Of a stretch of DNA of 64,000 nt, positions 1-64,000 are shown in pieces. The position numbers were made by a program, and so were the translations under genes. How positions within the stretch are numbered: position 1 is the stretch's first letter; each line of letters starts with the position of its first letter. The notes under the pieces were generated by a model that worked only from the letters and a program-made list of their open reading frames with translations, had not been told where the DNA came from and searched no databases. The DNA is taken from the NCBI RefSeq assembly GCF_014876185.1, contig NZ_JADALJ010000001.1, positions 806,001 to 870,000 of the forward strand. Direction: 5' to 3'. The DNA comes from Rufibacter sp. LB8. GTDB lineage: Bacteria > Bacteroidota > Bacteroidia > Cytophagales > Hymenobacteraceae.

Positions 1-2226
1 AAGAACATCTTAAACCAGATGGTGGATTCTCTGAACATCTTCGCCGGTGAGGTAACCAGGGTAGCTTTGGAAGTGGGTACTGAAGGTAAACTAGGCGGAC
101 AAGCGGCTGTGCCAAACGTAGCCGGTACTTGGAAAATGCTCACCGACAATGTGAACTCCATGGCCTCTAACCTTACCAGCCAGGTGCGTGATATTGCCAA
201 CGTGGCAACCGCCGTGGCGAAAGGGGATTTGAGCCAGAAAATGACAGTGAATGTGAAGGGTGAAATCCTTCAGCTGAAAGATATATTGAACCAGATGGTG
301 GACTCCCTCAACATCTTCGCGGGTGAGGTAACCCGGGTGGCGTTGGAGGTAGGTACCGAAGGAAAACTAGGCGGTCAGGCCAGCGTGCCGAACGTAGGTG
401 GGGTTTGGAAAGCATTGACAGACAATGTGAACACCATGGCTTCCAACTTAACGCTTCAGGTACGTGACATTGCCAATGTGGCGACTGCAGTGGCGAAAGG
501 TGACTTGACTCAGAAAATCACGGTGAATGTACGCGGTGAATTGGCTGAGCTGAAGGATAACCTGAACCAGATGGTGGATTCCCTGAATATCTTCGCGGGT
601 GAGGTAACCAGAGTGGCCCTTGAAGTGGGAACGGAAGGTAGATTGGGTGGCCAGGCATCAGTGCCAAATGTGGCCGGTGTTTGGAAAGACCTGACAGACA
701 ATGTGAACATCATGGCTTCTAACCTTACCACACAGGTAAGAGGAATCGTGAAAGTAGTAACGGCGGTATCTAAAGGTGACTTAACCCAGAAACTGACCCT
801 GCAAGCCAAAGGTGAATTGGCAGACCTGGCAGACACTATCAACAGCATGGTGGAAGACTTGAACCGTTTAGCGGGTGAAGTTAGCCGGGTGGCCAGAGTA
901 GCTGGTGTAGAAGGAAAACTGACGGAGCGTGCCACGGTGCATGGTGTATCTGGTAGCTGGAAAGAACTAGTGGATACATTAAATGACTTGTTAGAGTCTA
1001 TTGTAACGCCGGTGCTGGAAGTGTCCAGAGTGGTGCGTTCTATCTCTGAGGGTGATTTGACCCAGAAAGTAGAAATCCATACCGCTGGTGATATTCTGGC
1101 CATGTCTAACGCCTTGAACCTGGCAGTTGACAACCTGAATGCACTATTAGGTGAAATCAACGATTCTTCTCTGATTGTGGGAAGCTCTTCTGAAGAGATG
1201 GCAGCCAAAGGATTAGAGATGAACAGGGTAACGGTTGATGTAGCCTTGGCCATGCAACAAATGGCAGAGGGTGCGCAAAACCAAGCATTGAAAACAGACC
1301 AGGCCTTCAAACTGATTGAAGAAATCATGAAGGCCACTAAAGAAACCGCCAACAAGGCAGATGTGGTGAACCGTTCAGCGGTAATGGGAGAGGAAACTTC
1401 TCAATTAGGTCTGAAAACAGTGGCTGAGGTGGTGCGGAACATGGAGGAGATTTCTTCTTCAGCGGCGTTAACTGCCAAAACCATTGAAGTACTGAGTACC
1501 CGTAGCCAGGAAATCTCTAAGTCGCTTGGAGTAATAACTGACATTGCCGCCCAAACCAACTTGCTGGCCTTAAACGCGGCCATTGAGGCAGCCAGAGCCG
1601 GTGAAGCAGGACGTGGTTTTGCGGTAGTAGCGGAAGAGATTAGAAAACTAGCAGAGGGCTCCAGAAAGTCAGCGAGTGAGATTGCCACACTGGTAGATGA
1701 TGTGAAGAAAGATACATCATCAGCCGCCGCGGCGATTGCGACCATGGAAGGACGTGTGTTGAAAGGAAAGAATGCTACGTTTGAAGCATCCGGCGCCTTT
1801 AAGAACATTGCTACTTCCAGCGGTGAAACGCTTCGCAGTGCCCAGGACATTTTGGAATCTACTGAAGTTCAAAAGACCTCTATTGGCGACGTAGTGAAAT
1901 ACGTGGAAGAAGTGGTAGCCATTGCCGAGCAAACGGCCTCGGGTACGCAGCAAGTGGCCAGTACCGCCAAGCAGCTTTCGGCTTCCATGCAGGAACTGAC
2001 GTCTTCTTCACAACGCCTGAATGACATTGCAGATGACTTGCAGGTAGGTATTTCGGCCTTCAAGTTGATTAACGGTAACATTGTGTTTCCTAACCGGAAC
2101 AACCGGAAACTAACAGCCGTGCCTGGTTCCCGCAACCGTCCTATGGCCAATCAGGAGATAAACGAGGAAGATTTTTCTAAAAAGACTGCTGCCAAAAAGG
2201 TAAGTAAAAACAGAGGTCAGGAGTAA
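1..2226 (+). CDS. Poly-HAMP methyl-accepting chemotaxis protein, 5'-truncated
   Basis: The frame is open from base 1, so the true start lies upstream. The visible part has tandem HAMP-type repeats of about 92 residues (units starting near residues 1, 93 and 185 of the visible protein, each with EGKLGGQ and GDLTQK-type motifs). A more divergent HAMP unit follows, then an MCP signalling domain whose hairpin tip reads [20 protein letters not shown], the site that binds CheA and CheW. No transmembrane segment is visible; one could exist in the missing N-terminus. The tail is basic and polar ([15 protein letters not shown]). The stop overlaps the cheW start (TAATG), so the two are probably translationally coupled. 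The likely role is a receptor feeding the Che proteins encoded directly downstream. Confidence 0.93.
17..842 (+). repeat. Three tandem 276-bp coding repeats (HAMP units)
   Basis: The DNA starting CAGATGGTGGA recurs at about 17, 293 and 569, an exact 276-bp (92-codon) period. Long stretches are nearly identical between units, including the segment encoding [18 protein letters not shown]. Further units probably lie upstream. Such similarity allows unit gain or loss by recombination and makes short-read assembly collapse likely here. Confidence 0.9.
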
Positions 2227-2726
2227 TGGAGTCACAGAATATTCGTGATAAAAAAGATGCCTCCGTAGAGGTGAAGGTGCATCTGATTGTCTTTAAACTA
2301 GGCACAGAAGAATACGGCGTCCGGATTGACCAGGTAAAGGAAGTAACCATTACCCCAGAGATTACCCGAATGCCCAAAACACCTTCCTTTATTAAGGGAG
2401 TATCCAATATTAGAGGTGATATTATAGCCATTATGGACCTGGAAGAGCGCTTTGGCATAGAGCGCCTCTCTGGGCAACCAGACCGGCATACGTACACGCT
2501 GGTGATGGAGGCAAAGGACTATACCATGGGATTCATTGTGCGCGAAGTGCCACAATCCCTGACCTTGCCCGTTTCCAGCATAGACAAAGCGCCCTCTTTT
2601 ATTCAGGACATCAACATAAACGAGAATTTCATTGAGGGTATAGGTAAGATAGATAACAGGCTCATCATTGTGCTGGATATCTATAAAATCCTGACCTCAG
2701 ATGAAATCATGGAATTAAAAGCTTAG
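2226..2726 (+). CDS. cheW: CheW-like chemotaxis adaptor
   Basis: This 166-residue single CheW domain (about residues 20-160) matches the usual length. Typical features include the beta-strand start HLIVFKLGTEEYGV and the block PSFIKGVSNIRGDIIAIMDL, which resembles the family's PxxIxGxxNLRG motif. CheW bridges the receptor and CheA in the cytoplasmic array. It overlaps the receptor gene by one base and is followed 24 bp later by cheY. CheA has its own CheW-like domain at its C-terminus, so this is the separate adaptor. Confidence 0.93.
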   Translation: MESQNIRDKKDASVEVKVHLIVFKLGTEEYGVRIDQVKEVTITPEITRMPKTPSFIKGVSNIRGDIIAIMDLEERFGIERLSGQPDRHTYTLVMEAKDYTMGFIVREVPQSLTLPVSSIDKAPSFIQDININENFIEGIGKIDNRLIIVLDIYKILTSDEIMELKA

Positions 2727-2750
2727 TGCCCATTTCTTATAAGAATTGCT

Positions 2751-3134
2751 ATGGAAATTACCGGTAAAAAAAGAATACTGATTGTAGATGATTCATTCTA
2801 CATGCGCACTATGTTGAAAAACATGTTGCTAGATGCAGGTTATGACGTGGTAGGCGAAGCGCCAGATGGCAAAACCGCTCTGCAAATGGCCAAGGAAAAA
2901 ATTCCGGATCTGGTGACCTTAGACGTGATCTTACCAGACAATACCGGCCTTGACGTGCTAAAAGGCATCAAGCAAGACAACCCAGAGATCAAAGTGGTGA
3001 TAGTCAGCGCCGTAGGGCAGGAAGTGATCATGAACGAGGCCTCTGAATATGGTGCTTTGAACTACATCATCAAACCTTTCTCTGAAGACAAAGTGTTGGA
3101 GGCCTTGAACCAGGCATTCAAAGACGAGGAATAG
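2751..3134 (+). CDS. cheY: CheY-like single-domain response regulator
   Basis: This 127-residue stand-alone receiver has all signature residues: the acidic pair D13-D14 in ILIVDDS, the phospho-acceptor D58 in VTLDVILPD, a Ser/Thr-type switch position in VVIVSAVGQ, and the lysine in NYIIKPFSED. It is expected to take phosphate from the CheA encoded downstream. There are no flagellar genes here, so its output is unknown; gliding, pili or another process are all possible. Confidence 0.92.
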   Translation: MEITGKKRILIVDDSFYMRTMLKNMLLDAGYDVVGEAPDGKTALQMAKEKIPDLVTLDVILPDNTGLDVLKGIKQDNPEIKVVIVSAVGQEVIMNEASEYGALNYIIKPFSEDKVLEALNQAFKDEE

Positions 3135-3164
3135 TCTAACGTTTACCGTTGTATCTGAATTCAC

Positions 3165-4292
3165 GTGCTGCACGCGCAACCCACCACTATTAAAATTTTA
3201 ATCGCGGATTCGTCCGCTCGTTCCAGGTTATCCCTCTCCGGCATGCTAGAGGCGGAGCCGTACCTGGAGGTAGTGGATACTGCCCAAACACGTGAAGAGC
3301 TGCTATTCAAAGCGATTACCTACCAGCCAGATGTGATCTTGTCGCACCCAGATCTTACGCTAAGCGGAAACTTGCCGTCCTTTCACGCAGTTTTTGGCAA
3401 AGGAACGTCTAACCTGCTTTTGGTTTCGCAGAAACTTGCTCAGGGAAATCCGCTCTGGCAGGAAAATCAGATGCAGGTGATTGGCACGCAAGGTTACCAG
3501 TTGACCAGGGGAGAAGCAGGCCCTGAAGGGCAAAAGGCAGGTTTACTAGCACAACTGCGCAGCCTTGCTTTTTCTTTCATTAAAAGCAGAGCCAATTCCG
3601 TTGTGAAAGCACTTCCTTTAAAGGTGGCGTCTTTTGAAACAGGGCCTTCGTTCAGCCTTCCGGGTTTTGCGGTTCCACCGCTATGTGTGGTGGTGGTGGG
3701 AGCCTCTACTGGCGGTTCGGCCGCGGTGGAGCATTTAATCAAGGATTTGGAGGTTCCGCAACCTACGGTGGTTTTAGTGGCGGTGCACATGCCTGAAAAG
3801 TTTACCAAGCGCCTGGCCAAAAGATTACAAAAGATAACCCAATGGCGGGTGGAGGAAGGCTATCAAGGAATGGTGCTTACGCCCCAAACCGTTATTATTG
3901 CTCCGGGTGGCATGAACATGCAGGTTCGGCGTAATGCGTTGAGGCCAGAAGCGTTAACCTTGCACTTGTCACCGGCCACGGCTTTGGATTCGCCGTCAGT
4001 GGATGTATTAATGAAATCCGCGGCGGTTTGTGCGCAAAGCCAGGTCATGGGCGTGATCATGACGGGCATGGGCCAAGACGGCACCGAAGGCGCCAAAGCC
4101 ATCAGGCAACAAGGCGGCGTAGTCATTGCCCAGAACAAGGCCACCTCCTCTATTTTTGGAATGGCGAAATCGGCTATAGAGAGTGGTGCGGTCAATGGCG
4201 TGTTCGCCTTGGGCCAGATAAATTCTATAATTGGTCGGTTTGTCACAGACCGTAACAGGAGGCATATACTCCAAAGCAATTTGATTGGATGA
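3165..4292 (+). CDS. cheB: CheB-type methylesterase with a decayed receiver domain
   Basis: The start is GTG at 3165. The C-terminal half (about residues 175-365) is a CheB esterase/deamidase domain with the catalytic serine in GASTGGSAA, the histidine in VAVHMPEKF and the aspartate in IMTGMGQDGTEG. The N-terminal 130 residues resemble a receiver (IKILIADSSARSRLSLSGML), but one of the paired acids is a serine. The position expected to hold the phospho-acceptor Asp reads His (VILSHPD), and no Lys-Pro motif is visible. The stop overlaps the cheA start by four bases. The esterase looks active, but phosphorylation control is probably lost. Confidence 0.88.
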   Translation: MLHAQPTTIKILIADSSARSRLSLSGMLEAEPYLEVVDTAQTREELLFKAITYQPDVILSHPDLTLSGNLPSFHAVFGKGTSNLLLVSQKLAQGNPLWQENQMQVIGTQGYQLTRGEAGPEGQKAGLLAQLRSLAFSFIKSRANSVVKALPLKVASFETGPSFSLPGFAVPPLCVVVVGASTGGSAAVEHLIKDLEVPQPTVVLVAVHMPEKFTKRLAKRLQKITQWRVEEGYQGMVLTPQTVIIAPGGMNMQVRRNALRPEALTLHLSPATALDSPSVDVLMKSAAVCAQSQVMGVIMTGMGQDGTEGAKAIRQQGGVVIAQNKATSSIFGMAKSAIESGAVNGVFALGQINSIIGRFVTDRNRRHILQSNLIG

Positions 4293-5920
4293 AGTCGAGA
4301 GACCAGGAATATAAGGAGATATTCATAGCCGAGGCTCTCGAGTACTATGACGCGCTCAGCCGCCACATCAGCGACTTGGAAAAAAGTCCGCAGGATGAGC
4401 AGCTGTTGGCCGAGATTTTCCGGTTGCTCCATAACCTCAAAGCCAACGCCAAGGCTATTGGGTATTTAACTATTGCCGACGTTTCGCATAAGCTGGAAAC
4501 GGCCTTCGGGCTAATCCGGAACAAGGAACTAACCTTCAGTGATGAGGTGGTGACCGTTCTGTTTGATGGCGTAGACATGCTGGGTGAGTTGATCACCAAT
4601 GTAGACGGCACCGATGAAATTGAACCCAGCCCTGCGCTGTTGCGGAATTTGGACATCATTGTTAACAGCACCGGCGACGGTGGCTCTGAACTGGCCAAGG
4701 TTCAGAAATACTACAACACCAAAAACCTCTCGCTCTCTGACCTCATCTACATCCAGATTAAAAAACTGGACCATCTGCTTAATTTGGTGGGGGAGTTGAT
4801 CATTGACCGCGACCGCATCTTCTCTATTAGCAAGGAACTGGACCATGATGATCTCAAGAGCGTAAGTGCGCACTTGTACCGCATCACAGAGGAATTGCAG
4901 TACAGCGTGATGGACGCCCGTCTGGTAAATGTGGGGTCCTTGTTCAACAAATTCCCCAGAATTGTGCGGGACATTGCCCTGGCTGAGAAAAAGGAAATTA
5001 ACCTTGAAATCTCAGGGCAGGACATTCAGATTGACCGGAACATCCTCCAGATTATCACAGACTCGCTGCTGCACTTAATGCGAAATGCCATCTCGCATGG
5101 CATTGAGAAAGCCGATGTCCGTAAAAAAATGAAAAAACCGGCGCAGGGGAATATCATCCTTTCGGCGCAGAATGACCGCGATACCGTTATCCTGAAACTA
5201 TCTGATGACGGAAAGGGAATAGACCAACAGGAAGTGAGAAGGGCCATTGTTCAGAAAGGATTTCTGTCACAAGATGCCGTGGAAGACCTCAGAGACACCG
5301 AGGTGTTGTCTTATCTGTTTGAGCCCGGTTTTTCCATGGCCAAAGAAATCACCGAGGTGTCTGGTAGGGGCGTGGGATTGGATGTGGTGAAGAATGCTAT
5401 TGATTCCATTGGCGGTCGTATTCGGGTTGACTCCAAAAAAGGCGAAGGCACCACCTTTACCCTGTACTTGCCAACTTCCATTGCCGTAAAAGGCGCGCTG
5501 TTGTGCCAGGTGGAGGAAAACTACTACGCCATACCGTTGATGCACACAGACTCTGTGGTGGCCTTGCCCTCCAGTGAGCTGCATGAGGTTGGGGATCTGT
5601 TGGTAGCTGACATCAACGGCGAAACCATCACCATTGTGTACCTGCGAGAATTGTTCTCAGTGGATCTGCAAGATTACAACGGCAAAAAATCAAAGCTGGA
5701 AGGCGATGTGCAGAATGTCATCATTGTCACGTACAACAACCGGAAACTGGGGCTCATTGTAGACAAGTTGCTTCGGCAGCAGGATATTGTGATTAAGGCT
5801 CTGAGCAAGCCGGTGAATACCATTGAAATTTACGCGGGGGTGACGCTTTTAGGATCAGGCAAAGTCTGCCTGGTGCTGGATGTGGCGGCCATTACCCGTT
5901 ACTTTATTGCCAGACGGTAA
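4289..5920 (+). CDS. cheA: CheA chemotaxis histidine kinase
   Basis: This 543-residue protein starts with an Hpt domain whose phosphorylated His is H48 in LLHNLKANAKAIG. A dimerisation segment follows (LIYIQIKKLDHLLNLVGEL), then a GHKL ATPase domain with N box LMRNAISHGIE, G1 box LSDDGKGID and G2 box GRGVGLDVVKNA. A CheW-like regulatory domain ends the protein. It is shorter than enteric CheA (about 650 residues) because no clear P2 (CheY/CheB docking) domain separates Hpt from the dimerisation helix. It autophosphorylates under receptor control and passes phosphate to the receiver encoded upstream. Confidence 0.94.
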   Translation: MKSRDQEYKEIFIAEALEYYDALSRHISDLEKSPQDEQLLAEIFRLLHNLKANAKAIGYLTIADVSHKLETAFGLIRNKELTFSDEVVTVLFDGVDMLGELITNVDGTDEIEPSPALLRNLDIIVNSTGDGGSELAKVQKYYNTKNLSLSDLIYIQIKKLDHLLNLVGELIIDRDRIFSISKELDHDDLKSVSAHLYRITEELQYSVMDARLVNVGSLFNKFPRIVRDIALAEKKEINLEISGQDIQIDRNILQIITDSLLHLMRNAISHGIEKADVRKKMKKPAQGNIILSAQNDRDTVILKLSDDGKGIDQQEVRRAIVQKGFLSQDAVEDLRDTEVLSYLFEPGFSMAKEITEVSGRGVGLDVVKNAIDSIGGRIRVDSKKGEGTTFTLYLPTSIAVKGALLCQVEENYYAIPLMHTDSVVALPSSELHEVGDLLVADINGETITIVYLRELFSVDLQDYNGKKSKLEGDVQNVIIVTYNNRKLGLIVDKLLRQQDIVIKALSKPVNTIEIYAGVTLLGSGKVCLVLDVAAITRYFIARR

Positions 5921-5954
5921 GAGGGGTGGGAAACATAACATTAAATGCCTGATC

Positions 5955-6578
5955 ATGGAGCTTCAAGTAAATGAACTAGAGCGGGATATTATTAAGGAAA
6001 TTCTTAATATAGGCTTAGCGCGGGCAGCAGACTCGTTTGCAGCAATTGCCAAAGACCGGGTACTTTTAAAAGTACCGGACTTGCAGCTGATGGAACCCGA
6101 GGACCTGCTCAAAATTGTGCGCGCGTATGAAAGTTCGCATATCATCATACAGTCAGACATAAAAGGGGAGTTGAACGGCTCCACCCTCATGCTCTTCTCA
6201 GACATGCACGTGCAGCAGCTGTCTAATGTCTGCCTTGGCTTGCAGGTAGATGGCAAAGACCCGCTCAGTGAGATGCAGGAATCGCTGCTGCTGGAGATAA
6301 GCAACATTATTACCGGGGCCCTGGTCACGCAGTTGGCGAATATTCTGAAAGCTAACATTTACGGGTCTCCGCCCGTGGCGCCCAAGCATGACATAGCAGA
6401 ATCTCTGAAAGATATTTTCACAGACCACCCCTTGTTCCAGCCTTTGGTGTTCACCGTGATCACGCAATTCACCAATAACTACAAGAAAGTGGAATTGCCT
6501 TTGTTGCTGTTCTTTGACACCAACACCTTCATTAAAATTCTGGAGATCATCAGGTCTTATAATTTCCTCACGAAATAG
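5955..6578 (+). CDS. cheC: CheC-type phosphatase
   Basis: The ATG at 5955 (MELQVNELERD) is preferred over an in-frame start at 5880 inside cheA. The protein has 207 residues. It carries two full CheC active-site signatures of the form [DS]xxxExxN-x22-P: DIIKEILN followed by P in KVPDL, and SLLLEISN followed by P in GSPP. CheC proteins with both sites dephosphorylate CheY-P. No CheD or CheR gene is visible here, although cheR may lie upstream. This is the last gene of the operon and ends 20 bp before a hairpin terminator. Confidence 0.88.
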   Translation: MELQVNELERDIIKEILNIGLARAADSFAAIAKDRVLLKVPDLQLMEPEDLLKIVRAYESSHIIIQSDIKGELNGSTLMLFSDMHVQQLSNVCLGLQVDGKDPLSEMQESLLLEISNIITGALVTQLANILKANIYGSPPVAPKHDIAESLKDIFTDHPLFQPLVFTVITQFTNNYKKVELPLLLFFDTNTFIKILEIIRSYNFLTK

Positions 6579-6596
6579 ATAGGAAAGAAACCTTCC

Positions 6597-6622
6597 AAAA
6601 AGCCGCTCATAGCGGCTTTTTT
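6597..6622 (+). terminator. Terminator of the che operon
   Basis: A perfect AAAAGCCGC/GCGGCTTTT stem with a 5-base loop is followed by a T-run, shortly after the cheC stop. Confidence 0.88.
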
Positions 6623-6646
6623 AGTTTTCGGCACACCTTTGAATTT

Positions 6647-6686
6647 CTGTTTTCGGGCTCATTTTCAGAAATGAGCCCGAAAACTG
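6647..6686. repeat. Interspersed palindrome, copy 1
   Basis: The core arms are GTTTTCGGGCTCATTT and its complement around a TCAG loop. The outer CTG/CTG ends do not pair fully. With the copy at 6850 it occupies most of the 396-bp gap between cheC and speDE; the AT-rich stretch between the two holds nothing I recognise. Confidence 0.9.
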
Positions 6687-6849
6687 AAAGCCTTCGTTTA
6701 ATAAACATTTCGGTTTAACGCAAAAACATTAAAAGTAAACACTCCTTGTTAAGAGCCGGCTTGCACATTAGAAATTGCCATGTGACAAATTTCAATTGGA
6801 AAATAGTCCTGGGGTTACAAGCTCTAATGCGCTGAAGGCTTAGTTCAAA

Positions 6850-6895
6850 TTTCCGTTTTCGGGCTCATTTCTGGAAATGAGCCCGAAAACGGAAA
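6850..6895. repeat. Interspersed palindrome, copy 2
   Basis: The 46-bp palindrome has a CTGG loop in the opposite orientation to copy 1 and arms ending TTTCCG/CGGAAA. It lies 80 bp upstream of the speDE start. Confidence 0.9.
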
Positions 6896-6974
6896 GACGG
6901 CCTTTCTTTTCATTGCAGTATCTTTTTTGTTGCTTTGTGCGTCTGAAACAATAATTAGAATCAACAACAGCCTT

Positions 6975-8258
6975 ATGGATGCTTTAGGAAGACACATTCT
7001 GGTGGAGTTTTACAACTGCCAGCCAGAATTGATGAATGATGTGGTGCACATTGAGAACAGCATGGTGGCTGCCGCCGAAACGGCCGGGGCCACAGTCATT
7101 AACAGCACCTTCCATCATTTCTCGCCGTACGGGGTGTCTGGCGTGGTGGTAATCCAGGAAAGCCATTTGGCCATTCATACCTGGCCAGAATACGGGTACG
7201 CCGCCGTGGATTTGTTTACCTGCGGTGATTCGGTAGATCCCTGGGTTTCTTACAATTACTTAAAAGAAGCCTTCAAAGCCAGCCACGGTTCTTCCATGGA
7301 GTGCCGCCGGGGCCAACAAAGCCTCTTAAAGCGCACGGATTTCACTGTAGAAACCAGAGATACCGGCCAGGCCGTGGAGCAAGTGCCAACCTTCACCCGT
7401 GATGTCTGGTTCACGGAGCGGGACGAGAACATCGCGCTTTCTTTGAAGCACACCGGCAACCAACTCTACAAAAAGCAGTCGCCGTTCCAGAAAGTGGAGG
7501 TGTTTGAGACCCTGGCCTACGGCAACATGCTCACCCTGGACGGTATGGTGATGTGTACCCAGAAAGACGAGTATGTGTACCATGAGATGATCACGCACGT
7601 GCCCATGTTCAGCCACGGCAACGTGAAACGCGCTCTGGTCATTGGCGGCGGCGATGGCGGAACGGTAAGAGAGCTCCTTCGTCATGAAAGCATAGAAGAA
7701 GTGGTTCTGGTGGAGATTGATGAACTGGTGATTGAAGCCTGCAAAGCCCATTTGCCAGAGACCGCCAGCGCCTTTGACCACCCAAAACTCAAGCTGTTGG
7801 TGGAAGACGGCATCAAATACATTCAAGATTGCGCAGATAGTGCGTTTGATTTGATCATTGTGGATTCCGCTGACCCGGTTGGCCCCGGCGAAGGCTTGTT
7901 CACTGCTGAATTTTACGGCCAGGTACACCGTTGCCTCACGGCCAACGGCATCATGGTGACCCAAAGCGAATCGCCGAGGTTCAACACGTCGGTGTTTGTG
8001 GAGATTTATGATACGTACAAAGGCATCTTCGGGCAAGACAAGGTTTTCTGTTATCTGGCGGCCATTCCCACGTATCCTACCGGAACCTGGAGCTTCTCTT
8101 TCAGTGCCAAAGGAAATGCGGTGCCGTCTCAATTCAACAGAGAAGCCGCGGCAACTTTCTCAAAAGAGCAAAAACTGCGGTATTACAATGAGGACATCCA
8201 CACGGCCGCGTTTGCTTTGCCCAACTTCGTAAAAGACCTGCTTTCCACCAACGCCTAG
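6975..8258 (+). CDS. speDE: SpeD-SpeE fusion: S-adenosylmethionine decarboxylase / polyamine aminopropyltransferase
   Basis: The ATG at 6975 ([12 protein letters not shown]) is preferred over an upstream TTG at 6927. The N-terminal ~130 residues are a bacterial class 1b AdoMet decarboxylase. The self-cleavage site [11 protein letters not shown] contains the serine that becomes the pyruvoyl group, and the cysteine in FTCG is present. The rest is a spermidine-synthase-type aminopropyltransferase with the nucleoside-binding motif [13 protein letters not shown], the acid in VEIDELVI and the [13 protein letters not shown] active-site segment. One chain would thus make decarboxylated AdoMet and use it to convert putrescine to spermidine. 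The agmatinase-like gene follows after 2 bp. Confidence 0.93.
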
Positions 8259-8260
8259 TT

Positions 8261-9352
8261 ATGAGCCAGCATCCTATGAAATCTATGTGCGACTCCAAGC
8301 GCACCAAAATTGACTCTTTTGACCAAAACGGGGTAGGCGAGATTGGCAGCGGCCTGTTTGGGTTGCCTTTCACCGAGGAGGAATCTGAAGTGGTGGTGTT
8401 CCCCATTCCGTGGGAGGTGACCGTTTCATACAACGCCGGCACCGCCGACGGTCCGGCCGCCGTGCGCGACGCCTCACCGCAACTTGATCTCTTTGACCCT
8501 GAACTACCCAACGCCTGGCACCTGGGAATTCACATGCCGCAGATTCCGGAACAGTGGGAGCAGGAAAGCACGCGCCTACGTGAAAAGTCTGAAGCCTATA
8601 TCAACTGGCTGGAAAATGGGCAACCAGAAGGCGAAAACCATGAAGCCATTGTAGCCGAAATCAACCAGAAAGGCGAGGAACTGCTGCAATGGTCTAAGCA
8701 AGAAACGCTTAAGTACCTGGAGCAAGGTAAACTGGTAGGTGTTTTGGGCGGCGACCACAGCACGCCCCTCGGGTTTATGCACGCCCTGGCTGAAAAGCAT
8801 GAAGAATACGGGATTCTGCAGGTAGATGCCCACGCAGATTTGCGAAACGCCTATGAAGGCTTCACCTATTCGCACGCTTCCATCATGTTCAATGCCTTGA
8901 AGTTGCCGCAGGTCAAGAAATTGGTGCAGGTGGGCATACGTGATTTGTGTAACGCCGAAGCAGAACTGGTGAACCAGTCAAATGGGCGCATCACCACGTT
9001 TTATGACAGCTCTATTAAGGCCAAGCAGTATGAAGGCGGCTCCTGGCGGAAGCAATGCAAAAAAATCATCGCCCAGCTGCCGCAGAAGGTGTACATCAGT
9101 TTTGACATTGACGGCCTTGACCCCAAGCTTTGCCCCGGCACTGGAACGCCGGTACCGGGCGGTTTTGAGTTTGAAGAGGCAGTGTACCTGATCAAGGCGC
9201 TGGTAAAATCGGGCCGCGAGATCATTGGGTTTGACCTGTGCGAAGTGGCCCCCGGCGAAAGCGAGTGGAACGGCAACGTGGGCGCCCGGCTGCTGTACAA
9301 ACTCTGCTACTGGATGGCCGTATCTCAGAAAAGATTAGAGACAACTCACTAA
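8261..9352 (+). CDS. Agmatinase-like ureohydrolase
   Basis: This 363-residue member of the arginase/agmatinase family has the binuclear manganese ligands in GGDHSTP, QVDAHADLR and SFDIDGLDP. It starts 2 bp after speDE, so it is almost certainly co-transcribed. The likely reaction is agmatine to putrescine and urea, supplying the acceptor for the aminopropyltransferase. Arginase or formimidoglutamase activity cannot be excluded from sequence, but the operon context favours agmatine. An insertion after the N-terminal strand (about residues 90-145) is rich in Glu and Gln. Confidence 0.88.
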   Translation: MSQHPMKSMCDSKRTKIDSFDQNGVGEIGSGLFGLPFTEEESEVVVFPIPWEVTVSYNAGTADGPAAVRDASPQLDLFDPELPNAWHLGIHMPQIPEQWEQESTRLREKSEAYINWLENGQPEGENHEAIVAEINQKGEELLQWSKQETLKYLEQGKLVGVLGGDHSTPLGFMHALAEKHEEYGILQVDAHADLRNAYEGFTYSHASIMFNALKLPQVKKLVQVGIRDLCNAEAELVNQSNGRITTFYDSSIKAKQYEGGSWRKQCKKIIAQLPQKVYISFDIDGLDPKLCPGTGTPVPGGFEFEEAVYLIKALVKSGREIIGFDLCEVAPGESEWNGNVGARLLYKLCYWMAVSQKRLETTH

Positions 9353-9366
9353 CGTAACCTAGACCT

Positions 9367-9702
9367 ATGGGCTTCATCATTAAAATCATTATCACCGGCA
9401 TTGTCGCGCTGGTGCTGGCACAGTTCTTCCCGGGAGTGCACCTGGATGGCATAAGCAGCGGCATTTTGCTGGCTTTGGTGCTGGCCCTGCTGAACGCCTT
9501 TGTGCGGCCTGTTTTGGTGTTCTTAACCATTCCGGTGACCTTTCTGACCTTGGGCTTATTCCTGCTGGTGATCAACGCCATCATTCTGTACCTGGCAGAT
9601 TTCCTTTTAGATGGGTTCTCCGTGGATGGCATCATCACTGCCATTCTCTTCAGCTTGGTGTTATCAATTGTCACCTCCATCATTGACATGGTGAGAGGGT
9701 AA
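9367..9702 (+). CDS. Phage-holin-4-superfamily (YvlD-like) membrane protein
   Basis: This 111-residue protein is almost wholly hydrophobic, with about four membrane segments (IIITGIVALVLAQF, GILLALVLALLNAFV, VLVFLTIPVTFLTLGL and a C-terminal helix). The pattern LLNAFVRPVLVFLTIPVT is typical of PF04020. It starts 14 bp after the ureohydrolase gene. Despite the family name these are usually chromosomal proteins of unknown role, and no other phage gene is nearby. Confidence 0.82.
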   Translation: MGFIIKIIITGIVALVLAQFFPGVHLDGISSGILLALVLALLNAFVRPVLVFLTIPVTFLTLGLFLLVINAIILYLADFLLDGFSVDGIITAILFSLVLSIVTSIIDMVRG

Positions 9703-9718
9703 CTACAGTTGGTTTGGT

Positions 9719-9764
9719 TTTCCGTTTTCGGGCTCATTTCTGAAAATGAGCTCGAAAACGGAAA
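9719..9764. repeat. Interspersed palindrome, copy 3
   Basis: Arms TTTCCGTTTTCGGGCTCATTT pair with the right arm except for one C-to-T change (GAGCTCG). It lies just after the holin-like gene. Confidence 0.9.
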
Positions 9765-9915
9765 GTCTGCAAGCCTTTACATTTGTTTTGGTGCAGATCT
9801 GGCAGTAATCAGAATCCTGCAATTGATTTGAATTCTTTCTCAACAATAGCCTGGCCTTGCCGGGCTATTATTGTTTTATGCCAATCAGAATAGCAGAAAG
9901 AAAGTCGATTTTGGC

Positions 9916-9923
9916 TATTTTTG
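9916..9923 (+). promoter_or_regulatory. Possible -7 box of recQ
   Basis: TATTTTTG matches the Bacteroidetes TAnnTTTG -7 element, 17 bp before the preferred recQ ATG. No TTG box is seen at the right spacing, so support is weak. If it is real, the leader would be about 10 nt. Confidence 0.35.
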
Positions 9924-9940
9924 TAAAAATAGAAACAAGC

Positions 9941-12082
9941 ATGGGAGTTAGGGAAGCCAGGGAGGTGTTGAAGCTGTATTTTGGGTATGACCAGTTCAGG
10001 CCGGGGCAGGAGGAAATCATTTCCAATGTGCTGGCCAAGAAAGACACGGTGGTGCTCATGCCCACGGGCGGCGGGAAATCTGTGTGCTACCAGGTGCCCG
10101 GTTTGGTCATGCCCGGCATCAGCGTGGTGGTGTCGCCGTTGATTGCCCTCATGAAAGACCAGGTGGAAGCCCTGCAAGGAAACGGCGTGAACGCGGCTTT
10201 CCTGAACAGTTCCCAAACCTCCAAAGAGCAGCAGTTGATTGAGCAGCAGTGCTATGACGGGCGTTTGAAAATGCTCTACGTGTCCCCTGAAAAACTGCTT
10301 TCCCCGGGCTTTTTCTCCTTTCTGAAACAACTGCAGATTAATTTATTCGCCATTGATGAGGCGCACTGTATTTCGGCCTGGGGCCATGATTTCAGGCCAG
10401 AATACCTGCAATTGAAAAACCTTAAGCTGCAATTCCCAGAGATACCTGTCATTGCCTTGACAGCCACCGCTGATCGCCTGACTCAGAAAGACATTCATAC
10501 GCAGCTGTATTTACAAGACCCCAAAGTCTTCGTTTCGTCTTTTGACCGGCCCAATATCTACCTGCAGGTGCAGCCGGGCCAGAAGCGCATGGAAGCCATT
10601 TTAGACTTTCTGGAAGAGCGCCCTTTTCAGCCCGGCATTATCTATTGCCTCAGCAGGAAAGCGACGGAATCATTGGCGGCAAAACTGAAGGAAAAAAGCT
10701 ATAACGCCGATTACTACCATGCGGGCCTTTCTTCTAAGGAGCGGGACAGGGTGCAGGAGAAGTTCCTGCAAGACAACATCATGATCATGTGCGCTACCAT
10801 CGCCTTCGGTATGGGCATTGATAAGTCTAACGTGCGCTGGGTGATCCATTACAACTTGCCCAAAAACCTGGAAAGCTATTACCAGGAAATTGGCCGGGCC
10901 GGCCGTGACGGTGCTTCTGCTGAGGCCTTGCTTTTCCACAGTCTGGCCGATGTGATGACCCTGCGGGATATTATCTCCCAAGGCGATAATAGCAAGGAGC
11001 AGACCTTGTCTTTGGCCAAACTGGACCGCATGCTGCAATACGCTGAGAGCACCAGCTGCCGACGCAAGACCTTGATGCACTATTTTGGTGAGCCATTTGA
11101 CCAGAACTGCGGCAACTGCGACATCTGCGAAAATCCCCCTACCTCTTTCAACGGCACTGAGCTGGCCCAGAAAATACTATCGGCGGTAGCCAGAACCAAA
11201 GAAACCATTCCGGCCGCGCAGGTGGTGGACATTTTACGCGGTTCCAGAAACCAGCAAAGTTTGGCCAGAGGCTATGACCAACTCAAAACGTTTGGCGCTG
11301 GCAGAGACGTACCCGCCACCGACTGGCAACGCTATATCCACCAACTCATAAACCAAGGCTTGCTAGAAGTAGCCTATGATGAACACGCGGCACTTAAACT
11401 GAACAAAGCCAGCCAGGAGGTGCTGTTCAACGGCAAACCGGTGGAGTTGGTGAAATTCCAACCCATTGACCCCAAAGAAGAGAAAGAAAAACGCAGCAAA
11501 GGCAAATCTAGAAACCAGATGGAAGTGGCCCTGTTTGACCATCTTCGCCAGCTAAGGAAAGATTTGGCCCAGGAGCGCGGCATTCCGCCGTACCTGGTGT
11601 TCAATGACAACACGCTGCAGGAAATTGCGGAGATGCGCCCAACCAACCGGCCCGCTTTTCTTTCCATTTCCGGGGTGGCGCAAGCCAAGTATGAACAATA
11701 CGGCGAACTGTTCATCAATGCCATCTTAGGTTTCCTGGGTAAACAAAGCGAACAGCAGCAGGCCCGTATGAAAGGAACCACGCATTTGGTCACCTATGAA
11801 ATGCTCCGCCAAGGGCTAACCCCTGAAGAAATATCCGCGCAGCGTCAGATTCAGGTGGCCACAGTGTATTCGCATCTGGCTACGTTGTACCAGCAAGGCT
11901 ACGAGTTGGACCTGAAGCCCTATCTTTCTGATTGGGAATATGACAAAATACACCAGGCCATTCAACAGATAGGACAAACCATCACCATGAAACCTATCTT
12001 TGATTTACTGGAAGGGGAGATTGACTACCTTAAAATCAGGTTGGCCATTGGCCGCTACCACCGTGAAACCCAGCAAGCATAA
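9941..12082 (+). CDS. recQ: ATP-dependent DNA helicase RecQ
   Basis: The ATG at 9941 (MGVREAREVLKLYFGY) fits the family start better than the in-frame start at 9857; the result is 713 residues. Walker A is PTGGGKS and the DEAH box is IDEAHCISAWGHDFRPEY. The helicase C domain includes GRAGRDG, and the RQC zinc site includes CRRKTLMHYFGE and CGNCDIC. An HRDC domain follows (about residues 520-595). A C-terminal helix-turn-helix-like helicase-associated domain follows, with GLTPEEISAQRQIQVATVYSHL. RecQ unwinds DNA 3'-5' in recombination and fork repair. Confidence 0.95.
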   Translation: MGVREAREVLKLYFGYDQFRPGQEEIISNVLAKKDTVVLMPTGGGKSVCYQVPGLVMPGISVVVSPLIALMKDQVEALQGNGVNAAFLNSSQTSKEQQLIEQQCYDGRLKMLYVSPEKLLSPGFFSFLKQLQINLFAIDEAHCISAWGHDFRPEYLQLKNLKLQFPEIPVIALTATADRLTQKDIHTQLYLQDPKVFVSSFDRPNIYLQVQPGQKRMEAILDFLEERPFQPGIIYCLSRKATESLAAKLKEKSYNADYYHAGLSSKERDRVQEKFLQDNIMIMCATIAFGMGIDKSNVRWVIHYNLPKNLESYYQEIGRAGRDGASAEALLFHSLADVMTLRDIISQGDNSKEQTLSLAKLDRMLQYAESTSCRRKTLMHYFGEPFDQNCGNCDICENPPTSFNGTELAQKILSAVARTKETIPAAQVVDILRGSRNQQSLARGYDQLKTFGAGRDVPATDWQRYIHQLINQGLLEVAYDEHAALKLNKASQEVLFNGKPVELVKFQPIDPKEEKEKRSKGKSRNQMEVALFDHLRQLRKDLAQERGIPPYLVFNDNTLQEIAEMRPTNRPAFLSISGVAQAKYEQYGELFINAILGFLGKQSEQQQARMKGTTHLVTYEMLRQGLTPEEISAQRQIQVATVYSHLATLYQQGYELDLKPYLSDWEYDKIHQAIQQIGQTITMKPIFDLLEGEIDYLKIRLAIGRYHRETQQA

Positions 12083-12119
12083 AAAAAGGAGGCCAGTAGA
12101 AACTGGCCTCCTTTTTTTA
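12081..12119. terminator. Bidirectional terminator between recQ and the S8 protease gene
   Basis: AAAAAGGAGGCCAGT and ACTGGCCTCCTTTTT form a 15-bp stem with a short loop and A/T tracts on both sides. The flanking genes converge on it. Confidence 0.9.
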
Positions 12120-12133
12120 TAAATTCTGATTGA

Positions 12134-13312
12134 TTATCTCAACGCGATTGGATCTGCTTTGCCATCTGGGTCACCAGCAACTAAACCTTGGTTGTTTACG
12201 CGGCCACCGTTCAGGGCTAAGATACCGGCAACGTGCGGCGCGGCATATGATGTTCCGTTTCCGGTAGTGTAACCTCCCGCTTTCCAGGTGGTTTTTATGT
12301 TGGTTCCCGGGGCAGCGAAGTTCACAGACTGACCGTAGTTAGAGCTTTTGCTGAAGATACCGTTCACATCCATGTTAGATACCACAAACACATTTGAAGC
12401 AACCACGCGGGCCGGAGAATCATTTTTGCAGTCAATGTAGCTGTTACCGGAAGCAACTACTACGTACATTCCTTTGGCGGCTACTTTCTTCACCAGGTCA
12501 TCTAACAGAGAAGAAGCATTTACTCTAAGGCTCATGTTCACCACATCACCGGCTTTGCCGTTTTGGTAAGCGTAATTCAAGGCAGAGTAAATTCTGGTCA
12601 AGGTACCGTAACCGGTGTTGTCAAATACTCTTAAGGCCACTATGGTTGCGTTAGCGGCAACACCTACCACGCCAATGTTGTTGTTCTTCGCGCCAATGAT
12701 ACCGGCTACCCCAGTTCCGTGTCCGTAACCGTCCTCTACAGAGGCATCACCGGAAATAAAGGATTTGCTGCGTGTTACATCTACGTTCAAGTCTGGGTGT
12801 TTGGTGTCAACACCTGAGTCAATCACCCAAACAGTTTTGCCGGTTCCGTCACCGTAACCCACGCGGGCCACGCCCCAAGGAATGGTTTGGGTAGAAGTAG
12901 TGGTGGTTGTGGTAGTAGTTGTGGTGGTGGAAGAAGGAGTAGAGTTAGTTTTTGATTTGCCAAGCATTACAGCTTGCTCTGGCTCAATAAAGGCCACATT
13001 CTCGTCAGCTTTAAGGGCGTTTAACTGGTCTATAGTTAAAGAACCGGAGAAGCCGCCGGAAGTGCCGCTGATGAAATCTTTTACACGTTCAGTAGTAATG
13101 CCATGCTTGCCCATTACGCGGTCTCTCACAGATTGACCGCCATCTTTAAAGACTACCAGGTACTTGCCGTCTACGGTAGAGGCCGTGGGGGTAGGTTCAA
13201 TAGGGGCAACTGCCGTCTCTTCTAAAATTTCGTCTTTCTGGCAACCGGCCAAAGTAAACACGGAAGCCAAGGCAAAAAATGACACTGCTTTCTTAAACGT
13301 TCGTGATTTCAT
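12134..13312 (-). CDS. Subtilisin-like (S8) serine protease, lipoprotein
   Basis: This 392-residue protein has a lipoprotein signal peptide ending LAGC. An I9-type propeptide (about residues 48-115) and a Thr/Ser-rich linker with an unbroken run of eleven or more Thr (about residues 125-142) follow, then the S8 catalytic domain. The triad is Asp in VIDSGVDTKHPDL, His in GYGHGTGVAG and Ser in GNGTSYAAPHVAG. It is probably anchored to a cell-envelope membrane, with the linker acting as a spacer. It converges with recQ on a shared terminator. Confidence 0.92.
   Translation of the reverse strand: MKSRTFKKAVSFFALASVFTLAGCQKDEILEETAVAPIEPTPTASTVDGKYLVVFKDGGQSVRDRVMGKHGITTERVKDFISGTSGGFSGSLTIDQLNALKADENVAFIEPEQAVMLGKSKTNSTPSSTTTTTTTTTTTSTQTIPWGVARVGYGDGTGKTVWVIDSGVDTKHPDLNVDVTRSKSFISGDASVEDGYGHGTGVAGIIGAKNNNIGVVGVAANATIVALRVFDNTGYGTLTRIYSALNYAYQNGKAGDVVNMSLRVNASSLLDDLVKKVAAKGMYVVVASGNSYIDCKNDSPARVVASNVFVVSNMDVNGIFSKSSNYGQSVNFAAPGTNIKTTWKAGGYTTGNGTSYAAPHVAGILALNGGRVNNQGLVAGDPDGKADPIALR
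12888..12942. repeat. Trinucleotide tract encoding a poly-Thr linker
   Basis: An imperfect GTG/GTA/GTT triplet run (plus strand) encodes the poly-Thr and Ser linker of the S8 protease on the minus strand. Triplet slippage would change the linker length without shifting the frame. Confidence 0.75.
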
Positions 13313-13626
13313 AAGCTACTATTTTAATAGATAAAGAAAAAGCATGAATAAAATTAGGGTCTGAAACCCTGCGTTCATGTCTTCGTAACCAGCCGGTTTT
13401 TATAATGGTTCATTTTAGGTTCTGATATTTTTTCAATATTTAAATAGGATGAAACCAGCACAGTTTTTTGAATGCCAATTAATTCTCTTTGACTAATTAA
13501 AGATTCTTTCCCGCTAAAGAAATCTCATAGAATTAAGAATGGAGTGTGGAATTTAATGCCAAAGAATTTAGTTTATTGCTAATGAATTAGTACTTTTACT
13601 AAGTCAATTCTTCAAAAAGACAAACC
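13313..13626. other. AT-rich divergent intergenic region
   Basis: This 314-bp region separates the divergent S8 protease and XRE genes. It must hold both promoters, but I see no convincing TTG/TAnnTTTG pair. The only structured part is the pair of short inverted repeats at 13579-13602. Confidence 0.6.
13579..13602. promoter_or_regulatory. Candidate operator of the XRE/S24 regulator
   Basis: Two overlapping inverted repeats are present: CTAAT-GA-ATTAG (13579-13590) and TTAGTA-CTTT-TACTAA (13587-13602), centred about 35 bp before the regulator's start. The position suits autoregulation by the HTH protein encoded directly downstream. AT-richness makes chance repeats possible. Confidence 0.4.
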
Positions 13627-14388
13627 ATGCTAAGTACTAACTTAAAATATCTTAGAAAGCAGCAGAACCTCACCCAGGTGCAGTTGGCTGAGAAATTGGA
13701 GATAAAGAGATCACTTATTGGCGCCTATGAAGAAGGCCGGGCTGAGCCCAAGTTGGCCACGCTGCAGCGAATGGCGCAGGTTTTCCAGGTCTCGGTGGAT
13801 CAATTGATAAGCCCAGACTTGCCCAATGCCTTTAAAAGCGGCAGTGCCAATAACAGGTCAAATGTGAAGGTGCTCTCTATTACCGTAGACAGCCAGGACC
13901 GCGAAAATATTGAACTGGTGCCGTACAAAGCCAGCGCCGGTTACCTGAACGGGTACGCTGACCCTGAATTCATGGAGGAATTGCCCAAGTTCAGGTTGCC
14001 TATGATCCAGAGCCCCGGTACGTACCGCGCGTTTGAGATAAAGGGAGATTCCATGTTGCCAATTCCTTCAGGAACGGTGATTGTGGGGCGTTATGTAGAG
14101 GACTGGCAGGAAATCAAAGACGGTACGCCCTGCATTGTGGTGAGTCTGCAGGAAGGCATTGTGTTCAAGCGGATTTACCAGCAGCAGCGCTCATCGGCTT
14201 TACGTTTGCACTCAGACAACCCCAGCTATGAACCCTATGTAGTGAAACTGGAAGACGTGGTAGAACTTTGGGAGGCGAAGGCTTACATCAGTACCACGTT
14301 CCCCCTGGCAGAGATTTCATTGGATAAGTTGACGTCACTGGTTTTGGACCTGCAGCAGGAAGTACAGAAGTTGAAGACCGTGAAATAA
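13627..14388 (+). CDS. XRE-family regulator with S24 (LexA-like) domain
   Basis: This 253-residue protein has an N-terminal HTH_3 domain (LRKQQNLTQVQLAEKLEIKRSLIGAYEEGR), then an S24/LexA-type fold (about residues 110-215). The serine nucleophile sits in KGDSMLP and the lysine in GIVFKRIY. The chain ends in a short heptad-like helix. A canonical Ala-Gly cleavage site is not obvious; SAGYLNGY at residue 105 is the nearest match. Similar proteins are common stand-alone regulators in Bacteroidetes, so phage origin is not needed. Confidence 0.85.
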   Translation: MLSTNLKYLRKQQNLTQVQLAEKLEIKRSLIGAYEEGRAEPKLATLQRMAQVFQVSVDQLISPDLPNAFKSGSANNRSNVKVLSITVDSQDRENIELVPYKASAGYLNGYADPEFMEELPKFRLPMIQSPGTYRAFEIKGDSMLPIPSGTVIVGRYVEDWQEIKDGTPCIVVSLQEGIVFKRIYQQQRSSALRLHSDNPSYEPYVVKLEDVVELWEAKAYISTTFPLAEISLDKLTSLVLDLQQEVQKLKTVK

Positions 14389-14411
14389 CATTGGTTTCAT
14401 AAAGGAATGGG

Positions 14412-14465
14412 AGAGGTTCCGTTTTCGGGCTCATTTTCAGAAATGAGCCCGAAAACGGAACCTCT
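14412..14465. repeat. Interspersed palindrome, copy 4, extended to 54 bp
   Basis: Two perfect 25-bp arms flank a TCAG loop. The outer AGAGGTTCC/GGAACCTCT is unique to this locus and still perfectly complementary. Confidence 0.93.
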
Positions 14466-14552
14466 TGGTTTGTGTAAAGCATATCCCAACCTGAATATTC
14501 TGGTTGCGTATGACCAAGTACCTAAACTAATAAACCCCAAACCGCTGTACCC

Positions 14553-15269
14553 ATGATTAAAATAATCCCAGCCGCTGAGCGGCACCATGCTTCACACGGG
14601 TGGCTTAATTCATACTTCCTTTTCTCGTTCGCAGATTATTACGCGCATGACAACCTGCAATGGGGACCTTTGCGTGTGTTCAATGATGACTACATTTCGG
14701 GCAAGAGTGGCTTTCCGGAGCACCCGCATTCTGAGATGGAGATTGTGACCATTGTGTTGGAAGGCGCCGTGGCGCACCAAGACAGCATGGGCAACAAAGC
14801 CTTGGTAAAGGCAGGGGAGGTGCAGCGCATGACCACCGGAACCGGCGTGAAACACTCAGAAACCAATGAATCTGACGAGGAACTCCACCTGTACCAGCTT
14901 TGGTTTTTGCCGAATAAAAAAGGTTTAACGCCCAGCTATGAGCAGAAAACCATTGATTTCCTGAAAGAGAAAAACGAGTTGATTCCGTTGGTGTCTGGGC
15001 AGAAAGTGCTGGAAGACGTGGTGTTCATCAATTCCAACTCCACCATTTACTATGCCAATCTGGAAGACGGCAAAGAGATTGACTTCAAAACCTTCCCCAT
15101 CAGAAAAGGGTTGCTATACGTTACGTCCGGTGAGTTGTTTGTAAACGGCATGCAAGTCCAGAAAAACGATCAGGTTCGGTCTGCGGATGTAGACGCCATC
15201 AGAATTAAAGCCGCCGGAGACAGCTCCTTTATTTTAATAGACTTACCTGGTTCAGAAGCCAATTACTAA
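14553..15269 (+). CDS. Pirin family protein (YhhW-like)
   Basis: This 238-residue bicupin protein has the conserved pirin N-terminus (GWLNSYFLFSFADYY, WGPLRVFNDD). The metal-binding cupin motif has histidines in FPEHPHSEMEIVTIVLEG and HQDS, with the later GVKHSETN and a glutamate in the next strand. Bacterial homologues can act as quercetin 2,3-dioxygenases, but the physiological substrate is unknown. It is a single-gene unit with its own terminator. Confidence 0.92.
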   Translation: MIKIIPAAERHHASHGWLNSYFLFSFADYYAHDNLQWGPLRVFNDDYISGKSGFPEHPHSEMEIVTIVLEGAVAHQDSMGNKALVKAGEVQRMTTGTGVKHSETNESDEELHLYQLWFLPNKKGLTPSYEQKTIDFLKEKNELIPLVSGQKVLEDVVFINSNSTIYYANLEDGKEIDFKTFPIRKGLLYVTSGELFVNGMQVQKNDQVRSADVDAIRIKAAGDSSFILIDLPGSEANY

Positions 15270-15289
15270 CATATACACTTTGTAGAGAC

Positions 15290-15324
15290 AAGAAAGGCGG
15301 GCCAAAAGCTCGCCTTTCTTTTTG
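15290..15324 (+). terminator. Terminator after the pirin gene
   Basis: AAGAAAGGCG and CGCCTTTCTT form the stem, with a GGCC-containing loop and a T-run, about 20 bp after the pirin stop. Confidence 0.87.
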
Positions 15325-15450
15325 GTCTGCCTGGTAGAGTTAAGGTTTCTAAATGCTTTTGAACCGAGCTAAGGCTTAAGTCAATCAATCTTTATTTACC
15401 AGAAATTTACGGTTTTCAGCTTTTAGATAAACCCTACATTAGAAATCAAC

Positions 15451-15504
15451 TCTATTTCCGTTTTCGGGCTCAATTTCAGAAATGATGCCAAAAACGGAAA
15501 TAGA
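15451..15504. repeat. Interspersed palindrome, copy 5, decayed core with perfect outer arms
   Basis: The outer TCTATTTCCG/CGGAAATAGA is perfectly complementary and unique to this locus. The inner stem has mismatches (GGGCTCAATTT against AAATGATGCC). The total span is again 54 bp. It lies in the 321-bp gap before the phospholipase-like gene; that gap otherwise holds only the pirin terminator and AT-rich sequence. Confidence 0.85.
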
Positions 15505-15590
15505 ATATTTTGTTTGCAATATTATGTAAATCTATTCATCCGTATTTGCCGTAATTGCCACTACCAATCTACTAGGTGTTAAAGGTCTGT

Positions 15591-16853
15591 ATGGTGTTCA
15601 ATCCCAGGGTGCTTTCAAAGGTAATGCTGGTGGTTTCACTGGTTTGGTTTGTGCCAGGCAAAGCGGAGGCCTACGGCGTGCTCACTCACCAGGCCATTAT
15701 AGATGTCTCCTGGGAAAAATCATTGGTACCTGTGCTAAAGCGGAAATTCCCCAAGGCTACAGAAGAGGAACTTAGGGAGGCGCACGCGCACGCATACGGC
15801 GGGGCCATCATACAGGACATGGGGTATTATCCCTTCGGGAATGTGTTTTTCACAGACCTCACCCATTACGTGCGCAGCGGCGATTTCATAAATGCCCTGC
15901 TTTCTGAGGCGCAGAACCTGAACGAATACGCCTTTGGCCTGGGCGCGCTGGCCCATTACTACGCCGACAACTACGGGCATCCTATTGGCACTAACCGCGC
16001 CGTGCCCATGATGTACCCCGAAACCAAAGCCCAGCACGGCAATTCAGTAAGTTACGAGGAAGACCCCGTAGCGCACATCAAAATGGAATTTGGCTTTGAC
16101 GTGCTGCAGGTGGCCCGCGGAAATTATGCCTCCCAACAGTACCGTGATTTCATTGGGTTTGAGGTGAGTACTGAATCATTGGAGCGGGCTTTTAAGAAAA
16201 CGTACGGGCTTGAATTGAAAAGTCTTTTTGTGAACTTGGGTCTTACGGTGGGGTCGTTCCGGTACTCGGTAAGCACGCTTTTTCCTAACCTCACCAAGGC
16301 CGCCTGGAACCTGAAGTCTGATGACATAAGAAAAGCCATTCCCAGCGCCACCAAGCAGAAATTCATTTACCGCATCAAGAAAACTGAATACCACAAACAG
16401 TTTGGCCGCGAATACCAGAAGCCTAATTTCTTCCAGCGGGTGCTGAGTTGGATTCTAGGCATCTTACCAAAATTTGGCCCGAACAAAGCATTGGCCTTCA
16501 AGCCACCTTCGCCGCAGGCCGAAAAGGTCTTCATGGAAAGTTTCAACGTGACCATTGAGAAATACGCGCTGGGCCTCACCACCTTATCCAAAGACTCCAT
16601 CACCCTCAAAAATACCGCCCTGGACACCGGCGACGCCACCAAAAACGGCACCTACAAAAAAGCCGATGAAACCTACGCCGAGCTCCTGAAGCGCCTTGTA
16701 AAAGAACAGCCAAGTGAAGTGCCCGCCCAACTTAGACGCAATATTCTGTCTTTTTATAACGGCGCGAAAGCCCCCAAAATGGAGGACAAAGAAGACGCCA
16801 AAGACTGGGAGAAAACCCTGGAGAACCTGGAGAAGTTTAAAGCCGGTAAATAG
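15591..16853 (+). CDS. Zinc-dependent phospholipase C-like secreted protein
   Basis: The ATG at 15591 gives a clean signal peptide (VLSKVMLVVSLVWFVPGKAEA) before YGVLTHQAI; a GTG 15 bp upstream is an alternative. The 420-residue product has the PF00882-type pattern of metal-ligand histidines: GVLTHQAI, LTHYVRSGD, LGALAHYYADNYGHP and a later acid/His segment EDPVAHIKMEF. The C-terminal half (after about residue 200) is Lys-rich, has no recognised domain and is probably helical. Location is periplasm or outside. The substrate is uncertain. Confidence 0.78.
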   Translation: MVFNPRVLSKVMLVVSLVWFVPGKAEAYGVLTHQAIIDVSWEKSLVPVLKRKFPKATEEELREAHAHAYGGAIIQDMGYYPFGNVFFTDLTHYVRSGDFINALLSEAQNLNEYAFGLGALAHYYADNYGHPIGTNRAVPMMYPETKAQHGNSVSYEEDPVAHIKMEFGFDVLQVARGNYASQQYRDFIGFEVSTESLERAFKKTYGLELKSLFVNLGLTVGSFRYSVSTLFPNLTKAAWNLKSDDIRKAIPSATKQKFIYRIKKTEYHKQFGREYQKPNFFQRVLSWILGILPKFGPNKALAFKPPSPQAEKVFMESFNVTIEKYALGLTTLSKDSITLKNTALDTGDATKNGTYKKADETYAELLKRLVKEQPSEVPAQLRRNILSFYNGAKAPKMEDKEDAKDWEKTLENLEKFKAGK

Positions 16854-16913
16854 AGATATGCTCGTCAACACGCATTCCATCTGAATACACTTTGCATCCT
16901 TATTAAGTCAAAA

Positions 16914-16941
16914 TTGTAGAGACGCAATACCTTGCGTCTTG
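16914..16941 (+). repeat. GTAGAGACGCAATACC repeat, copy A
   Basis: The GTAGAGACGCAATACC unit is followed by TTGCGTCT, so it forms an imperfect AGACGCAA/TTGCGTCT hairpin. This is the first of three copies in the 247-bp gap before rmuC. Confidence 0.85.
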
Positions 16942-16993
16942 TGTCCAAGAAACAAAAGCGTTGCTCCACCTGAAGGCCTAAAAAACTGCAATG

Positions 16994-17066
16994 CGTGTTA
17001 GACGCAAAGTATTGCGTCTCTACATTTTCAAGCGTGTTAGACGCAAGGTATTGCGTCTCTACATTT
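16994..17066 (-). repeat. GTAGAGACGCAATACC repeat, copies B and C
   Basis: Two inverted copies (16994-17024 and 17034-17066) each contain GTTAGACGCAA followed by TATTGCGTCTCTAC, joined by ATTTTCA-type sequence. Copy B has one base change in the core (AAAGTATT against AAGGTATT). Confidence 0.85.
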
Positions 17067-17100
17067 TCACCAAATCAAGCGATATCCATTACTGTAAATT

Positions 17101-18552
17101 CTAAACCTGTTCCTCTGGCAAATCAATAGAAGCTGGTAAAGCGCCGCTGGCGGGCAGGGTTTGGTGCAGCCATTGGGTTTCCATGGTTTTGCTGGTGCGG
17201 GCTCCTAGTTTTTTGAGCATCTCCACTTTCTTGAGCAGGTTGCCATTGCCTTCAGAGAGCTTGTTCATGGCGGCGTTGTATTTCTGCTGGCTGCGGTCAA
17301 GGTTCACGCCAATGTCTTTGAGGTCCTCCAGAAAATTAGCGAATTTGTCATAGAGCTTACCGCTTTCTTCGGCAATCTTGAGTACGTTTTTTTTCTGGCT
17401 TTCCTGTTTCCAGACGCTGGCCACGGTTCTTAAGGTTGCCAGTAGGGTAGAGGTGGTCACAAAAACAATATTGCGGTCCAGCGCCTCCAGAAAGATATCG
17501 CGGTCATGCTGCACCGCCAGGTTAAACGCCGGCTCAATGGGAATGTACATCAACACAAAATCGGGGCTCTGAATGCCGTGCAGGTGCTGGTAGTTCTTCC
17601 GGCCCAAGTCTGCAAAGTGCTGCCGAATGGACTGGATGTGGCTTTTAAGGTGAATCTGTTGCTGTGCTTCATCTTCACAATTACAGTACGCTTCATAGGC
17701 CACCAAACTGACTTTGGAGTCAATAATCAAATGCTTCTGCTCGGGTAAGTCAATGATCACGTCCGGCCGATAAATTTTGGCTTCGTCGTGTTGCAGAACC
17801 TGTTCGCGGCGGTAATGCACGTCGCGTTCAAGGCCAGATTTCTCCAATAAACTTTCCAGCAGGTATTCGCCCCAGTTTCCCTGGGCTTTTTTCTCGCCGC
17901 GCAGGGCTTTGGTAAGGTTTAGGGCGTCCTGGCTCATCTGTTGGTTCAAGCCAGCCATGAACGTGATTTGCTCTTTGAGAGACGTGGTGTCTTTGAGCGT
18001 TTTCTCGTAGGTCTGCTCCACCTTACTCTCAAATTCTTTGATGCGCTCTTTCAACGGCGACAGCACCTGCTCCAGGTTTTCGGCGGAAGCCTTTCTGAAA
18101 TGCTCGGCGTTGGTTACAAGCACCTGGTTAGACACCTGGGTGAACTGTTGCATGAAGGTTTCGCGCAAATGCGACAGCTCGGCGCGCTCATCGGTTAGTT
18201 TCTGCTTGAGATGGTAGATATCGTTTTCGGCGCGGGTGACTTCGGCGTGGAGCTCCATCACTTTGGCCTGTTCCTTTCTAAAGGCTTCCTGCAATTTATG
18301 GGCCTCGGCCTCAGATGCTTCTTTTTGTTTCTGAGCGAAGGAGTGCTGCACCTCCAACTCTTGCCCCATTTTGCGGAGCGCCGCCAGCCGGGCCTGCAGC
18401 AGGAAATAGACCAGAATGGCACCAGAGAGAAATGTAAGCAGGGGCAAGGTGAATTCCATATAAGGCGAGTTTTCTATAGCTGAGACAACACCTAAAGATA
18501 CAAACAAAGTGCCGCACGCTAAAAATATTTGCATTGGCAATAGGGTTAGCAA
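17101..18552 (-). CDS. rmuC: DNA recombination protein RmuC homologue
   Basis: This 483-residue protein (alternative ATG at 18459, MEFTLPLLTFLSG) has an N-terminal membrane helix and a long coiled coil (about residues 55-180). The RmuC core that follows resembles a PD-(D/E)XK nuclease: GNWGEYLLESLLE, YRPDVIIDLPE and LIIDSKVSL hold the expected acidic and lysine residues. RmuC limits recombination between short inverted repeats in E. coli, which is notable in a genome so rich in palindromes. The C-terminus is proline-rich and variable. Confidence 0.92.
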   Translation of the reverse strand: MLTLLPMQIFLACGTLFVSLGVVSAIENSPYMEFTLPLLTFLSGAILVYFLLQARLAALRKMGQELEVQHSFAQKQKEASEAEAHKLQEAFRKEQAKVMELHAEVTRAENDIYHLKQKLTDERAELSHLRETFMQQFTQVSNQVLVTNAEHFRKASAENLEQVLSPLKERIKEFESKVEQTYEKTLKDTTSLKEQITFMAGLNQQMSQDALNLTKALRGEKKAQGNWGEYLLESLLEKSGLERDVHYRREQVLQHDEAKIYRPDVIIDLPEQKHLIIDSKVSLVAYEAYCNCEDEAQQQIHLKSHIQSIRQHFADLGRKNYQHLHGIQSPDFVLMYIPIEPAFNLAVQHDRDIFLEALDRNIVFVTTSTLLATLRTVASVWKQESQKKNVLKIAEESGKLYDKFANFLEDLKDIGVNLDRSQQKYNAAMNKLSEGNGNLLKKVEMLKKLGARTSKTMETQWLHQTLPASGALPASIDLPEEQV

Positions 18553-18761
18553 TCAGGTTAATTGTCTTCTATAAGAGAAGTCTTTAAAATTGAATGAATT
18601 CTGGTTTTGGTCGGTTACTAAACAGGGTTTCGGGTATTAAATAAGGAGCGGCTCAGGCAGACATTACCTCACCCGGGTTTAACAAATATTTAACAGAAAG
18701 CTGGCAAGCGAAAGCCTCAAATTTTCGTTAGCAGCGTAGAGATTTAAACACAAAGCGTAGC

Positions 18762-19259
18762 ATGGCAGTGAGCGTACGGACCGCCCATCTGGGAATTGGC
18801 AGATTTTTGCGGCGAAAGCTGTGGAACCCGCTGTTGGCTTTGGCCAAGCAAGGGTTCACCCCGCACCAGCTGGCCTTGACCATCGCCCTGGGGTCGGGTT
18901 TTGGAATGATTCCTTTTTTTGGCGGCACCACCTTGTTGTGTACGTTTTGGGCGTTGCGGCTGCGGCTGAACGTGGCGTTCACTATTTTGGTGGGGTACCT
19001 GATGCAGCCATTCCAATTGGCGCTCTATGTACCGTTTGTAGATTTGGGCCAGCATATGTTCCCGGTGACGCCTATTCCGTTTTCTATTGAAAAACTGACC
19101 ACCATGTTCCAAACCGATTGGTGGCTGGCGCTGCAGCAACTTTGGTTCGCTAACTTGCTGGGCATTGTGGCCTGGCTCTTCTGCTTTATTCCGTTTGGGT
19201 TGGCCGTGTATTTCTCTAGCCGAAAAGTCCTGCACAAAGTATTACCGGCTGCACCGTAA
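18762..19259 (+). CDS. DUF2062 membrane protein
   Basis: This 165-residue protein has the DUF2062 signature G(F/L)TPHQLALTIALGSGFGMIPFFG near residue 30. Three to four membrane segments follow (TTLLCTFWALRL, FTILVGYLMQPFQLALYVPF and LLGIVAWLFCFIPFGLAVYF). The function of the family is unknown. It reads divergently from rmuC. Confidence 0.85.
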   Translation: MAVSVRTAHLGIGRFLRRKLWNPLLALAKQGFTPHQLALTIALGSGFGMIPFFGGTTLLCTFWALRLRLNVAFTILVGYLMQPFQLALYVPFVDLGQHMFPVTPIPFSIEKLTTMFQTDWWLALQQLWFANLLGIVAWLFCFIPFGLAVYFSSRKVLHKVLPAAP

Positions 19260-19263
19260 ATTT

Positions 19264-19303
19264 ACGTTTTGGGGCTCATTTCTGGAAACGGAGCCAAAAA
19301 CGC
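19264..19303. repeat. Interspersed palindrome, copy 6, decayed
   Basis: The left arm GTTTTGGGGCTCATTT is intact and is of the G/C subtype. The right arm has changes (GGAGCCAAAAACG). It starts 4 bp after the DUF2062 stop. Confidence 0.8.
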
Positions 19304-19397
19304 AAGATACATTTAGCGGAAACAAGAAGAGATTTCAATGCAAACCACTTTCCATACAGTGAACTTCTGTTGCCTAGCCTTGCAAACGAAATAAGGT

Positions 19398-19424
19398 TTG
19401 AATTAAAAAGAAACTCTATCTTTG
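19398..19424 (+). promoter_or_regulatory. Candidate promoter of the DUF4920 gene
   Basis: TTG (19398-19400) and TATCTTTG (19417-19424) fit the Bacteroidetes consensus, with a short 16-bp spacer. The predicted leader is about 80 nt. Confidence 0.42.
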
Positions 19425-19513
19425 CCCTGAACTTCTTCATTTACAACGGCTAAGCTGGCAGATTTTAAGAAGTAGAATTCACTTTAAGCATTAACTTAAC
19501 TATACCTCTTACC

Positions 19514-19987
19514 ATGAAAAAACTGACCTTCTTATTGCTGGCTTTGTTCACTGTGACGGCCGCTTTTGCCCAGAAAGACATTATGCCGGCCAAAGCCGGA
19601 GTTACCTACGGCAAGAAAGTGAACGCCAAACAAGCCGTGACCATGGCCGAACTGCCTGCCAAGTTTGCCTCTGATTCTGTGTTCACCGGCAAGATTGAAG
19701 GCACCGTGGTAGAAGTATGCAAGAAGAAAGGCTGTTTCATGAAAGTGGCCCGCCCCAACGGTGAGGCCGTGATGGTGAAATTCACAGACTACGCCTTCTT
19801 CATGCCCCAGGACATTGTAGGCAAAACCGTGGTAATGCAGGGCACCGCCAAAGTAACCGAAACTTCTGTGGAGCGTTTGCAGCATTTCGCCAAAGATGCC
19901 GGTAAAACCCAGGAAGAGATTGCCGCCATCACTAAACCTAAAACCGACATTGAAATTGTAGCCGACGGTGTGTTGGTGGTAAAATAG
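19514..19987 (+). CDS. DUF4920 secreted protein
   Basis: This 157-residue protein has a signal peptide (MKKLTFLLLALFTVTAAFAQ) and a DUF4920 domain. The domain resembles an OB-like fold with VVEVCKKKGCFMKV, whose cysteine pair could bind metal or form a disulfide, and DYAFFMPQDIVGKTVVMQG. It is expected in the periplasm. No function is established for the family. Confidence 0.85.
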   Translation: MKKLTFLLLALFTVTAAFAQKDIMPAKAGVTYGKKVNAKQAVTMAELPAKFASDSVFTGKIEGTVVEVCKKKGCFMKVARPNGEAVMVKFTDYAFFMPQDIVGKTVVMQGTAKVTETSVERLQHFAKDAGKTQEEIAAITKPKTDIEIVADGVLVVK

Positions 19988-20007
19988 ATATTCGCATTAA
20001 GTTTTGT

Positions 20008-20044
20008 GAAAAGCGCCAGTTCCTGCAAAGGGGCTGGCGCTTTT
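20008..20044 (+). terminator. Terminator after the DUF4920 gene
   Basis: AAAAGCGCCAG and CTGGCGCTTTT form the stem around a 15-base loop, 20 bp past the stop. The convergent AddB-like gene may share it. Confidence 0.85.
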
Positions 20045-20087
20045 CCGTTTTCGTGCTCATTTTCAGAAATGAGCCCGAAAACGGGAA
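20043..20087. repeat. Interspersed palindrome, copy 7
   Basis: It directly abuts the DUF4920 terminator. The core arms pair except for one change (CGTGCTC in the left arm), and the loop is TCAG. Confidence 0.88.
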
Positions 20088-20094
20088 GGTTTTT

Positions 20095-23010
20095 TTATCC
20101 TCTGGCGCAGATGGTTTTATAGGCGCAGTACTGGCAGGTTTCCAGGTCGTTGGTTTTTCTGATGGGCTCCTGCGGGTCCAGCATGTTGTTCACCAGCTTT
20201 CGTAAGAGCGTCTCAGACATGAGCGTGAAATCTACCGGCGCGCCAGCTTCATCCTGAAAAGGCAAATGGGAAGTCAAGACGCCCGCTTCAAGGTTCCGGA
20301 AAGAGATGATGCCTGCTTCGTAGCCATATTGGGCTTTTGGCAGGTTCAGGATTTTGCTCTCCAACAGGCTTCCTTTCTGCATTTCTTTGGCCAAAATGTA
20401 GCGGTAGAGCCACAACTGCCGTACTTTGTCAAGCTTTCGGTCATGGAGCAGGGCTTCTTCCAGTTCCTCGGGTTTTACCTTCAGGTTCTTGGCCTCCACC
20501 TTGCCAGTTTTGTAGTCAATCACGCGCAGGGTTTGGCCGCTCAGGTCAATGCGGTCGGCTTTGCCGGCTATGCGGGCCGTTATTTTTTCGCCGTGCGGCA
20601 AGGTTACTTCCAGATCAGTGAACAGTTTTTCTTCCAGCTGCAGAATGTACAGGGGCAATTCATCAGAAGAGAGCAGGCCTTCCAGATAACGCGTGAGCAG
20701 TTGCACCGCCACCTGGTAGAGAATAAGATTCATGCCTTGCTCCGGAAGATTGCCCAAGGTGCCGCGCTTGAACTCCTGCTTTACTTTCTCTGGCAGGTTG
20801 GCCAACATCAGCTCCACATCAGGTTTCTCAATGGGTGCGCCGCTGTCGGCAAAGGGCCTGAAATAATCTTCCAGCACCTGGTGCACAATCGTCCCGAAGG
20901 TGTCGGCGCCCACTTTTTCGTCAATTTCGTCCACTTCCTCCAGCTTGGCAATTCGGCTGAAATAATATTGCAGCGAGCAGTTCACAAACTGGTTCAGGTG
21001 CGAGGGGTAGAGCCCATACTGCAGTTGTTGCTTGAGCTTCGCTAACAAGGCCTCGTCTTTCTGGATGATAATGTCGGGCTCGTATTCCTTGGTGTCCAGC
21101 TGCTCCACCACGGCGGTCAGTTCCCTGAAGGTAAGGTTGGGGTTGCGCGGCGCCAAATCATGCTGCAGCTGTAAAATGAACCTGCTTTTCTCGCCGGAGC
21201 CGTAGGTGTCTGAGGGCAGCACGTACAGCAAATTCACGCGTTTGGCACGTTGCAGCAAGCGGTAGAAATAGTAAGACGTAATGCTTTCCTGCTCAGCGTA
21301 CGTGGGCAAGCCGAACATGCGTAACACATCATAAGGGAACAGCGAGTTCTGCTTTTTGGGCTGGGGCAAGATGTTCTCGTTTACGCTCAGGATGATGAGG
21401 TTTTCAAAATCCAGGGCGCGCGTCTCCAGCATACCCATAACTTGGGTAGGCGAGATGGGTTCGCCGCTGAACGGAAGCTTGGTATTGCCTATCTGCTCGT
21501 ACAGAAACTTCTTGAAACTGCGCACCGAAATCTTGTGCTCGCGGCAGTCAAAAAGCGTGTCCAGGCGCTTGACAATGGTGAAGAGCAGGTAAAGGTATTC
21601 GGTTTCAATGGGGTTTTCGGTTTCTACGCGGTAAATTCTGCCCAGCGCATCTACCAGGTTGTAGAGCGTTTCAATAAGATCGGTGCAATCTCGCCATGTG
21701 CTGAAGAGCGTGATGAACATTGGGTGCTCTCGGCCCAGCTTGATGATTTCTTCGGCGGTGAGCAGCACGCTGTTGCGCTGTACCATCTCGTCCAGTACGT
21801 GTTGGAACAAATCCAGATCGGTTTCGCGCTCGGCCACGCTGTTGAGGTATTGTTCATAGCGCCGCAAAAACGGATGCTGCAGCAACTTGGTCACAGCCAC
21901 GTGGTGGTAGCGGTTTACTTTATAGCCCGTGTCTGCGGGTTGCACCACGCCCGTGAGGTGGACCTCAAACAACAGATCTACAAGATTGAACAAAGGCGTG
22001 CCTTTAAAAGAAAGCCCCATGGTCACGTTGTAGTCGGTGACTTCGTCTGAGATGGAATGGAGCACCGGCAGCAGCAACGTTTCATCTGGCAGAATGATGG
22101 CAATTTCGGCGGAAGGGTCTTTCTCTCTTATTTCGCGCAGCAGCTGGCCGGCAATTTTGCCTTGCATGCTGGCGTTGGCCACGCCAATGGCGTTGATTTC
22201 CTTGGTATCTGTGAGCAGCAGATTTTGTTCCCAGTTCCATTCGGGCAGGGGCCACTTGGCTTTGTAGCGCTTTAAGAAATGCCCGGCGCGCTTATCAGAT
22301 TCTGGGGCCATGTAATACGCGTCAGAATCAAAGAAGACATCGGCTTTGCCGGCCTCCAGCAGGGTGTTGATGATTTTCTGCTCGGCTTTGGACAAGGCAT
22401 TCAACCCGATGAAGATGTACCGGAAAAACGCTTTTTCGCTCTGGGCGATTTCCTTGATGCGTTCGGCCACCAATCTAAACGCCATGCCAGTGTAGGCCTG
22501 CTTGTCTTTCTTGAGCTTGTCCTGCAGCGCGAAATAGGTTTTCTCCAGGTTGGCCCAGAGTTGGAAATACTGCTTTACGTTGGGGGTGGGGGCGCTGCTG
22601 CCGGGGTTTGACGGGTCCCAACGCTCCAGGGCTTTGGCTTCGCTCACGTACTCAAACACGGCGCCGGGGTTCACCAATTCCATGTCCATGCGCGAGAAGT
22701 CCTCCAGCAGCGTGGCACTCCAGCCCACAAACTGGTCGAAGTCCAGGTGCGGGTCTTGTTGCAACATGAGATCATAGAGGTCCAGTTGCAGGTGCAGAGG
22801 TTCCAGCACGTCTACCTGCGCCATGCTGCAGACAAAATCTTCCATGGAGAAAATCTGCGGCGACCAGATGCCGGTGGGTGCAGCCTGTGCCAATGCATTC
22901 TTGAAATAAAGCGTGGCGCGGCGCGTAGGCAGCACAATGCACAACTCACTGAGCTGGTCTGTGTAGGTCTGGTAAATATGCTCGGCGGTTTGCCGAAGGA
23001 ATGATTGCAT
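20095..23010 (-). CDS. AddB-like PD-(D/E)XK nuclease/helicase-family protein
   Basis: This 971-residue protein resembles the inactivated-helicase plus nuclease architecture of AddB. The N-terminus (ELCIVLPTRRATLYFK) lacks a proper Walker A motif. The C-terminal nuclease domain carries RIDLSGQTLRVIDYKTGK (the D...DYK core). A cysteine in FVNCSLQYYF plus the terminal C-x2-C-x5-C (TCQYCAYKTICARG) are typical of the 4Fe-4S staple of AddB/RecB nucleases. It probably partners an AddA-like helicase encoded elsewhere in double-strand-break repair. Confidence 0.87.
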   Translation of the reverse strand: MQSFLRQTAEHIYQTYTDQLSELCIVLPTRRATLYFKNALAQAAPTGIWSPQIFSMEDFVCSMAQVDVLEPLHLQLDLYDLMLQQDPHLDFDQFVGWSATLLEDFSRMDMELVNPGAVFEYVSEAKALERWDPSNPGSSAPTPNVKQYFQLWANLEKTYFALQDKLKKDKQAYTGMAFRLVAERIKEIAQSEKAFFRYIFIGLNALSKAEQKIINTLLEAGKADVFFDSDAYYMAPESDKRAGHFLKRYKAKWPLPEWNWEQNLLLTDTKEINAIGVANASMQGKIAGQLLREIREKDPSAEIAIILPDETLLLPVLHSISDEVTDYNVTMGLSFKGTPLFNLVDLLFEVHLTGVVQPADTGYKVNRYHHVAVTKLLQHPFLRRYEQYLNSVAERETDLDLFQHVLDEMVQRNSVLLTAEEIIKLGREHPMFITLFSTWRDCTDLIETLYNLVDALGRIYRVETENPIETEYLYLLFTIVKRLDTLFDCREHKISVRSFKKFLYEQIGNTKLPFSGEPISPTQVMGMLETRALDFENLIILSVNENILPQPKKQNSLFPYDVLRMFGLPTYAEQESITSYYFYRLLQRAKRVNLLYVLPSDTYGSGEKSRFILQLQHDLAPRNPNLTFRELTAVVEQLDTKEYEPDIIIQKDEALLAKLKQQLQYGLYPSHLNQFVNCSLQYYFSRIAKLEEVDEIDEKVGADTFGTIVHQVLEDYFRPFADSGAPIEKPDVELMLANLPEKVKQEFKRGTLGNLPEQGMNLILYQVAVQLLTRYLEGLLSSDELPLYILQLEEKLFTDLEVTLPHGEKITARIAGKADRIDLSGQTLRVIDYKTGKVEAKNLKVKPEELEEALLHDRKLDKVRQLWLYRYILAKEMQKGSLLESKILNLPKAQYGYEAGIISFRNLEAGVLTSHLPFQDEAGAPVDFTLMSETLLRKLVNNMLDPQEPIRKTNDLETCQYCAYKTICARG

Positions 23011-23053
23011 GTGGGTGGCGTATCTTTTGGTCTTGCGCGGAAAGTAAAGATAC

Positions 23054-23086
23054 TACGTTTTTGGGCTTGATTTTGGAAATGGGTGA
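23054..23086. repeat. Half copy of the interspersed palindrome at the island's left edge
   Basis: ACGTTTTTGGGCTTGATTT with loop TGG and GAAATG is recognisable, but the right arm is lost where AT-rich sequence begins. A plausible matching right arm lies at 25322-25338, on the other side of the restriction-modification genes. Confidence 0.6.
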
Positions 23087-23129
23087 GGGAAGTATTATTA
23101 AGAATTAATTTTATAAAACTATAGAATAA

Positions 23130-24035
23130 TTAATTGCCTAGAGCTTTAAGAATGCCATCTCTGTAAACATTTTCTTCAGGAAGTGCCACATTATTGAATG
23201 CTTCTTGCACTTTGTATACCGTAGTTGAATGAGCTCCTATTGACATTAAAGGTATTAATTCCCCAAAATTTGTGCTTTTCGTAAAATCATAATTATAAGG
23301 GATAAAACTTATTGAAGCGGGTTGTAGTGAATATTTTAATAAACCTTTTTGTCCACCTAATCTATTTGTAATTTTAGTGTATACAGGCTCAGGACAAACA
23401 AAGAATAAGCCCTTTTTACAAAGTTCCTCACGTTGAAGCACTTGCCCCTTATAAATTAGCTGAGGTAAAATTCGTTTTGAAACGTTTTCCCAGTTAAGTC
23501 CTGCTGTAGTTTTTACTTGAGTTCTACTTTCTTCCAATTCAAAAACCCCGTTTCTATAATTGCCTGTGCTATCAATGGTTTGAACTTCAACTGCTACAAA
23601 TTCTTCCAATTGACCATCATTTGAAAGTTTAGCAAGAACCCAATCGACAAAATAACTCCCAGAACCAGACCTTTGAGGCAAACGTAATTCACCACCCCAT
23701 CGCTTGCCGAATACGGCAATGCATTCTGCCTTAGAGGATTTTACCTTATTAAGTGCTTCCTTACCTAGAACAAGTGGGTAATCTTTGCCAAATGCAATCT
23801 TTACTATATCAGAAAGCATTTTATAATCTTCTGCATATAGTCGTATGGGACAGCAAATTACTGGATCGCTAGTAATTGGCTTTAACGAACATACGCCAGA
23901 TATTTTGCCGTCATTTAACGTCTTTTCACAAGTATCTTTTAAAATAGGACAGCGGCAATTACTTGCTGCCTCAAGTGCTTGTAAAGATTCGTCTTCTGGT
24001 CTGTAGCCGAAAAATTCATATATAGTTGAGGCCAT
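23130..24035 (-). CDS. NotI-family type II restriction endonuclease
   Basis: This 301-residue protein shares the layout I recall for NotI. The N-terminus is EFFGYRPED. Four cysteines in the NotI iron-site spacing pattern follow: C29 in CPIL, C36, C49 in GVCSL and C62 in CCPIRL. A variant PD-(D/E)XK site follows, with D131 in FVDWVLAKL and E150/Q152 in VAVEVQTID, matching the Asp...Glu-x-Gln site of NotI. The gene overlaps the cytosine methyltransferase stop by one base. Both genes are AT-rich compared with their neighbours, suggesting acquisition. The recognition sequence cannot be read from the protein. Confidence 0.85.
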   Translation of the reverse strand: MASTIYEFFGYRPEDESLQALEAASNCRCPILKDTCEKTLNDGKISGVCSLKPITSDPVICCPIRLYAEDYKMLSDIVKIAFGKDYPLVLGKEALNKVKSSKAECIAVFGKRWGGELRLPQRSGSGSYFVDWVLAKLSNDGQLEEFVAVEVQTIDSTGNYRNGVFELEESRTQVKTTAGLNWENVSKRILPQLIYKGQVLQREELCKKGLFFVCPEPVYTKITNRLGGQKGLLKYSLQPASISFIPYNYDFTKSTNFGELIPLMSIGAHSTTVYKVQEAFNNVALPEENVYRDGILKALGN

Positions 24036-25249
24036 TAAATCGCTATGTCAAGTCTTAAATTTTCGCTTTTAGTGAACTCTAATGCTGAGGCAATTGAACG
24101 CCCAATAGCAGCCGCCAATAAAGGTGGCACGGCATTTCCTACCTGTTCGTACTGCTCAATTCTTGACCCAACGAATTTAAAGATATCGGGAAATGTCTGT
24201 AATCTGGCTGCTTCCCTAACTGTAAATGTGCGATCATCTTCGTAATGAAAATAAGCCCCCCAATGAGGGTCGCATTTGGTTAAAATTGTAGATGATAAAC
24301 CATTAGGGTCAACCCGGCCATATCGCTTGGTATGGTCTGAGCGCCTTGCCTTTTGCATACCTTTGGGAAGTAAATATTCAGGTATGTTAGTCCAGTTGCC
24401 ACCAACAGGTATATATGCTAATCTCTCCAAATTTACACTTGTCAATTTTGCGGCTTCGTGGTTGGTTACACCTGAAGAACCCATACGCATGAGCCTTTGG
24501 AAATCGTTTTGTGCTTCGCTTTTATAAGGTTTTAACCAACTTCCTTCTTCACCGTTTTTAAGAACAGGTAAATCATCTAAGGCATCTTTAACACTTACAA
24601 ATTTTGCTAACTCAACTTCAGTAGGAAGTGCTACAATCTTTCGTCCTTTGAATTTTGAAGTGAAATTTACCCGTACTGGCGCAGAATGGAAAGGAGCGGG
24701 AAATGCGGAGGAAACATCCTTATAGTTCTGCATTCCAATTATTATTGTACGCCACCGCATTTGAGGCACCCCAAAATGAGGGGCATAAAGAATTCTAACT
24801 TCAGCATTATAACCGTGGGTCTCAAGTTCCATCAAGATTGCATGAAGTGTTGATCCTCCTTCGTAGGATACCAATCCAGGTACATTTTCAATGAGAACAG
24901 CTTTTGGATCAAATTCATCAACAAAACGGATAAATTCACGGAAAAGGTGATTTCGTTCATCCGTTGATTCACGCTTTGGTGCGTTAATAGAGAAACCTTG
25001 GCAAGGAGGGCCTCCTGCAAGTAAATCTAACTCTCCTTTTTTTAAACCGAGCTCATTTCTGACTTTTGCTGCATCTACTAAGCGTATGTCTCGCGAATCT
25101 ACTTTTGTTTCTGGGTGATTGAGAGCATAAGTTTGAGCATATGTTTTTTTAATTTCATTTGCATATAAGCCTTGAAACCCAACACTTTCCAAACCCTCTG
25201 ATAGCCCTCCTGCTCCGGCAAACAAGTCAATGAATTTATATTTTTCCAT
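24035..25249 (-). CDS. DNA (cytosine-5-)-methyltransferase
   Basis: This 404-residue enzyme has all the main C5 motifs: I (FAGAGGLSEGL), IV with the catalytic cysteine (GGPPCQGFS), VI (ENVPGL), VIII (MRWRTIIIG), IX (REAARLQTFPD) and X (EQVGNAVPPLLA). A target-recognition region lies between VIII and IX (about residues 195-335). It protects sites cut by the NotI-like enzyme encoded next. Base composition is clearly AT-richer than the flanking addB-like and map genes. Confidence 0.95.
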   Translation of the reverse strand: MEKYKFIDLFAGAGGLSEGLESVGFQGLYANEIKKTYAQTYALNHPETKVDSRDIRLVDAAKVRNELGLKKGELDLLAGGPPCQGFSINAPKRESTDERNHLFREFIRFVDEFDPKAVLIENVPGLVSYEGGSTLHAILMELETHGYNAEVRILYAPHFGVPQMRWRTIIIGMQNYKDVSSAFPAPFHSAPVRVNFTSKFKGRKIVALPTEVELAKFVSVKDALDDLPVLKNGEEGSWLKPYKSEAQNDFQRLMRMGSSGVTNHEAAKLTSVNLERLAYIPVGGNWTNIPEYLLPKGMQKARRSDHTKRYGRVDPNGLSSTILTKCDPHWGAYFHYEDDRTFTVREAARLQTFPDIFKFVGSRIEQYEQVGNAVPPLLAAAIGRSIASALEFTKSENLRLDIAI

Positions 25250-25254
25250 CAGGT

Positions 25255-25262
25255 CAAAGATA
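25255..25262 (-). promoter_or_regulatory. Possible -7 box of the restriction-modification operon
   Basis: TATCTTTG on the minus strand lies 5 bp before the methyltransferase ATG. Initiation about 7 nt downstream would give an almost leaderless message. No TTG element is seen upstream. Confidence 0.35.
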
Positions 25263-25321
25263 TTAAAAATATTATTTTTTAGATATGATACTCACTATTA
25301 AAAAAGTGGCAATCAAATATT

Positions 25322-25338
25322 GAAATAAGACAAAAACG
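25322..25338. repeat. Possible right half of a split palindrome at the island's right edge
   Basis: GAAATAAGACAAAAACG resembles the right arm GAAATGAGCCCAAAAACG with one substitution and a two-for-one change. It lies just past the methyltransferase promoter region and matches the half copy at 23054. Confidence 0.4.
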
Positions 25339-25355
25339 CCAGACCCAAACAATTC

Positions 25356-26115
25356 CTAAATCAAATTCGACTTGGTAAGAATAATAGGCGTGCCATTGGT
25401 AATCAGAATGGTGTGTTCATGTTGGGCTACGTGGCCGCCTTTGTTGCCTACCAGGGTCCAGCCGTCGCCGTTCTCGGCGGCAATGGTGCTTTTAGGTGGA
25501 GATGAACGTTTCAATGGCCACCACGGAGTTTTTCTTGAAGCGCTCGCGGTTGTAGGGGTCATAGTAATTGAGTATGCCTTCGGGAGCTTCATGCAAGGCC
25601 CGGCCAACCCCGTGGCCCGCCAGGTTTTTGATGACCTTGAACCCGGCCTTCTTCGCCTCATTTTCTATGGTGCGGCCTACGTCTGCAATGCGCACGCCGC
25701 CTTTGATCTGGGAAATGGCCTTGTGCAAGATCTGCTGCGAGGCCTGCACCAACCCCGACAACTGCTGCACATCTTGCCCCACCACAAAAGAACCACCATT
25801 GTCAGCGAAGAACCCGTCCAGCTCCGCTGATACGTCAATGTTCACCAAATCGCCTTCCTGCAGAACCTTGTGCCCAGCCGGAATGCCGTGCGCCACTTCC
25901 TGGTTCACACTGATGCACGTATGGCCCGGGAAATTGTACATGAGTTTGGGGGCCGAACGTGCGCCTTGCTGCTGCAGGTACGCGTAGCCCAGTTCGTCCA
26001 GTTCCAGGGTAGAGACGCCGGGTTGGGCCGCCTCGCGCATGATTCTGAGCGTCCGTGCCACCACTTCACTTATTCTGGTTATGCCCGCCAGGTCAGCGGA
26101 ATTTTCGATAGACAT
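25356..26115 (-). pseudogene. map: Type I methionine aminopeptidase, frameshifted
   Basis: The start MSIENSADLAGITR at 26115 fits the family; 26142 is an alternative. The first frame covers metal ligands in NIDVSAELDGFFADNGG and the histidine in GHGVGRALHE, and reaches the glutamate in AIETFIST. It then meets TAA at about 25492. One base over, the frame continues with KSTIAAENGDGWTLV and AQHEHTILI, which supplies the last metal-ligand glutamate. Dropping one T from ACC-TAA-AAG restores a full-length enzyme. It is either a broken paralogue or a sequence error; the essential copy usually sits near ribosomal genes. It directly borders the AT-rich restriction-modification module. Confidence 0.85.
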
Positions 26116-26205
26116 AGATTCTGATTCTAAATGGAAAGACAAAAGCGTAAAGCAAGTTCGGGAATCTTTGCTTTTGATACTATTGGCAAAGGCCTAAAAA
26201 TAAAA

Positions 26206-26247
26206 TGCGTTTTGGGGCTCATTTCTGAAAATGAGCCCCAAAACGCA
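26206..26247. repeat. Interspersed palindrome, copy 8 (G/C subtype)
   Basis: The arms TGCGTTTTGGGGCTCATTT and their complement pair perfectly around CTGA. Compared with the main type, the C-G pair after GTTTT is a G-C pair on both sides. Confidence 0.92.
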
Positions 26248-26268
26248 AATGCCTTGTAAATAGATAAG

Positions 26269-27780
26269 TTACTTTGGAATATAAGTCAATTGCAAGATTT
26301 GGCTGGTTCTGGCCCTTACCTGGGCGCACAGCTCAGGATTTTCCTGGAGCGAGACGCCCAACGTTGGAATCATTTCCTTGAGCTTCGCCTGCCATTCAGG
26401 GGTTTTTGATTTCTCCGGGAAACAGGTCTGAATCAGGCTCACCATAATAGACACGGCCGTGGAAGCACCCGGCGAGGCGCCCAGCAAGGCGGCAATGGAC
26501 CCGTCTTTGGAGGTCACCACCTCGGTGCCAAATTCCAGGATACCGCCTTTCTCTTCGTCTTTCTTGATCACCTGCACGCGCTGTCCGGCTACTTCCAGTT
26601 CCCAGTCCTGCGCGCGCGCGGTAGGCACGTATTCACGTAGCGCTTCTACGCGGTCTTCATCTGACTGCAGCACCTGGCCTATGAGGTATTTGGTCAGGGG
26701 AATGTTGGTGTAGCCCGCCGCCAGCATAGGCCGCAGATTGTTGACTTTAATGGAAAGCGGAAGGTCAAAGAAGGAGCCCTTCTTCAAAAACTTGGTAGTA
26801 AACCCGGCATATGGCCCGAACAACAGCGCCCGCTGCCCATTGATCATGCGCGTGTCCAGGTGCGGCACCGACATGGGCGGCGACCCCACGGCGGCCTTGC
26901 CGTACACCTTGGCCTGGTGCTGGGCAATGATGTCTGGATTCACGCATTTAAGCCACTGCCCGCTCACCGGAAATCCGCCAAAGCCTTCGCCTTCCGGAAT
27001 GCCCGAGGCCAGCAACAGCGGCAAGGAACCACCGCCGGCCCCAATAAATACAAATTTGGCGCGGGCGCGGCGTTTTACGTCAGTGGCTAAGTTTTTGACC
27101 CGCACGCGCCACAGGCCGTCTTCTTTTTGCTTTAGTTTGGTGACTTCATGGTTCAGGTGTAATTCCACGCCACCCAAGGATTTCAGGTGTTTGAACAGAT
27201 TTCTCGTGAGGCAGCCGAAGTTGACATCGGTGCCCAGGTCCATGCGGGTGGCAGCTACTTGCTGGGTCTCATTGCGCCCCTCCATCACCAGCGGCATCCA
27301 GTCCTTAATCTGGTCTGGGTTTTGGGTGAACTGCATGTCCTGGAACAGGGGAGAGGCCACCATGGCCTGGTACCTTTTCCGGAGAAAATTCACATTGTTT
27401 TCGCCCCACACAAAGCTCATGTGCGGCACAGGGCTAATGAAGGTCTTGGGGTCTGGCACAATGCCGCGTTCCACCAGAAAGGCCCAGAACTGCCGCGACT
27501 GCTCAAACCATTCGGCTATGAGGTTGGCTTTGGACGTGTCAATGGAACCGTCTGGTTTCTCTGGGGTGTAGTTCAGTTCGCAGAAGGCAGAATGGCCCGT
27601 GCCGGCGTTGTTCCAGGCGTCTGAGCTTTCAGAGGCTACCTCGTCCAGGCGTTCATATATTTCTATGGTGATGTCCGGCTGCAGTTGTTTGAGCATTAGG
27701 CCCAAAGTGGCACTCATGATGCCGGCCCCTATCAAAACCACGTCTGGGTGCGTGACTATGGAGTTCTCGTTTTTGGTCAT
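26269..27780 (-). CDS. mqo: Malate:quinone oxidoreductase
   Basis: This 503-residue FAD enzyme has the dinucleotide-binding motif [14 protein letters not shown] near the N-terminus and Mqo-typical blocks [22 protein letters not shown] and [14 protein letters not shown]. The C-terminal FAD contact region has [12 protein letters not shown]. It oxidises malate to oxaloacetate at the membrane, passing electrons to quinone. A PEP carboxykinase gene later in the window uses the oxaloacetate it makes. Confidence 0.95.
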
Positions 27781-27856
27781 AGCAAATTTGTTGTTCCTAG
27801 GAGTACGAGGAAACAGCTCAAAAGTGTTGACCTTGAAAAGGAATCTAGCACAGATG

Positions 27857-27896
27857 CCGTTTTCGGGCTCATTTTCAGAAATGAGCCCGAAAACGG
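27857..27896. repeat. Interspersed palindrome, copy 9
   Basis: This perfect 40-bp core has a TCAG loop and ends CCG/CGG. It lies about 77 bp upstream of the mqo start. Confidence 0.92.
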
Positions 27897-27944
27897 AATT
27901 TCACAGAGGGCTTACTTGTGAAAGTTGAACTTTGCCGAAGTCAC

Positions 27945-27987
27945 AAAAAAAGGGGAGCCAGTTTTTAATAACCGGCTCCCTTTTTTT
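27945..27987 (-). terminator. Terminator of the surface-protein operon
   Basis: GGGAGCC and GGCTCCC form the stem, continued by paired GTT/AAC, with A7 and T7 tracts on either side. It lies just past the stop of the T9SS-sorted protein gene. Confidence 0.85.
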
Positions 27988-28005
27988 AAACTTGACGCTT
28001 GCTCC

Positions 28006-29793
28006 TTAATTGCTCTTGACCAGTTTCTGGACGGCCACCTGGCCATTAGACACTACTTTAATAAAATAGATGCCATTGGCAAGGTTGCCCATGTTTTCCA
28101 GAATATGTTCCTGGTCGCCTGTTTTTGCTTTGATGGTTTTGGAGTAAAAAGTCTTTCCGTTTAAATCCAGTAAGCTAACCTCTACATTCGCCTCGGCTTG
28201 TAAACTAAACTGCAAAGCCACTCTGTTCTGGAAAGGATTAGGGTGCACCGAAGTAATGGTGATGGACTCAGCGGCACTGGAGTTCTGGGTGACCGTTATG
28301 ATTTTAGAGTACTCAAACTTTCCGTCAAAATCTATTTGCTTTAAGCGGTAGTAAGACGTTCCTGCCAAAGGTTTGCTATCTACAGCAGCGTAAGTAAGGG
28401 CCGTGGTACTGGTGCCTCCGCCTGCTACAGTGGCGATAGGCTCAAACTGGCTGGTGGTTCTGCTTCTTTCTACAATAAACTCTTTGTTGTCTTTTTCAGA
28501 AGCGGTAGCCCATTTCAAGTTGACTCTGCCGTTGGCAGCGGTAGCGGTAAAGCTTGTTAAGGTTACAGGTAGCGTGGTTTCCCTAACCGTAAATTCTCTC
28601 TGTACTTCAATAACGTTATGGTCCAGGTTACTGTAGTCTTTAAAAGTAGTGGAAGTGGCTTGGTCTCCTCTAATTGCTTCTATATAAATATCTATAGGCT
28701 TCAATTCTTTAGTAGGGCTTGGAACTTCATTGAATACCAAAGACAAAAGGTTTTGCGTGGCAGTTGGTTTCCAGGTGTCATCTTTTTGCGTGCCAGCATT
28801 GCTGATATACTTGATTCTATAATTGTAATAAGATTCGTGCTCTTGAGTTGACCCACCTACGGTGTATTTTCTAAAGGTCTCCAAAGGAAGTTCTTCTAAT
28901 TGTATGGTGGCGGGATTCCAGCCAAAACTGTTTGCCAATACTAGTAAGTCTTTGGTTTCTTCAGGTACATAACTGGTATTGGCTGTATAGAAGTACACAT
29001 AAAACCCAACCGATCCGGCTTGAAGGTCAAAAGCCTCCAGAGATTTAGCCGTTACTACAATAGGATTGCTTTTAGTGCCGGTACCAGTGGTGGTAAGTTG
29101 AACTTTGTATTTGTCTTCATCCCGCTGCACATAAATGTTTTCAGTGGTCAGCTTTATTTTAGGTTCAGTATCTACATTGTTATCATTCAAAAGAATGACT
29201 TCATAGTCATCTGTGTGGTTTAACCAATTTATATTGGCATAACCTGAACCTATGACTTTGAATTTTAACGTGACAATAGTAGTGGAGTCATTTATTGACA
29301 GGAATTTTTGAATGTTAGAAGAGGGATTCACTTCTAATTGCGAGCCCATCAATTGATTATTAATGGTAATTTGGTAGGTTTTGTTGTCTGTGTTAGTACC
29401 AGTTGGCATAATTCCTTTTTCCACAGACAGGGTGCTGTACCCATTATTGACACTTCCGTCCTTAGGCCCCGTTAAGTTGTTATGGAAGAAATAATCATCT
29501 GAACTAAGCATGTTGTCAGAATCACGCGGATACTCAGGAATAGGGGTCTCGGCTAGTTCTAAGACTTTTTCATCATACGTGAATTTTAGGGTTGCATTGG
29601 CTAACCGCATGCCAGTAGACTGAAGATTAAAGGAAACAATTAAAGTGTTGTTTTCACTGCTAACCTTCTTAATTCTGCCTATCAGATTGCCAGTCCCGTT
29701 ATTGATTACCTGTCCATAGCTAGTTTGCACTGACATATAAATGCCGAAGAAAACCAGGACTTTGATGAAAATGGAGAAAGATATATTTTTCAT
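28006..29793 (-). CDS. T9SS-sorted surface protein with cohesin-like N-terminal domain
   Basis: The start MKNISFSIFIKV at 29793 gives a signal peptide (through SYGQ). Residues ~40-200 resemble a cohesin-type beta-sandwich (NTLIVSFNLQSTGM, LANATLKFTYDEKVLELAE), though this is judged by eye. A fibronectin-like domain typical of Bacteroidetes follows (LPVTLTSFTATAANGRVNLKWATAS...YYRLKQIDFDG). A T9SS type A C-terminal sorting domain ends the protein (VHPNPFQNRVALQF ... NLANGIYFIKVVSNGQ ... QKLVKSN). It is expected to cross the outer membrane by type IX secretion and stay at the surface. The gene lies 7 bp after the partner gene. Confidence 0.82.
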   Translation of the reverse strand: MKNISFSIFIKVLVFFGIYMSVQTSYGQVINNGTGNLIGRIKKVSSENNTLIVSFNLQSTGMRLANATLKFTYDEKVLELAETPIPEYPRDSDNMLSSDDYFFHNNLTGPKDGSVNNGYSTLSVEKGIMPTGTNTDNKTYQITINNQLMGSQLEVNPSSNIQKFLSINDSTTIVTLKFKVIGSGYANINWLNHTDDYEVILLNDNNVDTEPKIKLTTENIYVQRDEDKYKVQLTTTGTGTKSNPIVVTAKSLEAFDLQAGSVGFYVYFYTANTSYVPEETKDLLVLANSFGWNPATIQLEELPLETFRKYTVGGSTQEHESYYNYRIKYISNAGTQKDDTWKPTATQNLLSLVFNEVPSPTKELKPIDIYIEAIRGDQATSTTFKDYSNLDHNVIEVQREFTVRETTLPVTLTSFTATAANGRVNLKWATASEKDNKEFIVERSRTTSQFEPIATVAGGGTSTTALTYAAVDSKPLAGTSYYRLKQIDFDGKFEYSKIITVTQNSSAAESITITSVHPNPFQNRVALQFSLQAEANVEVSLLDLNGKTFYSKTIKAKTGDQEHILENMGNLANGIYFIKVVSNGQVAVQKLVKSN

Positions 29794-29812
29794 TATAAGT
29801 GACATATTGAAA

Positions 29813-32629
29813 TTAACGAGGTACTTGGGTCACTTTGCCGTTGTTCTTCAACCACAAGTTATAGTCAGCACCATTTACCACACCGTCCATGTTGAAATCT
29901 GAAAGCTGGTAACCCGTTTTTAAGTGGTCTCTGATCCAGCACTCGTTCCAGTCAGCAGTAGAGACGCTGGTGCTTCCGTTGGCGTCACCGGCATACATCA
30001 CGTATTTGCCATCGGGCATTAATTTCTGTGGGAAGATGCCAGAAGCTTTTTCCAAGTCTGTGCTGAAATCATAAAGCGGGGTGTTAGCGGTAAGACTCAC
30101 CGGTTTTTTAGAGATAATGGGCACGTGGTTTCTATGAATTACCACCACATAATAATTCCCCTCCACCACATTCAGGAAGTCTGGGAGGCTCACGCCATCC
30201 ATGTCTACTATAAATCCATCTTTGCCCAGTAGACAGGCTTTTCTGCTCACCACTTGTCTTGGGTCAAGCTCAGTTCTGATTTCCACCAGTACCCAATCTA
30301 CAATGTTGGGCTTAGAGGCGAAGAATCCAGGGTTTACCGTTTCAGTTCCGGTGTAGGTATACAACCCAAAATTGAAAGGCTGGAGGTTAGAAAGTTGGCC
30401 AGCCGCATTCATGGTTGTCTTCATCAATCCCGTGGTGGGGTTATAGGGGCCTTCTAAAAACACTTTGATGTTGACGGCCAGGTTGGGTCCTACTTTCAGG
30501 TTGGCAGGGTTTGAGACGGCAGGTTCTCCGCAACCCGTAATGACACATCTGTAATTCAGGTTATTTTCTGAAGACATGACTTTGTTTACCCGTAGGGTGG
30601 CCGTGGTGGCTCCAGTGTAAAGGCTACCGTTGGTCACATTCACCCAAGTGGCGTTATCTTTTGAAACCTGCCATTGGTACGTAAGGGCGTCACCAGTAGC
30701 GGCCACGGTGAACACTGCAATGCCATTCATGGTATTGGTAATCACTGATACCGGTTGTTGTGTAACTAAGGCTGGCGCTTTTACGGTTACTTCTTTTGTT
30801 CCGCAGGTGCTTAACCCTTGCTTTATGGAAACTGATCCTGCGGCAGGGCCAATTTTCACAGATATGCTGTTCGTTCCCTGGCCAGATAAGATAGTCCAAC
30901 CAGTTGGCACCGTCCATTTTAAAGGAACGCCATTGGCAGCAGGCACAGAGTAAGCCTGCGTAGAGCCTACACAAGTGGACGCAGGGCCAGTAATGGTAAC
31001 AGTATTCGCGCAGCAACCAGCCACATCAAATGTAACGGAGCCTTCGGTGGTAGAAGCCTTGGCCTGTACTTTAATGGAGGTAAGGCTGTTAAACTGGGCT
31101 TGGTTTAAGGAATAGGTAAAGGTATCTTCAGCACCATTCTTAAAGCCCTCGGCGCTGGTGGCCTCAAACTTGACAGAATAGAAAGGAGCATTAGTGGTGT
31201 TCTCTATATCATAGTCAAAATTAGGATTGCTGTTGTTAGGGTTAAGTGCTTTGGCTCCAGCAGGCAGGGCAAACGCCACATTGCTTAACGCGGCACCGCA
31301 ATTAGTTTTCACCGTGAAGGTAAGCGTTACGGTGCCGTTGGTATTGACCACGTACCCCTTATACATAAATTCAAAACAAGCGCTAGAGGCTTTACAAACC
31401 TGCGATTCAGCGGCTGCCGGTGCGCAGGCAGGAACCACAGCGGTGGCGCAGGCTTGTACCGTGGCGGCTATAGTGGCATTGTTGCGGGTAGCTTCATCTA
31501 AAATCTTGCCTGCAGTTTTGGCAGTGGCGTCATAAAAACACAGCGTGCCTTCCATTTTCGCCTGGTCCGTGTTCAGAGAGTAACCCGACACGTGAATGGT
31601 GCCATTTCCTTTCACCACAGCTTGCGCCGTGTTGGTGAAATTTCCTACCACCTTAACATACCCATTGTTCGTCAAAACAGCACCAGCATTGCGGTTTTCA
31701 AACGTTTTACCGGTAGTAGATTGCTCAATGGTGGCGCAAGGGTAGTTCAATACCAAACCTTGGTTGTTTACCCAGTCATTGGTACAAACCATGGTTCCCC
31801 AGTTGTTAAGGGAGCTTGCGTAGTTAAAATAAACGCGGTCTGCTTTAAAGGTTTTATAGTTGTGCAGGTAGTTAGGAGTTGTGGTGGATGAACCGCTGGC
31901 GAAATTCAAACGGCCTTTCACTACAACATCCCCGTGATTTTTAAAGGTGCCCTGGTTTAAGTTCAAGGCATAATCTGAGGTGCCGTTAATGGCGATGGAC
32001 CCGTTGTTGAGTATCTGGGCGCTAACGTTTACCTGCACGTTGCTCTGGAAGGTAGCCGTTTTGCCAGTGTTGTTTTTAAACGTGATGTTATGCATAATCA
32101 CGTCACTGTTGACCGTGAGGGTGCCGTTGTTGGTCACCGCACCTCTTTGCCATTGATCGTTTTCCTTAATTAAGGCTACGCCAGAATTGACAAAGAAAGC
32201 AGAATCTGTTCCGTTGATCCCAAACTGTAAGCGACCAATCTCTAAGGTGCCTTGGTTAGACAAGAGGGAGTTTTTGGCAGTTACCACTAATTTGCCATTA
32301 CCAATGAGAGAACCAGTAGCGGTGATGGTTAGTTGACCTTTGGCATTTTGACCCACCCAATATTCTCCTACATTAAAGGCTACCGCGTGCTTAATTTCCA
32401 CGAAATCAGAATTGTTGGGCTGCCGGCCTAAATTCCAGGTGCTTGGGTCAGAGAAATTGCCTGCTTTAATAGTTGTGATAGTGGTCTGGGCCTGGGATTT
32501 ATGGCCTGCCAGCAAGGCTAAAAGAAGTAACAACAAGAATAGGGGACGGGAAGAGCAAAATAGTATCTGCCCAAGAATTGTTTTAACTGTTGTTGCCTTT
32601 GAGTGAACCATGTACGAAAATCGTTCCAT
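29813..32629 (-). CDS. Large extracellular protein with Ig/PKD-like domains and a dockerin-like C-terminus
   Basis: The start is placed at 32629 (MERFSYMVHSK) because a strong promoter at 32654-32684 lies over the longer in-frame start at 32656; 32611 is another option. The signal peptide ends HKSQAQ. A G8/parallel-repeat-like region follows (IKAGNFSDPSTWNLG and many N/G-rich repeats), then PKD/Ig-like modules (STCVGSTQAYSV, YQWQVSKDNATWVNV). The C-terminus has two EF-hand-like loops, DANGSTSVSTADWNECW and DFNMDGVVNGADYNLW, as in dockerins. No T9SS sorting domain is visible, unlike its operon partner. Confidence 0.78.
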   Translation of the reverse strand: MERFSYMVHSKATTVKTILGQILFCSSRPLFLLLLLLALLAGHKSQAQTTITTIKAGNFSDPSTWNLGRQPNNSDFVEIKHAVAFNVGEYWVGQNAKGQLTITATGSLIGNGKLVVTAKNSLLSNQGTLEIGRLQFGINGTDSAFFVNSGVALIKENDQWQRGAVTNNGTLTVNSDVIMHNITFKNNTGKTATFQSNVQVNVSAQILNNGSIAINGTSDYALNLNQGTFKNHGDVVVKGRLNFASGSSTTTPNYLHNYKTFKADRVYFNYASSLNNWGTMVCTNDWVNNQGLVLNYPCATIEQSTTGKTFENRNAGAVLTNNGYVKVVGNFTNTAQAVVKGNGTIHVSGYSLNTDQAKMEGTLCFYDATAKTAGKILDEATRNNATIAATVQACATAVVPACAPAAAESQVCKASSACFEFMYKGYVVNTNGTVTLTFTVKTNCGAALSNVAFALPAGAKALNPNNSNPNFDYDIENTTNAPFYSVKFEATSAEGFKNGAEDTFTYSLNQAQFNSLTSIKVQAKASTTEGSVTFDVAGCCANTVTITGPASTCVGSTQAYSVPAANGVPLKWTVPTGWTILSGQGTNSISVKIGPAAGSVSIKQGLSTCGTKEVTVKAPALVTQQPVSVITNTMNGIAVFTVAATGDALTYQWQVSKDNATWVNVTNGSLYTGATTATLRVNKVMSSENNLNYRCVITGCGEPAVSNPANLKVGPNLAVNIKVFLEGPYNPTTGLMKTTMNAAGQLSNLQPFNFGLYTYTGTETVNPGFFASKPNIVDWVLVEIRTELDPRQVVSRKACLLGKDGFIVDMDGVSLPDFLNVVEGNYYVVVIHRNHVPIISKKPVSLTANTPLYDFSTDLEKASGIFPQKLMPDGKYVMYAGDANGSTSVSTADWNECWIRDHLKTGYQLSDFNMDGVVNGADYNLWLKNNGKVTQVPR

Positions 32630-32653
32630 TGGTGAAGGTGAAAATGAATGATT

Positions 32654-32684
32654 CAAAGGTAAATTTAGTTTATGCCTATACCAA
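32654..32684 (-). promoter_or_regulatory. Promoter of the surface-protein operon
   Basis: TTG and TACCTTTG are separated by 20 bp on the minus strand, a full match to the Bacteroidetes promoter consensus. Initiation near 32647 excludes the ATG at 32656 as start. Confidence 0.6.
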
Positions 32685-33124
32685 GGGGGATTTGGTCGTG
32701 AGGCGTTTGTATTCGATGAAAGGCTGATTCTGGGGGTTGAATGTGCCTGTTTCGCCGCCGAATAAATGAACTTTTTATAAAAAATTTAAAAAGTCAATTT
32801 TTAATGAGTTTTCAATCTTCTACAGATTCAAAATTTCATGGGTAAAAGTACATTTTCAATGGATTGTTTCCAAGAAAAATTGGTGTTAAATCATTAAATG
32901 ATAAGTTTAGGGCCATAATTCAGAATTGATAGACTCAGAAAAGCATCATTTATTCTATCTACAATTCAACACTAATTTTCGAAAAAAGTAGAAGCTTAGA
33001 ATCGCTATGTCAATTACCCTGAACCAGCTTTTACAGCGTAGGCCTACCGGAATTTGAATGAGAGCTTGGGTTTATAAACGGTAAACCAGACCCAAGAGAA
33101 TTTGTTTTGGCTAAAGGCGTTTTT
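32685..33124. other. Long AT-rich intergenic stretch
   Basis: This stretch lies between the surface-protein operon promoter and palindrome copy 10. I see no gene, RNA or clear structure in it. It may hold regulatory sites for the operon. Confidence 0.5.
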
Positions 33125-33164
33125 CTGTTTTAGGCTTCATTTTCAGAAATGAGCCCGAAAACAG
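33125..33164. repeat. Interspersed palindrome, copy 10
   Basis: The left arm is altered (TTTTAGGCTTC) and the right arm GAGCCCGAAAACAG is intact. The loop is TCAG. It lies just past the tRNA-Asp terminator. Confidence 0.85.
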
Positions 33165-33186
33165 GAGAAGGAAGGAGGCAGTAACG

Positions 33187-33222
33187 CAAAAAGCCTGCAA
33201 GATTTCTCTTACAGGCTTTTTA
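33187..33222 (-). terminator. Terminator of tRNA-Asp
   Basis: AAAAAGCCTG and CAGGCTTTTT flank a 14-base loop, immediately 3' of the tRNA on the minus strand. Confidence 0.8.
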
Positions 33223-33224
33223 TG

Positions 33225-33298
33225 CGGTCCGGACGGGACTCGAACCCGCGACCTCCGCCGTGACAGGGCGGCATTCTAACCAACTGAACTACCGGACC
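33225..33298 (-). tRNA. tRNA-Asp(GTC)
   Basis: This 74-nt cloverleaf has acceptor stem GGTCCGG/CCGGACC and discriminator G. The anticodon arm is CCGCC-CTGTCAC-GGCGG with anticodon GTC, and the T arm contains GGTTCGAGTCC. The 3' CCA is not encoded (CAT follows). Confidence 0.96.
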
Positions 33299-33340
33299 AA
33301 TTTGTACCAGAAACAAACCCGTTGTCTGCCTTTGATGCTG

Positions 33341-33371
33341 CAAATATGGGGGGCTAAAGAGTAGAATACAA
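33341..33371 (-). promoter_or_regulatory. Candidate promoter of tRNA-Asp
   Basis: TTG and CATATTTG are separated by 20 bp on the minus strand (one mismatch to TAnnTTTG), about 43 bp upstream of the tRNA 5' end. Confidence 0.42.
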
Positions 33372-33468
33372 GCGCTACTGTGTAAAAGAAGGCGCGGCCA
33401 GACCAATAATTCACTAAACGGCTCATTCTCAAACTGAAAAATTTTACAGAAACCGCTATAAACAGGTG

Positions 33469-33500
33469 TTACTAAACTATGCAAGTTTCGTTTACCTTTG
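33469..33500 (+). promoter_or_regulatory. Candidate promoter of accA
   Basis: TACCTTTG (33493-33500) is a full -7 match, with TTA rather than TTG 21 bp upstream. It lies 33 bp before the accA start. Confidence 0.48.
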
Positions 33501-33533
33501 TAGTCACACAAACGCAACACGTAAAGGCGCCAT

Positions 33534-34481
33534 ATGCTGTTAGACTTTGAACAACCCATCGCATCTTTAGAGGGAAAATTAGCCGAGATGAAAAAACTGG
33601 CCGAAGAAAGCCAGGTAGACGTGTCTGAGGCGGTGCAGGCACTGGAAGAAAAAATAAAATCACTAAAGAAAGAGACCTATTCCAACTTGACCAGATGGCA
33701 ACGCGTACAGCTGTCGCGTCACATAGAGAGACCCTACACCTTAGACTATATAAAGGGCCTCACCTCCTCGTTTGTGGAACTGCACGGCGACCGGAACGTA
33801 CGCGACGACAAAGCCATGGTGGGCGGTTTTGGCGAAATTGACGGGCAAACCATCATGTTCATAGGCCAGCAGAAAGGCCGGAACACCAAGGAGCGCCAGC
33901 ACCGTAACTTCGGGATGGCCAACCCAGAAGGTTACCGCAAGGCCTTGCGCCTGATGAAGCTCGCTGAGAAATTCAACAAACCCATTGTCACGTTCATAGA
34001 CACGCCCGGCGCTTTCCCAGGCCTGGAGGCCGAAGAACGGGGACAAGGCGAGGCCATCGCCCGAAACTTGAAAGAGATGTTCATGCTCAAAGTGCCTGTG
34101 ATCTGCATTATCATTGGCGAAGGTGCCTCCGGTGGTGCCTTGGGCATTGGCATCGGAGATAGAGTGTATATGCTGGAGAACACGTGGTACTCGGTGATTT
34201 CGCCGGAATCTTGTTCTTCTATTTTATGGCGAAGCTGGAATTTTAAAGAACAGGCCGCCGAAGCGCTTAAACTCACCGCCAAAGACATGTTGGGCAATAA
34301 ATTGGTGGACGGGATTATCAAAGAACCGCTGGGCGGCGCGCACGTGAACCCCACCAAAATGCTCAAGACCATGAAAAAGAAAATCATGGAAACGCTGGAA
34401 GAACTGCAGGCTGTGCGCCCCGAAGACAGAATCATGCAGCGCATTGAGAAGTTTGGTGAAATGGGCGTGGTGACAGAATAA
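33534..34481 (+). CDS. accA: Acetyl-CoA carboxylase carboxyltransferase subunit alpha
   Basis: This 315-residue protein has standard AccA length and blocks. The N-terminal coiled segment is [18 protein letters not shown]. It also has [16 protein letters not shown], the carboxybiotin/CoA site [17 protein letters not shown], and the closing [15 protein letters not shown]. With AccD it moves carboxylate from biotin to acetyl-CoA, the first step of fatty-acid synthesis. It is a single gene followed by a palindrome. Confidence 0.97.
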
Positions 34482-34483
34482 AT

Positions 34484-34527
34484 TTCTGTTTTCGGGCTCA
34501 TTTCTGGAAATGAGCCCGAAAACAGAA
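34484..34527. repeat. Interspersed palindrome, copy 11
   Basis: It begins 3 bp after the accA stop. TTCTGTTTTCGGGCTCATTT and its complement pair perfectly around CTGG. The outer C-G of the main type is T-A here on both sides (CTG/CAG). Confidence 0.92.
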
Positions 34528-34590
34528 TTCCTGAACCATTTCCCGTAACACAAGGTCTTTCTTTCTCATGCTTAAAACCGCTCCTGCTTT

Positions 34591-35436
34591 ATGTCGCTTT
34601 CGCTGATTCCCATTCCTACCGGTAATTTTAAGCTAGACGGCGGCGCCATGTTTGGAGTGGTGCCAAAGTCCATCTGGCAGCGCACCAACCCCGCAGATGA
34701 GAACAACCTCTGCACCTGGTCCATGCGGTGCCTGCTGGTGCAAACCGGTGATAGACTAATTTTAATTGACAACGGCATAGGCGACAAACAGGACGCTAAG
34801 TTTTTCAGCCACTATTACCTGCACGGCGAAGATTCGCTGGAGAAATCTTTGCACAAAGCGGGCTTCGGGTACTCTGACATCACTGATGTTTTTCTCACGC
34901 ACCTGCATTTTGACCATTGCGGCGGCTCTGTAAAATACGGCAAAGACGGCTCTTTGGAAACCGTGTTCGGCAATGCCCGGTACTGGAGTAACCAAGACCA
35001 CTGGCAATGGGCCACCCAACCCAACCCGCGGGAAAAAGCCAGCTTTATCAAAGAAAACATTCTGCCCATCCAGGAAAGTAGCCAACTTAATTTTGTAGAT
35101 TCTGGGGCCAGCCAGTTCCTTCCTGGGTTTGACCTCACTTTTGTTGACGGGCACACAGACAAGATGATGATTCCCCGGCTGAAGTACAAAGGGCACACCG
35201 TTTGTTTTGTAGCCGATTTGCTGCCTTCCGTAGGGCATTTGCCCTTGCCGTATGTGATGGGTTATGACACCCGGCCTTTGCTCACGCTCCAGGAGAAAGA
35301 AGCCTTTTTAAAACAGGCCGCCGATGACAAGTGGGTTCTCTTTTTTGAGCATGACGCCACTAATGAGTGCTGCACCGTGAAGCACACAGACAAAGGCGTG
35401 CGGGTGGACCAGATCTTTCCTTTCTCAGAACTGTAG
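34591..35436 (+). CDS. Metallo-beta-lactamase-fold hydrolase
   Basis: This 281-residue protein has the metal-binding motif THLHFDHCGG (HxHxDH), a later ligand in FVDGHTDKM and a final histidine in FFEHDATN. It resembles the lactonase-like subgroup that acts on N-acyl homoserine lactones or related esters, but the substrate is not predictable. The patatin gene starts 2 bp after its stop, so they form an operon. Confidence 0.85.
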   Translation: MSLSLIPIPTGNFKLDGGAMFGVVPKSIWQRTNPADENNLCTWSMRCLLVQTGDRLILIDNGIGDKQDAKFFSHYYLHGEDSLEKSLHKAGFGYSDITDVFLTHLHFDHCGGSVKYGKDGSLETVFGNARYWSNQDHWQWATQPNPREKASFIKENILPIQESSQLNFVDSGASQFLPGFDLTFVDGHTDKMMIPRLKYKGHTVCFVADLLPSVGHLPLPYVMGYDTRPLLTLQEKEAFLKQAADDKWVLFFEHDATNECCTVKHTDKGVRVDQIFPFSEL

Positions 35437-35438
35437 CC

Positions 35439-36200
35439 ATGGCACGCATTGGCCTTTGCCTTTCTGGTGGCGCAGCGCGCGGCATTGCCCACCTGGGCGT
35501 GATGAAGGCGCTGCAAGAATTGGGCGTTAAGGTAGATGTCATCTCGGGCGTGAGTTCCGGGGCTATTGCGGGAGCCTTTGTAGCGGCGGGGTACACCCCA
35601 GACCAGGTGCTGGAAATTGCCACAGACGTATCGGTCACGCGTTTTCTTAAACCTGCCTTTAACCGGGGCGTGCTGCAGAACCAAGCCCTCAGAAGCATTT
35701 TCACTGAATACCTGCAAGAAAAAACTTTTGCTGATGTATCTGGCAAACTGATTATCTCGGCCCTGGATTTGGTGGAGGCGTCCACCGTTTATTTCACTGA
35801 AGGGTTGTTGGCAGATGCTTTGATGGCTTCCTCGGCGGTGCCGGTCTTGTTTAAACCGGTGGCCCAGGGCAGCAGAATGCTGGTGGACGGCGGCCTCATC
35901 AACAACTTGCCGGTAGAGTGCCTGCAGGGCGAATGTGACCAGATCATAGGCGTGCATGTGAACCCCATACATCACCAGGCAGAAATTGGGAGCATCAGAA
36001 ATGTCACGGAACGGGTCTTCCATTTAGCCCTCAACGCCAACGTGCGGGAACGAATGGCGCTTTGCCATCTGTATTTGGAACCCCCGTTGCTCAAACATTA
36101 CCATATTTACGCTCTGCCCAAGGCCAAAGAAATATTTGAGATAGGCTATGAGCACACCCTGTCGCTGTCAGAGGAGATTTTAAATATCAGCCAACGCTAG
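35439..36200 (+). CDS. Patatin-like phospholipase family protein
   Basis: The ATG at 35439 (MARIGLCLSGGAARG) is 2 bp after the upstream stop and preferred over a longer overlapping frame; this gives 253 residues. It has the oxyanion loop SGGAARGIAHLG, the nucleophile GVSSGAIAGA and the catalytic Asp in VDGGLINNLPVE, all in family order. It is probably a serine lipase acting on membrane lipids. There is no signal peptide, so it acts in the cytoplasm or on the inner membrane face. Confidence 0.92.
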   Translation: MARIGLCLSGGAARGIAHLGVMKALQELGVKVDVISGVSSGAIAGAFVAAGYTPDQVLEIATDVSVTRFLKPAFNRGVLQNQALRSIFTEYLQEKTFADVSGKLIISALDLVEASTVYFTEGLLADALMASSAVPVLFKPVAQGSRMLVDGGLINNLPVECLQGECDQIIGVHVNPIHHQAEIGSIRNVTERVFHLALNANVRERMALCHLYLEPPLLKHYHIYALPKAKEIFEIGYEHTLSLSEEILNISQR

Positions 36201-36312
36201 AAAATTCAAAAGTATCAGAAAAATCCTATTATAATGTTTTTATAATATAGAATTCCTGAAATAAAGTGCCGTATAAGCCAGTAAATTGAAGTGTCATACT
36301 TACCTGGTTTCT

Positions 36313-36933
36313 ATGAAAAAGCTATTTTACTCTCTCTCTATATTTATCGGTTTTTCTCACGCGTCCCTGGCTCAGGAAAACAGAGGAACCCTGATTCCCG
36401 CTAAAGTGATAGAACGGTCTGTGATGGTGGGCGGTAGCTTGTCTGGTTCTTATCGGTCAATCAAAGAAATTAACGGAGCCACAGAGCGCAAGGGCAATGC
36501 CCAGCAATATGATTTAGATGCCAAGGTGGGCTATTTTTTCATGCATGATTTTGCCTTGGGTGTGCGCGGTAATGTACGCCATGAACGAGTGCACATACGG
36601 GAAACAGCCATAACCCGTACCACCTATGTTTTGTTAGGGCCCTTCGCCCGTTATTACCTAAACAGCGGCGTATTTGCTGAAGCGAGCTTTGCCATGGGTG
36701 TTAACAATGTTTACGGCGGAAAGAAATCTGACATCAATGAATTCAGGGGAGGCGTGGGATACGCTTTGTTTATTAATCCCAAAGTGGCCATTGAGCCCGC
36801 CGTCATGTTCTCCAGGTTCAAGCAGAAATTCCCCGCTGAAGGCGAACGGTCGCATACCGAGTTTGGCCCTTCGTTGAACCTTGGTTTGCAGGTGTATCTC
36901 TTTCGGGAGAGAAAACTGGCCATGAACCGGTAA
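36313..36933 (+). CDS. Small outer-membrane beta-barrel-like protein
   Basis: The ATG at 36313 gives a signal peptide (MKKLFYSLSIFIGFSHASLAQ). The 206-residue product alternates aromatic and polar residues in strand-like segments (SVMVGGSLSGSYRSI, DAKVGYFFMHDFALGVRG, GPFARYYLNSGVFAEASFAMG, LGLQVYLFRERK). This suggests an 8-stranded OmpA/OmpW-type barrel. No specific function can be named. A terminator follows 17 bp later. Confidence 0.72.
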   Translation: MKKLFYSLSIFIGFSHASLAQENRGTLIPAKVIERSVMVGGSLSGSYRSIKEINGATERKGNAQQYDLDAKVGYFFMHDFALGVRGNVRHERVHIRETAITRTTYVLLGPFARYYLNSGVFAEASFAMGVNNVYGGKKSDINEFRGGVGYALFINPKVAIEPAVMFSRFKQKFPAEGERSHTEFGPSLNLGLQVYLFRERKLAMNR

Positions 36934-36950
36934 GTCGTATCAAATGAAGA

Positions 36951-36977
36951 AACCAGCCCAGTGGCTGGTTTTTTTTG
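36951..36977 (+). terminator. Terminator after the beta-barrel gene
   Basis: AACCAGCC and GGCTGGTT form a tight hairpin with a 4-base loop and a T8 tract. Confidence 0.88.
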
Positions 36978-37008
36978 TAATATTGTAGTTCAACTAACGG
37001 TTCTATCT

Positions 37009-37557
37009 ATGTTTGGGAAGGCTTTGGCATCATTGATTTTTAAGGTTAGCGGCTGGAAACTCAACGGCGGCATGCCCCCCAATGTGAAGCAGGCCATCAT
37101 GATTGCCGCCCCGCACACCAGCAACTGGGATTTTGTATACGCCCGCGCGGCGTTCTACCTCATGGATGTGCCCGTGAAACTGACCATTAAAAAAGAAGCT
37201 TTCTTTTTCCCGATGGGGTATTTGCTCAAAGCCATGGGCGCCGTGCCCGTGGACCGCAAAAAGAACAATAACTTAGTTGCCGCCATGGTAGACATTTTCA
37301 AGACCCATGACGAAATGGTGATGCTGGTAACGCCCGAGGGAACGCGCAAATACCAACCCCGCTGGAAAAAAGGGTTTTACTATACGGCCGTAGGCGCCAA
37401 TGTTCCTATTCTGTTAGGCTACCTGGACTATGCCAAAAAAGAAGCCGGCGTCGGGCCCTTAATTCAACCTACCGGAGATTTTGACGCGGACATGAAAAAA
37501 ATCCTGGACTTCTACCGCACCGTCACCCCAAGATTCCCAAGCCAGGGAGTGCGATAG
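37009..37557 (+). CDS. PlsC-like acyltransferase family protein
   Basis: The ATG at 37009 (MFGKALASLIFKVSGW) is preferred, because the longer frame begins in the preceding terminator. The 182-residue product has the HxxxxD acyltransferase motif as APHTSNWDF and the phosphate-binding block VTPEGTRKYQPRWKKGFYY. It lacks a membrane helix longer than the N-terminal one. It probably acylates a glycerophosphate-like or lipid substrate at the inner membrane. Confidence 0.85.
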   Translation: MFGKALASLIFKVSGWKLNGGMPPNVKQAIMIAAPHTSNWDFVYARAAFYLMDVPVKLTIKKEAFFFPMGYLLKAMGAVPVDRKKNNNLVAAMVDIFKTHDEMVMLVTPEGTRKYQPRWKKGFYYTAVGANVPILLGYLDYAKKEAGVGPLIQPTGDFDADMKKILDFYRTVTPRFPSQGVR

Positions 37558-37580
37558 CAACTAATAAGATTTGTGAACTC

Positions 37581-37620
37581 TCGTTTTTGGGCTCATTTTT
37601 GAAAACGAAGGCAAAAACGA
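37581..37620. repeat. Interspersed palindrome, copy 12, decayed
   Basis: TCGTTTTTGGGCTCATTTTTG is followed by an eroded right arm (CGAAGGCAAAAACGA). It is the first of two copies in the gap between the acyltransferase gene and smc. Confidence 0.82.
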
Positions 37621-37690
37621 AACTTTTGCGTCGTGGCACCGACACGACGTGGTTCTTCGCAGCAAAACCCCTCCAATATGTTCAGTAGCG

Positions 37691-37744
37691 AATATTCCCG
37701 TTTTTGGGCTCATTTCTGCAAATGAGCCCAAAAACGGGAATATT
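37691..37744. repeat. Interspersed palindrome, copy 13, 54 bp (T/A subtype)
   Basis: Two perfect 25-bp arms flank CTGC. The outer AATATTCCC/GGGAATATT is unique to this locus. The pair after GTTTT is T-A on both sides (GTTTTTGGG...CCCAAAAAC). Confidence 0.93.
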
Positions 37745-37763
37745 AATTTATGTAATATTCTGG

Positions 37764-40700
37764 CTACGCCGAAATGGCTGATTGAGATTCCGGTTCCGGC
37801 GCCAATTCCCGCAAATCTACTGGAATCACTCTTGACACTCCGGCTTCCAGCATGGTGATGCCGTAAATCACATCGGTAGAGACCATGGTGCGCTTGTTGT
37901 GCGTCACCACAATAAACTGGGATTCACCAGAGAACTCCTTCACAATGTTGTTGAACTTGTCTATGTTGGCATCGTCCAAAGGTGCGTCTACCTCGTCAAA
38001 AATACAGAACGGGGCCGGTTTCAAGAGATAGATGGCAAACAGAAGCGAGATGGCCGTCAAAGTTTTCTCGCCGCCTGACAGCTGGTTAATGGTCAATGGG
38101 CGCTTGCCTTTGGGGCGGGCCATGATTTCAATCTTAGACTCCAATGGGTTGCTGGGGTCTGCGATATATAAATCACAGGTGTCTTCCTCAGTGAACAGAG
38201 ACCGGAACACGCGTATGAAGTTCTCCTTGATTTGGTCAAAAGCAATCAGATACTTCTCCTTGGCCACCGTGTCAATCTCTGCAATGGTGTCTAGCAGCTG
38301 CATTTTGGCGTCAACCAGATCATTCTTCTGAGTCAGGATGAACTGGTGACGGGTCTCAATTTCCTGGTATGCCTCAGCGGCCATGGGATTCACGGGACCA
38401 ACGTTCTCCAACTTCTGCTTGATGGCGCTAACTTGGTGGCTTAGTTCCTCGTTGGGGATGTCCAATTTTTCGGTAGGGGCTTCTGCTAGGTCTTCAGGGT
38501 TCATGTTGAATTCCGCGGAAAGGCGCTCAATAACGGCCACCAGTTTGATGCGGGTGTCGGTGATGGCCTGGTTCATGCTCTGGAACACCTCGTCTGTATT
38601 CTGTTTCTTGCGTTGCAGTTCCCGGATTGTTTTCTCTTTCTCGTCCACCTCACCGCGCAGCTGGAAATAGGCTTTCTCAATCTCGTCCAACTCCTTAGAC
38701 ATGTCTTTGCGGGCGACCATGCCTTCTTCCAGCAATTCGGTTTGGTCTTCCACAAACTGCTCCAGGGCCACGGTTTCGTCCTCGGCGCGAGCTAGTTCAT
38801 CTTGCAGTTGCACCAGTCGTTCCTGGTGGTTCAAAACGGTTTTTTGTTTGTAGGCAAGTTCCTGCTGAATGCTCTGCAGGCGGTTCTTTAGCTGGTGGAA
38901 CTTGATGTTCTCCTGGTTAAAGATTCCGCTGACCTCAGAGATGATTTCGTTTTGTTTCTCAAGCAGTTGTGATAAGCCCTGAATATCGTTCTCAAAGCTT
39001 TTCAGGCTGATGTTCTTGCTCTCAGAATCGGGGAGAAGGTCGGCCAGGCTTTCGCCTAGTTCCTGAAGTTTCTCGAACAGCTCGTCTTTCTTACTGGCTT
39101 GGTTCTGCAGGTTGAGCGTGAACTGTTCGTAGCGCACTTTATGGCTCACCAGTTCCTGCTGCAGCGCATTGATGGTGCGTTCCTGCACTCTGATGGCCTC
39201 TGACTGGGTAGATTCCTTCTGGTTTTGCAGGACGTGCTGCAGGGTGCTGATTTTGCTTTTCATCAGTTCCTGCTCTTCCTTGAGCGCCTCCAGTTCCTCG
39301 GCCAGTTTCTCCAGATTCTGCTTCCGGCCCAGCCGATTCCCGTCAAACAATCCCACCGAGCCACCCGACAAACTCAAGGGCTTCTTAATCACCGAGCCGT
39401 CTTTCAAAATGTACGTGCGACCGTCGCTCAGGTAAAGTTCGGTGTCAGAAGTGCTGCTGATGTAGACCTCGTTGAGCATGTACCGCAGCAGCGAGTGGTA
39501 TTTTTCCTCGGCCTGCACCACTTCCAGCGCGGCTTTGTACTTGGGCGTGCTCAAGGTGGCGGGCATCTCCAGGTCTTCCACCTCAGAGAGAATGATGAAG
39601 CTGGCGCGGCCCTTGTTCTGGTTGTTGAGCAGGTGAATGGCTTCCACGGCGTCTGAAGGCGTGTCTACCACGAAGAAGTTCATGTATGGCTCCAGGTAGG
39701 TTTCAATCACCGCTTTATATTCCTGGTCGCAGGAAATGATGTCTGAGAGGAGCGGGGCCGGCTTCTGCCAGGTCTTGGACTTGTACAGAAATTTGATGGC
39801 ATCGGGAAAGCCTTCCAGGTTGTCAACCAATGATTTGGTGAGCGTGTATTGGTTTTTCTTAGAGTCCAGCTGGCGGTTGATGTCAATTAATTGCTGGCGG
39901 TATTCTTGCAGGGTGGTCTCGGTTTGGGTCATTTCCTCCTGCAGCCGCTGCTCAGCTTCCTGCAAGGCCACCAATTGGCTTTGCGCTTCTTCCAATTGTT
40001 CCTGGGTTTCGGCCAACGAAGCTTGGTATTGCTCGGCCAATTGGTTTTCAGAGCCTTCCATCTGCTGCATGCGCTCCAGTTCGGCGCGGTGCGTCTGGAT
40101 TTGGACCTGTGTTATCTCAATGTTCTTGTTCAGGGAGAAAACCTCGTTCTGCAGCTGGCGCTGGGCCATGGTTTTCTCCTGCATTTCACGCTGGAGGTCT
40201 TGTTTCTGCTGGTTCACATGGGCCATTTCCTTTTTGGTCATGTTCAGCTGCTCCTCAGACACCAGCAATTCTTCCTGCACGTGCTCCAGATCATTCTGCA
40301 ATTGCCCTAAGCTGGCCTCGGTCTGACCGATGTTGGTAGTATCTTGGTTTATCTGCTGGTGCAAGGTGCGGGCGCGCTCTTTCAGATACAGATTGCGTTC
40401 GCTTTTAAGTTTTATCTCGTTCTCCAGTTGGCGTAACTGGCTGGTATGTTCGTGGACTTCTTTTTGGGTGTTCTGGAGTTGCAGTTGGGTGCGGTCTACC
40501 AAAGTTTTCTGCTCCTGCACGGCATCTTCCAGCGCGGCCAGTTCCTCAGAATATTCGCCTTTGCGGTTGGTTTCTTTCTGAAGCTCGTTCTCCAGCCGTT
40601 CCAGCGCTTCCTGGTGATGACCAATGTTGCGGCGGGCATATTCCAGGCTCAGTTTCTTGTATTCGTCTTTCAGCCCGATGTAGCGTTCGGCGGTTTTGGC

Positions 40701-41324
40701 CTGGCGCTCCAGACTTTTGAGGTTCTTGCTGATTTCAAACAACACGTCTTCCACGCGCTCCAAGTCTGCATCAGTTTCCTCCAGCTTGCGCAGGGTCTGC
40801 TTCTTACGCACCTTGAACTTGGAGATACCGGCGGCTTCCTCAAACAGGTTCCGGCGCGAATTGTCCTTATCTGTCAAAATATCATCCACCATCTTGAGCT
40901 CAATGATGGCGTAAGAATCTGACCCGATACCTGTATCTAGAAAAAGGTCATTGATGTCTTTAAGGCGGCAGGTGACGTTGTTAAGCAGGTATTCACTTTC
41001 ACCAGAACGGTAATAGCGGCGTGTGATGGTCACCTGCGAGTACTCCGTGGGCAGAATGCCTTTGTTGTTATTGAACGTGAGGCTGACTTCGGCTAACTGT
41101 TGTGGCTTCCGATTTTTGGTACCATTGAAAATCACGCTCTCCATCTTGTCTGAGCGCAAATTTCTGGTTTTCTGCTCTCCCAACACCCACCTGATGGCGT
41201 CTACAATGTTAGACTTGCCGCAGCCGTTGGGGCCCACAATGCCTGTAATGCCGCTGTCAAAATTGATGGTGACCTTATCGCCGAAGCTTTTAAAGCCTTT
41301 AATCTCTAATCTTGCTAATTCCAT
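37764..41324 (-). CDS. smc: Chromosome segregation protein SMC
   Basis: This full-length 1186-residue SMC has Walker A GPNGCGKSN at the N-terminus and two long Gln/Glu-rich coiled coils. The hinge lies in between (about residues 505-660, including FPDAIKFLYKSK). The C-terminal ATPase half has signature LSGGEKTLTAISLLFA and Walker B CIFDEVDAPLDD. It forms the condensin ring that compacts and helps separate chromosomes. The divergent open frames on the other strand come from the biased coiled-coil codons and are not genes. Confidence 0.97.
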   Translation of the reverse strand: MELARLEIKGFKSFGDKVTINFDSGITGIVGPNGCGKSNIVDAIRWVLGEQKTRNLRSDKMESVIFNGTKNRKPQQLAEVSLTFNNNKGILPTEYSQVTITRRYYRSGESEYLLNNVTCRLKDINDLFLDTGIGSDSYAIIELKMVDDILTDKDNSRRNLFEEAAGISKFKVRKKQTLRKLEETDADLERVEDVLFEISKNLKSLERQAKTAERYIGLKDEYKKLSLEYARRNIGHHQEALERLENELQKETNRKGEYSEELAALEDAVQEQKTLVDRTQLQLQNTQKEVHEHTSQLRQLENEIKLKSERNLYLKERARTLHQQINQDTTNIGQTEASLGQLQNDLEHVQEELLVSEEQLNMTKKEMAHVNQQKQDLQREMQEKTMAQRQLQNEVFSLNKNIEITQVQIQTHRAELERMQQMEGSENQLAEQYQASLAETQEQLEEAQSQLVALQEAEQRLQEEMTQTETTLQEYRQQLIDINRQLDSKKNQYTLTKSLVDNLEGFPDAIKFLYKSKTWQKPAPLLSDIISCDQEYKAVIETYLEPYMNFFVVDTPSDAVEAIHLLNNQNKGRASFIILSEVEDLEMPATLSTPKYKAALEVVQAEEKYHSLLRYMLNEVYISSTSDTELYLSDGRTYILKDGSVIKKPLSLSGGSVGLFDGNRLGRKQNLEKLAEELEALKEEQELMKSKISTLQHVLQNQKESTQSEAIRVQERTINALQQELVSHKVRYEQFTLNLQNQASKKDELFEKLQELGESLADLLPDSESKNISLKSFENDIQGLSQLLEKQNEIISEVSGIFNQENIKFHQLKNRLQSIQQELAYKQKTVLNHQERLVQLQDELARAEDETVALEQFVEDQTELLEEGMVARKDMSKELDEIEKAYFQLRGEVDEKEKTIRELQRKKQNTDEVFQSMNQAITDTRIKLVAVIERLSAEFNMNPEDLAEAPTEKLDIPNEELSHQVSAIKQKLENVGPVNPMAAEAYQEIETRHQFILTQKNDLVDAKMQLLDTIAEIDTVAKEKYLIAFDQIKENFIRVFRSLFTEEDTCDLYIADPSNPLESKIEIMARPKGKRPLTINQLSGGEKTLTAISLLFAIYLLKPAPFCIFDEVDAPLDDANIDKFNNIVKEFSGESQFIVVTHNKRTMVSTDVIYGITMLEAGVSRVIPVDLRELAPEPESQSAISA

Positions 41325-41406
41325 GCTTCTCCGCCAAAATCCTTGGCTCCAACTCCAAATTTACGAAAAAACTGTGGGTAGTTCTTGATAGGTAGCTGCT
41401 AGAATT

Positions 41407-41452
41407 TTCTGTTTTTGGGCTCGTTTTCAGAATTGAGCCCGAAAACAGGAAA
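41407..41452. repeat. Interspersed palindrome, copy 14
   Basis: TTTCTGTTTTTGGGCTCGTTT pairs with a slightly changed right arm (TTGAGCCCGAAAACAG), so this copy has unpaired positions in the stem. It lies upstream of smc. Confidence 0.85.
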
Positions 41453-41514
41453 GCCTGTGAAATTTTAAACTTTTGAGGTTTTAATCACAATCTTTTTTAG
41501 AAAAGAAGTAGAAG

Positions 41515-41600
41515 AAACCTTTGTTGGTGTTCTCACCAACAAACCCATCAGCCAGCGCTATTCTGCTTGTTGGTGAGAACACCAACAAGAGCAAAGGTTT
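41515..41600. repeat. TTGTTGGTGTTCTCACC inverted repeat
   Basis: The left arm AAACCTTTGTTGGTG... (41515-41542) is repeated as its complement at 41566-41600 with a 6-base insertion. Each arm itself contains TTGGTG/CACCAA. It lies downstream of the hypothetical gene at 41616 on the minus strand and could form a large hairpin. Confidence 0.82.
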
Positions 41601-41615
41601 TTAGAATTTGACAAC

Positions 41616-42158
41616 TTACTTCCACTCCAGTCTTTTGTTCATTGGAGAAAGATGGTCTATTATAGCTTGTTTATCTCTGATGAAAAGCGTCAAATCTGCT
41701 ATAGTCTCAGAAATTCCAACTAAGAATTGTCTTTCATCCTGTTGAGTGAACAAAAATGAAGAATCGTATTTTACAGTTATCAATTCCCTCCCTTCGCTAT
41801 TCCACTCTTCTTCATCTTTGTCTTCAAAGAGTTCGATTTTAATTATAGCACTTGATGGAGTAATATTAATGGATGAAGGGTCTAGTAAGTGTGCTTCCAC
41901 ACTTCTTTTAATTTCTTTTGGAGTGTCTGATTGGCTAAGCTCTATTTGGTAATATTCAAAATCATCAAAGTCTCTCCAGTGAGTTTCAAAATTAAAAAAG
42001 CCTTTTTTTGTAGACAGTGAGAATGCAGTAGACTCAAATAAATTAAGATTGATATTAACGCTCAATCCTTTGCAGTAAATCATATAAACGTGTTCTCCCA
42101 ATAATTGTGGAATTAACTCCAATTCTGGGTGAGACAAATACTTCTCTATTGTTTTCAT
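41616..42158 (-). CDS. Hypothetical acidic protein, AT-rich gene
   Basis: This 180-residue protein is not recognised. It has no signal peptide or membrane segment, is rich in Glu/Asp and aromatic residues, and looks like a mixed alpha/beta cytoplasmic protein (LGEHVYMIYCKGLSVNINLNLF, ELITVKYDSSFLF). Its composition is AT-richer than neighbours and it sits beside a large inverted repeat, which suggests acquired DNA. Small proteins of this look are sometimes immunity proteins, but nothing here proves it. Confidence 0.6.
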   Translation of the reverse strand: MKTIEKYLSHPELELIPQLLGEHVYMIYCKGLSVNINLNLFESTAFSLSTKKGFFNFETHWRDFDDFEYYQIELSQSDTPKEIKRSVEAHLLDPSSINITPSSAIIKIELFEDKDEEEWNSEGRELITVKYDSSFLFTQQDERQFLVGISETIADLTLFIRDKQAIIDHLSPMNKRLEWK

Positions 42159-42191
42159 CTTTCAAAAGGCCCCAACTTCTTAAGTTGTAAG

Positions 42192-42857
42192 CTAAAAACT
42201 CGTCAACGCATAAGAGATTAAATTCGCGCCCATGCGAAGGGCAGCTTGGTGCTTCTCAGCGGGAGTGTTGTGCACGTTGACATCTTCCCAGCCATTACCC
42301 AAGTCACTTTCATACGAATAAAAACACACCAACCGGCCTTTGTAGATAATCCCGAAGCCTTGGGCGGGCTTGTTGTCGTGTTCGTGGATTTTGGGAAGGC
42401 CTTTGGGGAAATCATATTTCTGGTGATAGACCGGGTGGTTGAAGGGCAGTTCAATAAAATCCAGCTCTGGGAACACCTTTTTCATTTCGCGCCGCGCGAA
42501 TTTATCCAGACCGTAGTTGTCATCTATGTGCAGGAAGCCGCCGCTGCTCAGGTATTTGCGCAGGTTCTGGGCTTCTGCCTCAGTGAAAATAACGTTGCCG
42601 TGGCCGGTCATGTGCACGAAGGGGTAGTCAAAAATCTCAGGGCTGCCGGGTTCCACGGGTTCTTCCTGGGATTTGATGTTGGCTTTGAGCTCGCGGTTGC
42701 AGAAGGTAATAAGGTTGGGCAACGAGGTTTTGTTGGCGTACCAATCACCGCCGCCGCCGTATTTGAGCCGCGCAATAGCAAAGCTGGGCCGTTGCGCCCA
42801 AGCGGCAGTTACACTGAGAAGCAAAAGGAGTGAGAATATATAAATGCGTTTTTGCAT
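42192..42857 (-). CDS. DUF4159 secreted protein
   Basis: This 221-residue protein has a signal peptide (MQKRIYIFSLLLLLSVTAAWAQ) and a DUF4159 domain. Typical blocks are FAIARLKYGGGGDWY, YPFVHMTGHGNVIFTEAEAQNLRKYL, SGGFLHIDDNYG and GNGWEDVNVHN. The fold resembles a glutamine-amidotransferase-like flavodoxin core. Family members are periplasmic in gliding and other Bacteroidetes, with no settled function. Confidence 0.88.
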   Translation of the reverse strand: MQKRIYIFSLLLLLSVTAAWAQRPSFAIARLKYGGGGDWYANKTSLPNLITFCNRELKANIKSQEEPVEPGSPEIFDYPFVHMTGHGNVIFTEAEAQNLRKYLSSGGFLHIDDNYGLDKFARREMKKVFPELDFIELPFNHPVYHQKYDFPKGLPKIHEHDNKPAQGFGIIYKGRLVCFYSYESDLGNGWEDVNVHNTPAEKHQAALRMGANLISYALTSF

Positions 42858-42933
42858 GCGTTTCTGATTTGGAGCACTAAAACCTTAATTGGCGATGGAA
42901 TAAAACATATTATGATTGGTGGAACCCAGTTGA

Positions 42934-42960
42934 TGTAGAGACGCAATACCTTGCGTCTTT
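42934..42960 (+). repeat. GTAGAGACGCAATACC repeat, copy D
   Basis: The same unit as at 16914, GTAGAGACGCAATACC followed by TTGCGTCTTTCACGC, lies upstream of the DUF4159 gene. Confidence 0.85.
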
Positions 42961-42992
42961 CACGCATTGCCAAGTTACCATTTCATAGAGCC

Positions 42993-43017
42993 AAGACGCT
43001 AGGTATTGCGTCCCTAA
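42993..43017 (-). repeat. GTAGAGACGCAATACC repeat, copy E, divergent
   Basis: The inverted copy reads AAGACGCTAGGTATTGCGTCCCTA, with two base changes. Together with copy D it forms a convergent pair like A-B/C. Confidence 0.75.
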
Positions 43018-43050
43018 ATTTTCAGTAGCATAATTTTTTCACCACCATTT

Positions 43051-43764
43051 TTAAACGTCCAGAAGCACATGAATGGTATGACAGGCAGCCAAGGCTGCCG
43101 TCTCTGTACGAAGTCTACTGCTTCCCAATGTCACCGCTTTAAAGCCTGCTTTTAAGGCTTGATCCACTTCCTCCGGGGAAAAATCGCCTTCGGGGCCAAT
43201 CAAGATTAAATACTCCGCTTCGCCGGAAATGCTTTTGGCAAGTGAATGTCTTTCCTGGCCTTCAACCAAATGCGCAATGAATTTGTTTTCGGCCTTAGTG
43301 GACTTTAAGAAATCTGTATAACGCGTTAATTCATTTAGCTTTGGCATGTAGGCTTTCAAGCTTTGCTTCATGGCGCTGACGGCTATTTTCTCAATCCGGT
43401 CCAAGTTCAGAGCCTTGCGTTCTGAGCGGGCGCATTGCAGGAAGGTGATTTCGTCAATGCCCATTTCTACGGCCTTCTCCACCAACCATTCTATGCGGTC
43501 CATATTTTTGGTAGGGGCCACGGCTATATGGATTCTATAGGAGCGCTTGCCAAATTCAATCTGCTTTTCTAAAATCCGGAGCTTCGTTTTCTTGCCGGTG
43601 GCCTCTGTGATTTCTGAACTGAACAAACCGCCCCAACCATCAATCAGCGTCACTTTATCGCCCACGCCCAAACGCAGCACGCGCGAGCAATGCTTGGATT
43701 CTTCCTCAGAGAGAGTGTAATCAGCAGCGTCAGGGGAAAGGTCAGGCGTGTAGAACAGGTGCAT
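43051..43764 (-). CDS. rsmE: 16S rRNA (uracil(1498)-N(3))-methyltransferase RsmE
   Basis: This 237-residue SPOUT enzyme has an N-terminal PUA-like domain and the C-terminal trefoil-knot motifs LIGPEGDFSPEEVDQA and LGSSRLRTETAALAA. It methylates U1498 of 16S rRNA using AdoMet. Neighbouring genes are unrelated. Confidence 0.95.
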   Translation of the reverse strand: MHLFYTPDLSPDAADYTLSEEESKHCSRVLRLGVGDKVTLIDGWGGLFSSEITEATGKKTKLRILEKQIEFGKRSYRIHIAVAPTKNMDRIEWLVEKAVEMGIDEITFLQCARSERKALNLDRIEKIAVSAMKQSLKAYMPKLNELTRYTDFLKSTKAENKFIAHLVEGQERHSLAKSISGEAEYLILIGPEGDFSPEEVDQALKAGFKAVTLGSSRLRTETAALAACHTIHVLLDV

Positions 43765-43773
43765 ATCTTAATA

Positions 43774-43812
43774 GCGTTTTCGGGCTCGTTTCTCAAATCT
43801 AAGCCAAAAACG
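43774..43812. repeat. Interspersed palindrome, copy 15, decayed
   Basis: The left arm GCGTTTTCGGGCTCGTTT is readable. The right arm is eroded (AAATCTAAGCCAAAAACGG). It begins 10 bp before the rsmE start codon, so it would fall in the 5' leader. Confidence 0.75.
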
Positions 43813-43831
43813 GACAGCTTCTACAACAGCT

Positions 43832-43864
43832 ATAAAAAAAGCCCTCTGCTTAGCAGAAGGCTTT
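43832..43864 (-). terminator. Terminator of pckA
   Basis: On the minus strand AAAGCCTTCTGC and GCAGAGGGCTTT form the stem (TAA loop), followed by a T-run. It lies 28 bp past the pckA stop. Confidence 0.82.
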
Positions 43865-43891
43865 AATAAGATGGAAGGATGTAATTAAAAA

Positions 43892-45547
43892 TTATGCTTC
43901 AACAGCCACCGCTGGGGCACCCGCTAAAATTTCTTCGTTGGCATAGTCAGCGTATTTCCCGAAGTTTTTCACAAAAGATTTGGCCAGTTCGTTGGCTTTC
44001 TGGTCATAGGTCTCTTTGTCTTGCCAGGTGTTGCGCGGGTCCAGAATTTCAGCGGGCACATTAGGGCACTCGGTAGGCATTTCCACGCCAAAGATGGGGT
44101 GCTTTTTGAACGTCACGTTTTCCAGTTCACCGTTTAACGCTGCGGTAATCATGGCACGAGTGTAACTCAATTTCATACGCGAACCAGTTCCGTAGGCACC
44201 GCCGGTCCAGCCGGTGTTCACCAACCAGACGTTCACGTTGTTCTCAGTCATTTTATTCCCCAGCATCTCGGCGTACTTGGTAGGGTGCAACGGCAGGAAC
44301 GCCGCGCCGAAGCAAGCGGAAAACGTGGTCTGGGGCTCAGTTACACCTACTTCAGTGCCCGCTACCTTGGCAGTATAACCCGAAATGAAGTGGTACATGG
44401 CCTGTGATTTATTTAACCGAGAGATGGGAGGCAACACGCCAAAGGCATCAGCGGTCAGGAAGAAAATGTTCTTCGGAATATCAGCCCGTGACGGCTCAAT
44501 GGCGTTGTCAATGTGATGGATAGGGTAGGCCGTACGCGTATTTTCGGTCACCGAATTGTTGGCGTAATCTACCGTGCGGGTGCCTTCCACAAAACGGGTA
44601 TTCTCTACAATGGCCCCGAACTTAATGGCATCCCAGATCTGCGGTTCTTTCTCGCGGCTCAGGTCAATTACTTTGGCGTAGCAGCCGCCTTCAAAGTTGA
44701 AAACGCTGTCTTCGGTCCAGCCGTGCTCGTCGTCGCCAATCAGACCGCGGTTAGGGTCGGCTGACAAGGTGGTTTTACCCGTCCCAGACAATCCGAAGAA
44801 GATAGCCGTGTCGCCGTTTTTGCCCACGTTGGCCGAGCAGTGCATGGAAAGCGTATTTCTTTCGTGTGGCAACAGATAATTCAAGACAGAGAAAATACCT
44901 TTCTTCATTTCACCCGCGTAACCAGTGCCACCAATCAAAATCATTTTCTTGGTGAAGTTGATGATGGCGAAGTTTGGCTGGCGCGTACCGTCAACCGCTG
45001 GGTCAGCCTGAAATTCAGGGGCGCATACAATGGTAAAGTCCGGGGAAATGGTTTGAAGTTCTTCTGCGGTAGGGCGCAGGAACATGTTGTAACAGAAGAG
45101 GTTCTGCCAGGCCTGGGTATTTACAATGCGCAGGTTTAAACGGTATTCTGGGTGAGCGCCGGCAAAAGCATCACGCACGTACAGTTTGCGGTCAGCCAAA
45201 AAGGCCACCATCTTTTGGTAAAGGGCGTCAAATTTCTCTGGCGCAAAGGCAATGTTCACATCTCCCCACCAAACCGAGTTCTCGGTGTTTTCGTCCTTCA
45301 CAACAAAGCGGTCTTTTGGCGAACGTCCGGTGAACTTGCCGGTGTCACACATCAGGGCGCCGGTGTCAGTGAGGTATCCTTCGTTGTTTTTAAGGGCTTC
45401 CTCCACTAGCTGAGCCGGAGTAAGGTTCCATGCTATCTCCTTCGCCTGATTGATTCCTAAGCTTTTTAAGTCCATTGGGGTTTGATTATTGCCAAATTCT
45501 TTCATAAAGGACGGTTTATTTTTTAAAATATCAAAGTGCTTTGCCAA
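43892..45547 (-). CDS. pckA: Phosphoenolpyruvate carboxykinase (ATP)
   Basis: This 551-residue ATP-type PEPCK has the P-loop kinase motif FFGLSGTGKTTLSAD, the metal site LIGDDEHGW, the substrate-binding region FTGRSPKDRF and the block NTGWTGGAYGTGSRM. It converts oxaloacetate and ATP to PEP and CO2 in gluconeogenesis. A monocistronic unit is suggested by its own terminator and the long upstream gap. A TAAATTTG element at 45565-45572 (minus strand) is a weak promoter candidate. Confidence 0.97.
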   Translation of the reverse strand: MAKHFDILKNKPSFMKEFGNNQTPMDLKSLGINQAKEIAWNLTPAQLVEEALKNNEGYLTDTGALMCDTGKFTGRSPKDRFVVKDENTENSVWWGDVNIAFAPEKFDALYQKMVAFLADRKLYVRDAFAGAHPEYRLNLRIVNTQAWQNLFCYNMFLRPTAEELQTISPDFTIVCAPEFQADPAVDGTRQPNFAIINFTKKMILIGGTGYAGEMKKGIFSVLNYLLPHERNTLSMHCSANVGKNGDTAIFFGLSGTGKTTLSADPNRGLIGDDEHGWTEDSVFNFEGGCYAKVIDLSREKEPQIWDAIKFGAIVENTRFVEGTRTVDYANNSVTENTRTAYPIHHIDNAIEPSRADIPKNIFFLTADAFGVLPPISRLNKSQAMYHFISGYTAKVAGTEVGVTEPQTTFSACFGAAFLPLHPTKYAEMLGNKMTENNVNVWLVNTGWTGGAYGTGSRMKLSYTRAMITAALNGELENVTFKKHPIFGVEMPTECPNVPAEILDPRNTWQDKETYDQKANELAKSFVKNFGKYADYANEEILAGAPAVAVEA

Positions 45548-45714
45548 GCATGAAAAATGGTTGACAAATTTATAAAAAACTAACGGTTGTTTTTCATAAC
45601 GTTAAAAGGAATCTGCTAAAAATGCGGGAAGCGGCTTAAATTTTGGCTGTATGAACCCTGAATAGTATATTTACCATCTTTGTTACATCACTAACCTCAC
45701 AAACAACAACTTTT

Positions 45715-47295
45715 ATGTCTGAAAAAGATCATCCGCTTTCTGACCACGTGAGCAAGCACAATATCCCGTACGGGGAAAATACGCTTACGGTAGAGAAAGG
45801 TCATCCGCCGGGGTTATTCGTTCTTTTCTTCACGGAGATGTGGGAGCGGTTCAGTTATTACGGTATGCGTGCGCTTTTCGTGTTATTCCTGACTTCCTCG
45901 CTGGCCAAAGGCGGCTGGGGCTGGGAACGTGATGAAGCACTGCACTTATACGGTATTTATACCGCGTTGGTCTATTTAACGCCCATTATCGGGGGTTTAA
46001 TTGCAGATAAATTTTTAGGCTACCGCAACGCCATCATTTTAGGCGCTTTGTTGATGACCCTGGGCCACGCCAGTATGGCCTTTGAAACCGAGATTCTCTT
46101 TTACGCCGGTCTTGGACTCCTTATAATAGGGAACGGTTTGTTCAAACCGAATATCTCTTCCATGGTGGGCCAGCTCTATACCAAGAACCCAGAGAAGAAA
46201 GACGCTGCGTACACCATTTTCTACATGGGTATCAACTCCGGCGCGTTCCTGGGAATTCTGTTGTGTGGGTACATTGGCGAAAAAGTGGGCTGGAGCTACG
46301 GCTTCGGGTTAGCCGGTATTTTCATGTTCTTTGGTATGATGCAGTTCCTGTTCTCCAAAAATCTGTTTGGGGACAATGGTCTTAAGCCGAAGAAAGCCAC
46401 GGAGGCCGAGACGGCCAAAGCCCGTTCAGAGGAAGCGCCCGCAAACGTGGTGCGTGACAGAATCATTGTGATTTCAGTGCTAGCCTTCTTTACCATCTTC
46501 TTCTGGATGGCGTTTGAGCAGGCCGGTGGTTCCATGACCATCTTTGCGAATGACTACACCAACCGTTTGCTGGAAGGCAACAGCGCCAATATCTTTAAAT
46601 GGGTGAATTCTATTTTGGTGGTGGTGCCCATGCTTATCTTGACAGGCGTTCTCTGGAATCTGTTTACCAAAACCTTTAAAACCATTCCGTTCTCCAACTT
46701 TTTCCTGGGCATCAGTTTCTTGATTATCTGGGGAATTATAATCTGGATGTTGCAGCGTGAGTTTGCCGCAGATGCCACTGAGGTGCCGGCTTCGTGGTTC
46801 CAGATTTTGAACTCCTTCTTCATTATTTCCCTGGCCCCGGTTTTCTCCAAACTCTGGGAAACCAAATACAACCCATCTGCACCGGTGAAATTTGCCTTGG
46901 GCTTATTCTTGCTGGGCATTGGCTTTGGTATTTTGGCCTACGGCGGTATGTCTATTGAGAAAGGTGCCCAGACGGCCTCTGTGGGAATGGTGTGGCTAAT
47001 CTTGGCCTACCTGTTCCATACCTTAGGTGAACTGTGCGTGTCGCCGGTAGGTCTTTCTTATGTAAGTAAGTTGTCGCCGGCCAGATTGGTGGGCTTGATG
47101 TTTGGTATCTGGTTTGTGGCCAACTTCTTCGCCAACTATCTGGGTGGTCTGACTGGTTCTTTCATTGACAGAATTTCCGCGGAATACTCCATCTCTGGCT
47201 TCTTCCTGATTTTCACCTTCGTTCCAATCTTGGCAGGCTTGATCATGCTGGCCTTGAACGGTACCCTCAAGAAGAAAATGCACGGCATAGAGTAG
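45715..47295 (+). CDS. Peptide MFS transporter (POT/PTR family)
   Basis: This 526-residue membrane protein has the POT motif ExxERFSYYG as FTEMWERFSYYGMRALF and the second motif region GNGLFKPNISSMVGQLY. About 12-14 hydrophobic helices are predicted by eye, with two extra helices in the middle as in bacterial POTs. It imports di- and tripeptides with protons. It is a single gene with a terminator. Confidence 0.94.
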   Translation: MSEKDHPLSDHVSKHNIPYGENTLTVEKGHPPGLFVLFFTEMWERFSYYGMRALFVLFLTSSLAKGGWGWERDEALHLYGIYTALVYLTPIIGGLIADKFLGYRNAIILGALLMTLGHASMAFETEILFYAGLGLLIIGNGLFKPNISSMVGQLYTKNPEKKDAAYTIFYMGINSGAFLGILLCGYIGEKVGWSYGFGLAGIFMFFGMMQFLFSKNLFGDNGLKPKKATEAETAKARSEEAPANVVRDRIIVISVLAFFTIFFWMAFEQAGGSMTIFANDYTNRLLEGNSANIFKWVNSILVVVPMLILTGVLWNLFTKTFKTIPFSNFFLGISFLIIWGIIIWMLQREFAADATEVPASWFQILNSFFIISLAPVFSKLWETKYNPSAPVKFALGLFLLGIGFGILAYGGMSIEKGAQTASVGMVWLILAYLFHTLGELCVSPVGLSYVSKLSPARLVGLMFGIWFVANFFANYLGGLTGSFIDRISAEYSISGFFLIFTFVPILAGLIMLALNGTLKKKMHGIE

Positions 47296-47312
47296 GCCAT
47301 TATTTAAAAGTG

Positions 47313-47350
47313 CAAAAGCCCCGGTTCTAGACAGAGCCGGGGCTTTTTTT
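47313..47350 (+). terminator. Terminator after the POT transporter gene
   Basis: AAAAGCCCCGG and CCGGGGCTTTT form a strong stem followed by T-rich sequence, 18 bp after the stop. Confidence 0.9.
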
Positions 47351-47370
47351 ATTTGGTGTTATCTCCCCAA

Positions 47371-47415
47371 TTCCGTTTTTGGCTTCATTTCCGGAAATGA
47401 GCCCGAAAACAGGAA
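47371..47415. repeat. Interspersed palindrome, copy 16
   Basis: The left arm carries the altered TTTTTGGCTTC form; the right arm GAGCCCGAAAACAGG is of the main type. The loop is CCGG. It follows the POT terminator. Confidence 0.85.
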
Positions 47416-47496
47416 AAGGGAATAGCGTGAAAAATTCTTAATTTTGAAAGGAGAGGGCGCCCCCAGCATGGCCCTCTGCTTAACCCTTGAAGAACC

Positions 47497-48333
47497 GTGG
47501 CCGCCAGAAATCCTTCCCCTAGACCCAGAAAACCCGCCGTCAGAAAAAAAACAGCCGGTGACCAGATTGCCTTCCGGCCAATTCTGGCGGGCATTGTCGG
47601 GTTTGTGTTGCTGTGCCTGGCCATTGAGTATTACAAGGAAGGCGGAAGGCTGGCCTTTCTGAGGCATAAAGTGGAGCAGGCCACCAACAGCAATTCCATC
47701 AAGGCGTTTAAACCCGAAGGCTATGAAGTGACAGGGGTAGACGTGTCTCACCACCAGCGGTCCATTGATTGGAAACTGGTGAAGAAGCAAAAGATTTCCT
47801 TCGCGTTCATTAAAGCCACCGAAGGCATCACGCACGAGGACCGCTTTTTCAGCAAACATTGGAAACAGGCCAAGCAGCATGATGTGCTCCGCGGCGCCTA
47901 CCATTTCTTTTTGCCCTCCAGAGACGCCGAAGAACAGGCTAGGAACTTCCTGAAGAAAGTAAAATTGGAGCCCGGCGATTTGCCGCCCGTATTGGATGTG
48001 GAAGTGACCAATCACCAGTCAGACGAAGAAATTGTGGCCGGCGTGCAGCTGTGGCTTGATGCCGTGGAAGCGGAATATGACATAAAACCCATCATCTACA
48101 CCAACTACGCCTTCTACGAGAAGCACCTGGCCGGCCATTTTGACGATTACCCGCTCTGGGTGGCCCATTACAGCCCCGAGAAAAGCCACCAACTTGGCAA
48201 CCGCAAATGGGTGTTCTGGCAACACACAGAAACCGGCAAGCTGAAAGGCGTGAAAGGTAATTTGGATCTGAATGTGTTCAACGGCACCCTGGAAGACCTT
48301 TACAACATGTGCTATGAACCTGAGGCCCGGTAA
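47497..48333 (+). CDS. GH25 lysozyme-like protein, membrane anchored
   Basis: The start is probably GTG at 47497. After a basic N-terminus there is one membrane helix (ILAGIVGFVLLCLAIEYY), then a GH25 domain. The N-terminal catalytic region has GVDVSHHQRSIDW, ATEGITHEDRFF, GAYHFFLPS and VLDVEV (the Asp/Glu pair), and the C-terminal part ends LDLNVFNGT. This family cleaves peptidoglycan. The anchor and absence of phage neighbours suggest a cell-wall role in the host. Confidence 0.88.
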   Translation: MAARNPSPRPRKPAVRKKTAGDQIAFRPILAGIVGFVLLCLAIEYYKEGGRLAFLRHKVEQATNSNSIKAFKPEGYEVTGVDVSHHQRSIDWKLVKKQKISFAFIKATEGITHEDRFFSKHWKQAKQHDVLRGAYHFFLPSRDAEEQARNFLKKVKLEPGDLPPVLDVEVTNHQSDEEIVAGVQLWLDAVEAEYDIKPIIYTNYAFYEKHLAGHFDDYPLWVAHYSPEKSHQLGNRKWVFWQHTETGKLKGVKGNLDLNVFNGTLEDLYNMCYEPEAR

Positions 48334-48437
48334 TTTTCTGCTGAAATTTATTTGAAACGATAGTGCCTTGTTTCTCAGGAACTAATGGGAGGGAAGCGTA
48401 GTTCGTCAGATACTTTAATAGTATCTTTTCAAAATAT

Positions 48438-49028
48438 ATGAAATACCTTTCCTGGGCTGGCGCTTCTTTCTTATTGATTTCGTTGTTTTTTGCCTCCTGC
48501 TCTGTTGAAGATTTGGTAGACAAGCAAGATCCTGCGCCCGTGGAGGAAGGTCAGGAATTTGTGATAGAGACCGGACAGCATGAAACGGTAAATCCTTTGA
48601 AGACGCTCAAGAAAATCAAAATGGTGTTTGAGGTGCGTTTTGACTCCACGGCCATTTACACCACCAAAGACCCCAACAACCAGAGCGATGTCAATAAACT
48701 CTTCGGCATGGCCGATTGCAGTTCTTTCCACCACTTGAACAGCGCGCGCTTTGGCTGGCGCTGGTACCAGAAAAAACTGGAGCTACATGCATATTCCTAT
48801 AAAGCAGGAAAAATCACGTCCACCTTGATTTCAGTCATTGACCTCAAGAAATGGTACACCTGTGAGTTGACCTTAGCCGATGGGAAATATGTCTTCAAAG
48901 TGAATAACAAAACCATAGAACAGCCCCGCAACTGCTCCGGTGAAGGCGTGGGTTACCAATTATACCCCTACTTTGGCGGTGATGAAACCGCTCCGCATAA
49001 AATTAAAATCAGAATAAAGGAAAAATAA
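48438..49028 (+). CDS. Hypothetical lipoprotein
   Basis: This 196-residue protein has a lipoprotein signal (LLISLFFASC). The mature part lacks a family I can name; its alternating strands and the C-terminal block GYQLYPYFGGDETAPHKIKIRI resemble concanavalin-type sandwiches of Bacteroidetes lipoproteins. Location is probably the outer membrane. It converges with groEL on a bidirectional terminator. Confidence 0.72.
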   Translation: MKYLSWAGASFLLISLFFASCSVEDLVDKQDPAPVEEGQEFVIETGQHETVNPLKTLKKIKMVFEVRFDSTAIYTTKDPNNQSDVNKLFGMADCSSFHHLNSARFGWRWYQKKLELHAYSYKAGKITSTLISVIDLKKWYTCELTLADGKYVFKVNNKTIEQPRNCSGEGVGYQLYPYFGGDETAPHKIKIRIKEK

Positions 49029-49032
49029 TAAC

Positions 49033-49072
49033 CTGTTTTGGGGCTCATTTCTGAAAACGAAGCCAAAAACGG
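49033..49072. repeat. Interspersed palindrome, copy 17
   Basis: GTTTTGGGGCTCATTTCTG is followed by a partly eroded right arm (CGAAGCCAAAAACGG). It starts 5 bp after the lipoprotein stop. Confidence 0.8.
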
Positions 49073-49087
49073 AAATCTTTATAAAAG

Positions 49088-49122
49088 AAAAAGCCCCGGC
49101 AAATCTGCCGGGGCTTTTTTTA
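49088..49122. terminator. Bidirectional terminator between the lipoprotein gene and groEL
   Basis: AAAAAGCCCCGGCA and TGCCGGGGCTTTTT form a stem with a short loop and A/T tracts on both sides. Confidence 0.9.
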
Positions 49123-49150
49123 TACTTCAGCGTGCGCTGATGGGTGATAA

Positions 49151-50794
49151 TTACATCATGCCACCCATTCCGCCCATACCGCCTGGCATTCCGCCACCAG
49201 CACCGCCGTTGTCAGCTTCTGGCTCGTCAGCGATCACACACTCCGTGGTCAGCAACAAGGCAGCCACAGATGCAGCGTTTTCAAGCGCTAAACGAGTTAC
49301 TTTGGTTGGGTCAATGATACCAGCGGCAAACATGTTCTCGAACTTGTCATCGCGGGCGTTGTAACCGTAATCTGCTTTACCAGCACGAACTTCGTTTACA
49401 ATTACTGAGCCTTCACCACCGGCGTTAGCCACAATGGTTCTCAACGGAGACTCAAGCGCGGTGCGGATGATTTGAACACCAGTTTTTTCGTCTTCGTTGC
49501 GGGTATCCACATCGTTCAAAGCATCAATAGCTCTGATCAAGGCAACACCACCACCAGCTACAATACCTTCTTCCACGGCCGCTCTGGTTGCGTGCAAGGC
49601 ATCATCAACACGGTCTTTTTTCTCTTTCATCTCAACTTCAGTAGAAGCGCCAATGTAAAGGATAGCTACACCGCCAGATAATTTGGCCAGACGCTCTTGT
49701 AACTTCTCGCGGTCATAGTCAGAAGTGGTTTTCTCAATCTGCGCTTTGATTTCGTTCACGCGGGCTGTGATACCATCTTTCTCGCCTCTACCGTTTACAA
49801 TAGTAGTGTTGTCTTTGTCAATGATAATGCGCTCAGCCTGACCTAAATAGTCAAGTGTAGCATTGTCAAGTTTGTAACCGCGCTCCTCAGAGATAACAGT
49901 TCCACCAGTTAAAACAGCAATATCTTCCAACATGGCTTTTCTGCGGTCACCGAATCCTGGCGCCTTTACAGCGGCAATTTTCAAGGAACCACGCAATTTG
50001 TTTACTACTAAGGTAGCAAGGGCTTCGCCATCCACATCTTCAGAGATGATCACAAGAGCTTTACCCGTCTGAACCACTTGCTCCAACACGGGCAGCAATT
50101 CTTTCATAGTAGAAACCTTTTTGTCATAGATCAAGATGTAGGCGTTCTCAAACTCAGCTTCCATCTTCTCTGGATTGGTCACGAAGTAAGGAGACAGGTA
50201 CCCGCGGTCAAACTGCATACCTTCTACAGTCTTCACTTCGGTCTCAGTACCTTTAGCTTCCTCAACAGTGATCACACCGTCTTTACCCACTTTGTCCATG
50301 GCATCAGCAATCATTTGCCCGATTTCAGAGTCATTGTTGGCAGAAATGGTACCTACCTGGGCAATTTCTGAGGAGTTCTCAATCTTCTTAGATTGCTCCT
50401 TCAGGTTAGCCACCACTTTGGCAACGGCTTTGTCAATACCACGCTTCAGGTCCATTGGGTTGGCACCTGCGGCCACGTTCTTAGAACCGGCGGTGTAAAT
50501 TGCCTGGGCCAAAACAGTAGCGGTAGTAGTACCATCACCGGCCATGTCAGCGGTTTTAGAGGCAACTTCTTTCACCAGTTGTGCGCCCATGTTTTCCACG
50601 GCGTCTTTCAATTCAATTTCTTTGGCAACCGTTACACCGTCTTTGGTGATGCTTGGTGCACCAAATTTTTTGTCGATGATCACGTTGCGGCCTTTAGGGC
50701 CTAAGGTTACTTTCACGGCGTTGGCTAAGGTGTCAACGCCTTTTTTGATTTTGTTACGAGCTTCTATGTCGAAGGTAATGTTCTTAGATGCCAT
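49151..50794 (-). CDS. groL: 60 kDa chaperonin GroEL
   Basis: This 547-residue protein has the canonical blocks [14 protein letters not shown] and [17 protein letters not shown] at the C-terminus. ATP-binding [16 protein letters not shown] is also present. The groES gene lies 47 bp upstream in the same direction. It is the cytoplasmic folding chamber. Confidence 0.99.
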
Positions 50795-50841
50795 AGTTTT
50801 TAAAACTAAATTATGGTTGATGATGTGTTTAACAAGAGAAA

Positions 50842-51132
50842 TTAAAGAATGGCAAGAATGTCAGACTCCCGCATGATCAGGTAGTCAGCACCATCCAGTG
50901 TGATCTCAGTACCGGCATATTTGCCGTACAACACTTGGTCGCCAACAGATAACTGGGACTTTACTAAAACACCTTGGTCGGAGATTTTACCTTCTCCTAC
51001 GGCTACTACTTCGCCGCGCTGTGGTTTTTCTTTGGCAGTGTCTGGGATGATGATACCAGATTTGGTTTTTTCTTCAGCCGCAGCAGGTAATACAATTACT
51101 CTGTCTGCCAATGGTTTTAGATCTAAGGCCAT
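50842..51132 (-). CDS. groES: 10 kDa co-chaperonin GroES
   Basis: This 96-residue protein has the canonical N-terminus [12 protein letters not shown] and the mobile-loop region [18 protein letters not shown]. It is the first gene of groES-groEL. No CIRCE element (TTAGCACTC inverted repeat) is seen upstream; a sigma-54-like sequence is present instead. Confidence 0.99.
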
Positions 51133-51205
51133 AGGTTTGTTATAAGATTATTTTTTAGTTTACGATGATGCCATGGCAGCTACCCGCCACAGACGTACTG
51201 CCGTA

Positions 51206-51223
51206 TTGCCAGTTCTGTGCCAA
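51206..51223 (-). promoter_or_regulatory. Sigma-54-like promoter upstream of groES
   Basis: On the minus strand, TTGGCACAGAACTGGCAA matches the -24/-12 pattern TGGCAC-N5-TTGC with GG-N10-GC spacing and one core mismatch. It would start transcription about 60 nt upstream of groES. A sigma-54 activator gene lies 3-4 kb further along. Confidence 0.42.
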
Positions 51224-51284
51224 ACAGCGTACTCTGCCAATCTGCCGCATTTAAGGCCGTAACTTCTGCCAAGATTTCAAGGGT

Positions 51285-51325
51285 ACTGACAAAGCAGGGA
51301 AGGGTAGCCGGTAACTTTTGTCAGT
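51285..51325. other. Inverted repeat upstream of the groES promoter candidate
   Basis: ACTGACAAA (51285-51293) and TTTGTCAGT (51317-51325) are perfect 9-bp inverted arms around 23 bp. They lie about 70 bp upstream of the sigma-54-like element, where an activator would bind. Confidence 0.4.
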
Positions 51326-51339
51326 CCTTTCACCTGCCG

Positions 51340-51385
51340 TTCCCGTTTTTGGCTTCATTTTAAGAAATGAGCCCGAAAACGGGAA
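51340..51385. repeat. Interspersed palindrome, copy 18
   Basis: Outer TTCCCG/CGGGAA pairs. The left arm is altered (TTTTTGGCTTC) and the right arm is of the main type. It lies between the groES upstream region and the secG terminator. Confidence 0.87.
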
Positions 51386-51392
51386 TCGCAAT

Positions 51393-51430
51393 AAAAAAAA
51401 GAATCCGAGCCGGTGAGGGCTCGGATTCCA
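51393..51430 (-). terminator. Terminator of the miaB-secG operon
   Basis: GAATCCGAGC and GCTCGGATTC form the stem. An A8 run on the plus strand is the T-run of the minus strand. It lies just past the secG stop. Confidence 0.9.
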
Positions 51431-51456
51431 ATAAAGGGATAGTATGTATTATAATG

Positions 51457-51828
51457 CTAGTTAGCTGAATCTGCTACTGGAATTGGAGTAGTGCCTGCCG
51501 GGGCGGCACCTTCCTGCTGTGGAATAGCGGCCGGAGCGGCAGCAGGCGCTGCTGATTGGCCTGCCCGTTGCTCATTGACAGAACGGTTATCGCCGTCACC
51601 GTTAGAGGTGATGGTGTGCGTAGCCAGGCTCAAGGCCATGATGCCAATGGCGAAACCCCAGGTCAATTTCTCCAGAAGGTCGCCGGTGCGTTTCACGCCC
51701 ATTAGCTGGCTGGTGCCGCCTCCGCCAAACTGGCTGGACAGGCCGCCGCCTTTAGAATTCTGCGACAGTACCACTAAAACCAATAGGACACTCAGGAAAA
51801 TGATAACGCTTATGATAGCAATGTACAT
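51457..51828 (-). CDS. secG: Preprotein translocase subunit SecG
   Basis: This 123-residue protein has the two SecG membrane helices (IAIISVIIFLSVLLVLVVLSQ and LTWGFAIGIMALSLATH) separated by the Gly-rich SKGGGLSSQFGGGGTSQLMG loop. The C-terminal ~45 residues form an Ala/Pro-rich tail. It starts one base after the preceding stop and is the last gene of the operon. It assists SecYEG in protein export. Confidence 0.95.
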   Translation of the reverse strand: MYIAIISVIIFLSVLLVLVVLSQNSKGGGLSSQFGGGGTSQLMGVKRTGDLLEKLTWGFAIGIMALSLATHTITSNGDGDNRSVNEQRAGQSAAPAAAPAAIPQQEGAAPAGTTPIPVADSAN

Positions 51829-51829
51829 G

Positions 51830-53236
51830 TTATTGTTCGTTTCTGATTTTTTCTATCTGTTGGGCAAAGTAACTCTTTTTTTCGGGAAACTTCACTATTA
51901 GCTGTTCATAAATTTTGATGGCCTTTTTGTGTTTTCCCTGTTTTAAAAAGATGAACGCCAGGTTTTCTGAGACAAGCGTCTTTTTGATCTTGGTGCTCTT
52001 CGCCGATAAGTCTTCAATGGGCTCATGGCTTTGCTGTACATTGGCCAGGGTCTTGCGGCGCGGGGTAGTCTTGAGGAACTGGTCAATGATGTTTAACTGA
52101 ATATCCAACTTCGCCACCGGCGTTGCCTCTTTTTCCACTGCCTTTTTACCGCCACCCTTCACGTGTTCCAGAATGAGTTCCGGCTGAAAATGAAAGGGCA
52201 AGGCCGTAGTGAATTCGTCTTTTAGCTGCAGGCTCTCGCCCAATCTGCTGGAGCCCATCCAGTAGCCCAATTGGTGCTGTTCAAAAAGCGTGACATACGG
52301 GTCATGGCTGGGCTGCTCCTGGGCTGAAACAGATGGAGCAGTAACCAATGGCAGCGTCGGGAATTCATACCCAGACGTGTCATAGAAGGATTCTTCCAGC
52401 AGCGCTGCAATTGGGTCAGGGGTGGCGCTGGGTTCCTCCTCCATTGGGCATTCTTTGGAAGCGATGTCCTGGGCGGTACCTAAGTCCTCCTGGTTTTGGT
52501 CCCCGGTTTTGCTTTCGGTGGTGGCTAGAATCTCAGAGACAATCTCGTCATGCGACAACGAAACACTTGGGTAAGGCACCGAAATAGTGGACAGACCGCT
52601 GATTTGAATCAAATCCAGCAATTCATCTACTGAGGTATCTAAGGCTTCATCAGGTTCAACTTTTTCCAGTTCTTGGTTAACGTCAAAGGTGGCTGCCCCT
52701 GGCACTTCTTCTTCAATAACAAGGGCTTCTGGTGAGAGCGCATCTTCAAGTAGAATTTCTTCTTTCGGCTCGCTTTCGGCCACTTCTTCCACCTGGCTTT
52801 CTGGTTCGTCCGGTTGCGATGCGGCTATTACTGGGTATTCTTTTTCTTCAGGTGCAGTAGCTTCCTCTTCAAAGGTAATGTCCCTTACTATTGCTTCAGG
52901 TTCAGCAGAAGTTAGCGGCTCTATGATGGCATGGCTTATTTCTACTTCTTCTACAGCTAGTTCCTGACTGTTGAGTTCAGTGTCCTCTACATCTGCGAGA
53001 ACAGGTTGCGCGTAGACCAGGCGCTTGAGGAGTTGGCGGTTAGACACGTGGGCGGCGGCGCTGCGTAATTTCTGCGTGGAAAGCATGCTGCCCCGGTCAT
53101 AGGCGGCTTTGGCCAACAGTACATGGGCGGTCTGGCAGTACGGAAAAGACACCACCAGTTTCTCCAAGTCCTGCACTTCCTGGTCCTGGATGGGGGCAAC
53201 CTGCCGTACAATGTTTAAAAATGCCGCTTTGTTCAT
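51830..53236 (-). CDS. Acidic hypothetical protein with tandem-helix C-terminus
   Basis: The ATG at 53236 (MNKAAFLNIVRQVAPI) is preferred. The N-terminal ~75 residues resemble a helical repeat (YCQTAHVLLAKAAYDRGSM). The middle (about 75-270) is very rich in Glu, Pro and Val, so probably disordered. The C-terminus (LAFIFLKQGKHKKAIKIYEQLIVKFPEKKSYFAQQIEKI) is a clear TPR-like helix pair. It lies between lptE and secG, a typical Bacteroidetes order, and may be an envelope-related cytoplasmic adaptor. Confidence 0.75.
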   Translation of the reverse strand: MNKAAFLNIVRQVAPIQDQEVQDLEKLVVSFPYCQTAHVLLAKAAYDRGSMLSTQKLRSAAAHVSNRQLLKRLVYAQPVLADVEDTELNSQELAVEEVEISHAIIEPLTSAEPEAIVRDITFEEEATAPEEKEYPVIAASQPDEPESQVEEVAESEPKEEILLEDALSPEALVIEEEVPGAATFDVNQELEKVEPDEALDTSVDELLDLIQISGLSTISVPYPSVSLSHDEIVSEILATTESKTGDQNQEDLGTAQDIASKECPMEEEPSATPDPIAALLEESFYDTSGYEFPTLPLVTAPSVSAQEQPSHDPYVTLFEQHQLGYWMGSSRLGESLQLKDEFTTALPFHFQPELILEHVKGGGKKAVEKEATPVAKLDIQLNIIDQFLKTTPRRKTLANVQQSHEPIEDLSAKSTKIKKTLVSENLAFIFLKQGKHKKAIKIYEQLIVKFPEKKSYFAQQIEKIRNEQ

Positions 53237-53339
53237 GTAAGTATAATGTTGGCGGACCACCCAAAGAAGAGATGGTGCCAGAAGGTGCTGTTAAGGTAGG
53301 CAATCAACCCGGAATTCTGAAACAAACCCAGACCTTGGA

Positions 53340-53882
53340 TTACCAGTTGGCCACCGTTTTGGTGAACACGTTGTAAATAAGGCGGTCTAAAATAATGTTC
53401 AAATCTGCCCGGCTAATCTGGTTAATGTCTTTGCTGGGCGGGAAGTCATAGAAACTAGAAAAGCTTTGGTCAAAATTGTTGGTGGGCACCTTGGTGTCTG
53501 TGTAACTGATCTGCACCACAATGGTCAAGCGGTTGGCGCCGGCCTGGTCCAGTCCCACGGTTCCGCCGGCGGGGGCGTCGGGGCGCTGGATGGCCGCCGG
53601 GCTAAACGTGTAGCTCATGATCTGGCCCTGAATCTGCAAATCTCCAGCCTGGGGCAATACGCGCAAGCTGGTGTTTCGTTGAAAGTAATCCTTGAAGTCT
53701 TCGGTGACAATCTGCTGTAAGTTAGCAGGCCCCTGGCCAGAAGCGTTGTTGAAATTACTGATGGAAATGCTCTTGACTTCTGGTGAAATGTTGGTGCCCG
53801 TAAAAGAATAGCAGCCGCTCAAAACAAGCAACAGGCAAACCTGCAATAAAAGAAAAGGAAGTCTATAAGTCTTCAAGGTCAT
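53340..53882 (-). CDS. lptE: LptE-family lipoprotein
   Basis: This 180-residue protein has a lipoprotein signal (LLLVLSGC) and the LptE pattern CYSFTGTNISPEVKSISISNFNN, with VTEDFKDYFQRNTSLRVLPQAGDLQIQGQI. It overlaps the activator gene by 20 bp. It is expected to sit inside LptD at the outer membrane and aid lipopolysaccharide insertion. Bacteroidetes LptE proteins are divergent but recognisable by this start. Confidence 0.85.
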   Translation of the reverse strand: MTLKTYRLPFLLLQVCLLLVLSGCYSFTGTNISPEVKSISISNFNNASGQGPANLQQIVTEDFKDYFQRNTSLRVLPQAGDLQIQGQIMSYTFSPAAIQRPDAPAGGTVGLDQAGANRLTIVVQISYTDTKVPTNNFDQSFSSFYDFPPSKDINQISRADLNIILDRLIYNVFTKTVANW

Positions 53883-55137
53883 ACTGTTTTAATTTCCGGT
53901 AAAGGGTTCTTTCTGAAATGCCTAAATCTCTGGCCGCGTACTTTCGTTTGTTGCCGTGCTTCTTTAACGCTTTCAAGATCATTTCCTTTTCCTTGTGCTC
54001 CAAAGAAAGGCTTTCTTCTTCGGTTTCATGGGCAATGTCCTCTACTTTTTCCTCGTATTCATCTTCCTCAGAGTCATTGACCGTGAGCACATACCCCTCG
54101 CGGCGTTCCTGGTTGCGGTAAAGCGGCGGTTCAAAAGATCGTACCTCATCAAACAAATGGCTGTTGTTCTTGAGCAATTCAGCGTCTTCCTGCTGGTGCG
54201 ACAAAAGATCAAAAACCACCTGCTTGAGGTCGTTCATGTCTTTGCGCATGTCAAACAGTACCTTATACAACAGATCGCGCTCCGAGAAATTGGTATTGCC
54301 ATCTGCGTTCTGCTGTTGGTGGAATAGGGCCGGAAGCTGGCTGGCCTGTTCCTGGGGCAAGTACTTGCGCAAGGTGTCGGCGGTGACTTCGCGCTCATAT
54401 TCCAGCACCGAGATCTGCTCCACAATGTTCTTGAGTTGCCTGATGTTGCCCGGAAACCTGTACCGCAGCAATTCTTTCACGGCGTCAGGCTGCAGCACCA
54501 CAGATTTTACATGGTACCGCTCCGCAAAATCACTGGCGAACTTCCGGAACAACAGGTGCGTGTCTTCGCCGCGTTCCCGCAAGGGGGGCACACTAATGGG
54601 AACGGTGTTCAAGCGGTAATACAAATCTTCCCTGAACTGCCCACGCTCCACAGCCTGCAATAAATTAACGTTGGTGGCGGCCACCACCCGCACGTCTGTT
54701 TTCTGGACTTTAGAAGAACCCACTTTGATGAATTCGCCGTTTTCCAGCACACGGAGCAAGCGGGCCTGGGTACCCAAAGGCATCTCGCCAATTTCATCCA
54801 GGAAAATGGTACCACCGTTGGTTACCTCAAAATAGCCTTTGCGGGCTTCCTGCGCGCCCGTGAAAGAACCTTTCTCGTGCCCAAACAGCTCTGAGTCAAT
54901 TGTTCCTTCTGGTATGGCGCCGCAGTTAATGGCAATGAACTGGCCGTGTTTTCTGGGGCTCAGGTGATGGATGATTTTGGAGAACGACTCCTTGCCACTG
55001 CCGCTTTCGCCATTGATGAGCACGGTCATGTCAGTAGGGGCCACCTGCACCGCCACCTGTATGGCGTAATTCAGTAAAGGCGAGTTGCCAATGATGCCAA
55101 ACCGCTGCTTTACCGACTGTATATCAAATTCACGCAT
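53863..55137 (-). CDS. Sigma-54-dependent transcriptional activator
   Basis: This 424-residue protein starts directly with the AAA+ domain, with no receiver or GAF domain. Walker A is GESGSGKES, the sigma-54 contact loop is GSFTGAQ rather than GAFTGA, Walker B is GGTIFLDEIGEM, and the sensor region is FREDLYYRLN. An acidic linker and a Fis-type HTH follow (ILKALKKHGNKRKYAARDLGISERTLYRKLKQY). It lies between miaB and lptE in the same direction. Control must come from expression or partner binding. Confidence 0.93.
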   Translation of the reverse strand: MREFDIQSVKQRFGIIGNSPLLNYAIQVAVQVAPTDMTVLINGESGSGKESFSKIIHHLSPRKHGQFIAINCGAIPEGTIDSELFGHEKGSFTGAQEARKGYFEVTNGGTIFLDEIGEMPLGTQARLLRVLENGEFIKVGSSKVQKTDVRVVAATNVNLLQAVERGQFREDLYYRLNTVPISVPPLRERGEDTHLLFRKFASDFAERYHVKSVVLQPDAVKELLRYRFPGNIRQLKNIVEQISVLEYEREVTADTLRKYLPQEQASQLPALFHQQQNADGNTNFSERDLLYKVLFDMRKDMNDLKQVVFDLLSHQQEDAELLKNNSHLFDEVRSFEPPLYRNQERREGYVLTVNDSEEDEYEEKVEDIAHETEEESLSLEHKEKEMILKALKKHGNKRKYAARDLGISERTLYRKLKQYDLEDL

Positions 55138-55145
55138 GGGTTAAA

Positions 55146-55235
55146 TGTGAAGATTTGAAAATGTGAAGATTTGGAAATGATGCTTCAATCAATGGAATTC
55201 ATTTCTCCATTTCCACATCTCCAAATTTTCAAATT
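55146..55235. repeat. AGATTTGAAAATGTGAAG inverted tract
   Basis: GAAGATTTGAAAATGTGAAG and similar sequence is followed by ATTTCCACATCTCC and AAATTTTCAAATT, so the 90-bp tract can fold on itself. It reaches the miaB stop codon. The same family flanks a palindrome at 63273-63477. Confidence 0.75.
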
Positions 55236-56670
55236 AAATAATGGGTTCCCCGAACAAGGTGCCTACGGAGCAGCCGGTGATGAGTACGTGCACGTAGTCG
55301 CCTTTCTGGTAATCCATTTTGGGGATAATGACCATTCTGTTTTTGTCATCGCGGCCGCTCAGCATTTCTTTGGAACGCTTGGAGAAACCTTCCAGTAAGA
55401 CTTTCTGCACAGTGCCAACCGTTTTCTCATTCCTGATAAGCGAGTAATGGCGCTGTAAGTCTATAACTTCCTGCAGTCTACGTTTCTTAACTTCCAACGG
55501 AATATCATCTTCCAGTTTACGGGCGGCCAGGGTGCCGGGGCGCTCAGAGTAGAAGAACATGTAAGCGTAGTCATACTGCACGTAATCAATCAAAGAAAGC
55601 GTGTCTTTATGTTCTTCCTCGGTCTCAGAGCAGAAACCGGAAATCATGTCGGTGGAAATGGCGCATTCCTCGCCCAGAATCTGCCGGATGGCGTCTACGC
55701 GGTTCATGTACCAGGCACGGTCATAGGTGCGGTTCATGAGTTCCAGCACGCGGGAGTTTCCGCTTTGGGCCGGCAGGTGAATGTATTTGCAGATGTTGTC
55801 GTACTTTTTCATGGTGTACAACACTTCATCTGTAATGTCTTTGGGGTGGGAGGTGGAAAACCGTACGCGAAGGTCTGGGCTAATCAAGGCCACGCGTTCC
55901 AACAGCTGTGCGAAGTTCACATTTTCAGTGCCATCTTCTGACGCCCATTTGTAAGAGTCCACATTCTGGCCCAGCAAGGTCACTTCTTTGTAGCCTTGGT
56001 TCACCAGTTCCTGGGCTTCGCGCACGACAGAATGAGCATCACGGCTACGCTCACGGCCGCGGGTGAAGGGCACCACGCAGAAAGAGCACATGTTGTCGCA
56101 GCCTCGCATGATGGAGACAAAGGCGCTCACACCGTTGCTGTTCAACCGCACTGGGTTGATGTCGGCGTAGGTCTCTTCGCGCGATAAAAGCACGTTCACG
56201 GCCTTGTGGCCACCGTCTACTTCATTGATCAAGCCAGGAAGGTCGCGGTACGCATCTGGGCCCACCACCAGGTCCACCATTTTCTCTTCTTCCAGCAGGT
56301 TTTTCTTCAGGCGCTCGGCCATGCAGCCCAACACACCCACTACCATACCCGGTCGTTTTTTCTTGAGATGCTGGAGCTGGGTCAAGCGGTGCCTTACGGT
56401 CTGTTCGGCTTTCTCTCTGATGGAGCAGGTGTTGAGCAAGACCAAATCGGCCTCAGTTACTTCTGAGGTGGTGTCAAAGCCGGCTTCGTGCAAGATGGAC
56501 GTGACAATTTCACTGTCAGAGAAATTCATCTGGCAGCCGTAGCTTTCTATGTAGAGTTTGCGCTGAAGGCCGGTGTTGGAGTCAAGACTCACTTTGGTGT
56601 CACAAGACGCGGCGGCTTGCTCCGGGGAACGGCTATCTATGAAATCTAAGTCCAGAATGGGTGCGTGCAT
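55234..56670 (-). CDS. miaB: tRNA-2-methylthio-N6-dimethylallyladenosine synthase MiaB
   Basis: This 478-residue protein has the N-terminal UPF0004 domain with its three cysteines ([31 protein letters not shown]). The radical-SAM cluster is CDNMCSFC, and a TRAM domain ends the protein (EGFSKRS...[19 protein letters not shown]). It adds the methylthio group to i6A37 of tRNAs. Start and length are typical. It heads the operon down to secG. Confidence 0.97.
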
Positions 56671-56687
56671 AGGGTGTTCTTAAAACA

Positions 56688-56695
56688 CAAAGATA
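56688..56695 (-). promoter_or_regulatory. -7 box of the miaB-secG operon
   Basis: TATCTTTG lies 17 bp before the miaB ATG on the minus strand. No TTG element at 20 bp is seen. Confidence 0.42.
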
Positions 56696-56797
56696 GGCAT
56701 ATCTGCGCGTTTCTGACAGAATGGCAGGCAGAATTTTACACAAATCCTGCTGAGGTTGCTTTGGAAATCTTTCTCTGAATTTCTACTTAGGTCTTTA

Positions 56798-58087
56798 CTA
56801 GGCCAATACTTTTAAAATAGCGGCGGCTTTCAAGAGGCATTCTTCATACTCCTGCACCGGGTCTGAGTCATAGGTAATGGCGCTGCCCACCTCAAACGAA
56901 AGGTAACCGTTGCTGGCATTGTACTGCAAACTCCTGATAACCACATTGAAGTCAAAATCTCCGATGGGCAAAAAATAGCCCAGGCTGCCGGAGTAAAGTC
57001 CGCGTTTGGTGTTTTCATACAGCTCAATCAGTTCCAGGGCTTTTATTTTGGGTGCGCCCGTCATGCTGCCCATGGGAAAGGCGGCTTTGATGGCGTCAAT
57101 TGCGTTTACCTCTGCTGGAAGGCGCGCTGTGACCGTGGAAATCATCTGCCAGACATATTGGAACCCGTACAGCCCGAACAATTCCACTACCTGCACGGTG
57201 CCCGTGGCGGCCACGCGGTTCAGGTCGTTCCGGACCAGGTCCACAATCATCATGTTCTCGGCGCGCTCTTTCTCACTATTGGCCAAGGCTTGTTTCTGAC
57301 TTTCATCTTCCTTAGGCGTTTTCCCGCGCGCAATGGTGCCTTTGATGGGCTGCGAAATCAACAAATCACCTTCTTTCTTGAGAAACCGTTCTGGGCTGGC
57401 GCACAAAAGATATTTCTCCTGAAGCTTCAGAAAACCGGCGAAGGGCGTAGGGGAGGCGGCGTTCAGTTTCTGGAAAAGGGCCACCGGTTCAACGGCTGCG
57501 TTCTCGGCGTAAAATTCCTGGCAGTAATTGACTTCGTACACATCACCTTCCAGAATGTGCTGCCTAAGCTTTTCAACGGTTTCCAGGTATTTTTCTTTTG
57601 GCACACGCGCCTGCGTTTTCGGGCTCGTTTCTGAAAATGAGGCCGAAAACGGAAAATTATTTATTTGCTCAAGGATTTCTTTTGGATCAACTAAGTCAGA
57701 ATGAAGGGTGACTTCCTGGCCTTTCCACTGCAGCCAAACGTCTGGGTGAAAAAAATACAACTCCGGAAAACCTATGTGGTCAGGGTTCTGGCTGGAGAGT
57801 TTTTCTAAGCTGTTTTTGAGATCAAAGGTGAAGTACCCGAATACCGGTTTGTGCTGTTGAGTAAGTTGGGCGCGGGATAATTCTTCCCAAGTGGTAAAAG
57901 TGTTCTTGCTGAAAGCTTTCAGCTGCACGCCCAACATATTCTCAAAAGCACCATGGCGGTACGCCACGGCATTCGGTTCATAAAAGGCTACTACCTCATG
58001 GTTTGCCGCCGCCCAGGCCAACGCTTTCTGTTTCCAGCCTTCCACAGGCAGGGGCAAAGCATCAAAAGGAATGGCGAGTTGAAGCAT
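56798..58087 (-). CDS. pabB: Aminodeoxychorismate synthase component I-like protein (PabB family)
   Basis: The start is MLQLAIPFDALPL at 58087, because a promoter lies just upstream; a longer frame would start inside a repeat. The 429-residue product has chorismate-enzyme motifs QPIKGTIARG, MIVDLVRNDLNRVA, GSMTGAPKIKALELIE and a C-terminal GSAITYDSDP. It makes aminodeoxychorismate for folate when paired with a glutaminase. A copy of the interspersed palindrome is embedded in frame (57611-57653), adding FPFSASFSETSPKTQAR before the conserved core. Confidence 0.92.
   Translation of the reverse strand: MLQLAIPFDALPLPVEGWKQKALAWAAANHEVVAFYEPNAVAYRHGAFENMLGVQLKAFSKNTFTTWEELSRAQLTQQHKPVFGYFTFDLKNSLEKLSSQNPDHIGFPELYFFHPDVWLQWKGQEVTLHSDLVDPKEILEQINNFPFSASFSETSPKTQARVPKEKYLETVEKLRQHILEGDVYEVNYCQEFYAENAAVEPVALFQKLNAASPTPFAGFLKLQEKYLLCASPERFLKKEGDLLISQPIKGTIARGKTPKEDESQKQALANSEKERAENMMIVDLVRNDLNRVAATGTVQVVELFGLYGFQYVWQMISTVTARLPAEVNAIDAIKAAFPMGSMTGAPKIKALELIELYENTKRGLYSGSLGYFLPIGDFDFNVVIRSLQYNASNGYLSFEVGSAITYDSDPVQEYEECLLKAAAILKVLA
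57611..57653. repeat. Interspersed palindrome, copy 19, inside pabB
   Basis: CGTTTTCGGGCTCGTTT with a CTGA loop and a GAGGCCGAAAACGG right arm lies wholly in the pabB coding sequence. It is read in frame on the minus strand as SASFSETSPKTQA and does not break the gene. Confidence 0.9.
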
Positions 58088-58104
58088 TCTTAGAAGTAGA
58101 AAAG

Positions 58105-58138
58105 CAAAGATAGGAAGTTTGAAAAGGTTGTGACTCAA
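58105..58138 (-). promoter_or_regulatory. Candidate promoter of pabB
   Basis: TTG and TATCTTTG are separated by 23 bp on the minus strand. Initiation would be about 10 nt before the ATG at 58087. This position excludes the longer frame's start. Confidence 0.5.
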
Positions 58139-58139
58139 A

Positions 58140-58175
58140 AGACCTCGTAGCGTCTGGAAGACCTGCGAGCGTCTG
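58140..58175. repeat. AGACCTGCGAGCGTCTG tandem repeat pair
   Basis: Two 17-bp units AGACCT(C/G)(G/C)(T/G)AGCGTCTG lie 2 bp apart (58140-58156 and 58159-58175). Each has AGAC/GTCT ends. Confidence 0.7.
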
Positions 58176-58201
58176 CGCCAACTGCATTCATAAAAAGTAA
58201 T

Positions 58202-58238
58202 GACCCTCACCCTAACCCTCTCCCAGAGGGAGTGGGGA
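58202..58238. repeat. CCTCACCCTAACCCTCTCCC repeat
   Basis: GACCCTCACCCTAACCCTC followed by TCCCAGAGGGAG resembles a dispersed repeat known in many bacterial genomes. It sits between the tandem pair and palindrome copy 20. Confidence 0.6.
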
Positions 58239-58248
58239 CTTCAAAGAT

Positions 58249-58294
58249 TTTCTGTTTTCGGGCTCATTTCTGGAAATGAGCCCGAAAACGGAAA
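58249..58294. repeat. Interspersed palindrome, copy 20
   Basis: The core arms pair perfectly around CTGG; outer TTTCTG/CGGAAA has one mismatch. It is the third repeat family in the 272-bp gap between pabB and the zinc-ribbon gene. Confidence 0.91.
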
Positions 58295-58307
58295 ACCAGT
58301 TAAGCAG

Positions 58308-58333
58308 AAAAGGATGGCGTGGGCCATCCTTTT
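58308..58333 (-). terminator. Terminator of the zinc-ribbon/Nif3 operon
   Basis: AAAAGGATGGC and GCCATCCTTTT flank a 4-base loop, 27 bp past the zinc-ribbon gene stop. Confidence 0.65.
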
Positions 58334-58359
58334 CTTTTGTGCAATGAAAGTAGAAATAC

Positions 58360-59097
58360 TTATTGGGCTATAGCTTTGATCTCCACGTCGGCCAAGATTC
58401 TACCACAGTGCTCGCACACCGTGATTTTTTTCTTGGAGGCAATCTCTGACTGACGTTGCGGGGGAACGGTGTTGAAACATCCGCCGCAGGCGTCACGCTT
58501 CACCGCTACCACGGCCAGGCCGTTGCGCACGTTCTTTCTGATTCTGTTGTAAGCGAACAAAAGACGGTCTTCAATCTGCTTGATGGCCTCTTCTTTCTGG
58601 TCGTTCAGTTTTTTCTCGTCGTCTTCGCTTTCCTGCACCATCACCTGCAATTCGCTGTTTTTGGTGTTCAGGTCTTTCTGACGCTCTTCCAGACGGTTCT
58701 TGGTGTCCTGGATATCGGCTATTTTCTGCTCAATCTGGAAGTTGGCCTCCCTGATTTTCTTTTCGTTGATCTGGATCTCCAGCTTCTGCAACTCCACCTC
58801 TTTGGTGATGGCGTCAAACTCACGGTTGTTGCGGACGTTTTCCTGCTGCTCCTCGTACTTCTTGATGAGCTTCTCGGCGTCTTTGATGCCCTGTTTGCGG
58901 TTGGCGATGCTCTGCTGCAGCTCGGCAATCTCTTCGTCAAACTTGCTTACGCGTACTTGGTAGCCGGCAATCTCATCTTCCAGGTCCCGCACCTCTTCCG
59001 GCAGGTCACCTCTAACTTGTAGAATTTGGTCTAATTGAGAATCTAAGCTCTGAAGTCTTAGAAGTGCGTCTAACTTACTTGCTACAGTACTTTCCAT
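58360..59097 (-). CDS. Coiled-coil protein with C4 zinc ribbon
   Basis: This 245-residue protein is one long antiparallel coiled coil (about residues 15-185). A C-terminal zinc ribbon follows, with four cysteines in CGGCFNTVPPQRQ and VCEHCGRIL. This is the PF02591/CT398-like architecture. It lies 7 bp after the Nif3-like gene; the pair is commonly adjacent in bacteria. Homologues have been linked to flagellar or type III gear in Chlamydia, but the role here is unknown. Confidence 0.9.
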   Translation of the reverse strand: MESTVASKLDALLRLQSLDSQLDQILQVRGDLPEEVRDLEDEIAGYQVRVSKFDEEIAELQQSIANRKQGIKDAEKLIKKYEEQQENVRNNREFDAITKEVELQKLEIQINEKKIREANFQIEQKIADIQDTKNRLEERQKDLNTKNSELQVMVQESEDDEKKLNDQKEEAIKQIEDRLLFAYNRIRKNVRNGLAVVAVKRDACGGCFNTVPPQRQSEIASKKKITVCEHCGRILADVEIKAIAQ

Positions 59098-59104
59098 GAA
59101 TTAT

Positions 59105-60202
59105 TTAGCTGTGTCTTACGGGATTGGTGTCAATGCCTGACAAATCGACTGCAAAATTAGGAAAACTTTTTGTAAGTATATCATAAAAAAGCTCCTTGGT
59201 GTAAACTTCGCTCTCATAGTGGCCAACGTCTACCAGCGCCATTTGGCGGTTGGCCTCAAAGAACTCGTGGTATTTCAAATCGGCGGTCAGGAAAACCTGC
59301 GCGCCACTGGCCTTGGCCTGCCGGGTAAGAAAGCTGCCGGCCCCACCGCATACTGCCACTTTTTGAATAGGCTGGTCTGGCCAGTCCGTATGTTTAAAAG
59401 TAGTTAGCTGCAGTTTCTCCTTAATATATCTCGTGAATTCCTCGCCTGACAGGGCCTCTGGCAGTTCACCCACCATGCCGGCGCCCACTTCCTGGTTTTG
59501 GTTTTCCAGCGAGACCAGGTAATGCGCCACTTCTTCATACGGGTGCGCCTGTAGCAAGGCTTTCATAATCTGCGCCTCCTTGAACGCCGGGAAGATCACC
59601 TCTATTTTATTCTCCACGGTTTCTTCGGTTTTGCAGGGCTCGCCAATGTGGGGGTTGGCTTTCGCCGAAGGCGTGAACCTGCCCGTGCCCGTGATCCGGA
59701 AACTGCAGTCTGAGTAATCGCCAATCTGTCCGGCCCCGGCCTGGTGCAGCGCAGCCAACACTTTCTCGGTGTCCTCCAGCGGTACGTAGGTTTCCAGTTT
59801 GGTCAACGTTTGGGATTTGGGGGCCAAAATCCGAAGCTTGGTTAAGCCCAGTTTCTCGCAGAGCTTCGCGTTCACGCCGTTATGCACATGGTCTAAATTG
59901 GTGTGGCACGCAAAGATGGCAATCTGGTGGGTGATGGCTTTTAAAAGAATGCGCTCCACCGGCGTCTTGCCCGTCAGGCTTTTGAGCGGCTTAAAGATAA
60001 CGGGGTGGTGCGCCACAATCAGATTACAGCCGCGGTCTATGGCTTCCTGCACCACTTCTAAGGTACAGTCCAGGGTCACCAGCACGCGCGTGACGGTCAT
60101 CTCCTGGTCACCCACTTGCAAGGTGGCGTTGTCATATGATTCCTGGTAGGCAGGGGGGGCGTAGCGCTCCAGGGCCTGCACCACTTCTTTGATTTTGGTC
60201 AT
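59105..60202 (-). CDS. Nif3-like dinuclear metal-centre protein
   Basis: This 365-residue protein has the Nif3/YbgI ligand blocks IVAHHPVIFKPLKSL, IFACHTNLDHVHNG and the C-terminal VDVGHYESEVYTKE. An inserted middle domain (about residues 135-230, with AHPYEEVAHYLV) is the PII-like insertion of long Nif3 proteins. It is hexameric and may be a metal-dependent hydrolase or GTP cyclohydrolase-like; the function is not settled. It reads divergently from lpxK. Confidence 0.93.
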   Translation of the reverse strand: MTKIKEVVQALERYAPPAYQESYDNATLQVGDQEMTVTRVLVTLDCTLEVVQEAIDRGCNLIVAHHPVIFKPLKSLTGKTPVERILLKAITHQIAIFACHTNLDHVHNGVNAKLCEKLGLTKLRILAPKSQTLTKLETYVPLEDTEKVLAALHQAGAGQIGDYSDCSFRITGTGRFTPSAKANPHIGEPCKTEETVENKIEVIFPAFKEAQIMKALLQAHPYEEVAHYLVSLENQNQEVGAGMVGELPEALSGEEFTRYIKEKLQLTTFKHTDWPDQPIQKVAVCGGAGSFLTRQAKASGAQVFLTADLKYHEFFEANRQMALVDVGHYESEVYTKELFYDILTKSFPNFAVDLSGIDTNPVRHS

Positions 60203-60213
60203 GGGCGTTGTTT

Positions 60214-60256
60214 CAAATCTACCTGCGCAAAGAAAGCTAATTTTCCCCTACTTTTG
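60214..60256. promoter_or_regulatory. Divergent promoter region, Nif3-like gene and lpxK
   Basis: TAGATTTG on the minus strand (60214-60221) and TACTTTTG on the plus strand (60249-60256) face outward. Initiation from the latter would fall just at the lpxK ATG (60263), suggesting a near-leaderless transcript. Neither has a clear TTG partner. Confidence 0.42.
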
Positions 60257-60262
60257 TGCGTC

Positions 60263-61306
60263 ATGAAGTTGCTGTTGCCTCTTGTAAAGTTGGGATTGAT
60301 GCCTTTTGCGTGGCTCTACGGCGGCGTGGTGGCCGTGCGCAATTTACTTTACGACCATGGCGTGTTCAAAAGTTACCGCGCACCCATTCCGGTGGTCTGT
60401 GTGGGCAACCTGAGCGTGGGCGGCACCGGCAAAACTCCGCAGGTAGAATTCCTGGCCAGGCTTTACCAGCACAAAAAAATAGCCATCCTGAGCCGAGGCT
60501 ACAAACGAAAAACCACAGGCTTTGTCTTAGCTGATGAAACTGCTTCACCGGATACGTTGGGCGATGAACCCTTCCAGTATGTCCACAATCTGCCCTGGGC
60601 CAAAGTAGCGGTCTGCGAAAAGCGGGCGCACGGAATCCAGGAGCTGCTTAGATTATTTCCAGACCTGGACCTAATTTTGTTGGACGATGCTTTTCAGCAC
60701 CGCGCCGTCACAGCTTCCCGCTATCTTCTGCTCACTGATTATAATAAGCCTTTCAACCAAGATTATCTTTTACCAGCGGGCCGTCTGCGCGAACACCGGA
60801 AAGGGGCTAAGCGCGCTGATGCCGTAGTGGTCACCAAATGCCCTGAAGGTTTGAATTTTGAAGACCGTGCGCAACTGACTCTAAACTTGGCGCCTTACCT
60901 CCAGCCGGGCACGCCTGTTTTCTTCTCGCAGATAGTTTACGCGCGCCCTGTACCATTCTTGCCCGGCCGTACGTTAAGCACCCAGGTGATAGCTGTGACC
61001 GGCATTGTCAACCCAAAACCGTTTCTAAACCATCTGTCAACGCTTGGTGGCACGGTGGTCCACCATTTCAATTTCCCGGACCATGCCGCGTACACGGTGC
61101 AACCGGTACAGGAGATTGTAGACTTCTGCCTGAAGCAACCGGGCCAGGTAAGTGTGGTCATGACCCAGAAAGACGCGGTGAAATGGCAAACCAGGGAGTT
61201 ACAGGGCATCTGGCAGGCGGTGCCGATTTTTTATATACCTATCACCAATCAATTTGCGCCGCATGACCCAACGTTTGAAGAAGTGGCTACCAGTTGGCTC
61301 GGTTAA
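60263..61306 (+). CDS. lpxK: Tetraacyldisaccharide 4'-kinase
   Basis: The ATG at 60263 (MKLLLPLVKLG) is preferred over a TTG nine bases upstream. The 347-residue protein has an N-terminal membrane-associating helix. Walker A is VGNLSVGGTGKTPQ, then AILSRGYKRKT, LLDDAFQHRAV and ITGIVNP-like sequence (VTGIVNPKPF) follow. It phosphorylates the lipid A precursor at the 4' position on the inner membrane. The lptE lipoprotein gene for LPS transport is in the same window. Confidence 0.95.
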   Translation: MKLLLPLVKLGLMPFAWLYGGVVAVRNLLYDHGVFKSYRAPIPVVCVGNLSVGGTGKTPQVEFLARLYQHKKIAILSRGYKRKTTGFVLADETASPDTLGDEPFQYVHNLPWAKVAVCEKRAHGIQELLRLFPDLDLILLDDAFQHRAVTASRYLLLTDYNKPFNQDYLLPAGRLREHRKGAKRADAVVVTKCPEGLNFEDRAQLTLNLAPYLQPGTPVFFSQIVYARPVPFLPGRTLSTQVIAVTGIVNPKPFLNHLSTLGGTVVHHFNFPDHAAYTVQPVQEIVDFCLKQPGQVSVVMTQKDAVKWQTRELQGIWQAVPIFYIPITNQFAPHDPTFEEVATSWLG

Positions 61307-61335
61307 CATGCTTCGGCAATTAATTCTTACTTTTG
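61303..61335 (+). promoter_or_regulatory. Candidate promoter of the porin gene
   Basis: TACTTTTG (61328-61335), with TTA rather than TTG 22 bp upstream, overlaps the lpxK stop region. It covers the TTG start candidate at 61333. Confidence 0.38.
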
Positions 61336-61338
61336 ACT

Positions 61339-63270
61339 GTGAATTGTATTAAGCGTATTGCCGCGGCAATAATCATATGGGCGGCCACCGCCAATCTGGC
61401 CCAGGCGCAGATCATAGATGACTCTACCAAGGCAATCTATGGGTCGGCCACCACTTTAATTATTAGGGAAGCCGACATCTTTAAGGGAAACCTTACGCCG
61501 GTGCGCATTGACACCGCCCTGACCAACCTGCAAAGCATCAGGCACTGGTATTATGATTCCAGCTTGTACCAGGATTTGGGCAATATTGGCACCGCTTCAC
61601 AGCCGCTTTTCTGGCGCATGCCCACCGTTTTAGGAGCCCGCCTGGGGAGGAACGCCTTTGACCGCTATGCCGTCAACACCGCCACCGTGGAGTTCTATGA
61701 CACCAAATCGCCGCACACGTTCCTGAATTATGTGCAGGGCGGTTTGGGTGAGTCAATTTTCAGAACCAAGCACACCCGCAACATTGGGCCAAACTGGAAC
61801 GTGGGCATTGGCTATGAACGTCTAGGGTCTGAGCGGCAGTTTGGGCAGGTAGATCCTTCAGACAATGCCCTGGTCAGTCATTACGGCTTGCAGGCCTTCA
61901 CGCATTATTTCAGCAAGAACGACAGGTACCGGATCATGGCCATTTATGCCCACACCAGCCATGACCATATAGAGTCTGGAGGTGTGCAACCCAAACCTGG
62001 CCAATCTCCCAAAGAATTGCTTTCGCTCACCGGCCAACCCGTGTGGCTGAGCACCGCTGTTACAGATGAGAAACGAACCTCTATCAGGGCCACACAATGG
62101 TATAAATTGATAGGTCCGGGGCTGCAGCTGTACCATACCGTTGACGCATTTGACCAGGCTAATAAATTCACAGACGTTGACCTGAAGGGAAAGAAAGATT
62201 CCATCGTTTTCTACCCTAGAGCCTTGTTAGACACAGCCCTTACGCAGGACAATGCCCTATACTGGCAAGTAGAGAACACCTTTGGTTTAATGGGCAGCAC
62301 CAAGTATTTTGTGTACCGGGCCTACGCCAAACGCCGTGACGGCGAATACCGGTTACGTGCGCGGGGAGCCAACTATGTTCCCACCCGCGGAATAAATGAT
62401 AGCCTCACAGGCGTTTACATAGGCGGTACCAACCGCACCATCAAAGACAATTTTATTGGCGGCGAGGCCCAGTTCCGGCTCCGGAATGATATTTATGTCA
62501 CCACCAACGCAGAGTTCATGCTGGGAGAAGGCGATTACCTGATCAATGCCCAGGCCCGTTATAAATTCCTGACGGTACGCCAAACCAGGGCTTCTTACTC
62601 GCCCACCTTAACCCAGCAACTGGTGCAGAGCAACCATTTCGCCTGGAACAATGACTTTGAGAACATCACCTCCAACCAAACGGCCGCGGTACTGGAATCA
62701 CAGATTAGAAACCATTTTCTTTCGGGCCAGGTCCAGTTCACCAACCTTCGCAATTACGTCTATTACCAAGACTCCCTAAACGGCGATTGGGCCCAACCGG
62801 CCCAGGTAAGCGGCAACACAGATTTACTGCAAGTCAGTTTTAGGCACCGCATGCAGTTGAAATTCTTTGTGTTGGACAACACCGTTTTCTACAACGCCGT
62901 GGGCGGGAACGAAGTGATCAGAATGCCGGAATGGTACGTGCTCTCCAAAGCCTATGTGCAGACACCCATGTTCAAGTCGGCTATATTTGTGCAGGCAGGG
63001 GTGGAGATGAACTGGCATTCCAGCTATTTTGCCGATGGGTACATGCCCGTCACGCAGCAGTTCCACCTGCAGAACAGCTTTAACGTCACCCGCTACCCAA
63101 CCCTGGACCTCTTCCTGAACACCGACATCAAGAACCTCAACATCTTCCTGAAGCTCAGCCATGTCAACAACGTGGTGAACAGCTGGGAACCCGGTTACTA
63201 CACCACACCTAATTACATCGCCAACCCGTTCAGCTTCCTCTTCGGCCTGAAATGGAATTTCTACGATTAA
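61339..63270 (+). CDS. Putative porin (Porin_10-like outer-membrane protein)
   Basis: The start is uncertain: GTG 61339 is chosen because TTG 61333 overlaps a -7-like element. The signal peptide is NCIKRIAAAIIIWAATANLAQAQ. The 643-residue product is rich in aromatic residues in alternating beta strands. It carries the Bacteroidetes putative-porin pattern (SPHTFLNYVQGGLGE, RNIGPNWNVGIGYERLGSERQF). It ends in an aromatic strand, FLFGLKWNFYD, as in outer-membrane barrels. The substrate is unknown. Confidence 0.85.
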   Translation: MNCIKRIAAAIIIWAATANLAQAQIIDDSTKAIYGSATTLIIREADIFKGNLTPVRIDTALTNLQSIRHWYYDSSLYQDLGNIGTASQPLFWRMPTVLGARLGRNAFDRYAVNTATVEFYDTKSPHTFLNYVQGGLGESIFRTKHTRNIGPNWNVGIGYERLGSERQFGQVDPSDNALVSHYGLQAFTHYFSKNDRYRIMAIYAHTSHDHIESGGVQPKPGQSPKELLSLTGQPVWLSTAVTDEKRTSIRATQWYKLIGPGLQLYHTVDAFDQANKFTDVDLKGKKDSIVFYPRALLDTALTQDNALYWQVENTFGLMGSTKYFVYRAYAKRRDGEYRLRARGANYVPTRGINDSLTGVYIGGTNRTIKDNFIGGEAQFRLRNDIYVTTNAEFMLGEGDYLINAQARYKFLTVRQTRASYSPTLTQQLVQSNHFAWNNDFENITSNQTAAVLESQIRNHFLSGQVQFTNLRNYVYYQDSLNGDWAQPAQVSGNTDLLQVSFRHRMQLKFFVLDNTVFYNAVGGNEVIRMPEWYVLSKAYVQTPMFKSAIFVQAGVEMNWHSSYFADGYMPVTQQFHLQNSFNVTRYPTLDLFLNTDIKNLNIFLKLSHVNNVVNSWEPGYYTTPNYIANPFSFLFGLKWNFYD

Positions 63271-63272
63271 GG

Positions 63273-63477
63273 TTTTGGAATTTGGAAATTTGAAGATGAA
63301 GAGATTTGAAAATGACGTAAGGAATTAATGATACAATTTCCGTTTTGGGGCTCATTTCTGGAAATGAGCCCCAAAACGGAAATTGTTATTGATCTTCAAA
63401 TCTCCTAATTCCCACATCTCCACATTTTCAAATCTTCAAATTTCCACATCTTCCAATTTCCACATCTTCAAATTTAA
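63273..63477. repeat. AGATTTGAAAATG-type inverted tract enclosing a palindrome
   Basis: The left arm (63273-63314, TTTGAAGATGAAGAGATTTG) and the right arm (63390-63477, repeated CTTCAAAT and CCACATCTTC) are complementary in type. The interspersed palindrome at 63333-63386 sits in the centre. A simple version of this tract, without the insert, is at 55146. Confidence 0.75.
63333..63386. repeat. Interspersed palindrome, copy 21, 54 bp (G/C subtype)
   Basis: Two perfect 25-bp arms flank CTGG. Outer ACAATTTCC/GGAAATTGT is locus-specific. The pair after GTTTT is G-C on both sides. Confidence 0.93.
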
Positions 63478-63482
63478 AACCA

Positions 63483-64000
63483 GTGGCGAAATCTATCTTG
63501 AAACTGCAGTTGCCCACAGACCCGCGCTGGGTGAACATTGCCGAGATGAACATTGAGGAAATCTTGGTGGACCATGCCTACTGTGAGCAGAAAGCGGCTA
63601 CCTCGGCTATCTCCTTGATTGTGAAGTACCCCGACAAAACCAAACTGGTGGAGGAGATGACCACCCTGGTGGCTGAGGAATGGAGCCATTTTGAACGCGT
63701 GTTGGAGGAACTGAAGAAGCGTGGTTATGCCCTGGGCCGCAACCGCGCCGATGACTACGTGGTGCAATTAAGCCAACACATCAGAAAAGGCGGTCTCCGT
63801 GAGCGCCAGCTCATGGACCACTTGCTGGTGAACGCTTTGGTGGAAGCCCGCAGCTGCGAACGCTTCAAACTCCTCTGGAAAAACATTCAGGACGAAGGCC
63901 TGCAAAAATTCTACTATGAATTGATGGTTTCCGAGGCGGCGCATTATGTGGGTTTTGTGAAGCTGGCCAAAGAATACATGCCCAAAGAAGTTGTGGATGC
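63483..64000 (+). CDS. miaE: tRNA-(ms2io6A)-hydroxylase MiaE, 3'-truncated
   Basis: The frame starts at GTG 63483 (MAKSILKLQLPTDPRW) and runs off the window. The sequence has the diiron ligands of MiaE in ILVDHAYCEQKAA, VAEEWSHFERVL (ExxH) and SEAAHYVGF (ExxH), and the specific block ADDYVVQLSQHIRKG. It hydroxylates ms2i6A37 in tRNA, the product of the miaA/miaB pathway, and miaB is encoded 7 kb earlier. No ATG in frame is found upstream. Confidence 0.92.
   Translation, partial: MAKSILKLQLPTDPRWVNIAEMNIEEILVDHAYCEQKAATSAISLIVKYPDKTKLVEEMTTLVAEEWSHFERVLEELKKRGYALGRNRADDYVVQLSQHIRKGGLRERQLMDHLLVNALVEARSCERFKLLWKNIQDEGLQKFYYELMVSEAAHYVGFVKLAKEYMPKEVVD

What the first reader, a model, noticed from the sequence alone, without database searches (positions are those of the whole stretch)
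6647..63386. A palindrome with 21 copies in 64 kb shows paired substitutions that keep the stem
The core GTTTTCGGGCTCATTT and its complement recur between genes about every 3 kb. The base pair after GTTTT is C-G in most copies, G-C at 26206 and 63333, and T-A at 37691. In each case both arms change together. This points to selection on a hairpin or to arm-to-arm correction, not to neutral decay. Both orientations occur (TCAG or CTG loops). The element has no obvious coding content and fits no repeat family that I can name.
Basis: seen in the sequence. Interest (0 to 1): 0.72.

Follow-up and report, generated by a model that had tools for sequence, protein, structure and literature searches.

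The report
Gene-end palindromes rewritten in place
A genus of bacteria carries many copies (about 1,800 in this genome) of a 36-base DNA palindrome, mostly just after its genes; copies stay at the same sites in related species while their sequence changes, and one arm is sometimes copied into the other, in one case carrying along the end of a neighbouring gene.

Summary
The repeat is real: 21 copies in the window, about 1,800 per genome (334 in 864 kb; none in the reversed control). Paired changes are partly as described: of 12 window copies departing from C-G after GTTTT, 4 are paired and 8 are not; most core positions do not covary within the genome.

The larger finding: all 14 genus genomes drawn carry this 16+4+16 palindrome, 45 of 46 others none. 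Orthologous gaps agree in occupancy (49 both, 5 one-sided, 41 neither; hold-out 33/3/23), and distances to stop codons agree within 3 nt far above permutation. So copies are inherited in place while stems change. At orthologous sites both-arm changes exceed shuffles, most in unique flanks (40 vs 8.0; hold-out 21 vs 5.0).

Mismatches show no G-U preference on the transcribed strand (326 vs 308); ordinary terminator-like hairpins do (72 vs 17). This favours DNA arm-to-arm copying (template switching) over RNA selection. In one copy a gene end conserved in 16 genomes stands inverted on the far side. Why copies are kept, and how the stem dialect switched genome-wide, is unknown.

The parts
6649..6684 (.). 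palindrome copy, identical arms, loop TCAG
6855..6890 (.). palindrome copy, identical arms, loop CTGG, 5-nt complementary flank
9724..9759 (.). palindrome copy, 1 arm difference
14412..14465 (.). palindrome copy 14421-14456, identical arms, with 9-nt complementary flanks
15451..15504 (.). palindrome copy 15460-15495, 4 arm differences, 9-nt complementary flanks
19266..19301 (.). palindrome copy, 5 arm differences
20047..20082 (.). palindrome copy, 1 arm difference, convergent gap
26209..26244 (.). palindrome copy, identical arms, G-C variant on both arms
27859..27894 (.). palindrome copy, identical arms
33127..33162 (.). palindrome copy, 3 arm differences
34488..34523 (.). palindrome copy, identical arms, just after the stop codon of an accA-like gene
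37583..37618 (.). palindrome copy, 4 arm differences, convergent gap beside an SMC gene
37691..37744 (.). palindrome copy 37700-37735, identical arms, T-A variant on both arms, 9-nt complementary flanks, 3' of the SMC gene
   Evidence: copies also stand 3' of SMC in G001, G007 and G013
41411..41446 (.). palindrome copy, 3 arm differences
43776..43811 (.). palindrome copy, 5 arm differences
47375..47410 (.). palindrome copy, 3 arm differences
49035..49070 (.). palindrome copy, 4 arm differences, convergent gap
51345..51380 (.). palindrome copy, 3 arm differences
57615..57650 (.). palindrome copy, 2 arm differences; falls inside a predicted ORF (56798-58210, minus)
58254..58289 (.). palindrome copy, identical arms
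63333..63386 (.). palindrome copy 63342-63377, identical arms, G-C variant on both arms, 9-nt complementary flanks

Best explanation
These are old, genus-specific DNA palindromes (GTTTT, 11 nt, 4-nt loop, 11 nt, AAAAC) that sit mostly just past gene ends and are inherited at fixed sites with few gains or losses (shown for the pairs compared). When a replication fork passes, a nascent strand can fold on the quasi-palindrome and copy one arm from the other (quasipalindrome template switching; inferred). This makes the arms identical in one step, sometimes runs past the repeat and writes an inverted copy of the unique flank on the other side, and may invert the loop. That accounts for the paired substitutions without an RNA hairpin. 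The repeats are probably kept because a DNA-binding factor or DNA topology at gene ends, above all between convergent genes, uses them; change in that factor could explain why species differ in stem dialect at the same sites (inferred, not tested).
For: Genus restriction: G000 and the 13 genus relatives drawn all have the old-dialect pattern (15 to 963 copies); of 46 family members outside the genus 45 have 0 and one has 1. Fixed sites: orthologous gaps 49 both, 2 and 3 one-sided, 41 neither; hold-out 33, 2, 1, 23; G000 against G001 18, 4, 3, 12. Within tandem gaps alone 22, 0, 2, 21 and 17, 1, 1, 9. Distance to the stop codon within 3 nt in 24 of 53 and 7 of 17 comparisons; permutation means 4.4 and 1.5, maxima 13 and 6. 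Dialect: arms of CA/CG type 635 of 754 in G000, 4 of 670 in G001. Changes on both sides, paired in both species: core 24 vs 10.5 (sd 2.8, maximum 20), flank 1-6 40 vs 8.0 (2.7, 15), flank 7-14 19 vs 9.3 (2.8, 21); hold-out 13 vs 7.5 (2.3, 15), 21 vs 5.0 (2.1, 11), 18 vs 7.0 (2.5, 15). Flank runs of 7 or more 39 of 334 vs 3.2, of 10 or more 11 vs 0.13, 23 of the 39 in the 74 copies with identical arms; identical arms 74 vs 36 permuted, one or two differences 84 vs 134. G-U 326 vs A-C 308 in the core and 251 vs 230 in the flank; hold-out 65/63 and 58/50; control hairpins 72 vs 17. A gene end coding PDW-stop, conserved in 16 of 16 genomes, is mirrored across the copy only in G000. Loop opposed to arm orientation in 62 of 175 scoreable copies. 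Copies per gap: convergent 80 of 89, tandem 197 of 408, divergent 30 of 83.
Against: Most arm pairs in G000 are unlike, and positions 9 and 12 agree less than chance, so copying is rare or something favours unlike arms. In the hold-out the core excess lies within the range of the shuffles (13; maximum 15), and so does flank 7-14 in the first set (19; maximum 21). G000/G001 shows no excess (core 16 vs 15.1, flank 7 vs 6.4, 11 pairs). No flank run of 7 or more in G008 (10 copies) or G004 (15 copies). A minority look like real terminators: T-run beyond the stem on the 3' side in 30 of 488 tandem copies against 9 of 488 mirrored A-runs; 9 of 36 against 2 of 36 when the flank run is 7 or more. The G-U control uses short stems with exactly one mismatch, where each mismatch may matter more than in a 16-bp stem. 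Loop inversion between orthologs is not in excess (2 of 41, 1.6 expected). Gap length was not controlled in the occupancy tables. No strain-level or experimental data show a switching event. The DNA-binding factor is a guess.
Confidence: 0.6

Rival explanations
1. The copies are RNA hairpins (bidirectional terminators or 3' mRNA-protecting stems) and the paired changes are ordinary compensatory evolution.
For: Strong 3' and convergent bias; T-rich beyond and A-rich before; T-run after long flank stems in 9 of 36 tandem copies; orthologous flank stems changed in pairs; separate terminators somewhat rarer in convergent gaps with a copy (74 of 326 strand scans against 30 of 84, p 0.017).
Against: No G-U over A-C preference on the transcribed strand in core or flank, while terminator-like hairpins outside the family in the same four genomes show 72 to 17. 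Tandem gaps with a copy have separate terminators as often as gaps without (51 of 328 vs 48 of 294), and in those 51 the terminator lies before the copy in 38. Only 30 of 488 tandem copies are followed by a T-run. If selection is too weak to prefer G-U it should be too weak to drive double changes (argument).
Confidence: 0.2
2. They are REP elements moved by a RAYT (Y1 transposase), and paired stems come from copying of subfamilies.
For: Y1_Tnp genes in 15 of 16 genus genomes, those read having motifs such as NHLH...YIHQNP, which match Bacteroidetes subclass 2.6 of PMC6006769; symmetric C-type (58 copies) and G-type (22 copies) look like subfamilies.
Against: Sites are shared between species with few gains or losses. 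No enrichment beside the genes: of 13 read, a copy within 400 nt upstream 3, downstream 4, both 2; background per gene 0.25-0.38, 0.46-0.53, 0.13-0.21. G007 has 671 copies and no Y1_Tnp match at E 0.001. No GTAG or CGTC tag. Copying of a master cannot make flanks that are unique yet self-complementary.
Confidence: 0.1
3. The copies inserted into the loops of pre-existing hairpins, which would give complementary unique flanks from the start.
For: Some flank stems followed by T-runs look like terminators split by a copy.
Against: Long flanks go with identical arms (23 of 74, against 1 of 44 with five arm differences), which insertion does not predict. Flank stems differ between species at the same site, each self-complementary. 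The gene end with stop codon is mirrored outside the gene only in G000. 25 of 36 tandem long-flank copies have no T- or A-run.
Confidence: 0.12
4. Each arm is a protein half-site, and both arms follow the protein's changing preference (selection on DNA binding alone).
For: Dialects hold on both arms across a genome; deficit of copies with the rarer base on both arms at positions 9 and 12; the T and A tracts stay in the consensus of all seven genomes sampled.
Against: Cannot explain complementarity of unique flanks up to 14-16 nt. May act together with template switching.
Confidence: 0.2

Closest known systems
REP elements, GTAG and CGTC families (PMC3733652; passages seen)
   Same: short palindromes, some families with thousands of copies, mostly intergenic, between tandem and convergent genes, downstream of coding regions; CGTC families lack a dedicated transposase
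   Different: no GTAG/CGTC tag at the foot; 16-nt arms with a 4-nt loop; mostly single; sites shared between species while stems change; no G-U excess (that paper notes frequent GT pairing)
Atypical structures beside Bacteroidetes subclass 2.6 TnpA-REP-like genes (PMC6006769; section 13 and passages seen)
   Same: same phylum; Y1 genes with matching motifs occur in the genus
   Different: no enrichment of this palindrome beside those genes here; a genome without a detected Y1 gene keeps 671 copies. I did not compare with the structures themselves
Quasipalindrome correction / template switching (PMC8794818 passages; PMC3820800 abstract; PMC8604942 and PMC7202029 starts of abstract in listings)
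   Same: arm homogenisation, extension of identity between arms, loop or spacer inversion
   Different: those texts treat rRNA stems, yeast assays, yeast genes and E. coli hot spots; here a footprint over a dispersed family of about 1,800 copies in a genome, reaching into unique flanks
DNA uptake sequence dialects in Neisseriaceae (PMC3630211; abstract seen)
   Same: thousands of copies per genome with species dialects
   Different: here a palindrome, seldom in ORFs (22 of 329); no uptake receptor known

Membership tests
REP (GTAG/CGTC) | short palindrome in more than 100 copies, extragenic, downstream of genes | tested here: met
REP (GTAG/CGTC) | GTAG/GTGG or CGTC tag at the stem foot | tested here: not met
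   consensus at -4 to -1 is TTCC, mirrored as GGAA on the other side
REP (GTAG/CGTC) | head-to-head dimers predominate | tested here: not met
   33 of 367 successive copies lie under 250 nt apart; spacing only, orientation not scored
REP mobilised by RAYT | copies flank the RAYT gene | tested here: not met
   no enrichment over background; only 13 of 33 loci gave an ORF that my motif filter accepted, and loci are about 3.2 kb
REP mobilised by RAYT | gain and loss of sites between relatives | tested here: not met
   5 of 95 and 3 of 59 gaps differ (G007/G013); G000/G001 7 of 37
Intrinsic terminator | T-run after the stem | tested here: not met
   30 of 488 tandem copies; met in a minority
Intrinsic terminator | RNA pairing constraint (G-U preferred to A-C) | tested here: not met
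   positive control
Quasipalindrome template switching | all-or-none arm homogenisation | tested here: met
Quasipalindrome template switching | identity extended beyond the original arms | tested here: met
Quasipalindrome template switching | loop inversion | tested here: inconclusive
   62 of 175 opposed in G000; no excess between orthologs (2 of 41)
Quasipalindrome template switching | replication-strand bias | tested here: inconclusive
   A-arm left/right 76/52 vs 49/58 by sign of GC skew, p 0.049
DNA uptake sequence | bound by an uptake receptor, raises transformation | not testable with these tools
   none

The most novel reading that the evidence does not exclude
A class of self-maintaining DNA palindromes: vertically inherited at fixed gene-end sites across a genus, repaired arm-to-arm by template switching, and re-written genome-wide to a new stem dialect without moving, by a trans-acting factor or by copying between dispersed copies.
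Probability: 0.3. Interest if true: 0.88.

Novelty: new variant of a known kind. Interest (0 to 1): 0.7.

Why it matters
Paired substitutions are commonly read as proof that an RNA structure is functional. Here is a bacterial repeat family with about 1,800 copies in one genome in which paired changes exceed chance while the RNA-pairing signature is absent, against a control that works in the same genomes. It is a natural test bed for how much apparent compensatory evolution is made by DNA template switching. It also poses a clean question: how did so many dispersed short sites change dialect in one lineage while staying in place?

Tried and rejected
Rfam: only a tRNA in the window at gathering threshold. 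RAYT mobility: rejected as the present driver. Naming the organism through the second contig: only weak matches to Hymenobacteraceae plasmids. One search mixed loci of other species into the count through a loading error; its numbers are not used (one search replaces it). One search, a first ortholog search in gaps between BLAST blocks only, missed copies inside alignments and is superseded. One search's RAYT scan read one strand only; one search repeats it on both. G000/G001 paired-change test: few and diverged pairs, no excess. Loop inversion between orthologs: no excess. Replication-strand test: marginal. The second gene-end case (383-aa gene): nearest relative 35% identical, loci not given, so not pursued. 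The relaxed scan used from then on admits some chance hits (reversed-sequence control 39 vs 345 in G000, 15 vs 196 in G001, 10 vs 106 in G007, 10 vs 121 in G013); one hold-out pair is plainly such a hit and was left in. In gaps with several copies searches used only the best flank match, kept if 9 or more of 20, which favours similar flanks (6 of the 47 pairs). One search placed 329 of 334 copies; the other 5 lacked a neighbouring gene in the stretch. Gene models are a simple codon-usage ORF picker, not a curated annotation.
Full report
WHAT IS THERE. The window holds 21 copies of a 36-nt palindrome, 16-nt arm, 4-nt loop, 16-nt arm, with the arm GTTTTCGGGCTCATTT or a variant. Twenty lie outside predicted ORFs, one inside. 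In 864 kb of the genome (window, 39 stretches of 20 kb of the chromosome, 20 kb of the second contig) there are 334 copies at up to 4 mismatches to a degenerate model; the same scan of the reversed sequence finds none at up to 5 mismatches and one at 6. That scales to about 1,800 per genome. The 20 kb of the second contig has none at that cut and one in the relaxed scan.

HOST. One window protein carries a Por secretion tail. The best named loci for one other window protein are from Sabulibacter ruber and Rufibacter roseus (87 and 89% identity). The contig length of G008 C36 equals that of the R. roseus record, so the genus of the G handles is most likely Rufibacter in the wide sense (inference; records near the own genome are left out).

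THE PAIRED CHANGES IN THE GENOME. At the base after GTTTT the arms agree in 0.56 of 334 copies against 0.41 expected, with G on both arms in 26. At positions 8 and 10 they agree about as often as chance, at 9 and 12 less often; the rarer base stands on both arms in 7 and 6 copies, about 19 and 18 expected from the marginals. So there is an A-type arm (CGGGCTCATTT) and B-type arms (near TGGCTTCGTTT), and many copies are A/B. Identical arms are nevertheless twice as common as by permutation, 74 against 36, with too few at one or two differences (84 against 134).

THE FLANKS. Outside the repeat the flanks are unique but complementary to each other: runs of 7 or more in 39 of 334 copies (3.2 permuted), 10 or more in 11 (0.13), up to 14 nt. 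Of the 39, 23 are among the 74 copies with identical arms. Runs of 7 or more also exceed permutation in G001 (7 vs 0.6), G007 (14 vs 0.2), G013 (14 vs 0.2) and G006 (4 vs 0.2), but there are none in G008 (10 copies) and G004 (15 copies). New stretches of G007 and G013 repeat it (10 of 70 and 9 of 72, 0.2 each permuted).

A GENUS-WIDE FAMILY AT FIXED SITES. With the old-dialect pattern, G000 and the 13 genus relatives drawn have 15 to 963 copies; of 46 family members outside the genus 45 have none and one has 1; the reversed pattern finds none. G001 was not drawn there but has 143 of the 16+4 form in 400 kb. G000 itself has 35 of the old pattern but 962 forward arms of its own dialect, against 0 to 13 per strand in 15 genus relatives. 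Gaps of 60 nt or more between reciprocal-best neighbours agree in occupancy: G007/G013 49 both, 2 and 3 one-sided, 41 neither; hold-out 33, 2, 1, 23; G000/G001 18, 4, 3, 12. Of the 21 genome pairs, 9 reach p below 0.05; the rest are small. Copies lie within 3 nt of the same distance from the stop codon in 24 of 53 G007/G013 comparisons (4.4 permuted) and 7 of 17 for G000/G001 (1.5). Hence the G000 dialect appears to have replaced an older one without the sites moving. Arms of the older type prevail in G001, G006, G007, G008 and G013; G004 is mixed (12 of 30 arms). Dialects are not strictly one per species: G007 and G013 share one.

PAIRED CHANGES BETWEEN SPECIES. In 47 orthologous pairs (G007/G013), positions changed on both sides and paired in both species number 24 (core), 40 (flank 1-6) and 19 (flank 7-14), against 10.5, 8.0 and 9.3 when right-hand bases are dealt anew; the largest of 500 shuffles reach 20, 15 and 21. 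A hold-out of 32 pairs from new sequence, same thresholds, gave 13, 21 and 18 against 7.5, 5.0 and 7.0, largest 15, 11 and 15. So flank 1-6 is beyond all shuffles in both sets, core and flank 7-14 in one set each. In 11 G000/G001 pairs there is no excess (16 vs 15.1, 7 vs 6.4, 2 vs 3.3). One G007/G013 pair has taagaagccc/gggcttctta in one and taagaatgcc/ggcattctta in the other around the palindrome.

RNA OR DNA. If stems were kept as RNA, leftover mismatches on the transcribed strand should prefer G-U to A-C. They do not: core 326 to 308, flank 251 to 230 in tandem gaps of four genomes; isolated mismatches inside helices 107 to 103 and 19 to 20; hold-out 65 to 63 and 58 to 50. Terminator-like hairpins outside the family, in the same genomes, give 72 to 17; in tandem gaps 35 to 4 on the sense strand and 3 to 12 on the antisense strand. 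These control stems are short and hold exactly one mismatch, so selection per mismatch may be stronger there. Copies do not stand in for terminators in tandem gaps (51 of 328 gaps with a copy have a separate one, 48 of 294 without), and where both occur the terminator comes first in 38 of 51. In convergent gaps separate terminators are somewhat rarer with a copy (74 of 326 against 30 of 84 strand scans). A minority with long flanks and T-runs probably are terminators.

ONE CASE READ CLOSELY. At G000 C1:572221 the copy lies 3 nt after the stop of a 310-aa gene. The far flank agcttaccagt is the reverse complement of actggtaagct, which is the gene's last bases, stop and spacer. All 16 genus genomes end this gene in PDW-stop, so the coding side is taken as the older. 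In 11 of the 16 a copy at my threshold follows the stop, 3 to 45 nt on; in 5 none was found. Only in G000 does the mirrored run reach the stop codon. G010, G007 and G005 have their own different self-complementary flanks of 8-9 nt there. Two further copies run over a stop codon (G000 C1:3647319, and position 151643 of the joined G013 stretch).

MECHANISM. Template switching between imperfect inverted repeats makes arms identical and inverts spacers (PMC8604942, start of abstract; PMC8794818, passages) and extends identity between arms (PMC3820800, abstract). It explains identical arms, unique mirrored flanks and the one-way copy. It does not by itself explain why copies stand at gene ends or how a whole genome changed dialect; a DNA-binding factor or topology at convergent ends is my guess.

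PRINT. In the papers listed by my searches I saw none on this family: Rufibacter with palindromic, RAYT with Bacteroidetes (48), Hymenobacter/Pontibacter with palindromic repeats (80), terminator and concerted-evolution terms (55), REP with gyrase and convergent (61), uptake-sequence dialects (62), template switching and compensatory change (51), quasipalindrome terms (46, 56, 81). The library holds open-licence papers only, and of most listed papers I saw the listing alone.

Noticed in passing
G000 contig C2:1-20000 (L126): The stretch of the 155-kb contig carries almost none of the repeat (0 in the strict scan, 1 in the relaxed scan, about 8 expected from chromosomal density), so it may be young or foreign DNA.
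   Followed up: partly
window 6927-8258: One ORF matches S-adenosylmethionine decarboxylase and spermidine synthase in a single frame, next to an arginase-family gene at 8261-9352.
   Followed up: no
L001-L006 and L127-L153: Y1_Tnp genes, 0 to 6 per genus genome, several with NHLH...YIHQNP motifs; their own repeat partner, if any, is probably not this palindrome.
   Followed up: partly
G000 chromosome stretches: The A-type arm lies left more often where GC skew is positive (76/52) than where it is negative (49/58), p 0.049; a possible replication-strand effect.
   Followed up: partly
window 41521-41588 and 12079-12120: Two perfect inverted repeats of 22 and 19 nt that do not belong to the family; the second lies between converging genes and looks like an ordinary terminator.
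   Followed up: no
G009 C1:4320891-4321133: A fragment of an SMC gene with a stop codon inside, about 4 kb from the intact gene.
   Followed up: no
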